Counted from the first letter of the stretch, positions 1 through 32,543 are shown. The stretch: 32,543 bases of DNA from Nitriliruptoraceae bacterium (GCA_003561535.1 PWWI01000247.1:1-32543), one strand, 5' to 3'. The notes: generated by a model from the letters alone, not told the origin. Numbers and translations: made by a program.

Positions 1-655
1 GGAGGGGGATGTCGAAGTCGTGCAGGCACTGCACGACGTTGCGACCGAGGCCGCTGGCGAAGGGCAGGAGCTCGAACACGCCGAGGACCTCCACGCCCTC
101 CAGGGTGAGGCGCCGGGCCATGATCAACCCGATGTCGCCGGAGCCGAGGATCACCGCCCGCCGGCCCGGCAGGTAGCCGTGCAGGTTGACCATCTTCTGG
201 GCCAACCCCGCGGTCATCACGCCGGCCGGTCGCTCACCTGGGATCTTGATCGCTGCTCGGGTCCGTTCCCGGGCACCGGTGGCGATGACCAGGCTGCCGG
301 TGTCCACGGTGGAGATGCCGGCATCCGGCGACATCAGCTTGACCCTGAGCTCGCGGGTCACGTCGGTCACGTAGGCGTTGGTCAGGACGTCGATATCGCG
401 TTCGACGACCCGCTCCAGGGCGAGATGGGCGTACTCGGGCCCGGTGACGTCCTGCTTGAACTCATGGAGCCCGAAGCCGGAGTGGATGCACTGCAGCAGG
501 ATCCCGCCGGGCTCCGGGTCGCGGTCGACCATCAGGATCCGTTCAGCACCCTGGTCCCGGGCCGCGACGGCAGCGGCGAGTCCAGCGGGCCCGGCCCCGA
601 CCACCGTCACGTCGTAGCGGTTGAGGAGATGGCGTGGCTGCGCGGTGATCGGCAC
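1..655 (-). CDS. FAD/NAD(P)-dependent oxidoreductase, GlpB-position partner (3' end outside window)
   Basis: Flavin-dependent pyridine-nucleotide oxidoreductase; only the first 218 residues are present because the gene runs off the left edge. The ORF track misses it since no stop lies in the window. Reading the minus strand from a GTG at 655 gives an N-terminal FAD-binding Rossmann motif ([15 protein letters not shown], about residues 18-32). A second dinucleotide-binding motif follows ([14 protein letters not shown]), typical of two-domain NAD(P)/FAD oxidoreductases. The start lies 3 bp after the stop of the upstream GlpA-like gene, so the two are surely co-transcribed and probably translationally coupled. 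In many bacteria a GlpA-like FAD enzyme is followed by exactly such a protein, and the pair is thought to act together on glycerol-3-phosphate or a related hydroxy-acid. The substrate cannot be told from this fragment. Confident in the family, not in the substrate. Confidence 0.85.
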
Positions 656-658
656 GGC

Positions 659-2140
659 TCAACCTCCGGTCCGGGCGGTCTTGACGGGGTGATCGTCGCG
701 GTCGCAGACGATCCATGTGCCGGTGCCTCGCTTGGTCACCTCGGGGATGGTGATCCCCTGATGCTCGGCCAGCAGCTCCATGCAGCCCCAGGTGCAGAAC
801 CCGCCCTGGCAGCGGCCCATCCCCACCCGGGTACGGAACTTCAAGCCGTCCAGGGTCTGGGCGCCGCGGTCCATCGCGTCGCGGACCTCCGCCTCCGTGA
901 TGATCTCGCAGCGGCAGATCAGATGGGCGTAGCGCGGATCACGCCGTGCCAGCTCCTGCTGGTCCTCGGTGGTGAGCTGGCTGAACTTCACCGGGTGGGG
1001 CGCGGTGGGATCCCAGTCCGTCTTCTCCTCGAGCTCCAGTCCCTCGTCGGCCAGGATGTCGACCAAGAGGTCGGCGAGCGCGGGCGCGCCGGTCAGGCCG
1101 GGCGACTGGATGCCGGCGGCGTTGATGAAGCCCCGCCGCTCCGTTGGACCGACGATGAAGTCACCGCTGTCCGACACCGGCCGGAGTCCCGCGAACTCCG
1201 CGATGATGTCGCGTTCGCTGATCGTCGGCACGAGCTTGCGGGCGTTGGTGAAGACCTGGGCGGCCCCCTCCTCGGTGGTGGAGGTGTCGAACTTGTCATC
1301 GACGTTCTGGGCCGTGGGCCCGACCATGATGGTGCCGTCGACCGTGGGGTTGACGAGCGTGCCCTTGGTGACGGGGGTGGGGCAGGGGAAGATGATGCTG
1401 GTCACGATCCCGGAGAGCCGCTTGTCGAGCAGGTACTCCTCGCCCTTGCGGGGCAGGATCTTGAAGTCCCGCACTCCCGCGAGCTCCGCGACGTCGTCGG
1501 CGAACAACCCGGCGGCGTTGATGACGAACCGTCCCCGCCACACGCCGGTCTCGGTCCGGACCGTCAGCGGAGCATCCGGGTCCTCGACGTCCGGTGGGTC
1601 GATGCCGACGACCCGCTGCTCCTCTGCGATGGTGACGCCGTTGCGCCGCGCTGCGTCGGCCACCAGCATCACGGCCTCGTAGGGGTTGAAGACGCTCGCG
1701 GTGGGGGCCCACACCGCGCCCTTGACGTCCCGGGTCAGGTTCGGTTGGGCGTCCAGGGTGCGCTCGGCGGTCCAGGCCTGCGTGCCGGGGATGCCCTTGC
1801 GGATGCCCTGCTGGCGGATCTGCTCGATCGTGACCAGCTGCTCGTCGTCGAGGGCGACCAGGACCTCCCCGACGTTGTTCATCCCGAACCCGAGCTCGTC
1901 GTGGAGCTGTCGCCAGCCGAGGTTGCCCGGGTACTCGAGCTTGCCCATCAGCTTGTCGGGGGAGGCGTGCATCGCCGAGTGCACGATCCCGCTGTTGGCC
2001 TTGCTGACCCCGAAGGCGACCTCGGCCTGCCCCTCCAGCAGGACGACATCGAGGTGGAACCTCGAGAGGGCGCGGGCGAGCGTCGCCCCCACCGCCCCAC
2101 CACCGATGATCACAACGTCGCGGACTCGGTCGTCACCCAT
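659..2140 (-). CDS. GlpA-like FAD-dependent oxidoreductase with C-terminal BFD-type [2Fe-2S] domain
   Basis: Probable FAD-linked dehydrogenase of the glycerol-3-phosphate dehydrogenase/2-hydroxyglutarate oxidase (DAO) superfamily, 493 aa. The N-terminus carries the FAD motif VVIIGGGAVGATLARAL (about residues 9-25), followed by a DAO-type substrate domain. The last ~80 residues form a BFD-like iron-sulfur domain with Cys in ICRCE and GRCQGGFC, the layout of anaerobic GlpA subunits. The ORF track starts 85 codons upstream, but that part is low-complexity Arg/Gly/Pro sequence. The chosen ATG has a clean GGGAGG ribosome site 7 nt upstream and begins exactly at the Rossmann fold. It lies 83 bp downstream of SURF1 on the same strand and 3 bp before the next oxidoreductase. 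Substrate is inferred (glycerol-3-phosphate or a similar alpha-hydroxy compound), with electrons probably passed on through the Fe-S domain. The absence of a GlpC-like subunit in view leaves the acceptor open. Confidence 0.88.
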   Translation of the reverse strand: MGDDRVRDVVIIGGGAVGATLARALSRFHLDVVLLEGQAEVAFGVSKANSGIVHSAMHASPDKLMGKLEYPGNLGWRQLHDELGFGMNNVGEVLVALDDEQLVTIEQIRQQGIRKGIPGTQAWTAERTLDAQPNLTRDVKGAVWAPTASVFNPYEAVMLVADAARRNGVTIAEEQRVVGIDPPDVEDPDAPLTVRTETGVWRGRFVINAAGLFADDVAELAGVRDFKILPRKGEEYLLDKRLSGIVTSIIFPCPTPVTKGTLVNPTVDGTIMVGPTAQNVDDKFDTSTTEEGAAQVFTNARKLVPTISERDIIAEFAGLRPVSDSGDFIVGPTERRGFINAAGIQSPGLTGAPALADLLVDILADEGLELEEKTDWDPTAPHPVKFSQLTTEDQQELARRDPRYAHLICRCEIITEAEVRDAMDRGAQTLDGLKFRTRVGMGRCQGGFCTWGCMELLAEHQGITIPEVTKRGTGTWIVCDRDDHPVKTARTGG

Positions 2141-2223
2141 GGCTCGGCCTCCCGCCGTAGCGCAGACCCGTGCGGACCCAGCCTGCACCCCCGATCGGTG
2201 GAGCAGCAGAGCGGATGGTCCCG

Positions 2224-3072
2224 TCAGGGACGGGCCGGACGGACCATGGCCGGGGAGTCCGGGCCGGTACCCACCGCATCGGCAGCGTCGGGGGTCCCGC
2301 CCGCAGCGCCGTCGTCGGGGTCGCTCCCGCGGGTCAGGCGGCGCCACCACCACGCCGCGTAGGTCACCAGGGCCAGCACGGCGAAGATGTGCCACTGCAC
2401 CGCGTAGGAGAGGTGGCTGCCCTCGTCCAGCTCCGGGGGGCCTGCGGGGAAGGGCAGCTGGTCCTCGGTGGGGTTGTCGAGCTCGACATCGATCCGCAAC
2501 ACCATCGGGAACAGCCGCCCGTCGACCTGACGATCGAGCCGGGAGGTGTCGGTGTGGAACACGCGCTCGAGCCGGCCCTCATCGGGGTCCTGGGGGCCGA
2601 AGGAGGGCTGTGCGACCGGGCGCTCCAGGACCCCCACCACGGTGACGGCGCCCGGCGGTGGAGCAGCCTCGGCGACGGGGGGCTGATCGAGGGACGCCGG
2701 GATCCACCCACGGCGGACCAGGACGACCCCACCGTCGGTGAGCTCCAACGGGGTGAGGACGTGGAACCCGGTCTGGTTGCGGTACTGACGGTTGCGCTGC
2801 AGCACCTCCTCATCGGGACGGAAGGTGCCGGTCACCTCGACGCGCCGGAACTCCAGCGCCGCGTCGTCGACGACGTCGGTGTTCGCCGGCTCCGCCAGAG
2901 CCGCGAGATCGACCGGCGGCTCGGCCATCCGCTCGGTGGCCCGGGCGTTCTGGTCCCGCACCGTCTGCAGGCGATCGACCTGCCACTGACCGAGCACCAG
3001 GCAGGCGGCGACCACCGTCAGCACCAGCAGGTGGGAGACGATCGCGGTGGGGCGGAGGAGGTCCCTGAGCAC
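2224..3072 (-). CDS. SURF1 family cytochrome c oxidase assembly protein
   Basis: SURF1/Shy1 proteins help insert heme a into cytochrome c oxidase subunit I; they sit in the membrane with one helix at each end. Here (282 aa) the N-terminal helix is about residues 10-30, ending in the family signature LGQWQVDR. The extracytoplasmic domain follows, with a conserved RRGWIP. The second helix (WHIFAVLALVTYAAWWW) is near residue 245, before a Pro/Asp/Gly-rich tail. The 655-aa track ORF extends far upstream antisense to the acetamidase gene and is not real there. The start is placed at GTG 3072 because homology begins at once (LRDLLRPTAIVSHLL). That GTG lies in a perfect 20-bp palindrome. No cox genes are visible nearby, so the link to oxidase assembly rests on the family. 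Confidence 0.87.
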   Translation of the reverse strand: MLRDLLRPTAIVSHLLVLTVVAACLVLGQWQVDRLQTVRDQNARATERMAEPPVDLAALAEPANTDVVDDAALEFRRVEVTGTFRPDEEVLQRNRQYRNQTGFHVLTPLELTDGGVVLVRRGWIPASLDQPPVAEAAPPPGAVTVVGVLERPVAQPSFGPQDPDEGRLERVFHTDTSRLDRQVDGRLFPMVLRIDVELDNPTEDQLPFPAGPPELDEGSHLSYAVQWHIFAVLALVTYAAWWWRRLTRGSDPDDGAAGGTPDAADAVGTGPDSPAMVRPARP

Positions 3073-3082
3073 GTGCTCAGGG
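3063..3082. repeat. Perfect 20-bp palindrome over the SURF1 start codon
   Basis: CCCTGAGCACGTGCTCAGGG reads the same on both strands with no mismatch and no spacer. It spans the GTG start of SURF1 (3072-3070) and faces the divergent acetamidase gene. It has the symmetry expected of a dimeric repressor site. As RNA it could instead fold on itself and hide the start codon. With the window's base composition I estimate about 0.15 such palindromes by chance in 32.5 kb, so it is suggestive but not conclusive. No regulator for it is known from the sequence. Confidence 0.5.
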
Positions 3083-3167
3083 TAGCGATGGCGACGGCCT
3101 CTCCCGACCGCCGAACCGCCTGCAGCCGCAGCCCGGTGCGGTCCGGGAGCCACTCCGCGCCGACAAC

Positions 3168-3173
3168 TAGGCT
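3168..3173 (+). promoter_or_regulatory. Candidate -10 element (TAGGCT) for the acetamidase gene
   Basis: TAGGCT sits 40 bp before the acetamidase GTG in an AT-richer patch (GACAACTAGGCTCAC). It fits the TAnnnT -10 form common in actinobacteria and resembles motifs before yebC, ruvC and yajC in this window. No convincing -35 box is visible. Confidence 0.35.
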
Positions 3174-3213
3174 CACAGCACCGCCACCCGCGCCCCGCGC
3201 ACAGGAGGCAGGA

Positions 3214-4137
3214 GTGCACACCCTCCACCATCGCGACCGCCGTCACCTCGGGTGGGACGCCTCGCTCCCGCCGGCCGTCGAGGTGGCACCGGGCTCCACC
3301 GTGGAACTGGTCCTGCAGGATGCCTTCGGTGGGCAGCTCGGACCCCAGGCCACCCCGGCTGACATCGCCGCACTCGACCTCGGTGCCGCGAACCCGCTCA
3401 CCGGTCCGGTGGCGGTGGCGGGGGCGGAGCCGGGGGACACGCTGGCCATCACGATCGATGAGTTGAACGTGGGCGAGCTCGCCTGGACCGCTGTCATCCC
3501 GGGCTTCGGGTTGCTGGCGGATGCGTTCCCCACACCGCACGTCATCGTGTCCGACGTCGGCGGCGAGGAGGTCGCGTTCGGTGGGCTCGCCCGGCTCCGC
3601 ACCCGGCCCTTCCTCGGCACGATCGGCGTCGCCCCGGGCGAGCCCGGCTCCCACAGCGTGATCCCGCCTCGCAGGGTCGGTGGCAACATGGACTGCCGCG
3701 ACGTCCGTGCCGGTGCGACCCTGCTGCTCCCCGTCGAGGTGGCGGGCGCGCTGCTGTCGGCCGGGGACCCCCACGGCGGGCAGGGGGACGGGGAGGTCTG
3801 CGGCACCGCCATCGAGACCACCGCCGTCGTCCGGCTCACCGTCGGACTCCGCCACGGAACCGCCATCGACCAGCCCCAGCTCGAGCTCGCCCCGGAGCCG
3901 GTGGCCGAGCGGCGCGAAGGGCCCAACCGTCGGTTGACGATGGGGGTCGGCCCGGACCTGCTGGCCGGTGCCCGCGACGCCACCCGCGCCATGATCGAGC
4001 TGCTGGGTCAGCACGGCGTGGACCCCGCGGATGCCTACGCGCTGTGCTCGGTCGCCGGGCACCTGCGGATCCTGGAGGTGGTCGACGCCCCGAACTGGGT
4101 CGTGGGTATGGAGTTCGACCTCGACGTGCTCGCCTGA
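3214..4137 (+). CDS. Acetamidase/formamidase family protein (FmdA/AmdA)
   Basis: Amide hydrolase family that releases ammonia from short amides such as formamide or acetamide; cytoplasmic. The 307-aa protein matches the family along its length. The strongest block is VGGNMDCRDVRAGATLLLPV followed by the DPHGGQGDGEVCGTAIE region, the metal/active-site core of FmdA-type enzymes. The C-terminus carries the usual DAYALCSVAGHLRILEVVD segment. The track ORF (655 aa) begins far upstream, antisense to SURF1. I start at GTG 3214 because an excellent AGGAGG site lies 6 nt before it and the homologous region starts there (VHTLHHRD). It is divergent from SURF1 and has no obvious operon partner; the next gene begins 213 bp downstream. 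A role in nitrogen scavenging is inferred from the family. Confidence 0.88.
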   Translation: MHTLHHRDRRHLGWDASLPPAVEVAPGSTVELVLQDAFGGQLGPQATPADIAALDLGAANPLTGPVAVAGAEPGDTLAITIDELNVGELAWTAVIPGFGLLADAFPTPHVIVSDVGGEEVAFGGLARLRTRPFLGTIGVAPGEPGSHSVIPPRRVGGNMDCRDVRAGATLLLPVEVAGALLSAGDPHGGQGDGEVCGTAIETTAVVRLTVGLRHGTAIDQPQLELAPEPVAERREGPNRRLTMGVGPDLLAGARDATRAMIELLGQHGVDPADAYALCSVAGHLRILEVVDAPNWVVGMEFDLDVLA

Positions 4138-4350
4138 CGGTGCCGACGCCGCCGGCCCGTCGCGCTGCTGGACGAGGTCTGAGGTCCACACCCGGGGATC
4201 GCTGGAACAGCGCCGCTAGGGGTAGGGGCTGGGGCGTCGCGGTGAGGCCGCACCGAGGGCGGAGCGGCTCTCGTGTGGGTCTGGGGCGGGACCTACGCTC
4301 ACGGGGAGGTGACTCGCCAAGCGGGGCGACACGGCGCGGAAGGCGACGGC
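4138..4350. other. Intergenic stretch before the lipoprotein gene
   Basis: About 210 bp without a convincing gene. It holds G-rich runs (GCTAGGGGTAGGGGCTGGGG) and a TACGCT hexamer at 4294-4299 that could be a -10 box for the following gene. The ORF track extends the lipoprotein frame back to a GTG at 4273, but that extension lacks a ribosome site and would put about 26 residues ahead of the signal peptide. No RNA gene was recognised. Confidence 0.4.
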
Positions 4351-4923
4351 GTGGACGGGAGAGCTCCGCTCAGGTGGCTGCAGCGGGCGGCCGCGGTGGC
4401 CGTGGCCGCCGTCGCAGTGCTCGGATGCTCGGCCGCTGGCCCGCCGGTCGAGGCGTTGACCGGTGCGGCAGCGGACCCGGACTGGGTGCCCGGTATCGCG
4501 GCGACCGGCTCGGGGTACGAGAGCCGACCCGAGGTGGGCGCACTCGACCTCGGTGTGATGCTGCGCAACGTGACCGCCGACACCGAGCTTCGCATCGGCA
4601 CCGTCCGTGCCGTCGACGGGGTGGGCATCGAGGTGGAGCGTGCGGGCCTGGACCCGGTTGCCGAACGCGACGAGAACGCGCTCGCCTCCACCTGGTCCGG
4701 CGAGTCCTCGGGCATGGTCGACTCGGTGGTCCTGCCGCCGCAGCACCACGTGCGGCTCCGGGTCGAGCTCCGACCCGACTGCGACGCGGAGCCGGCCCTG
4801 GGCATCCAGGCCACCGTCACCGACGGCACGACCCGGACCGAGGTCGCGATCGACCAGCTGCCCTCCCCCGGGGGACCGGGATGGATCGCCGAGGCACTGG
4901 ACCAGCACTGCGCCGCGGACTGA
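4351..4923 (+). CDS. Small secreted lipoprotein of unknown function
   Basis: I do not recognise the family. From GTG 4351 the 190-aa product has a short basic N-region, a very Ala/Val-rich hydrophobic core (residues 13-24) and a lipobox VLGC with Cys26. It is therefore probably a lipoprotein anchored outside the membrane. The mature part looks like a compact beta-rich domain with even acidic charge and two Cys (in DCDAEP and near the C-terminus in QHC) that could form a disulfide. This start is preferred over the track's GTG at 4273 because GGAAGG lies 6 nt upstream and a normal signal peptide results. It is convergent with the GNAT gene. A DUF4232-like or other beta-sandwich fold is possible but not shown. 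Confidence 0.65.
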   Translation: MDGRAPLRWLQRAAAVAVAAVAVLGCSAAGPPVEALTGAAADPDWVPGIAATGSGYESRPEVGALDLGVMLRNVTADTELRIGTVRAVDGVGIEVERAGLDPVAERDENALASTWSGESSGMVDSVVLPPQHHVRLRVELRPDCDAEPALGIQATVTDGTTRTEVAIDQLPSPGGPGWIAEALDQHCAAD

Positions 4924-4960
4924 CCCGGTTCGGCCCGATCATCGCGTCCGTCGGTGCGAT

Positions 4961-4996
4961 CGGACCCGGGCGTCCCCACGGGGTCGTCAGGGTCCG
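4961..4996. terminator. Candidate bidirectional terminator between convergent genes
   Basis: Outer arms CGGACCC/GGGTCCG enclose an inner CCCC/GGGG stem, between the lipoprotein stop (4923) and the end of the GNAT gene, whose last codons it overlaps. There is no T-run on either strand. Placement between convergent genes is the main support; such GC-rich stems also arise by chance here. Confidence 0.33.
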
Positions 4997-5787
4997 TCGT
5001 GTGGCGAGATGACCGCTTCGAGGTAGGTGGTGAGGGGTTCGAAGCCCATCCGCCGGTACATCGGGGCGCCCGACGGTGACGGCTCGAGGACGGCGGTGTC
5101 GCAGCCCTGCTGCGCCGCCTCGGCGAGCGCCGCGGCCGTGAGGGCGGTCCCGAAGCCCCGACCACGGTGATCGGGCCGGGTGGCGACGCTGTAGACGCCC
5201 GCCAGACCGACGCTGCGCGTGGTCGCCAGCATCGAGCTGGCGACCGGCTCCCCCGAGAGGTATCCGACGAACACGGTGAACGTCGGGATCGTCAGCAGGT
5301 TGGGTCCGAGCTCACGGCTGACCGCATCCGCGTCGGCATCGAACGCCTCCGCGAAGCAGAGGACGGCGTCGTCGATCGTGTCCCGTCCTGCCACGCTGAC
5401 CGACAGCGGGGCAGCGGAGGACAGCGGCGCCGTCGCGGCACCGGGTCGGATGGGCATCCAATAGACCGGTTCCTCGTCGAGGTCGAGCCCGCGGCGTCGG
5501 GCGTGTACGACCACCTCGTGGTCGAGGTCTGGCTGCAGCTTCAACAACCAGCGCAGCCCGGCGCCCGAGAAGCGGTCGCGGGCCGCGTCCAACGCTTCCC
5601 GCGGATCGCCTCGTGCCCCGCTCGCAAGCGCCAGGTTGAACGACGGGCTGGACGACCCCGTCGCGATGCACGTCAGAGCGCCCGCCTCCTCGACCCACCC
5701 TCCCGGGATCGACAGGGCGAGCCGACTCCACACGTCGTGGAGATGCCCGTGGAACCGCCGCCGCAACTCCCGTCGGTCGCCTCCCAC
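4987..5787 (-). CDS. GNAT family N-acetyltransferase
   Basis: Acetyl-CoA-dependent N-acyltransferase with unknown acceptor. The C-terminal half carries the acetyl-CoA-binding motif A, VATRPDHRGRGFGTALT, followed by the usual motif B end AVLEPSPSGAPMYRRMGFE. The N-terminal half looks like a degenerate second GNAT-type lobe, ending in a VYWMPIRPG strand. The track ORF opens at ATG 5850, and an in-frame ATG also exists at residue 12 of that ORF. I prefer GTG 5787 (266 aa) because AGGAG sits 8 nt upstream and the residues before it are a low-complexity basic stretch. The longer start cannot be excluded. The gene stands alone: convergent with the lipoprotein gene, divergent from the LLM oxidoreductase gene. 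Confidence 0.8.
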   Translation of the reverse strand: MGGDRRELRRRFHGHLHDVWSRLALSIPGGWVEEAGALTCIATGSSSPSFNLALASGARGDPREALDAARDRFSGAGLRWLLKLQPDLDHEVVVHARRRGLDLDEEPVYWMPIRPGAATAPLSSAAPLSVSVAGRDTIDDAVLCFAEAFDADADAVSRELGPNLLTIPTFTVFVGYLSGEPVASSMLATTRSVGLAGVYSVATRPDHRGRGFGTALTAAALAEAAQQGCDTAVLEPSPSGAPMYRRMGFEPLTTYLEAVISPHDGP

Positions 5788-5861
5788 CGCTCGTCTCCTG
5801 GCTCCAGCCGGCGGCATCCGGCGAGCGACGATCTCCTCGCAGCATCGCACCTGGCTCCCCG

Positions 5862-5876
5862 CCCCGCGAAGCGGGG
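5862..5876. repeat. Short perfect stem-loop between divergent genes
   Basis: CCCCGC-GAA-GCGGGG is a perfect 6-bp stem with a 3-nt loop between the divergent GNAT and LLM genes. On the minus strand it would lie in the GNAT leader. The position argues against a terminator; it may be a leader hairpin or chance in GC-rich DNA. Confidence 0.25.
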
Positions 5877-5953
5877 TTGCGCTGTGGCGGCCTCGCGGAT
5901 CGTGGCAGCGGGCGGCAGACGGCCTGCCGAACCCCGTGGTGCCGCTCCGCCGC

Positions 5954-5959
5954 TAAGGT
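5954..5959 (+). promoter_or_regulatory. Candidate -10 element (TAAGGT) for the LLM oxidoreductase gene
   Basis: TAAGGT lies 28 bp before the GTG start and is one of few AT-containing hexamers of TAnnnT form here. It would give a leader of about 20 nt with AAGGTCAGG as ribosome site. No clear -35 box. Confidence 0.33.
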
Positions 5960-5987
5960 CGACGGCCCCCAAGGTCAGGCTGCCACG

Positions 5988-7022
5988 GTGCGCATCGGTC
6001 TCCCGCTCCAGTACGCCGGCGACGTGCGCGCCGCCGCCGATCAGGTACGCGAACTGGAGGCGGCCGGCCTCGACATGGTGTGGGTCGCCGAGGTGTACGG
6101 GCTCGACGGCGTGTCGCTGCTCGGCTACCTCGCCGCGACCACCGAGCGGGTCGGGCTCGGGTCCGCGATCCTCAACATCTACTCACGCACGCCGGCGCTG
6201 CTGGCCCAGGTCGCGGCCGGGCTGGACACGGTCTCCGGAGGCCGGTTCGAGCTCGGCCTCGGCGCGTCCGGTCCGCAGGTCATCGAGGGCTGGCACGGGG
6301 TGCCGTACCAGCAGCCGGTGACACGGACCCGTGAGACGATCACGCTGGTGCGACGCATGCTCGCCCGCGAGGAGATCGTCTACGACGGCAAGGTCTTCAC
6401 ACTGCCGCTGCCGCCGGAGCAGGGCACCGGGCTCGGCAAGCCGCTGAAGATGCTGGCCCACCCGGTCCGATCCCGGGTGCCGATCCATGTCGCGGCGCTC
6501 GGCGAGAAGAACGTCGCCATGACCGCCGAGGTGGCCGACGGGTGGCTGCCGATCTTCTACCTGCCCGAGCGTGCCCAGGAGATCTGGGGCGAGGCGCTCG
6601 CGGCGGGCCGGGCCAAGCGCGGCGACGACCTCGGTGAGCTCGACGTCATCGCCGGTGGCGCGCTGGCCATCGCCGAGGGTGAGCAGCGCCGGCAGCTGCT
6701 GGACGGCCTGCGCCACTTCTACGCGCTCTACATCGGTGGGATGGGGGCCAAGGGCCGCAACTTCTACAACGACCTCGCCGTCCGCTACGGCTACGGCGAC
6801 GTCGCGGCGACCATCCAGGACCTCTACCTCGACAAGCGCAAGGACGAGGCCGCGGCGCTGGTGCCCGACGAGCTGCTCGAGCTGACCAACCTGGTCGGTT
6901 CGCCCGGCTTCATCCAGGAGCGCATCGCCGCCTACCGCGAGGCGGGCGTCACGACCCTCAACGTCACGCCCTTCGGTGATGCGCCGGCGCTGATCGAGCA
7001 GGTCAAGGGCTGGGCGAGCTGA
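5988..7022 (+). CDS. LLM class F420-dependent oxidoreductase
   Basis: Luciferase-like monooxygenase fold (TIM barrel) of the type that uses reduced coenzyme F420 in actinobacteria; the substrate is unknown. The 344-aa protein starts with VRIGLPLQYAGD and carries the typical signature GGRFELGLGASGPQVIEGWHG near residues 84-104. A KPLKMLAHPVRSRVPIHVAALG segment and a C-terminal FIQERIAAYREAGVTTLNV follow, as in mycobacterial homologues. The track ORF starts 37 codons earlier at 5877, but the extra part is not homologous. GTG 5988 puts the first beta strand at the N-terminus, as is usual. F420 rather than FMN use is inferred from the subfamily; no F420 biosynthesis gene is in view. Confidence 0.86.
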   Translation: MRIGLPLQYAGDVRAAADQVRELEAAGLDMVWVAEVYGLDGVSLLGYLAATTERVGLGSAILNIYSRTPALLAQVAAGLDTVSGGRFELGLGASGPQVIEGWHGVPYQQPVTRTRETITLVRRMLAREEIVYDGKVFTLPLPPEQGTGLGKPLKMLAHPVRSRVPIHVAALGEKNVAMTAEVADGWLPIFYLPERAQEIWGEALAAGRAKRGDDLGELDVIAGGALAIAEGEQRRQLLDGLRHFYALYIGGMGAKGRNFYNDLAVRYGYGDVAATIQDLYLDKRKDEAAALVPDELLELTNLVGSPGFIQERIAAYREAGVTTLNVTPFGDAPALIEQVKGWAS

Positions 7023-7026
7023 CGTC

Positions 7027-7042
7027 GCCGCCGTCGGGCGGC
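7027..7042 (+). terminator. Candidate terminator after the LLM oxidoreductase gene
   Basis: GCCGCC-GTCG-GGCGGC, a perfect 6-bp stem with a 4-nt loop, begins 5 bp after the stop codon in a convergent intergenic gap. It has no T-tract, as is frequent in high-GC genomes. Support is mostly positional. Confidence 0.33.
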
Positions 7043-7163
7043 CGCTGGCCACCTCGGCCCACGAGCACCTCGCAGACCCCGATGGCAAGGTGCCGCCCCC
7101 GAACCACCCAGCACGTCCGCGCGCGCAGGTGCGGGACGGTTGGCGACACGACCCCGTCCGGAC

Positions 7164-7973
7164 TCACGTCGGTGTGGCGAGGAGCTCGCCACGGATGGTG
7201 GTGACCGCGTGCCCACCCACCTCGACCAGGTCGGCCGCCACCCGGGTCCACAGCTGCCCACCGCGCCGGGAGCGCTGCTCGATCACGAGCTCGGGTCGCC
7301 CCAGGCGGTCAGCCCACAGCGGGGCCACGGTGCAGGCTGCCGAGCCGGTCACCGGGTCCTCGGCGACGCCCAGTGCGGGGGCGAAGTAGCGCATCGCCGC
7401 CTCGGTCCGCTCTCCCGGCGAGGTCACGATCAGGCCGCCTGCTCCGAGCGCTGCGACGGCCTCGAGGTCGGGGTCGACGGCGTCGAGGGCGGCGACGTCG
7501 GCCACCTCGACGAGGTCGTTGGCCTGGGCGACCGTGGTGCGCCCCAGGTAGCGCCCGGGAACCCCACCGAGGAGCGCGGCGAGCCCGTCGGGGGCTGGAT
7601 GCTCCGCCACCGGCCAGGAGGGCAGCTCCAGCCACAGGCGCGCGTCGGGGTCGCGCGTCGCGGTGAGCCGGCCCGAGCGGGTGTGGAACCGCAGTCGGTC
7701 CGTGGCAGGTACCACCGCCCCGTCGAGGAGCACGTGGGCCGCGGCCAGCGTGGCGTGGCCGCAGAGGTCGACCTCGGTGGTCGGTGTCCACCAGCGCAGG
7801 CGCCACCCGTCGCCGTCGGGGTGCAGGAACGCCGTCTCCGAGGCACCGACCTCGGCGGCGACGGCCTGGGCGAAGTCCGCATCGACGGGACCGCGCTCGA
7901 GGACGACGACCCCGGCCGGGTTGCCACCGAAGGCCGCGGCGGTGAAGGCGTCGACGAGGGGGAAGCCGGGCAT
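7164..7973 (-). CDS. PhzF family isomerase/epimerase-like protein
   Basis: Member of the PhzF fold (diaminopimelate-epimerase-like, two pseudo-symmetric halves). PhzF itself isomerises a dihydro-hydroxyanthranilate in phenazine synthesis, but most homologues have no known substrate. The 269-aa protein has the N-terminal VDAFTAAAFGGNPAGVV block and the catalytic Glu in ASETAF (E46). CGHATLA (near residue 72) and EDPVTGSA in the second half mirror the first. The start at ATG 7973 has GAGGTG 6 nt upstream; the track's earlier start at 8111 adds an Arg-rich stretch unlike the family. No phenazine gene is nearby, so naming it a phenazine enzyme would be wrong. It is divergent from the NAGGN genes and convergent with the LLM gene. 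Confidence 0.88.
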   Translation of the reverse strand: MPGFPLVDAFTAAAFGGNPAGVVVLERGPVDADFAQAVAAEVGASETAFLHPDGDGWRLRWWTPTTEVDLCGHATLAAAHVLLDGAVVPATDRLRFHTRSGRLTATRDPDARLWLELPSWPVAEHPAPDGLAALLGGVPGRYLGRTTVAQANDLVEVADVAALDAVDPDLEAVAALGAGGLIVTSPGERTEAAMRYFAPALGVAEDPVTGSAACTVAPLWADRLGRPELVIEQRSRRGGQLWTRVAADLVEVGGHAVTTIRGELLATPT

Positions 7974-8203
7974 GGAGCACCTCACGTCGGTGAGCCGGGC
8001 AGCGCAGGGTGCCCGACGCCGCGGCGCGACGTGGCGATCTCGCCTGACCCGAGCGGCTCGAGGGTCCGAACGGACGGTGTCCGGCGCTTGCGCCGTCGGG
8101 GGCGCAGCCACGACCCTAGAGGCCAGGACGCCCCAGCCTGACGGCCGTCGCTTCAGTGCGCTCGGTCGCTCGCTCCCTCACGCGTGGTCGGAAGGACCCC
8201 AGG
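7974..8203. promoter_or_regulatory. Divergent regulatory region between PhzF-like gene and NAGGN genes
   Basis: This 230-bp region must hold the promoters of the PhzF-like gene (minus) and the NAGGN operon (plus). Visible elements are an inverted repeat GTCCG-AA-CGGAC at 8064-8075, a hairpin CGGCGC-TT-GCGCCG at 8082-8095, and ACCCTA at 8113-8118, which is TAGGGT on the minus strand and a candidate -10 for the PhzF-like gene. A CTCAC/GTGAG stem at 7981-7994 overlaps that gene's ribosome site. For the NAGGN side GGAAGGA at 8190-8196 is a good ribosome site, but no promoter box stands out. Confidence 0.45.
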
Positions 8204-10030
8204 ATGTGCGGCTTCAGTGGTGAGCTCCGGCTGGATGGCGCCAGCCCCGACGTGCGCGCCGTCAGCCGGATGGCCGCGACGATGTCCGATCGCGGCCCCG
8301 ACGGTGAGGGCCTGTGGGCCTCGGGACCGATCGCGCTCGGCCACCGGCGACTGTCCATCATCGACCTGTCCTCCTGCGGCAACCAGCCGATGCACGACCC
8401 GGAGCTCGGCCTGACCATCGCCTTCAACGGCTGCATCTACAACTACCAGCAGCTCCGTGCCGAACTCCAGGCCGAGCGCGGTTACCGGTTCTTCTCCACC
8501 TCCGACACCGAGGTGGTGCTCAAGGCCTACCACGCCTGGGGGGAGCGCTTCGTCGACCGGCTGCAGGGCATGTTCGCCTTCGTGCTCCACGAGCGGGACA
8601 CCGGCCGCAGCTTCCTGGCCCGGGACCGCTTCGGCATCAAGCCCCTCTACCTCGCCGAGACACCCGGACGGCTGCGGTTCGCCTCCACCCTGCCCGCCCT
8701 GCTCGCCGGCGGGGACGTCGACACCTCGATCGATCCCGTGGCCCTGCACCACTACCTCAGCTTCCACGCCGTCGTCCCGGCGCCGCACACGATCCTCTCC
8801 GGAGTGCGAAAGCTCCCGCCGGCCACCACCCGGGCGATCGAGCCCGACGGCACCATCACCGACACCGAGTTCTGGCGTCCCGACTTCACCCGGGACGAGG
8901 CCAAGGCCGACTGGAGCGAGCGGGACTGGGAGGACGCCGTCCTCGACGCGATGCGGCGTGCGGTCGACTGGCGCACCGTGGCGGACGTCCCCGTCGGCGT
9001 GCTGCTGTCGGGCGGGCTGGACTCCTCGATGGTGGTGGGGCTGCTCGCCGAGGCCGGGCAGACCGGCATCAACACCTTCTCGATCGGCTTCGAGGCGGCC
9101 GGTGGGGAGGAAGGCGACGAGTTCAAGTACTCCGACGTGATCGCTGCCGAGTTCGCCACCGAGCACCACCAGATCCGCATCGGTACGGAACGGATGCTCC
9201 CCGCCCTCGGCGACGCGATCCACGCGATGAGCGAACCGATGGTCAGCCACGACGCCGTCGCCTTCTACCTGCTGTCCCAGGAGGTCGCCAAGCACGTCAA
9301 GGTGGTGCAGTCCGGGCAGGGTGCCGACGAGGTCTTCGCCGGCTACCACTGGTACCCGCCGATGCAGGCGCTGACCGACGAACTCGGTCCCGGGGCCCCT
9401 CGTGAGCGGCTGGTCGCCCAGGCCGTGGACCGCTACCACGCCGCCTTCTTCGACCGTCCCCACGCGGAGATGGCCGAGGTGCTACGTCCCGAGCACCGGG
9501 TGGAGGAGGACGTCTCCCGGGCGCTGGTGGAGCGTCACTTCCTGCGCGACGGGGCGGAGACCGCCACCGACATGGCCCTGCGCCTCGACTCCCAGATCAT
9601 GCTGGTGGACGACCCCGTCAAGCGGGTCGACAACATGACCATGGCCGCCGGGCTGGAGGCGCGCGTGCCCTTCCTCGACCACGAGGTGCTGGAGATCGCC
9701 GCGCAGGTCCCACCCGAGCTCAAGCTGGCGCAGGAGGGCAAGGGGGTGCTCAAGGAGGCGGCCCGCCGGGTCATCCCGGACGAGGTGATCGACCGGCCCA
9801 AGGGGTACTTCCCCGTCCCGGCGCTCAAGTACCTCCAGGGTCCCTACCTCGGCCTGGTGCGCGACGCCCTCACGGCCCCCGAAGCCCGTGAGCGGGGCCT
9901 GTTCCGAGACGCCTACGTCGACCGCCTGCTGGCGGTGCCCAACCAGGAGCTCACCGCCCTGCGTGGGAACAAACTGTGGCAGCTCGCCCTGCTCGAGCTG
10001 TGGCTCCAGTCCCACGACGTGCGTCCCTGA
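8204..10030 (+). CDS. asnO: N-acetylglutaminylglutamine amidotransferase (NAGGN synthesis, AsnB-like)
   Basis: Amidates the dipeptide N-acetylglutaminylglutamine to the osmoprotectant NAGGN, using glutamine and ATP; cytoplasmic. The 608-aa protein starts MCGFSGEL, so Cys2 becomes the nucleophile of a class II glutaminase domain (about residues 2-200; SDRGPDGEG, FNGCIYNY and ARDRFGIKPLY are visible). The asparagine-synthetase-type domain follows, with the ATP PP-loop SGGLDSS near residues 269-275. The signature segment SGQGADEVFAGYHWYPPM marks the NAGGN subfamily rather than AsnB. The start is fixed by the required N-terminal Cys; GGAAGGA is 7 nt upstream. It is followed after 55 bp by the dedicated synthetase, which confirms the assignment. 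The third family member (M42 hydrolase) is not adjacent but at 23540. Confidence 0.93.
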   Translation: MCGFSGELRLDGASPDVRAVSRMAATMSDRGPDGEGLWASGPIALGHRRLSIIDLSSCGNQPMHDPELGLTIAFNGCIYNYQQLRAELQAERGYRFFSTSDTEVVLKAYHAWGERFVDRLQGMFAFVLHERDTGRSFLARDRFGIKPLYLAETPGRLRFASTLPALLAGGDVDTSIDPVALHHYLSFHAVVPAPHTILSGVRKLPPATTRAIEPDGTITDTEFWRPDFTRDEAKADWSERDWEDAVLDAMRRAVDWRTVADVPVGVLLSGGLDSSMVVGLLAEAGQTGINTFSIGFEAAGGEEGDEFKYSDVIAAEFATEHHQIRIGTERMLPALGDAIHAMSEPMVSHDAVAFYLLSQEVAKHVKVVQSGQGADEVFAGYHWYPPMQALTDELGPGAPRERLVAQAVDRYHAAFFDRPHAEMAEVLRPEHRVEEDVSRALVERHFLRDGAETATDMALRLDSQIMLVDDPVKRVDNMTMAAGLEARVPFLDHEVLEIAAQVPPELKLAQEGKGVLKEAARRVIPDEVIDRPKGYFPVPALKYLQGPYLGLVRDALTAPEARERGLFRDAYVDRLLAVPNQELTALRGNKLWQLALLELWLQSHDVRP

Positions 10031-10085
10031 TACCCCGGGGGCCGCCGGACCCCGCCTCCGCACCGCGACCCCCGAGGAGCCTGCC

Positions 10086-11882
10086 ATGGCGCAGCGCACC
10101 CCCGATCGTGACCACCGCAGCAACCGGAACCGTCGGCGCAGCACCGTCGCTCCGTACGACCAGGCACTGTCGACCCGACCCTGGGACGACCAGCCCGAGC
10201 ACCTCAGGGGTGACATCCGCCCCGAGGTCGCCCTGGAGTGCGGCTGGGGGCGGCTGCTCTTCGGCCAGACCTTCGCCGACCACGAGGCGCTGGTCGCCGA
10301 GGTTGCCAAGGAGGAGCCGGGTCGGCGCGACATCTGCATGTACGTGCGTGAACCCCATGTCGCGGTGAGCAAGGCGCCGCAGGAGCTGTTCATCGATCCG
10401 AGCCACACCTACCGGCTGTGGCTGCACACGTTGCGACCGAGCGCGGAATCCTCCCGTGGTGTCGTGGTGCGCAAGATGGCCAGCGCCGCCGATGCGGACG
10501 CGGTGAACCGGATCTACACCGAGACGGGCATGGTGACCGCGCCGACCGAGACGCTGTGGCGCAACCAGCTGACCCAGACCTTCACCTACCTCGTGGCCGA
10601 GGACACGGAGTCGGGTGAGGTCATCGGCACCGTGACCGGCGTCGACCACGTGTTCGCCTTCAACGACCCCGAGGGCGGCACCAGCCTGTGGTGCCTGGCC
10701 GTCGACCCGCAGACCTCCCGGCCCGGGGTCGGCCGGGCGTTGGTGCGCACCCTGGCCGAGCGGTACCAGGGCCGGGGTCGGGCCTACCTCGACCTGTCGG
10801 TGGTCCACGACAACCGGCCCGCCATCGCCTTGTACGAGCGGCTCGGGTTCGTGCGGGTGCCGGTGTTCGCCGTCAAGCGCAAGAACCCCATCAACGAACC
10901 GCTCTACACCGAGACACAGGACATCTCCGCCCTCAACCCCTACGCACGGATCATCGCCGAGGAGGCGATCCGCCGGGGGATCACTGTGCGGGTCCTGGAC
11001 GCCGAGTGGGGGGAGATGGATCTCTCGCACGGGGGCCGCGAGATCCGTACGCGTCAGGCGCTGTCGGAGTTGACCACGGCTGTCGCGATGAGCCGCTGTG
11101 ACGACAAGCGCATCACTCGTCGGCTCCTCGGGCGGGCCGGGCTCCGCGTGCCGCGGGGGATGCTCGCCGTCGACGACGCGGCGAACGCCGCGTTCCTCGC
11201 CGAGGTCGGTGACGTCGTTGTGAAGCCAGCACGCGGCGAGCAGGGAGCGGGTATCACCGTGGGTGTGAAGGATCCCGACGCCCTGGCTGCCGCGGTGCAG
11301 CACGCCGGGATGTTCTGTCCCGAGGTGCTGCTCGAGGAACGCGTGCAGGGAGAGGACCTGCGCATCGTGGTGATCGACGAGGAGGTGGTCGCGGCGGCCG
11401 TCCGCCGTCCGGCGGAGGTGATCGGCAATGGCCAGCTCCCCATCCGCGAACTGATCGAGCGGCAGAGCCGACGTCGCGCCGCTGCGACCGAAGGCGAGTC
11501 GACGATCCCGATGGACGAGCACACGACGGCCACCGTGGCAGAGCAGGGCTACGACCTCGACGACCCCCTGCCCGACGCTGAGGTGCTCACGGTGCGGCGC
11601 ACCGCCAACCTGCACACTGGTGGGACGATCCACGATGTGACTGCGCAACTGCATCCGGAGCTCGCCGACGCGGCCGTGCGGACCGCTCAGGTGATCGGTA
11701 TCCCGGTCGTGGGGGTGGATCTGTTGGTCACCGATGTCCGTCAGCCCGACCACGTCATCATCGAGGCGAACGAGCGTCCCGGACTCGCGAACCACGAGCC
11801 GCAGCCGGGCGTCGAGCGTTTCGTCGACCTACTTTTCCCGCAGACCCGGGCGCGGCCGGTCGGCTGGAAACCTTCGGTGTAG
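10086..11882 (+). CDS. ngs: N-acetylglutaminylglutamine synthetase (GNAT plus ATP-grasp)
   Basis: Bifunctional enzyme that acetylates glutamine and joins a second glutamine to give N-acetylglutaminylglutamine, the precursor of NAGGN. The 598-aa protein has an N-terminal family-specific region (to about 125) and a GNAT domain (about 125-275). GVGRALVRTLAERYQGRGRA is the acetyl-CoA loop near residue 215, and NRPAIALYERLGFVRV closes the domain. The ATP-grasp ligase half (about 340-590) shows VVVKPARGEQGAGI and the metal-binding end VIIEANERPGL. The start ATG has GAGGAG 6 nt upstream; the 66 codons before it in the track ORF overlap the previous gene. Co-transcription with asnO is likely (55-bp gap). 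A 219-bp gap follows before the ABC operon, which has its own candidate promoter. N-terminal residues 1-40 are rich in Arg and His, a common variable feature of this family. Confidence 0.93.
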   Translation: MAQRTPDRDHRSNRNRRRSTVAPYDQALSTRPWDDQPEHLRGDIRPEVALECGWGRLLFGQTFADHEALVAEVAKEEPGRRDICMYVREPHVAVSKAPQELFIDPSHTYRLWLHTLRPSAESSRGVVVRKMASAADADAVNRIYTETGMVTAPTETLWRNQLTQTFTYLVAEDTESGEVIGTVTGVDHVFAFNDPEGGTSLWCLAVDPQTSRPGVGRALVRTLAERYQGRGRAYLDLSVVHDNRPAIALYERLGFVRVPVFAVKRKNPINEPLYTETQDISALNPYARIIAEEAIRRGITVRVLDAEWGEMDLSHGGREIRTRQALSELTTAVAMSRCDDKRITRRLLGRAGLRVPRGMLAVDDAANAAFLAEVGDVVVKPARGEQGAGITVGVKDPDALAAAVQHAGMFCPEVLLEERVQGEDLRIVVIDEEVVAAAVRRPAEVIGNGQLPIRELIERQSRRRAAATEGESTIPMDEHTTATVAEQGYDLDDPLPDAEVLTVRRTANLHTGGTIHDVTAQLHPELADAAVRTAQVIGIPVVGVDLLVTDVRQPDHVIIEANERPGLANHEPQPGVERFVDLLFPQTRARPVGWKPSV

Positions 11883-11979
11883 CGGTTCCTGCCTTCTCCA
11901 GCTGCGGAGCGGATCCAGTTTCCCAGGCCGGGGCGGACCCGGTCGTCCGGCGTTGCTCCCGGCCGATCGGAGAAGACAC

Positions 11980-12007
11980 TTGACCTGGACGACCGCGGTT
12001 CTTTAAC
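11980..12007 (+). promoter_or_regulatory. Candidate sigma-70-type promoter of the ABC/hydrolase operon
   Basis: TTGACC (11980-11985) and TTTAAC (12002-12007) are separated by 16 bp, matching 5/6 and 4/6 of the -35/-10 consensus. The surrounding bases are clearly more AT-rich than the rest of the window. Transcription would start near 12014, about 90 nt before the SBP start codon. Confidence 0.55.
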
Positions 12008-12021
12008 GTTCGTTTCTCCTT

Positions 12022-12042
12022 CGGTCGTTCCTGAAACGACCG
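12022..12042. promoter_or_regulatory. Candidate operator: CGGTCGTT-N5-AACGACCG
   Basis: Perfect 8-bp inverted repeat with a 5-bp spacer, centred about 18 bp downstream of the predicted transcription start of the ABC operon. Related CGTT half-sites lie on both sides (AACGTTCGTT before, CGTTCC after). This suits a repressor that blocks the polymerase; the RpiR-family gene closing the operon is the obvious candidate. The pairing is inference. Confidence 0.45.
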
Positions 12043-12101
12043 TTCCGCCCGGGCGGGTCCGGGTGGGTGGAGTGGGTGGAGCCCGAACGGAGGCGCTGGG
12101 T

Positions 12102-13712
12102 ATGCAGAGCAACGACACATCGACAGGGCGATGGAGAAGGCGGAGGACGACGCTGGTCGCCACCGCAGTCGTCGCCGCACTGATCCTGACCGCATGCGCA
12201 GGAGATGGGCAAGCAGGCAGTGACGACCCGGTCGTCGTCGGTCAGGTAGCCGAGCCCGCGTCCCTCGATCCTCACGTTGTGACCGCGGTGAACGACTTCC
12301 GCATCAACATCAACCTCTACGACGGGCTCGTGCAGTACGCCGCTGACTCCCTGGAGGTGGAGCCGGCGCTGGCGGTCGACTGGACGATCAGCGACGACGG
12401 CACGCTCTACACCTTCGAACTCCGTGAAGGCGTCGAGTTCCACGATGGCACCCCCTTCGACGCCGAGGTGGTGAAGTTCAACTTCGACCGGATGCTCGAC
12501 GAGGACCACCCGTACCACGACACGGGTCCGTTCCCCCTCGCGCAGCAGTTCTACGGCAACCTGGCCGAAGTGCGCGTCGTCGACGAGCAGACCGTCGAGT
12601 TCGAGCTGTCCTCGCCTTTCGCTCCGTTCCTGTCCAACCTCGCCTACCCGACCGGGCTGCTGATCTCGCCGGCAGCCGTCGAGGCCCACGGGGAGGACGT
12701 GGGGCGCAACCCGGTGGGGACCGGCCCCTACGTCTTCTCGGAGTGGCAGAGCAACGAGTTCGTGACCCTCGAGCGCAACCCGGACTACTGGGATGGCGCA
12801 CCGGAGGTCCCCGGCGTGGTCTTCCGGCCGATCACCGAGTCCCAGACCCGGGTGAACGAGCTCATGTCGGGTGGGGCGGACATGATCGTCGAGGTCCCGC
12901 CCGACGACGTCGCAGCGCTGCGCGACGACCCCGAGTTCATGGTCGGGGAGCAGGCCGGTCCGCACGTGTGGTTCCTGATCCTCAACCTCGCCGAGGCGCC
13001 CTTCGACGACGTGCGGATGCGCAAGGCGGTCAACATGGCCATCGACAAGGAATCGATCGTCAACGATGTCCTCCAGGGCACGGCGACCGTCGCCAATGGT
13101 CCGATCGCCGAGGCCTTCGGCGCGGCGTACAACCCCGACCTCGAGCCCTACCCCTACGACCCGGATGCCGCCCGCGAGCTGATCGAAGAGGCGGGCTACG
13201 GCGACGGCGTCGAGGGGACCTTCTACGTGACCGAGGGCGGATCGGGCATGCTCGACCCCGTGGCGATGGGCGAGGCGATGCAGGCGGACCTGCGCGACGT
13301 CGGAATCGACGCGCGGATCTCGACCTTCGAGTGGAACAGCTTCCTCAACGAGGTCAATGCCGGGATCGAGGGCAAGGCCGACATGGCGCAGATGGCCTGG
13401 ATGACCGCCGACCCCGACACGCTCCCCTTCCTGACCCTGCGGTCAGGCGCTTGGCCCGACGAGGGTGGGTTCAACTCCGGCTACTACGCCAACGAGCGGG
13501 TCGACGAGCTGCTCGAGGCCGCCCAGATCGAGGTCGACGAGGACGCCCGGATCGCGATGTACCACGAGATGCAGGAGATCGTGGTCGAGGATGCCCCCTG
13601 GGTGTTCGTCGCCAGCTGGAAGCAGAGCGTTGCGATGTCGCCGCGGGTCGACGGGTTCGAGTTGCACCCCTCGTTCCTGCTGCGCCTGCACGACCTGCGC
13701 TGGGCTGACTGA
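12102..13712 (+). CDS. ABC transporter substrate-binding lipoprotein (family 5, peptide/nickel type)
   Basis: Extracytoplasmic solute-binding protein that delivers substrate to the permeases encoded downstream. The 536-aa product has an Arg-rich N-region, a hydrophobic core and lipobox LTAC with Cys32, so it is membrane-anchored. The mature protein has the family-5 hallmarks EPASLDPHVVTAVNDFRI, ALAVDWTISDDGTLYTFELREGVEFHDG (just after the lobe I start), a GTGPYVFSEW motif and RKAVNMAIDKESIV in lobe II. GGAGG lies 8 nt before the ATG; the track's earlier start (12063) lacks this. Family 5 binds peptides, nickel, opines, sugars and other solutes, so the ligand cannot be read directly. The hydrolases in the operon point to an amide- or carbamoyl-bearing compound. 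It is separated from the first permease by 71 bp containing a strong stem-loop. Confidence 0.92.
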   Translation: MQSNDTSTGRWRRRRTTLVATAVVAALILTACAGDGQAGSDDPVVVGQVAEPASLDPHVVTAVNDFRININLYDGLVQYAADSLEVEPALAVDWTISDDGTLYTFELREGVEFHDGTPFDAEVVKFNFDRMLDEDHPYHDTGPFPLAQQFYGNLAEVRVVDEQTVEFELSSPFAPFLSNLAYPTGLLISPAAVEAHGEDVGRNPVGTGPYVFSEWQSNEFVTLERNPDYWDGAPEVPGVVFRPITESQTRVNELMSGGADMIVEVPPDDVAALRDDPEFMVGEQAGPHVWFLILNLAEAPFDDVRMRKAVNMAIDKESIVNDVLQGTATVANGPIAEAFGAAYNPDLEPYPYDPDAARELIEEAGYGDGVEGTFYVTEGGSGMLDPVAMGEAMQADLRDVGIDARISTFEWNSFLNEVNAGIEGKADMAQMAWMTADPDTLPFLTLRSGAWPDEGGFNSGYYANERVDELLEAAQIEVDEDARIAMYHEMQEIVVEDAPWVFVASWKQSVAMSPRVDGFELHPSFLLRLHDLRWAD

Positions 13713-13722
13713 GCCGACGGTT

Positions 13723-13757
13723 GCCGTGGGGAGGGTGAGCGCCACGCTCCCCACGGC
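13723..13757 (+). terminator. Stem-loop between SBP and permease genes (attenuator or mRNA-stabilising hairpin)
   Basis: GCCGTGGGGA and TCCCCACGGC form a perfect 10-bp stem with a 15-nt loop, starting 10 bp after the SBP stop. No T-run follows. In many ABC operons such a hairpin protects the SBP message or partly ends transcription, so that the binding protein is made in excess over the permeases. This fits its position exactly. Confidence 0.55.
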
Positions 13758-13783
13758 GGCGTCGAGATCGCGGAAGGGAGCGC

Positions 13784-14734
13784 GTGCGCGCCTACGTCGT
13801 CCGGCGGGGGCTGCAGGTCATCCCGGTCACCTTCGGGGTGACGCTGCTGGTCTTCGCCATGATGCTGCTGATCCCGGGAGATCCGGCGCGCGCGATCCTC
13901 GGGTCGTACGCGACGCCGGAGAACGTCGCGACGCTCGAGCGACAGCTCGCGCTCGACCGTCCCCCGCACATCCAGTACGTCACCTGGCTCGGCAACGTGG
14001 TCACGGGTGATTTCGGACGCTCCTACTCGCTGAACCGCCCGGTCCTCGACGAGATCCTCGAGCGGTTCTCCGCAACCTTGCTGCTGGCCGGGACAGCCCT
14101 GTTGATCACGGTCGTGCTGGGACTCACGGCCGGCATCATCGCGGCCGTCAAGCAGCACCGCTGGCAGGACCGTGCCTTCACCGTCGGTGCCCTGGTTGGC
14201 CTGTCGATCCCGTCCTTCTGGCTCGCGATGATCTTCATCGTGGTGTTCGCGCTCGGCCTCGGGTGGTTCCCGACGAGCGGGATGCGTCCAGCCTTCGGGC
14301 CGAGCGGACCCTTGACCGTGCTGCACCACCTCGTGCTGCCGGCGACCGCCCTCGCGCTGGTCGCAGCCGGCGTGATCGCGCGCCTGACCAGGTCGAGCAT
14401 GCTCGAGGTCCTGCGTCAGGACTACGTGCGCACGGCGACCTCGAAGGGGATCACCCGGCAGTCGGTGATCATGCGGCATGCCTTCCGCAACGCGGTCGTC
14501 AACGTCGTGCCGGTGATCGGCGTGCAGGTCGGGTTCCTCCTCGGCGGCGCGGTGTACGTCGAGACCGTCTTCGGCTGGCCCGGCATCGGTCGCATGCTCG
14601 TCACCGCGATCGGAACGCGGGACATCCTGCTGGTCCAGGGTGGGGTGCTGCTGGTCGCAATCACCTACGTCCTGATCAATCTCGCGGCGGACCTCGTGCA
14701 GGCGGCGCTCGACCCGAGGATCCGGCTGGGATGA
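13784..14734 (+). CDS. ABC transporter permease (DppB/OppB type)
   Basis: First transmembrane subunit of the importer, 316 aa. It begins with the family pattern VVRRGLQVIPVTFGVTLLVFAMM (first helix) and the LIPGDPAR motif. About six membrane helices follow. The EAA loop that contacts the ATPase is DYVRTATSKGITRQSVIMRHAFRNA near residues 211-235. The C-terminus AALDPRIRLG is typical. The start is GTG 13784 with GGAAGGGAG upstream. Its stop overlaps the start of the next permease (ATGA), indicating translational coupling. Confidence 0.92.
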   Translation: MRAYVVRRGLQVIPVTFGVTLLVFAMMLLIPGDPARAILGSYATPENVATLERQLALDRPPHIQYVTWLGNVVTGDFGRSYSLNRPVLDEILERFSATLLLAGTALLITVVLGLTAGIIAAVKQHRWQDRAFTVGALVGLSIPSFWLAMIFIVVFALGLGWFPTSGMRPAFGPSGPLTVLHHLVLPATALALVAAGVIARLTRSSMLEVLRQDYVRTATSKGITRQSVIMRHAFRNAVVNVVPVIGVQVGFLLGGAVYVETVFGWPGIGRMLVTAIGTRDILLVQGGVLLVAITYVLINLAADLVQAALDPRIRLG

Positions 14735-15624
14735 GCGCCTCGACCGCGAGCCCCGATCAGACGCCCGACGACGGCGTCGTCGTTCCCCGGCGTGGGGGCA
14801 CGACCTGGCGGCGGTTGAAGCGCAACCGCCTATCGGTCGCCGGCCTGATCGTGCTCGCGATCGTCGTGCTGCTCGCACTGCTCGCGCCCGTCCTGCCGCT
14901 GATCGATCCGGCTGCGACCAACCCCGCCAACCGGCTGCAGCCGATCGGCTCCGAGGGTCACCTGCTCGGCACCGACCACCTCGGACGGGATCTGCTCTCC
15001 CGGCTGATCTGGGGTGGGCGCACCAGTCTCTCCGTCGGTGTGTTCGCGACGCTCATCGCGGCGTCGATCGGCTCGCTGATCGGGCTGATCGCCGGGTTCT
15101 TCGGAGGAGCCACGGACAACTCGCTGATGCGCGGCATCGACGTGCTGATGGCCTTCCCGTACCTGCTGCTCGCGATCGCCCTGGTGGCGGTCCTCGGTCC
15201 TGGGCTGGTCAACGCCATGATCGCGATCTCGATCGTGAACATCCCCTTCTTCGCGCGTGCCGTTCGGGGCACGACGGTGAGCCTGGTTGCCAGCGAGTAC
15301 GTCGACGCTGCCCGGGCGCTCGCCTTCAGCCGGCTGCGCATCCTGTTCCGTGAGGTCCTGCCGAACGTGATGCCGACGATCATCATCACGATGTCGACAA
15401 CCGTCGGCTGGATGATCACCGAGACCGCAGGACTGTCGTTCCTCGGTCTCGGTGCCCAGCCACCCACCTCGGACTGGGGAGCGATGCTCGGCGCCGGGCG
15501 GGAGTTCATCACCCGCGCCCCACACGTGATGATCGTGCCCGGCTCCGCGATCTTCCTGGTCGTGATCTCCCTCAACTTCCTCGGTGACGGCCTGCGCGAC
15601 GCCCTCGACCCGAGGTTGAAGTGA
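14731..15624 (+). CDS. ABC transporter permease (DppC/OppC type)
   Basis: Second transmembrane subunit, 297 aa. A ~30-residue cytoplasmic N-terminus (PRRGGTTWRRLKRNRLSVAG) precedes the first helix, as in OppC proteins. The family motif LLGTDHLGRDLLSRLIWGGRTSL follows, then five more helices with EAA loop EYVDAARALAFSRLRILFREVLPN. The C-terminus GDGLRDALDPRLK is characteristic. The track ORF starts 156 codons too early, inside the previous gene. ATG 14731 overlaps the preceding stop by 4 bases, and its own stop overlaps the next start. Confidence 0.92.
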   Translation: MSASTASPDQTPDDGVVVPRRGGTTWRRLKRNRLSVAGLIVLAIVVLLALLAPVLPLIDPAATNPANRLQPIGSEGHLLGTDHLGRDLLSRLIWGGRTSLSVGVFATLIAASIGSLIGLIAGFFGGATDNSLMRGIDVLMAFPYLLLAIALVAVLGPGLVNAMIAISIVNIPFFARAVRGTTVSLVASEYVDAARALAFSRLRILFREVLPNVMPTIIITMSTTVGWMITETAGLSFLGLGAQPPTSDWGAMLGAGREFITRAPHVMIVPGSAIFLVVISLNFLGDGLRDALDPRLK

Positions 15625-16628
15625 TGAGCGACGTGCGTGCCGACGCCCCCGACACCACCGCGCTGCTCGCGGTACGCGGCCTGCGCACCGATTTCGTGGT
15701 AGAGGACGAGGTGTACCGCGCCGTCGATGGGGTCGATCTCACGATCGGTCCGGGCGAGTCCGTCGGGCTCGTCGGTGAGTCCGGCTCGGGGAAGACCGTC
15801 ACGGCGATGTCGATCCTGCAGTTGATCCCCGATCCGCCGGGGCGCATCGTCGGGGGCTCGATCGAGATCGACGGGATCGACCTCGTGCGGGCACCCGAAC
15901 GCGTGCTACGCCAGGTGCGCGGCGGACGGATCGCGTGCGTGTTCCAGGACCCACTCACCTCGCTGAACCCGGTGCTGCAGATCGGTGATCAGCTCACCGA
16001 GATGATGCGGGCGCACCAGGACCTCGATCGCCGGGCGGCGCGCCGACGGGCTCGCGAACTGCTGGACGCCGTGCACATCCCACAAGCTGAGCGGCGACTC
16101 GCGGAGTACCCCCACGAACTCTCCGGTGGGATGCGCCAGCGTGTGATGATCGCGATGGCGCTGGCGAACGATCCCGAGCTGCTGATCGCGGACGAGCCAA
16201 CCACCGCCCTCGACGTCACCGTGCAGGCGGAGATCCTCGACTTGCTGCGTGAACTGCGGGAACGGACGGGGATGTCGCTGCTGTTCATCACCCACGACTT
16301 CGGGGTGGTCGCGGAGCTGTGCGACCGGGTGGTGGTCATGTACGCCGGGAAGGTCGTGGAGCAGGCTCCGGTGGAGAAGGTCTTCGCCGACGCCGCGCAC
16401 CCGTACACGCGACGCCTGGTCGACTGCATGCCGCAGCTGGGGGAGGGACGCAAGGATCTCGAGGTGATCCCCGGACTGCCTCCGGCGCTCAACCGGATCC
16501 CCGACGGATGTGCCTTCGCTGAACGCTGTGACGTCGCCGAGGAGGCATGCCGCCGAGGGACGATCGCGCTGGAGGGCTACGGCGAGGACCGGTTGGTGCG
16601 ATGCATCAAACCGGGGGCCCGGCCATGA
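15624..16628 (+). CDS. ABC transporter ATP-binding protein (DppD/OppD type)
   Basis: First of two nucleotide-binding subunits driving import, 334 aa. Visible are Walker A GESGSGKT, the Q-loop in FQDPLTSLNPV, signature LSGGMRQR, Walker B LLIADEPTTALD and the switch His in ITHDFG. The C-terminal oligopeptide-type extension has four Cys (CAFAERC, EAC, VRC). This is the arrangement that binds a [4Fe-4S] cluster in OppD/DppD proteins. The preceding permease stop overlaps the start (TGATG); the track's GTG three bases earlier is also possible. Its stop overlaps the start of the second ATPase. Confidence 0.92.
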   Translation: MSDVRADAPDTTALLAVRGLRTDFVVEDEVYRAVDGVDLTIGPGESVGLVGESGSGKTVTAMSILQLIPDPPGRIVGGSIEIDGIDLVRAPERVLRQVRGGRIACVFQDPLTSLNPVLQIGDQLTEMMRAHQDLDRRAARRRARELLDAVHIPQAERRLAEYPHELSGGMRQRVMIAMALANDPELLIADEPTTALDVTVQAEILDLLRELRERTGMSLLFITHDFGVVAELCDRVVVMYAGKVVEQAPVEKVFADAAHPYTRRLVDCMPQLGEGRKDLEVIPGLPPALNRIPDGCAFAERCDVAEEACRRGTIALEGYGEDRLVRCIKPGARP

Positions 16629-17656
16629 GCGAGGAGCGCGTGATCGGCCAGCCGGCCCTCGAGCCCGCCACCGCAGCGCCGGTGCTCGAGGCCCGCGACC
16701 TCGTCAAGCACTTCACGGCACGCCGCCGGTTGCTCGTGCCAGCGTTGGCACCGCTGCGGGCCGTGCAGGGTGTGTCGTTCCAGGTGCAGCGCGGCCAGGC
16801 ACTCGGGATCGTGGGTGAGAGCGGCTGCGGGAAGTCGACGCTCGCCAAGCTGGTCATGGGCCTGCATGAGCCGAGCTCGGGGACGGTGCTGCTGGACGGT
16901 CGCGATGTCTCCGAGATCCCCCGGACGGAGTTCGCGCGTCGGGTGCAGTTCGTGTTCCAGGATCCGTACTCGTCCCTCAACCCCCGCAAGACCGTGCGAC
17001 AGGCGCTGGATGCTCCGTTGCGACATCTCGCGGGGCTCGACGCTCCGGCACGTCGGGCTCGGACCGCGGAGCTGCTCGACCTCGTCGGGCTCCGGGCCGA
17101 GTTCGCGGACCGCTACCCGCACGAGTTCTCCGGCGGGCAGCGTCAACGGGTGGGCATCGCCCGTGCGCTCGCGAGCACGGCCGACGTGCTGCTGCTCGAC
17201 GAGCCGGTGTCGGCCCTGGACGTCTCGGTCCAGGCACAGGTGCTCAACCTGCTGCGGCAGCTGCAACAGGAGTTGAGTCTCACCTACGTGTTCATCGCCC
17301 ACGACCTCGCCGTCGTCGAGAACCTCTGCGACGAGGTCAGTGTGATGTACCTCGGTCGGATCGTCGAGCAGGCCCCCGCCGAGGTCCTGTTCGGCTCTCC
17401 GCGGCACCCCTACCCCCACACGCTGCTCTCGGCGATCCCGACGGGCGACCGATCGCAGCGACGGTTGCGGGTCGCAGCACCCGCCGGGGTGGACGGTCCC
17501 GCCGGCAGCGATGGGGGATGCGCCTTCGCTCCGCGTTGCTACCGCGTCGAGGAGCGATGCAACACCCACGTTCCACCGTTGTCCGCCGAACCCGCCGGCC
17601 ATCCGGTGGCCTGCCACTTCGCGGACGACACCGACCCTGAGGAGCATGCAGGATGA
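16625..17656 (+). CDS. ABC transporter ATP-binding protein (DppF/OppF type)
   Basis: Second nucleotide-binding subunit, 343 aa. It carries Walker A GESGCGKST, QFVFQDPYSSLNPR, signature FSGGQRQR, Walker B LLLDEPVSALD and switch His IAHDLAVV. The C-terminal four-Cys segment (CAFAPRC, RC, VAC) parallels that of its partner. The N-terminus has an unusual ~20-residue insertion (TARRRLLVPALAPLRAVQG) typical of OppF, where a linker separates the first strands. The start ATG overlaps the preceding stop (ATGA). The 26 track codons before it are shadow sequence. Confidence 0.92.
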   Translation: MSEERVIGQPALEPATAAPVLEARDLVKHFTARRRLLVPALAPLRAVQGVSFQVQRGQALGIVGESGCGKSTLAKLVMGLHEPSSGTVLLDGRDVSEIPRTEFARRVQFVFQDPYSSLNPRKTVRQALDAPLRHLAGLDAPARRARTAELLDLVGLRAEFADRYPHEFSGGQRQRVGIARALASTADVLLLDEPVSALDVSVQAQVLNLLRQLQQELSLTYVFIAHDLAVVENLCDEVSVMYLGRIVEQAPAEVLFGSPRHPYPHTLLSAIPTGDRSQRRLRVAAPAGVDGPAGSDGGCAFAPRCYRVEERCNTHVPPLSAEPAGHPVACHFADDTDPEEHAG

Positions 17657-18888
17657 ACATCGACACCGACCGCCTCCGCGCCGACCTCGAGGCCCTCGCG
17701 CGGTTCGGGGCGGACGACGACGGTGGCGTGAGCCGCCCGTCGTTCTCGCCCGCGGACCTCCAGGCCCGAGCCTGGCTGCAGGAACGGTGCGAGCGGGCCG
17801 GCCTGCACTACCGCGAGGACGTGGTCGGCAACGTCTTCATGCGGTTGGACGGTCCCGACGTCGCGCCGGTGTGGACCGGGTCGCACCTCGACTCGGTGCC
17901 CAACGGTGGTCGTCTGGATGGTGCCTTGGGGGTGGTCGCCGCCCTCGAGGTGGTCCGCAGCCTTCGTGAACAGCAGGTGACGCTCGCACGTCCTGTCGAG
18001 GCGGTGTCCTTCGCGGACGAGGAGGGCGGGTTCCTCGGCTTCCTGGGTTCGAGAGCCGTGGCGTCCGGCCTACGTCCTGCCGAGCTACGCGCGGTGGTGG
18101 GGCGCGACGGCCGCCGCCTGGTCGACGCGATGGAGCAGGTCGGTTTCGCGCCCGAGCAGGTCGAGGAGGCGCGCATCGACCCTTCATCGGTTCACGCGTT
18201 CGTCGAGATGCACATCGAGCAGGGGGTGGTCCTCGAGGACGCGGGGTTCGATGTTGGCGTGGTGAGCTCGATCGTCGGTGTGGGACGCTGCTCGGTGGAG
18301 TTCCGTGGACGACCCGACCACGCGGGCACGACGCCGATGCACCTCCGCCGTGATGCGATGCGAGGGGCGGCAGACCTGTTGGCGCAGGTTCCCGGGCTGC
18401 CGGGCGTCGTCGGGGCCCCCGATGCTGTGATCACCTGCGGCCGGCTCGACCTGCACCCGGACGCCTACAACATCGTGCCGGGGTGGGTGCGGTTGGGCTT
18501 CGACATCCGGCATCCAGATCGCACGATCATCGAAGCGCTTGAGCGCGAGGTGGCCGAACGTGCGGCTGATGCGGCCGAACTGCATCATCTCGAGGTGAAG
18601 CACGTCCCCGAGAGCCTGACCGACCCGACCCCGTTGGACGACCGGATCCGGCAGCTCACGCGCGATGCCGCCGACGAGGTGGGGGCGACCTGGCTGGACA
18701 TGCCGTCGGGGGCCGGACACGATTCGCAGGTGATCGCGCCCCTGGTGCCGACCGGCATGGTGTTCGTACCGAGCGTCGACGGCCGCAGCCATTCGCCGCT
18801 CGAGCGGACGTCGTGGGAGGACATCGCGGCCGGCACCTCGGTGCTCTACGGCGTCGTGCGCAGGCTGGCGACGGACGGGCGGACATGA
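17653..18888 (+). CDS. M20-family Zn-dependent amidohydrolase (N-carbamoyl-amino-acid hydrolase/allantoate amidohydrolase type)
   Basis: Enzymes of this family (AllC, HyuC, beta-ureidopropionase) hydrolyse ureido or carbamoyl groups to ammonia, CO2 and an amine. The 411-aa protein has every metal-site block: GSHLDSVPNGG (H78), DGALGV (D89), ADEEGGF (E123/E124) and EMHIEQG (H187). A dimerisation-domain segment RPDHAGTTPM and MPSGAGHDSQ near the C-terminus complete the signature. EMHIEQG and the HAGTTPM region separate it from M20 peptidases. It is coupled to the ATPase gene by an ATGA overlap, so its substrate is very likely what the transporter imports. Which ureide is involved (allantoate, N-carbamoyl amino acid, carbamoyl-beta-alanine) is not resolved. 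Confidence 0.88.
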   Translation: MNIDTDRLRADLEALARFGADDDGGVSRPSFSPADLQARAWLQERCERAGLHYREDVVGNVFMRLDGPDVAPVWTGSHLDSVPNGGRLDGALGVVAALEVVRSLREQQVTLARPVEAVSFADEEGGFLGFLGSRAVASGLRPAELRAVVGRDGRRLVDAMEQVGFAPEQVEEARIDPSSVHAFVEMHIEQGVVLEDAGFDVGVVSSIVGVGRCSVEFRGRPDHAGTTPMHLRRDAMRGAADLLAQVPGLPGVVGAPDAVITCGRLDLHPDAYNIVPGWVRLGFDIRHPDRTIIEALEREVAERAADAAELHHLEVKHVPESLTDPTPLDDRIRQLTRDAADEVGATWLDMPSGAGHDSQVIAPLVPTGMVFVPSVDGRSHSPLERTSWEDIAAGTSVLYGVVRRLATDGRT

Positions 18889-19568
18889 CGGACAAGCTGG
18901 ATCGGGGTGGGCTCGCCGCGGTCTACCCCCAAGGTCACTGGCCGCCGGTGGACCCGGCCCGTGCCGCCTTGCTTCTCATCGACCTGCAGCGGCTGTGCGT
19001 GGCGCCGGACCGAGGGATGTTCGCCAGCGCCGAGCAGCTCGGGATCGCGGAGCGGATGGCGCCGTACGGTCGCCGCCTGGAGGAGCTCGTGCTGCCGAAC
19101 GCGGCCGCACTGGCTGGGGCGTTCCGGGCCGCCGGGGCTCCTGTGATCTACACACGGATCCGGTCGTCGATCCCCGACGGATCCGATCGCTCCGGATGTC
19201 ACGTGCGGCTCGGGTTGCTCGTGCCCCCCGACCACCCGGACGGCGACATCGTCGCGGCCGTGGCGCCGGGACCGGACGACGTCGTGTTGTCGAAGACCAC
19301 GTCGGACGCCTTCATCGGGACGGGGCTCGAGCGGCTGCTCCGCAACGGTGCGGTCGAGCACCTCGTGGTGAGCGGCGTCCTGACCAACGAGTGCGTCTCG
19401 AGTACCGTGCGTCACGCCGCCGACATCGGGTTCACGGTCACCGCCGTGGAGGATGCCTGCGCCGGCATCGAGCACGACCTGCACGAAGCATCGATCCGGA
19501 TCCTGGGTCGCACCTACGCTCGCATCGCCACCACCGCCGAGCTGCTGCGGGAAGTCGGGGGATCATGA
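18885..19568 (+). CDS. Isochorismatase-fold cysteine hydrolase (amidase type)
   Basis: Cysteine hydrolase of the isochorismatase/nicotinamidase superfamily, which includes N-carbamoylsarcosine amidase, ureidoacrylate hydrolase and biuret hydrolase. The 227-aa protein has the full catalytic triad: D33 in LLLIDLQ, K137 in LSKTTSDAF and C170 in GVLTNECVSST, with the cis-peptide region just before the Cys. A ~20-residue N-terminal arm precedes the fold. The ATG overlaps the preceding stop (ATGA); the track's upstream start lies inside the M20 gene. Next to an M20 ureidohydrolase, an amidase acting on a carbamoyl intermediate is the most economical idea. Isochorismate itself is unlikely, as no siderophore genes are present. 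Confidence 0.87.
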   Translation: MTDKLDRGGLAAVYPQGHWPPVDPARAALLLIDLQRLCVAPDRGMFASAEQLGIAERMAPYGRRLEELVLPNAAALAGAFRAAGAPVIYTRIRSSIPDGSDRSGCHVRLGLLVPPDHPDGDIVAAVAPGPDDVVLSKTTSDAFIGTGLERLLRNGAVEHLVVSGVLTNECVSSTVRHAADIGFTVTAVEDACAGIEHDLHEASIRILGRTYARIATTAELLREVGGS

Positions 19569-20488
19569 GGGAGGAGACGGGCGTCAACGGACTCGCGCGC
19601 AGGATCCGTGAGTCCTACGGGCAGTTCACGCCCGCGGAGTCCCAGATCGCGGATCTGCTGCTTGCGTCGCCCGAGCTGATGCTCGGCTTCACCGCCACCG
19701 AGCTGGCGGCTCGAGCCGGGGTCTCCAAGCCGACGGTGACGCGGTTCGTCGGGCGGCTCGGTCTGTCGAGCTTCCAGGAGTTCCGAGAGCGAGCCCGCAG
19801 CAACCACGTGCCCGAGCCGGGTTCACCACTCGATCTGCTGGCCAGGGCCCTCGACGTCACCGGCGGAGACCTCGGGGTGCTCGTCACCGAGTCGCTGCGG
19901 CGGGACATCGACAACCTCGAACGCACCTACCTCGGTCTGGATTCGGAGCAGCTCGATGTCCTCGTCGATCTGCTGGTGGACGCCCCACGGGTGGCCTTCG
20001 CGGACTTCCGCAAGCAGTACGCGCTGGCGTACTACGCGGGCACGCTGTTCAACTCGATACGCCCGGACGTCCGCGTCCTGCCGGCACCCGGGACCTCGGC
20101 CGAGGATGGGCTGCTCGATCTCGGCGCAGGCGACCTGGCCGTGCTGTTCCCGTTCCGTCGCGCCCAACGTGATCATGAGATCACCGCGCGCGCGGTGGTT
20201 GATCGCGGCGCGACACTGGTGTCGATCGGTGATCGTCACCCGAACCATGCGGACGCGCTCGCGACGATCCACCTCGTCTGCGAGAGCGGGGGGGTCGGGT
20301 TGTTCGACAGCCTGGTCGCGCCGATGAGCATCATCAACCTGCTCTTCACGGCGACCGCCAACCGCCTCGGAGAGCCGGCCCAGGAGCGCTTGGCCGATCT
20401 CGAACGGCAGCACCGGACCTTCGGCACGTTCGTCCGCGAGTCATCCGGTCGTTCGGCCTCCGGGCGCGAGGCGATGTGGCTGCAGTGA
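19565..20488 (+). CDS. MurR/RpiR family transcriptional regulator
   Basis: Likely local regulator of the ABC/hydrolase operon. The 307-aa protein has an N-terminal RpiR helix-turn-helix (about residues 1-77), with LTPAESQIAD-like start and the recognition helix GVSKPTVTRFVGRLGLSSFQEF. A SIS sugar-isomerase-type effector domain (about 115-250) follows, beginning RRDIDNLERTY. Its LFPFRR and SIGDRHPNHA stretches are where SIS proteins bind ligand. The C-terminal tail is short. It is translated from an ATGA overlap with the hydrolase gene. RpiR regulators respond to sugar phosphates in many cases, but others control ureide or amino-acid breakdown. The inverted repeat at 12022-12042 is a natural target to test. 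Confidence 0.88.
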   Translation: MREETGVNGLARRIRESYGQFTPAESQIADLLLASPELMLGFTATELAARAGVSKPTVTRFVGRLGLSSFQEFRERARSNHVPEPGSPLDLLARALDVTGGDLGVLVTESLRRDIDNLERTYLGLDSEQLDVLVDLLVDAPRVAFADFRKQYALAYYAGTLFNSIRPDVRVLPAPGTSAEDGLLDLGAGDLAVLFPFRRAQRDHEITARAVVDRGATLVSIGDRHPNHADALATIHLVCESGGVGLFDSLVAPMSIINLLFTATANRLGEPAQERLADLERQHRTFGTFVRESSGRSASGREAMWLQ

Positions 20489-20530
20489 CGCGCCGTGGGC
20501 CGCGAGACCACCGGGGGGCAGCGCATCACC

Positions 20531-21490
20531 TCAGCCGATGATCGCACCGACGGTGAGGCGCGCCAGGACCAGTGACGCCACCACCATCGCCAGCGCCAGG
20601 CCGAAGACGGCGTTGCGCCGCGTGGCCGCCTGTTCGCGGTCGACCATCAGCAGCCTGCCCGCCACCACCCCGGCGAGGAGCCCCCCCAGGTGGCCTCCGA
20701 CGGAGATGCTCGGGATGAGGAAGGTCAGCACGAGGTTCAGGGCGACCAGGGTCCCGATCGTGGTCTGCCAGGGGTTCACCCCCCGGGCACGCAGCACGAC
20801 CATGGCCGCGCCCATCAGACCGAACACCGCCCCCGAGGCGCCGATCGTGAGCTGGAGCGGGTTGCCGCCGAGGATGCGGCCGACCAGCTCGATGCCGCTG
20901 ATGCCGGCCAGGGTCGAGACCCACGACACCAGCACCACGCCCAGGCTCCCACCGAACAGTCCGGCGGTGTACAGCGCCACGTAACGGCCCCGTCCCAGCA
21001 GCGGCTCGAGGAGGTGGCCGAGCTGCCACAGCAGGAGGCCGTTGAAGCCGACGTGCATGAGGTTGGCGTGCAGGAAGCCGCTGGTGAGCAGCAGCCAGGG
21101 TTCCCCGATCGTCTGGGCGAGCTGCGATGGCTGGTACCAGCCCGCCAGGCTGGCCAGGACGGCCACGCCCGACGGCGTGAGCACGATGGGCCGCAGGCCG
21201 AAGGTGGCGGTGACCGCGGGGACGACCGAGGTGACCAGGAACAGCACGGCGATGACCCCGACCAGCACCCGCGTGACCGGCGCATGCTGGACGACGTCGA
21301 CCATGCGGCGCACCGGTTGGCCGCCCTGGGCGCAGCGGGGGCACTGGTAGCCGACCGGCGCCTCGATGGCGTCCTCACCGCAGACCGGCTGCTCGCAGCG
21401 CGAGCAGCGCAGCAGGGCGGGACGGCCAGGGTGCAGGTAGCAGGCCGGGCGGTCCGTGGTGCCGCCGCCGTCCGCCGCGTCCTGGCTCAC
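20531..21490 (-). CDS. Rhomboid family intramembrane serine protease with N-terminal zinc-binding domain
   Basis: Rhomboids cleave substrates inside the membrane. In this 319-aa protein the catalytic Ser is S219 in GASGAVFG and the catalytic His is H267 in GGHLGG. HANLMHVGFN (residues 141-150) supplies the conserved helix-2 His/Asn. About seven helices span residues 75-315. Before them, residues 15-55 form a B-box-like zinc module (C17, H20, C29, C32, C37, C50, C53), a fusion seen in several actinobacterial rhomboids. The start is set at GTG 21490, with GAGGTGG about 4 nt upstream; the track's 33 extra codons are Arg/Pro-rich. It is convergent with the RpiR gene. The diguanylate cyclase lies downstream of another gap on the same strand but is transcribed toward this gene, 112 bp away. 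Confidence 0.9.
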   Translation of the reverse strand: MSQDAADGGGTTDRPACYLHPGRPALLRCSRCEQPVCGEDAIEAPVGYQCPRCAQGGQPVRRMVDVVQHAPVTRVLVGVIAVLFLVTSVVPAVTATFGLRPIVLTPSGVAVLASLAGWYQPSQLAQTIGEPWLLLTSGFLHANLMHVGFNGLLLWQLGHLLEPLLGRGRYVALYTAGLFGGSLGVVLVSWVSTLAGISGIELVGRILGGNPLQLTIGASGAVFGLMGAAMVVLRARGVNPWQTTIGTLVALNLVLTFLIPSISVGGHLGGLLAGVVAGRLLMVDREQAATRRNAVFGLALAMVVASLVLARLTVGAIIG

Positions 21491-21602
21491 CGTCCACCTC
21501 GCCGTCTCGGTCCCCGGTCGCGACCGCGGGGCCGCCTGCGTGGCGACGATACCGGTCCGAGCTGGCGGTCTCCGGCCGCCCCGGAGCACATGGGCGGTGG
21601 GG

Positions 21603-23405
21603 TCAGGTCGCGAACAGCACGGGCGGTGCAGGCTCCCCGTGCGCGAGTTTGCGGTGCTCCTTCACGGTGTACATCGCGGCGTCGGCCCGGGCGAGGAGCG
21701 TGTCCGTGGTGTCCTGTGAGCGGGCCATCGCGGCGCCGATCGACACCTCGACCCGGACCGTGGCGGCCTCCAGCGCGATCGGCTGGGCGACCACCCACGC
21801 GGCACGCTCGCCGAGGTGCTGGAGCGTCGTGGGGTCGCAGGGGGACAGCAGGATGCAGAACTCGTCCCCGGCCAGCCGACACACCAGATCCGTGTCCCGC
21901 ACGGTGGTCTGGAGTCGGCGGGCGACGGTGACCAGGACCTGGTCGCCGATCCCGTGCCCGAAGGAGTCGTTGACGGGCTTGAACGCGTCGAGATCCAGGA
22001 ACAGCACCCCGACCGCGGCGCCGGCCGCCCGGCGCTCCTCGATCTCCTGGTACAGCCGCGATCGGTTCGCCAGCCCCGTGAGGAGATCGTGACTCGCGCG
22101 GTACTCGAGGTAGGCCTCCCGCCGCTTGCGGTCGGTGACGTCCCGCGCCATCCCGTACACGCCCACCACTCGGCCGTCCACCACGATCGGCAGCAGGTCG
22201 AAATCGGCATGGCTGGTGGTGCCGTCGGGGGGGGTCAGCAGCACCTCGAGGCCCTGGGCCGTCCCCGAGAGCGCCGCACCGATCGCGACCCGGGCCTCGT
22301 CACGGTAGGAGGTCTCGATGAGCCCGAGCACGGAGGAGCCGACCAGCTCCTCCCGGCGCCGGAGGAACAGCTCGATCCCCGCGGGGTTGATGTCGACGAT
22401 GCTGCCGTCCACGTCGAGCCCGAACACCGCGTCGAGGTTGCGGGAGAACAGCGCGCGGTAGCGCTGCTCGGAGACCGAGCGTTCGTGCTCGGCGGCCCGG
22501 CGGGCGGTCACGTCCCGCGCCACCACGTAGCTCAGCTGGTCGGTCGGCTCGCGGCGCACGCTGAGCTCCAACCACACGGTGGAGCCGTCCCCGTGCCGCA
22601 GGGCGTGCTGCTCCGGCTCGCCCGTGCTCGGACGCGAGCCGGCGAGCGACCGCTCGTCCTCGCCGACCACCAGCGAGGCCCAGGTCCGACCGATCAGGTC
22701 GGTCGGCGAGATCCCCAGCAGCCGTTCGGCAGCTGCGTTGGCCGATCGGATGCGGTCGTGGTCATCGACCGTGAGGATCAGCTCAGGCGACAGCTCCAGC
22801 GCGTGCTGGGCCCGTTGCTGGGCGCGGTCGAGTTGGCGCACCACGGCCCCGACCAGCAGCGAGACGAGCAGGACCGAGACCACCTGGGACACCAGGTGCT
22901 GCGGCGGTGGGAGCCCGTCCAGGGCGGCCCCGTACGTCGTCACCAGCCAGGCGCCGGCCACCCCGCCACCGAGCAGGCCACCCACCAGGCCCCCGACGAC
23001 CTGCCAGCGCAGCGCACCCTGCAGCGCGAGGAGGGGGGTCAGGGCGACCACGGGGTCGGTCGGATCCTGGGACACCGCCATCAGGATGAGCACGGTCGCG
23101 AAGGCATCCAGGCTGAAGCTCGTGAGCCCCGCGGCCGTGAGCCCCCGCGGGGTCGCCGGTCGGCGCAGCAGCCGCTCGGTCACCAGCACGTTGACGACCA
23201 TGAGCCCTGAGACGATCCAGAGCCGCCCGCCGGGCCCACCCGTCAGCGTCACCGTCAGGCCGAGGCACAACAGGACCACCGCGTAGCGGATCTGCTGGAT
23301 CAGCCGTTCCGTGCGGTGGCGTTGCTCCAGCGGGCGCGGCACCGATGCCCCGTGGTGCGCCCATGCAGCGGCCAACCGGTGGGTCGGTCGTGGTCGGGTG
23401 GCCAT
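21603..23405 (-). CDS. Membrane-bound diguanylate cyclase with PAS-PAS-GGDEF domains
   Basis: Makes the second messenger c-di-GMP from GTP. The 600-aa protein has about six N-terminal membrane helices (residues ~35-205), then PAS 1 (SPELILTVDDHDRIRSANAAAE) and PAS 2 (LDAVFGLDVDGSIVDINPAG). A GGDEF domain opens with HDLLTGLANRSRLY. The metal Asp lies in LFLDLDAFKPVND, and the active-site motif is AGDEF (near residue 510), a common active variant. The product-inhibition I-site RxxD is present five residues upstream (RDTD). No EAL domain follows. The start is placed at ATG 23405; the track starts at a TTG 16 codons earlier, without a better ribosome site. It is divergent from the M42 gene, sharing a 134-bp promoter region. 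Confidence 0.9.
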   Translation of the reverse strand: MATRPRPTHRLAAAWAHHGASVPRPLEQRHRTERLIQQIRYAVVLLCLGLTVTLTGGPGGRLWIVSGLMVVNVLVTERLLRRPATPRGLTAAGLTSFSLDAFATVLILMAVSQDPTDPVVALTPLLALQGALRWQVVGGLVGGLLGGGVAGAWLVTTYGAALDGLPPPQHLVSQVVSVLLVSLLVGAVVRQLDRAQQRAQHALELSPELILTVDDHDRIRSANAAAERLLGISPTDLIGRTWASLVVGEDERSLAGSRPSTGEPEQHALRHGDGSTVWLELSVRREPTDQLSYVVARDVTARRAAEHERSVSEQRYRALFSRNLDAVFGLDVDGSIVDINPAGIELFLRRREELVGSSVLGLIETSYRDEARVAIGAALSGTAQGLEVLLTPPDGTTSHADFDLLPIVVDGRVVGVYGMARDVTDRKRREAYLEYRASHDLLTGLANRSRLYQEIEERRAAGAAVGVLFLDLDAFKPVNDSFGHGIGDQVLVTVARRLQTTVRDTDLVCRLAGDEFCILLSPCDPTTLQHLGERAAWVVAQPIALEAATVRVEVSIGAAMARSQDTTDTLLARADAAMYTVKEHRKLAHGEPAPPVLFAT

Positions 23406-23445
23406 GGCAGGGCTGTCGGCGTCCTCGGCGCCGGTCTGAAGCTCA

Positions 23446-23488
23446 GATCGCAACGATGTGGCCGCGAGGTGGTCGTTCGGTTGCGATC
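23446..23488. promoter_or_regulatory. Inverted repeat in the divergent diguanylate cyclase/M42 promoter region
   Basis: GATCGCAAC (23446-23454) and GTTGCGATC (23480-23488) are perfect 9-bp arms, 25 bp apart, in the middle of the 134-bp divergent gap. They could be a shared operator. Arms of this length at this spacing occur several times by chance in 32 kb, so the location is the main argument. Confidence 0.3.
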
Positions 23489-23526
23489 CGGGAGTGGGGT
23501 CGTCGCGCCGACCGCGGCGTGGCCGC

Positions 23527-23532
23527 TAGCGT
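23527..23532 (+). promoter_or_regulatory. Candidate -10 (TAGCGT) giving a leaderless M42 transcript
   Basis: TAGCGT ends 7 bp before the ATG of the M42 gene, and no ribosome site is visible. A start of transcription at or next to the A of ATG would give a leaderless message, which is common in actinobacteria. Confidence 0.38.
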
Positions 23533-23539
23533 CCGGTCC

Positions 23540-24829
23540 ATGACCCCACCACCACCCGCCCTCAACCTGGATATCGACACCGCCTGGATGCAGCAGGTGC
23601 TGCTCGAGTTGCTCCGTATCCCCAGCCCCACGGGGCGCACCGACGTGATCATGCAGCACGTGGGTGAGCGGTTGCAGGAGATCGGGCTCGAGTTCGAGCT
23701 GACCCGGCGGGGCGCGTTGATCGCCCGCCTCGAGGGCGCCGACCCCGGGGTGCCGCTGGACCGTGCCGTGGTGGTGCACACCGACACGATCGGATGCATG
23801 GTCACCCACCTGAAGGACAACGGCCGCCTCCAGGTGACCCAGGTCGGCACCCACAGCTCCCGGTTCTCCGAGGGCACCCGGGTCAGCATCTTCACCGACG
23901 ATCCCGACTGCACCTACTCGGGGACGATCCTGCCCACCAAGGCCTCGGGTCACGCCTTCGGGGACGAGATCGACACCCACCCCCACGGTTGGGAGCACGT
24001 GGAGGTCCGCGTCGACGAGCGGGTGCACAGCGCGGGGGACCTGCGCGACCTCGGCATCCAGGTCGGCGACTTCGTGGCCCAGACCGCCTACCCGGTCATC
24101 ACCCGGTCGGGGTTCGTCCCCTCCCGCCACCTCGACGACAAGGCCGGGGTGGCCGCGGTGCTCGCGGCGTTCAAGGCCGTGGTCGACAGCCAGGCCCACC
24201 TGGAGGTCGGCGCCCACCTGCTGATCACCATCTCCGAGGAGGGGGGTCACGGCGCCTCCAGCGGGCTGTCCCGTGACGTGGCGGAGATGGTCTCGGTCGA
24301 CTCCGCCGTGGTGGCACCTGGTCAGCACTCCACCGAGACCGGGGTCAGCATCGCCATGCAGGACATGTCCGGGCCCTTCGACTACCACCTGACCCGTCGG
24401 CTGCACGCGCTGGGGCGGGCCCACGGCATCGAGGTCAACCGGGACGTGTTCCGCTACTACCGCTCCGACGTGGCCGCGGCCATCGAGGCCGGCGCGGAGA
24501 CCCGAGCCGCGTTGATGGGGTTCGGCGTGGACGCCACCCATGGCCACGAGCGCACCCACCTCGACGCGATCGTCGCCACCGCTCGGCTCGTGTCGCTGTA
24601 CCTCCAGACCCCGCTGACCTTCGGGCGCTGGGACGAGCGCCCGACCGGGCCGCTGGAGCGGTTCCCCTCCTCGGCCGTGCAGCCCGTTCGGCACGAACCG
24701 GAGCTCGATCCCGAGGCGGAGGAGCTGGTGGAGAACGAGCCCTTCCCGGAGTTGGAGACCGAGCTCGGCGGTCCCCACCCGTCACCCCGTCGTGGGGGCC
24801 CACCCCACGGGGTCGCGGGCCCGGACTGA
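23540..24829 (+). CDS. NAGGN-associated M42 family hydrolase (third member of the NAGGN trio)
   Basis: Dinuclear-metal aminopeptidase-like hydrolase of the M42 subfamily that usually sits beside the two NAGGN genes; it may trim or recycle the osmolyte or its precursors. Metal-site residues are visible: VVVHTDTIG (H80, D82), SRHLDDKAG (D199/D200), ISEEGGHGAS (E233/E234), VSVDSAVVAPGQ (D254) and DATHGHERTH (H334/H340). Subfamily traits recalled from other members are the RRGALIARLEG start, TILPTKASGHAFGDEIDTHP and FRYYRSD. The 429-aa protein is longer than usual: after the fold ends near residue 361, a ~68-residue acidic, Pro-rich tail follows. ATG 23540 is the first start consistent with the family N-terminus; the 65 track codons before it overlap the divergent gene. 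It is about 11.7 kb from asnO/ngs. Confidence 0.85.
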   Translation: MTPPPPALNLDIDTAWMQQVLLELLRIPSPTGRTDVIMQHVGERLQEIGLEFELTRRGALIARLEGADPGVPLDRAVVVHTDTIGCMVTHLKDNGRLQVTQVGTHSSRFSEGTRVSIFTDDPDCTYSGTILPTKASGHAFGDEIDTHPHGWEHVEVRVDERVHSAGDLRDLGIQVGDFVAQTAYPVITRSGFVPSRHLDDKAGVAAVLAAFKAVVDSQAHLEVGAHLLITISEEGGHGASSGLSRDVAEMVSVDSAVVAPGQHSTETGVSIAMQDMSGPFDYHLTRRLHALGRAHGIEVNRDVFRYYRSDVAAAIEAGAETRAALMGFGVDATHGHERTHLDAIVATARLVSLYLQTPLTFGRWDERPTGPLERFPSSAVQPVRHEPELDPEAEELVENEPFPELETELGGPHPSPRRGGPPHGVAGPD

Positions 24830-24856
24830 GCTCCGATCCCAGCCGGGGCCGGCGCA

Positions 24857-24892
24857 GGTGCGGGCATCGGCGGCCGCCCGCTCACCCGCACC
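24857..24892 (+). terminator. Inverted repeat between M42 and adenosine deaminase genes
   Basis: GGTGCGGG and CCCGCACC form a perfect 8-bp stem with a 20-nt loop inside the 86-bp gap. It could end the M42 transcript or lie in the deaminase leader. There is no T-tract, and 8-bp arms are common by chance in this DNA. Confidence 0.3.
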
Positions 24893-24915
24893 CGTGACGA
24901 TCGTGGAGGACCACC

Positions 24916-25965
24916 GTGGACCTGACGCTCGAGCTGCTGCGGCGGGCACCGAAGGTGCTCCTGCACGACCACCTCGATGGCGGGCTGCGCCCTGAGACCG
25001 TGCTCGACCTGGCCCGCTCCGTCGGGCACCAGCTCCCGGCGACCGACCCGGCCGACCTGGCGCGGTGGTTCCTCCAGGGTGGTCGCGGCGCCGATCTCGA
25101 CCGGTACCTGGCGGCCTTCGGGCACACCGTCGCGCTGCTGCAGACCGAGGCCGCCCTGGCCCGGGTCGCTCGGGAGTGCGTGGAGGACCTGGACGCGGAC
25201 GGGGTGGTCTACGCCGAGGTCCGCTACGCCCCCGAGCTGTCCACCTCGGGAGGGCTCCGGCTCGACGCGGTGTTCGACGCGCTCGCCGAGGGGCTGGCCG
25301 CGGGTCCGCGCACGGTCGAGGTCCGGTTGCTGACCTGCATCATGCGCCAGGAGGGCCGCGGCGAGGAGGTCGTGACGGCGGCACTCGGCGCCCGCGACCG
25401 TGGGGTTCCCGTGGTCGGGATCGATCTCGCCGGCCCCGAGAGCGGGTTCCCGGCCTCCCGCCACGCCGACGCGCTGCGCCGGGCACGTGATGGCGGTCTG
25501 CACCTGACCCTGCACGCGGGGGAGGCCGTGGGGCCCTCCTCGATCGCCGACGCCCTCGACCAGGGTGCCGAGCGGCTCGGGCACGGGGTGCGGATCGTGG
25601 AGGATCTGGCGGCGGACGGCCCCCCCGGCCCCGTGGCCCAGCGGGTCCTGGCGGGCGGGGTGCCCCTGGAGCTGTGCCCGACCTCCAACCTGCACACCGG
25701 CGTCGTCGACCACCTCGCCGACCACCCGGTGGAGCGGCTGCGTCGTGCCGGCTTCCGGGTCACGGTGTCCACCGACAACCGGCTGATGAGCGGCGTCACC
25801 CTGTCCGAGGAGCTCGCCGCGACCGCGGCGAGCCACGGGTGGCAGCTCGAGGATGTCCGGGCCGTCACCGACACCGCCGCCGAGGTGGCCTTCCTCGACG
25901 ACGAGGCGGCCCGTCAGGCCCTGCGGGGACAGATCGAGCGGGGCTTCGCCGCGCTGCGGCCGTGA
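24916..25965 (+). CDS. add: Adenosine deaminase
   Basis: Zinc enzyme that converts adenosine (or deoxyadenosine) to inosine in purine salvage. The 349-aa protein has the TIM-barrel ADA signatures: HDHLDGGL (zinc ligands H17 and H19), a VVGIDLAGPESGFP segment, HAGE (substrate/proton donor Glu), ERLGHGVR and STDNRLMSG. The last replaces the classic TDDP; the zinc-binding Asp is kept while the second Asp is Asn, as I recall for other actinobacterial Add proteins. The start is GTG 24916 with GGAGG about 6 nt upstream, and the homologous region begins within 15 residues. It is probably its own transcription unit, with a strong hairpin after the stop. Confidence 0.9.
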   Translation: MDLTLELLRRAPKVLLHDHLDGGLRPETVLDLARSVGHQLPATDPADLARWFLQGGRGADLDRYLAAFGHTVALLQTEAALARVARECVEDLDADGVVYAEVRYAPELSTSGGLRLDAVFDALAEGLAAGPRTVEVRLLTCIMRQEGRGEEVVTAALGARDRGVPVVGIDLAGPESGFPASRHADALRRARDGGLHLTLHAGEAVGPSSIADALDQGAERLGHGVRIVEDLAADGPPGPVAQRVLAGGVPLELCPTSNLHTGVVDHLADHPVERLRRAGFRVTVSTDNRLMSGVTLSEELAATAASHGWQLEDVRAVTDTAAEVAFLDDEAARQALRGQIERGFAALRP

Positions 25966-25993
25966 GCGGGGACACGGACCATCGACCTCAGCC

Positions 25994-26021
25994 CCGCCGG
26001 TGTGGCCGGACACGCCGGCGG
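25994..26021 (+). terminator. Strong hairpin after adenosine deaminase, abutting the yebC -10
   Basis: CCGCCGGTGTG and CACGCCGGCGG pair as an 11-bp stem (one G-U) around a 6-nt loop, 28 bp after the stop codon. It is followed directly by TAGGCT, the candidate yebC -10 box, so terminator and promoter would be back to back. There is no T-run. Confidence 0.48.
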
Positions 26022-26027
26022 TAGGCT
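26022..26027 (+). promoter_or_regulatory. Candidate -10 element (TAGGCT) of yebC
   Basis: TAGGCT lies 31 bp before the GTG start, in the context GCGGTAGGCTCTCC. The same GGTAGGnT form recurs before ruvC (26885) and yajC (30924). The region where a -35 would lie is inside the preceding hairpin and shows no consensus. Confidence 0.42.
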
Positions 26028-26058
26028 CTCCGCTCGTCGGAAGTGTGAGGAGCGAGCC

Positions 26059-26814
26059 GTGGCGGGTCACAGCAAGTGGGCCAACATCAAGCACCGCAAG
26101 GCGGCCCAGGACAAGAAGCGTGGCAAGCAGTTCGCGAAGCTGATCCGCGCGATCGAGTCCGCCGCCCGTGAGGCCGGGACCTCCGACCCGGAGATGAGCC
26201 CCTCGCTCGGCCTGGCCGTGCAGAAGGCCAAGGACGCCGACGTCCCCAAGGACAACATCGAGCGGGCCTGCAAGCGTGGGGCGGGCGAGATGGACGGAGC
26301 CGCCGCCTACGAGACGGCGACCTACGAGGGGTACGCGCCGGGTGGGGTCGCCGTGCTGGTCGACGTGCTCACCGACAACCGCAACCGCACCGCCTCCGAC
26401 GTCCGCAGTGCCTTCAGCCGGTCCGGTGGCAACCTCGCCGAGCCAGGCAGCGTGTCCTTCCTCTTCCCCCGCCGCGGCCAGGTCGTGGTCGACGCCGAGG
26501 GTGTCGATGAGGACGCCCTGCTGCTGGTGGGTCTCGACGCGGGGATGGAGGACCTCGAACCCGAGGAGACGACGTTCACCGCCTGGTGCGACCCCTCGGA
26601 CGTCATCGGGCTGAGGAACGCCCTGGAGGAGGCCGGCTACCGGATCGTGGAGGCGGGCTCGACGATGGTCCCGGCGTCCACGGTGCCGATCTCCGACAAG
26701 GGGGACGCGGCGAAGGTGCTGCGACTGCTCGACGCGCTCGACGACAACGACGACGTGCAGGACGTCTACGCCAACCTCGACATCGAACCGGAGCTGCTGG
26801 ACGCGCTCGAGTAG
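26059..26814 (+). CDS. yebC: YebC/PmpR family (TACO1-like) protein
   Basis: Conserved cytoplasmic protein variously described as a DNA-binding regulator and, more recently, as a ribosome-associated factor helping translation of proline-rich stretches. The 251-aa protein begins with the unmistakable VAGHSKWANIKHRKAAQDKK and continues with PKDNIERACKRGAG. YEGYAPGGVAVLVDVLTDNRNRT and the C-terminal VQDVYANLDIEPELL complete the match. The start GTG replaces Met at the family's first residue, with GAGGAG upstream; the 19 earlier track codons are not homologous. Two stop codons stand in tandem (TAGTAG). It precedes ruvC as in many bacteria, but a 166-bp gap with an SOS box separates them. Confidence 0.96.
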   Translation: MAGHSKWANIKHRKAAQDKKRGKQFAKLIRAIESAAREAGTSDPEMSPSLGLAVQKAKDADVPKDNIERACKRGAGEMDGAAAYETATYEGYAPGGVAVLVDVLTDNRNRTASDVRSAFSRSGGNLAEPGSVSFLFPRRGQVVVDAEGVDEDALLLVGLDAGMEDLEPEETTFTAWCDPSDVIGLRNALEEAGYRIVEAGSTMVPASTVPISDKGDAAKVLRLLDALDDNDDVQDVYANLDIEPELLDALE

Positions 26815-26832
26815 TAGCCGACGCCCGCCGCC

Positions 26833-26868
26833 GGTCCCGGGTGCCGTCCGGTCGTGCCTGCCGGGACC
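26833..26868 (+). terminator. Candidate terminator after yebC
   Basis: GGTCCCGG and CCGGGACC make a perfect 8-bp stem with a 20-nt loop, 18 bp after the yebC stop and 16 bp before the ruvC -10 candidate. No T-tract. It would separate yebC from the SOS-controlled ruv transcript. Confidence 0.38.
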
Positions 26869-26884
26869 TGACGCTCCCGGCTGG

Positions 26885-26890
26885 TAGGGT
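26885..26890 (+). promoter_or_regulatory. Candidate -10 element (TAGGGT) of the ruvCAB operon
   Basis: TAGGGT in GGTAGGGTCGG ends 3 bp before the SOS box, so a bound LexA would sit on the transcription start near 26897. No -35 consensus is visible at 16-18 bp upstream. Confidence 0.42.
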
Positions 26891-26893
26891 CGG

Positions 26894-26907
26894 CGAACGT
26901 CTGTTCG
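26894..26907. promoter_or_regulatory. SOS box (LexA site) CGAAC-N4-GTTCG upstream of ruvCAB
   Basis: CGAACGTCTGTTCG is a perfect match to the CGAAC-N4-GTTCG LexA operator of Gram-positive bacteria and actinobacteria. It lies 74 bp before the ruvC start and just downstream of a -10-like hexamer. ruv genes are SOS-controlled in several bacteria. By my composition estimate about 0.03 such matches are expected by chance in the window. Confidence 0.82.
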
Positions 26908-26940
26908 TCAGTGGTGTTCGTCAGTGGTGTTCGTCAGTCG
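26902..26940 (+). repeat. Three 13-bp tandem repeats (TGTTCGTCAGTGG) in the ruvC leader
   Basis: Units at 26902-26914 and 26915-26927 are identical; the third (26928-26940) differs at one base (TCG for TGG). The first unit contains the right half of the SOS box, so each repeat re-creates a TGTTCG half-site every 13 bp. A further TTCG follows at 26941. It ends 40 bp before the ruvC start, in the untranslated leader. Confidence 0.9.
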
Positions 26941-26980
26941 TTCGCGTCACCCGATCGTGTCGTCGGTCTCCGGAGGTCCC

Positions 26981-27601
26981 GTGGCAGGAGCGATGCTGGT
27001 CCTCGGCGTCGATCCGGGGTTGACCCGGTGCGGACTCGGCGTCGTCAGCGGGCCCGCCGACCGGCCCCGGGTGATCGCCCAGGAGTGCCTGCGGACCACG
27101 CCGGCGACACCGCTCGAGCAGCGGCTGCTCGCCCTGCACGAGGGGATCTCGGCCCTCATCGAGGTGCACCGTCCCGATGCGGTCGCCGTCGAACGGGTGC
27201 TGTTCTCCGCCAACGCCCGCACCGCCATGGCGACCGGCCAGGCCGCCGGCGTCGCCCTGCTGGCCGCCGCGCACGCCGGGGTGGCGGTGACCTCCTACAG
27301 CCCCAACGACGTGAAGCTGACCGTGGCGGGCGACGGGGCGGCGGACAAGACGGCCGTGGCCCGGCTGGTGACGGCGCAGCTGGGCCTTTCCGAGGTCCCA
27401 CGCCCGGCCGACGTGGCCGATGCCCTGGCGGTCGCGCTGACCCACCTGGCTCGTAGCCGGCTCGCCGTGCTGACCGCGGACACCCCGGCCGCCGCGGCGG
27501 TGACGGCCGCCCACAGCGACGCCGCGCGTTCCGGCCGTGGCGGGTGGGAGGCCCACCTGGCGGCCCGAGGCCTGCTCCCGGGGGCGGGGGGTCGCTCGTG
27601 A
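26981..27601 (+). CDS. ruvC: Crossover junction endodeoxyribonuclease RuvC
   Basis: Cuts Holliday junctions symmetrically during recombinational repair, working with RuvAB. The 206-aa protein has the four acidic active-site residues of the family: D11 in [12 protein letters not shown]71 in AVERVLF, and D144 and D147 in [14 protein letters not shown]. The catalytic fold ends near residue 160; a ~45-residue Ala/Gly-rich tail follows. GTG 26981 is chosen because GGAGGT is 4-5 nt upstream. ATG 26993, four codons later, also fits the family length and has AGGAG close by. The track's start at 26924 lies in the tandem repeats. It overlaps ruvA by 4 bases (GTGA). Confidence 0.95.
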
Positions 27602-28212
27602 TCGCCCGGCTGACCGGCACGGTCCTCGAACGCACCGCGACCGCGGTGGTCGTCGACGTCCGCGGGGTCGGGTACCTCGTCCACGTCACCCCGGGAGCCG
27701 ATGTGCCCCCGCGGGGCCAGGAGGTGACCCTCCACACCTCCCTGCAGGTGCGCGAGGACGCCATGACCTTGTACGGGTTCACCAGCGCCGCCGAGCTGGG
27801 GCTGTTCGAGCTCCTGCTCACCTCCTCCGGGGTCGGGCCCCGGCTGGCCCTGGCGGCGCTCGGCACCCACCGACCCGACGTCCTGCGCACGGCCATCGCG
27901 GCCGACGACCAGGCCACGCTCACCGCGATCCCCGGTGTCGGCCGCAAGGTCGCCCAGCGCCTGGTGCTGGAGCTGAAGGACAAGGTCGGCGTCGTCGCTG
28001 CGGTGGCGGCCCACGACAGCGGTGGTGGCGCGGCGAGCCTGCCGGTTGGCGCGGTCGAGGAAGCTCGGGACGCGTTGGTGGCGCTCGGCTACTCGGCCGG
28101 CGAGGTCGCAGGAGCGCTGGCGGCGGTGGGCGAGGCCACACCGGAGGACAGCGCAGAGCTCCTCCGCGCCGCGTTGCGCCACCTGGGCACCGCGCGGGCG
28201 GGTCAGGGATGA
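27598..28212 (+). CDS. ruvA: Holliday junction branch migration protein RuvA
   Basis: Binds four-way junctions as a tetramer and loads RuvB. The 204-aa protein has the N-terminal OB fold ([30 protein letters not shown]) and two helix-hairpin-helix motifs ([16 protein letters not shown] and [19 protein letters not shown]). The C-terminal RuvB-contact domain ([21 protein letters not shown]) follows a Gly-rich linker. GTG 27598 overlaps the ruvC stop, giving translational coupling, and matches the family start exactly. It ends in an ATGA overlap with ruvB. Confidence 0.95.
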
Positions 28213-29297
28213 CCGGGGCTCCGCGCGAGGACGACGTGCTCGGGTCCGAGGCACTGCCGGGCGAGGACCGTCTGGACGCGAGTCTGCGCCCGGCCCGGCT
28301 CGAGGAGTTCGTGGGCCAGGACCGGGTCCGCCGGCAGCTCGAGCTCGTGCTGACCGGGGCGCGGCAGCGCGGCCAGGCCGCGGACCACGTGCTGCTGTCC
28401 GGCGCTCCGGGACTGGGCAAGACCACCCTGGCCGCCATCGTCGCCGCCGAGGTCGGGGCCAGCTTCCGGGCCACCTCGGGTCCGGCCATCGAACGGCCGG
28501 GTGACCTCGCCGCGATCCTCACCGGGCTCGAGCCCGGTGACGTGCTGTTCCTCGACGAGGTGCACCGTCTGCCCCGCACCGTCGAGGAGGTCCTCTACCC
28601 GGCGATGGAGGACTACCAGCTCGACATCGTGATCGGGAAGGGGCCCGGTGCCCGGTCCATCCGACTCGACCTGCCCCGGTTCACCCTGGTCGGTGCCACC
28701 ACCCGGACCGGTCTGATCTCCTCGCCGCTGAGGGATCGGTTCGGGTTCTCGGCCCACCTCGAGCACTACGAGGTGGCCGAGCTCGAGCGGATCGTGACGC
28801 GCTCGGCCGGGCTGCTGTCCGTCCCCATCGCCGGCGACGCCGCGGTGGAGATCGCCAGCCGGTCCCGGGGCACCCCCCGGATCGCCAACCGGCTGCTGCG
28901 CCGCGTCCGGGACGTGGCCGAGGTCGAGGGGGACGGCCAGGTCGACCTCGCGCTGGCCCGTCGGGCACTGGAGCTGTTCGACGTGGACGAGCTGGGGCTC
29001 GACCGGCTCGACCGGCGCGTGCTCGAGGCGCTGGTGGACCGGTTCGGGGGTGGACCCGTCGGGCTCACCACCCTGGCGACCGCCGTCACCGAGGAGCCCG
29101 ACACCCTCGAGGACGCGGTGGAGCCCTTCCTGCTGCGCTGCGGGCTGCTGCAGCGCACCCCCAGGGGACGGATCGCGACGCTCGGCGCCTACGCCCACCT
29201 CGGACGCTCGGCGCCGTCTCCAGGGGCAGGGGTCGATCCCCGGCGACCGGGCGCCGTCCCGCTGTTCGGCCCCGAGGGGGAACCTTCCCGCGAGTGA
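28209..29297 (+). CDS. ruvB: Holliday junction branch migration helicase RuvB
   Basis: Hexameric AAA+ motor that drives branch migration. The 362-aa protein shows the RuvB start [15 protein letters not shown], Walker [10 protein letters not shown] (K71), Walker [26 protein letters not shown] and sensor 1 GATTRTG. The arginine finger region SPLRDRFG and the winged-helix C-terminus with [23 protein letters not shown] complete it. A ~30-residue Pro/Gly-rich tail is extra. The ATG overlaps the ruvA stop; earlier track codons are shadow. It is followed by a 108-bp gap before the antiporter gene. Confidence 0.96.
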
Positions 29298-29405
29298 GCG
29301 CCGGCGCGGCCCGCGATCTCCGGGGCGTCGGGGAGGCGGTAGCTTCACCGGTCCGCTGCCGGTTCCTGTGCCGCGCGGATCGTCGGCGGAGCGTCGGGAG
29401 GTGCC

Positions 29406-30926
29406 GTGCAGCTGGAACTGGGCGTGGACCCGCTGATCCTGCTCGCGTCCGCCCTGCTGCTCGGCGCCGTCCTGACCGCGGCCTTCGCCGCCAAGCCGGG
29501 CAGCCGCTTCCGCGTCCCGGGTGCCCTGCTGTTCCTGGTCATCGGCATGGTGGTCGGCGACGACGGCCTGGGGTTGGTGTCGTTGGCCGACACCGACCTG
29601 GTCCGCGACCTCGGCATCGTGGCTCTGCTCGTGATCCTGTTCGAGGGCGGGCTGACCACCAAGACCACCGACCTCCGACTGGCGGCACTCCCAGGCCTCG
29701 CGCTCGCCACGGTCGGGGTCGTCCTGACCGCCGGGCTGACCGGCGTCGGCACGTGGCTGCTGCTCGACGTCGATCTCGCGACGGGTCTGCTGGTCGGGGC
29801 GGTGATCGCCTCCACCGATGCCGCCGCGGTGTTCTCCATGATGCGGACCACGCCCATGCCGCGGCGGGTGTCCGCCGTGGTTCGCATCGAGTCCGGCGCG
29901 AACGACCCGATCGCGGTGATGCTGACCGTGGGCCTGTTGACCACCTTCACCGACCAGCCGGCCGGGGTGCTGGACTGGGCGCAGTTCGCGGCGGTCCAGC
30001 TCGGTGGGGGACTGCTCCTGGGGGCGCTGGTCGGCGGCGCCGGGGTGTGGCTGCTGCGCCGTGTGGACCTCGGTGCGGTCGGGCTGTACCCGGTGCTGGC
30101 GGCGGCGATCGCCGGGGTGGCCTACGGGAGCGCCGCACTGCTGGGGGCGTCGGGGTTCGTCGCCGTCTACCTCGCCGGCTTCCTCATCGGGGCCTACGTG
30201 CCGCGGCACCGGCGGGCGATCCTGGGGTTCCACGAGGCGATCGCCAACGCCTCGGAGATCGGCCTGTTCCTGCTGCTCGGGTTGCTGGTGTTCCCCTCCC
30301 GGCTCCCGGCGGTGTTCCTACCGGCCATGGCGGTCGCCGGGATCCTGATCCTGCTGGCCCGACCGGCGGCGGTGTGGACCTGCACGCTCTTCAGCGGACT
30401 GAAGTGGCGGGAACGCACGGTGATCAGCTGGGCTGGGCTGCGGGGTGCCGTCCCCATCGTGCTGGCGACCTTCCCGCTCACCGCCGGCGTCCCGGGCTCC
30501 GCCACGCTGTTCGACGTGGTGTTCTTCGTGGTGCTGGTCAGCGTCCTGTTGCAGGGCACCACGCTCCTGCCGCTGGTCCGCCGGCTCGGGCTCGAGGAAA
30601 CGCGACCGGCGTGGGCCCCCGTCGCCGAGGCGCTGCCGCTGGACGATGTGGACGTGGACCTCATCGAGCTCAACGTCACGGCCGACCTCGCGATCGTGGA
30701 CCGCACGCTCCGTGACATCGGTCCGCCCGGGGTCGGTCGGGTCGTGGCGGTGGTCCGTGACGAGCGGGTGTTGGTCCCCACCGGTGCCACCCGGCTGCTC
30801 GCCGGTGACGTGCTCCTGCTGACCTGCGTGCGGGAGCGCGACCGGGACGTCGCAGCGTCGGTCACCGCCTGGGCCCGGGGGGAGCCGCAGCCGGGGTCAC
30901 GTGGCGGCGACCCCCACGGCCGGTAG
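29406..30926 (+). CDS. Potassium/proton antiporter (CPA1, NhaP2/CvrA type) with C-terminal RCK domain
   Basis: Cation/H+ exchanger of the CPA1 family; by domain layout closest to K+/H+ antiporters that help cells lower K+ or adjust pH and turgor. The 506-aa protein has about 12-13 membrane helices to residue ~395. The transport-core motifs are VILFEGGL, IASTDAAAVFSMM and RIESGANDPIAVML, with WAGLRGAVPIVLA in the late helix. A cytosolic TrkA-C/RCK domain (about 425-495) follows, beginning VDLIELNVTADLAIVDRTLRDIG. The GTG start has GGGAGG 5 nt upstream, and a TAGCTT hexamer at 29340 may be its -10. It lies between ruvB and yajC, which in many relatives are closer together. The ion is inferred. 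Confidence 0.9.
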   Translation: MQLELGVDPLILLASALLLGAVLTAAFAAKPGSRFRVPGALLFLVIGMVVGDDGLGLVSLADTDLVRDLGIVALLVILFEGGLTTKTTDLRLAALPGLALATVGVVLTAGLTGVGTWLLLDVDLATGLLVGAVIASTDAAAVFSMMRTTPMPRRVSAVVRIESGANDPIAVMLTVGLLTTFTDQPAGVLDWAQFAAVQLGGGLLLGALVGGAGVWLLRRVDLGAVGLYPVLAAAIAGVAYGSAALLGASGFVAVYLAGFLIGAYVPRHRRAILGFHEAIANASEIGLFLLLGLLVFPSRLPAVFLPAMAVAGILILLARPAAVWTCTLFSGLKWRERTVISWAGLRGAVPIVLATFPLTAGVPGSATLFDVVFFVVLVSVLLQGTTLLPLVRRLGLEETRPAWAPVAEALPLDDVDVDLIELNVTADLAIVDRTLRDIGPPGVGRVVAVVRDERVLVPTGATRLLAGDVLLLTCVRERDRDVAASVTAWARGEPQPGSRGGDPHGR

Positions 30927-30941
30927 GATGCCGGTTCACAC

Positions 30942-30960
30942 CGCCCGCCTCAGGCGGGCG
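30942..30960 (+). terminator. Stem-loop after the antiporter gene / in the yajC leader
   Basis: CGCCCGCC-TCA-GGCGGGCG, a perfect 8-bp GC stem with a 3-nt loop, lies 16 bp after the antiporter stop. No T-run follows. A -10-like TAGGAT (30924-30929) overlaps the antiporter stop, so the hairpin could equally sit at the 5' end of a ~150-nt yajC leader. Confidence 0.42.
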
Positions 30961-31088
30961 TCGTCGCGTCCGGTGATGGAGCGCACCGAGGGCCGTCCGG
31001 TCCCGGCCGGCAACCGCCGGGGGCCCCGGTTGGTCGATGCGACGCGGACCCCACCCGGATCCACGAGGTCCGTGACGGAGGATGACAC
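30961..31088 (+). other. Leader/intergenic region before yajC
   Basis: The 162-bp gap between the antiporter and yajC, apart from the hairpin, holds no recognisable gene or RNA family. GGAGGA about 7 nt before GTG 31089 is a good ribosome site for yajC. An 83-aa track ORF at 30901-31152 runs into yajC in another frame and is a shadow. Confidence 0.4.
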
Positions 31089-31412
31089 GTGGAAGAGTTC
31101 ACGGGCCTACTGCTGCCCATCGCGTTCCTCGCGGGGCTCTACCTGCTGCTGATCCGACCGCAGCAGAAGCGGCGCAAGCAGCAGGAGCACATGGTGCGGA
31201 CCCTGGAGGTCGGCGACGACATCGTCACGATCGGCGGTCTCCACGGTCGCGTGGTGGCCCTCTCCGACGCCAGCATGGACATCGCGGTCGATGCCGACGA
31301 GGACGTGATCCTGCGCTACGAGCGGTCGTCACTGGCACGGATCGTCGCCGATGACGTGCCCGGGGACGTGCCCGAGGGCGAGCCGGATGACGACGGGGGC
31401 GACCAGACGTGA
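31089..31412 (+). CDS. yajC: Preprotein translocase subunit YajC
   Basis: Small membrane partner of SecDF that supports Sec-dependent export. The 107-aa protein has a single N-terminal helix (about residues 5-22: LLLPIAFLAGLYLLLIRP) followed by the hallmark RPQQKRRKQQEHMVRTLEVGDDIVTIGGLHG. The C-terminal tail is strongly acidic. The start is GTG 31089 with a GGAGGA site. Its stop overlaps the GTG of the HD-domain gene (GTGA), and secD follows that, so all three form an operon. Confidence 0.95.
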   Translation: MEEFTGLLLPIAFLAGLYLLLIRPQQKRRKQQEHMVRTLEVGDDIVTIGGLHGRVVALSDASMDIAVDADEDVILRYERSSLARIVADDVPGDVPEGEPDDDGGDQT

Positions 31413-32311
31413 GCGAGCGCTCCCGAGCGGTGCCTCCGGTCAACGACACCGTCGACCCTGCCGCGGCCACCCGCGCCGACGCGGAGGTGCCCGCTGAGGT
31501 GGACGACCCGTCACCGTCGGCCCTGACCGACCCCGCCACCGCCATCCGGGGCTCGGCCGAGGCTGCGCTACTGCGGGGGATCGATGCGGCGGACGCGGTC
31601 GAGGAGGCCCGGACGGTCGCCCTCGACGCCGAGCGGCGCACCGGCTCCCAGGTGGACGTGCTCACCCTGCTGCAGCGGGACGAGGTCGTCAGCGCCTTCA
31701 TCAAGCTCTCCGACCAGTTCCTCGGCAGCCTCGGGTTCACCGAGCACGGCTTCCGGCACGCCAACCTGGTGGGTCGCATCGCCCACAACGTGCTCCACCA
31801 CCTCGGTGCCGACGACGAGTTGTCGGATCTCGCGGCCGTGGCCGGCTACCTGCACGACATCGGCAACGTGGTGACCAGGGCCAACCACGGGCTGTCGAGC
31901 GCCTGGATCGCCTACGACGCGCTGCGCCGCCTGGAGGTCGACCCCTACCGGATCGGACTGGTACTTTCGGCGGTCGGCAACCATGAGGAACAGTACGGCT
32001 CGGCGATCGGTCCCGTCGGCGCAGCGGTCATCCTGGCGGACAAGTCCGATGTCCACCGCTCCAGGGTCCGCAAGGGTGCGGACACCACCGCCGACATCCA
32101 CGACCGGGTCAACGACGCCGTGACCCACTCCTTCCTCCGGGTCGACGCCGACGCGGCCTCGATCACCCTCGAACTGGAGCTCGACACCGAGCGGTCGACG
32201 GTGATCGAGTACTTCGAGATCTTCCTGGACCGCATGGTGATGTGCCGGCGTGCGGCCCGCACCCTCGGCTGTGACTTCCGCATCACGGCCAACGGCGTCC
32301 CGCTCGGTTGA
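31409..32311 (+). CDS. HD-domain phosphohydrolase-like protein between yajC and secD
   Basis: Predicted metal-dependent phosphohydrolase; substrate unknown. The 300-aa protein begins with ~85 acidic, probably disordered or helical residues. The HD domain (about 95-230) shows metal-site candidates H117 in GFRHANLV, H149-D150 in YLHDIGN, H160 in NHGLSS, H192 in GNHEEQYG and D211 in ILADKSD. This wealth of His after the HD pair is typical of dinuclear-metal HD proteins acting on nucleotides or second messengers. No HD-GYP motif is seen. The last ~70 residues form a beta-rich C-terminus. It is translationally coupled to yajC and ends 27 bp before secD, so it may serve export or membrane homeostasis. 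Confidence 0.82.
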   Translation: MSERSRAVPPVNDTVDPAAATRADAEVPAEVDDPSPSALTDPATAIRGSAEAALLRGIDAADAVEEARTVALDAERRTGSQVDVLTLLQRDEVVSAFIKLSDQFLGSLGFTEHGFRHANLVGRIAHNVLHHLGADDELSDLAAVAGYLHDIGNVVTRANHGLSSAWIAYDALRRLEVDPYRIGLVLSAVGNHEEQYGSAIGPVGAAVILADKSDVHRSRVRKGADTTADIHDRVNDAVTHSFLRVDADAASITLELELDTERSTVIEYFEIFLDRMVMCRRAARTLGCDFRITANGVPLG

Positions 32312-32338
32312 GCCGCCCCACCTGACGAGGAACCACCC

Positions 32339-32543
32339 GTGGACAAACGCCCCCTGATCGCCAGCATCACCGTCGTGCTGCTCGTCGTGGTGTCCGCTGG
32401 CGTCTACCTCGGTCTCGGGGCGCGACCGAACCTCGGTCTGGACCTCCAGGGTGGGATCAGCGCGATCTACACCCCCCGGCTGCCCCCCGGCGCCGAGGAG
32501 CCCGAGGACCTCGAGGAGATCATCGACGAGACGATCGAGGTCA
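32339..32543 (+). CDS. secD: Protein translocase subunit SecD (5' part, truncated by window end)
   Basis: SecD with SecF forms the proton-driven motor that pulls exported proteins across the membrane. Only the first 68 codons are present: a first membrane helix (LIASITVVLLVVVSAGVYLGLG) and then the diagnostic PNLGLDLQGGISAIYTP, right after the helix as in all SecD proteins. The start is GTG 32339 with GAGGAA 9 nt upstream. The ORF track omits it because it runs off the edge. Operon order yajC - HD - secD supports the call. Confidence 0.92.
   Translation, partial: MDKRPLIASITVVLLVVVSAGVYLGLGARPNLGLDLQGGISAIYTPRLPPGAEEPEDLEEIIDETIEV

Follow-up and report, generated by a model that had tools for sequence, protein, structure and literature searches.

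NAGGN (Ac-Gln-Gln-NH2) is an osmoprotectant dipeptide in which one peptide bond links the residues, and an N-acetyl amide and a C-terminal amide block the ends. The NAGGN genes form a trio, asnO-ngs-M42, whose members usually adjoin one another, both in Proteobacteria and in the other families of the class considered here. In the window, by which we mean the whole 32,543-nucleotide stretch analysed, a contig of a metagenome-assembled genome (MAG) from a salt-lake actinobacterium of the Nitriliruptoraceae, the M42 gene instead lies 11.7 kb off, with an importer/hydrolase operon between it and its partners. How did this operon come to lie there, and is NAGGN the compound that it handles? The trio and its regulation are already known, and PA3461 carries the name hypothetical glutamyl aminopeptidase (PMC8070244).

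The NAGGN trio is present and split

We found that all three trio families are encoded at the locus, as the preliminary description had proposed: in profile searches, each protein exceeded its curated cut-off. AsnO, the N-acetylglutaminylglutamine amidotransferase (8204-10030, + strand), scored 990 bits on TIGR03104 (cut-off 570) and shares 93-96% identity with its congeners. Ngs, the N-acetylglutaminylglutamine synthetase with GNAT and ATP-grasp parts (about 10086-11882, + strand), scored 852 bits on TIGR03103 (cut-off 569), and the trio-type M42 peptidase (23540-24829, + strand) scored 494 bits on TIGR03106 (cut-off 398). In gene order, in strand and in passing all three cut-offs, the set is like the PA3459-PA3461 type of trio. 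The three genes lie on one strand with asnO and ngs adjacent, and the coordinates confirmed the reported split of about 11.7 kb: the ngs stop and the M42 start are 11.66 kb apart, separated by an ABC-importer operon, a rhomboid gene and a PAS-GGDEF gene, and the genes thus do not form a compact three-gene cassette. The M42 protein did not fall below the trio cut-off, nor did a whole-genome search find a second trio-type M42 gene in this MAG (81% complete; a copy in the missing part is possible); either outcome had been named beforehand as evidence against the split.

The ngs-M42 interval is an old and variable site

The split is not special to this locus: the distance between ngs and M42 varies from 0.1 to 21.6 kb within the same family. 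We ran TIGR03106 and TIGR03103 searches on 100 relatives, of which the closest named ones are Nitriliruptoraceae MAGs and one Egibacter MAG, and found ngs and M42 on one contig in constant order and strand. The gap is 0.1-0.2 kb in G005, G021 and most genomes of families f3 and f5. Shorter splits measure 3.1 kb (G002), 3.4 kb (G015), 5.8 kb (G031), 6.7 kb (G012) and 7.2 kb (G020), and longer ones 8.8 kb (G011), 14 kb (G026), 17 kb (G027) and 22 kb (G030). Split trios are therefore frequent in this Nitriliruptoria family. The preliminary description had also offered independent assembly of the trio at this locus; the constancy of gene order and strand throughout the class led us to reject it.

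In most split-trio members of the family, gene maps show ngs followed immediately by a rhomboid gene that runs in the opposite direction. The rhomboid protease gene of the window (20531-21490, - strand; PF01694), which occupies the same place in most family members, is such an ancestral resident between ngs and M42, and the PAS-GGDEF diguanylate cyclase gene (21603-23342, - strand; PF00990) is a genus-level resident, present in congeners without the operon. Further cargo differs among relatives: the interval of G026 holds a sugar-type ABC operon with an anhydro-MurNAc kinase, that of G020 holds a MoxR/VWA pair, and genes that correspond in size and position occur in G011, G012, G019, G024, G027 and G031. 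Because the rhomboid gene recurs 3' of ngs while the remaining cargo varies, the ngs-M42 interval is an old, variable site.

Some individual loci deserve mention. Genus g12 carries a sugar-type ABC operon and an anhydro-N-acetylmuramic acid kinase in the interval (L066, 7300-13710; L064). A MoxR-like ATPase and VWA gene pair lies between rhomboid and M42 in L070 (7211-10703), and pairs of similar size and position occur in L062, L069, L071, L074, L089 and L096, which span several other genera. In one otherwise compact trio, ngs is present as two overlapping pieces (G050:C5:21757-23426), suggesting a frameshift or sequencing error. Another genome has a trio-type M42 (L080, G016:C78) and no full ngs match; at 88% completeness, loss and gap are both possible.

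The operon almost certainly entered by homologous recombination

According to the preliminary description, the operon (12102-20488), the rhomboid gene and the diguanylate cyclase gene might all have been inserted into the cassette. This held for the operon, which is absent from congeners and both of whose boundaries we located, but not for the other two genes. The order in the congener G002 is asnO-ngs-rhomboid-GGDEF-M42 with no operon, and a second congener, G003, shows the same operon-free order as far as its contig reaches. Because operon-free congeners already carry them, the rhomboid and GGDEF genes predate the operon at the locus, and a joint insertion of all three was rejected.

The left recombination breakpoint is placed inside ngs, at 10889-10900, by 337 informative sites: to the left, 136 sites agree with the congener and 5 with the donor-like genome, whereas to the right the numbers are 28 and 168. 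The ngs gene of the window is 82-98% identical to its congeners just left of 10,889 and only 64-79% identical right of 10,900; at the same breakpoint, its identity to G028, which belongs to another genus, goes up from 72-83% to 89-94%. The right boundary of the imported block lies at 20489-20530, between the RpiR stop and the rhomboid gene: there the match to G028 falls off from 87-96% to about 60% identity, and that to G003 improves to 76-92%. The block as a whole is about 90-96% identical to another genus and has a GC content of 69%, compared with 71-73% in most of the flanks. Across genomes, ngs 3' halves group by operon presence, not by genus: those of operon-bearing genomes are 75-91% identical to each other, as against 67-71% to operon-free congeners. 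Together, the sharp breakpoint, the far boundary, the grouping of the 3' halves and the GC content indicate that ngs is a chimera and that the operon was carried with a foreign ngs 3' half. From these sequence comparisons we regard it as nearly certain that a block of about 9.6 kb (the ngs 3' half and the SBP-OppBCDF-M20-isochorismatase-RpiR genes) took the place of the 3' end of ngs in a congener-like ancestor whose rhomboid and GGDEF genes already lay between ngs and M42, and that the operon was acquired horizontally, by homologous recombination.

No transposase or integrase family was found among the scanned genes of the interval; on that ground, and because the boundaries fit homologous recombination, a mobile element was rejected as the vehicle. 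An assembly chimera of two soda-lake metagenome populations is a very improbable source of the recombinant ngs: the window and its relatives are indeed mostly MAG contigs, but the ngs-operon and operon-rhomboid junctions recur in assemblies G010 and G028, the artefact would require two joins at homologous points, and near the breakpoint no more than 14-15 identical bases are common to the congener and donor proxies.

The operon encodes a peptide-type importer and two hydrolases

All genes of the operon lie on the + strand. A solute-binding protein (SBP) of the SBP_bac_5 family, DppA/GsiB-like in alignment with E. coli DppA, OppA and GsiB (12102-13712; PF00496), is followed by OppB-type (13784-14734; PF00528, PF19300) and OppC-type (14731-15624; PF00528, PF12911) permeases and by OppD-type (15624-16628) and OppF-type (16601-17656) ATPases, each with PF00005 and PF08352. 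The Dpp/Opp-type set is thus complete: an SBP_bac_5 protein, two BPD permeases and two ATPases with oligo_HPY. It matches the SBP-B-C-D-F set of Dpp/Opp/Gsi-type peptide ABC importers, and GsiB, DppA and OppA are homologous to the SBP; in contrast to those importers, the SBP here scores below every specific NCBIfam cut-off and has not kept the amine-binding Asp. This residue (D408 in DppA, D419 in OppA), through which these proteins bind a peptide's free amino terminus, is aligned with Ala here and with Asn or Ser in relatives, or else with a gap. Its loss would fit an end-blocked ligand, a point that is suggestive only because the alignment is gapped at that site in one version.

Next come an M20-type amidohydrolase of the hydantoinase/carbamoylase family (17653-18888; TIGR01879, 369 bits, cut-off 204; NF006771, 438 bits, cut-off 399), whose nearest solved structure is the N-carbamoyl-L-amino acid hydrolase 3n5f; an isochorismatase-family amidase (18885-19568; PF00857), which keeps Asp-Lys-Cys in alignments with solved cysteine hydrolases; and an RpiR-type regulator with HTH_6 and SIS domains (19565-20488; PF01418, PF01380). 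For the M42 protein, the nearest solved relative is 2gre, deposited as a deblocking aminopeptidase. Carbamoyl compounds are the typical substrates of the M20 and isochorismatase families, and some L-carbamoylases also take off acetyl groups. Allantoate and carbamoyl amino acid operons are similar in that an M20 enzyme over TIGR01879 and NF006771 adjoins an isochorismatase-family amidase; the present operon differs from operons of the hydantoinase/carbamoylase family in lying between NAGGN synthesis genes and a trio M42 gene, and in having no hydantoinase or allantoinase. A promoter scan of the ngs-SBP gap, uninformative at this GC content, returned nothing sigma-70-like, and its one weak terminator-like site lies inside ngs.

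The importer adjoins ngs in relatives

Among 101 relatives, SBP orthologues of at least 80% identity occur in six genomes only (G000, G028, G032, G010, G043 and G062), which span two families; the next matches are at 40% identity or below. The SBP gene lies 3' of ngs in 6/6, either directly or with one gene between, and the operon is absent from most Nitriliruptoria that have the trio. In the Egibacter sp. genome (G043), the operon leads into a C26-type hydrolase gene, which in turn overlaps the trio M42 gene (497 bits) by 4 bases: importer operon and hydrolase are there one directon within the trio.

The importer lies near M42 in some genomes without full ngs

An SBP alignment scan of about 85,000 species genomes yielded 65 loci, mostly in bacteria with saline or alkaline habitat names (habitat was read from names alone). 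Carriers include Halomonas, Aidingimonas, Natronospirillum, Saccharospirillum, Natronohydrobacter, Roseibaca, Salinarimonas and Great Salt Lake MAGs. Full ngs was present in 6 of the 50 carrier genomes tested and a trio-type M42 in 20, of which 15 had no full ngs. In these Proteobacteria, which have importer and trio-type M42 but no full ngs, the M42 start lies 3-9 kb from the SBP gene without exception (15/15), and M42 is placed in at least three arrangements: 3' and convergent, 3' and co-directional, or 5' beside the M20 gene. Ten of 151 genomes drawn from the Halomonadaceae carry a trio-type M42, two of them beside ngs; the other eight (8/8) have the SBP within 8 kb, an SBP found in only 9/151, and these linkage counts are inflated by kinship since genomes within a clade are not independent. 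The importer-M42 linkage recurs in separate lineages.

Loci of halophilic Proteobacteria (Halomonas, Aidingimonas, Natronospirillum, Pelagibacterium) share with the window an orthologous SBP-OppBCDF set (SBP 61-69%) and an M20-family enzyme, as well as the trio-type M42 in the 15 genomes without full ngs; unlike the window operon, they have a GntR-FCD regulator and DUF1028 in place of RpiR and isochorismatase. Among 40 importer loci of at least 18 kb, the GntR regulator was present in 37, DUF1028 in 35, the M20 gene in 23 and M42 in 15. M42 is not essential to the module, because most proteobacterial importer loci (mainly Rhodobacteraceae) lack it, though M20 and DUF1028 are usually there. A single contig of Salinarimonas rosea carries both a compact trio and, 28 kb away, the importer. 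The DUF1028 gene (L111, 8832-9500, and orthologues) is divergent from the proteobacterial importer and is a candidate third hydrolase replacing the isochorismatase. A Rhodobiaceae MAG has an extra asnO-like gene (29% identity) after its trio M42 gene (L193, 7690-9015).

The importer-linked M42 proteins themselves score 335-430 bits on TIGR03106, a range that straddles the cut-off (398). They rank well above the distant M42 proteins of other families and below the trio M42 proteins in this set. Trio and importer-linked proteins have 52 invariant positions in common, including the metal-ligand motifs, and 22 of these differ in the outgroup; at no position does a fixed difference separate the two sets. 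The M42 tree gathers the trio proteins into a single group (support 83/92), with the importer-linked ones branching around it; the tree is rooted on a single distant outgroup, and this rooting is unsafe.

On another view, the spot 3' of ngs is simply a tolerant insertion site, and the operon that settled there scavenges nitrogen in the ordinary way, by importing ureides, hydantoins or carbamoyl amino acids; we consider this unlikely. The variable interval, with its unrelated cargo in other genera, and the high allantoate/carbamoylase family scores would agree with such an importer; however, a close SBP orthologue occurs nowhere else in the 101 relatives than by ngs, and the linkage to M42 recurs in a different phylum in several arrangements.

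A proposed module for NAGGN uptake and breakdown

The same importer beside the same hydrolase in bacteria that do not make NAGGN suggests that the operon imports and degrades NAGGN. Whether NAGGN or its breakdown products are recovered by the operon was a question raised in the preliminary description, and the importer-M42 linkage without full ngs gives recovery strong support from context. Our favoured reading, which we hold to be probable by a modest measure, is that the locus is a NAGGN synthesis cassette with a recombined-in NAGGN uptake and breakdown operon, and that M42 is a turnover enzyme. The operon adds an M20 enzyme and an isochorismatase-type amidase, so that together with M42 there would be one hydrolase for each blocking or linking bond of NAGGN. 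The import substrate of SBP-OppBCDF would be NAGGN or a glutamine derivative much like it, neutral and end-blocked; M42 would cut the internal peptide bond, the M20 enzyme would take off the N-terminal acyl group, and the isochorismatase-type amidase would take off the terminal amide, giving back glutamine. RpiR may regulate the operon. M42 would then be the turnover, not a biosynthetic, enzyme of the trio, and the host could synthesise NAGGN when salt-stressed, take back NAGGN that has leaked out or comes from the environment, and use the nitrogen in it again. We infer both NAGGN as the substrate and each of these cleavage steps.

The main rival substrate to NAGGN is carbamoylglutamine amide (CGA), the second osmolyte known to be neutral and masked; its description comes from halophilic Ectothiorhodospira (PMC1224877). 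With CGA, the M20 and isochorismatase enzymes would strip two blocking groups, and M42 would be a bystander or act on another substrate. Beyond its occurrence in a halophile, CGA suits the M20 enzyme, which exceeds the hydantoinase/carbamoylase cut-off and has a carbamoylase as its nearest solved relative, and many carriers without M42 retain the M20 and DUF1028 genes. CGA nevertheless gives M42 no role, and leaves unexplained both why a trio-type M42 tracks the importer in ngs-free genomes and why the Nitriliruptoria copies all adjoin ngs; we think it improbable as the substrate.

Returning to NAGGN, our judgement is evenly balanced on a broader claim: that halophiles from two or more phyla, makers and non-makers alike, possess an undescribed NAGGN uptake and catabolic module (SBP-OppBCDF with M42, M20 and amidase), that the trio M42 is the hydrolase of NAGGN, and that salt-lake organisms share NAGGN as an osmolyte and a source of nitrogen. 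The last part would follow, if the module is real, from its presence in both makers and non-makers; NAGGN would then be exchanged between community members, as are ectoine and betaine. Searches of the open-access literature turned up no account of how NAGGN is imported or degraded. The linkage suggests a concrete role for the trio M42 hydrolase and names candidate transporter genes in cultured halophiles.

Genes flanking the trio

Beside M42, positions 24916-29297 hold the conserved housekeeping genes for adenosine deaminase, YebC/PmpR, RuvA and RuvB. An acetamidase/formamidase-family gene (FmdA_AmdA; 2413-4137) lies 5' of asnO and is kept in the congener G002. A potassium/proton antiporter gene (29406-30926; NF003716, 492 bits), another osmotic or pH adaptation gene, lies 3' of the M42 region.
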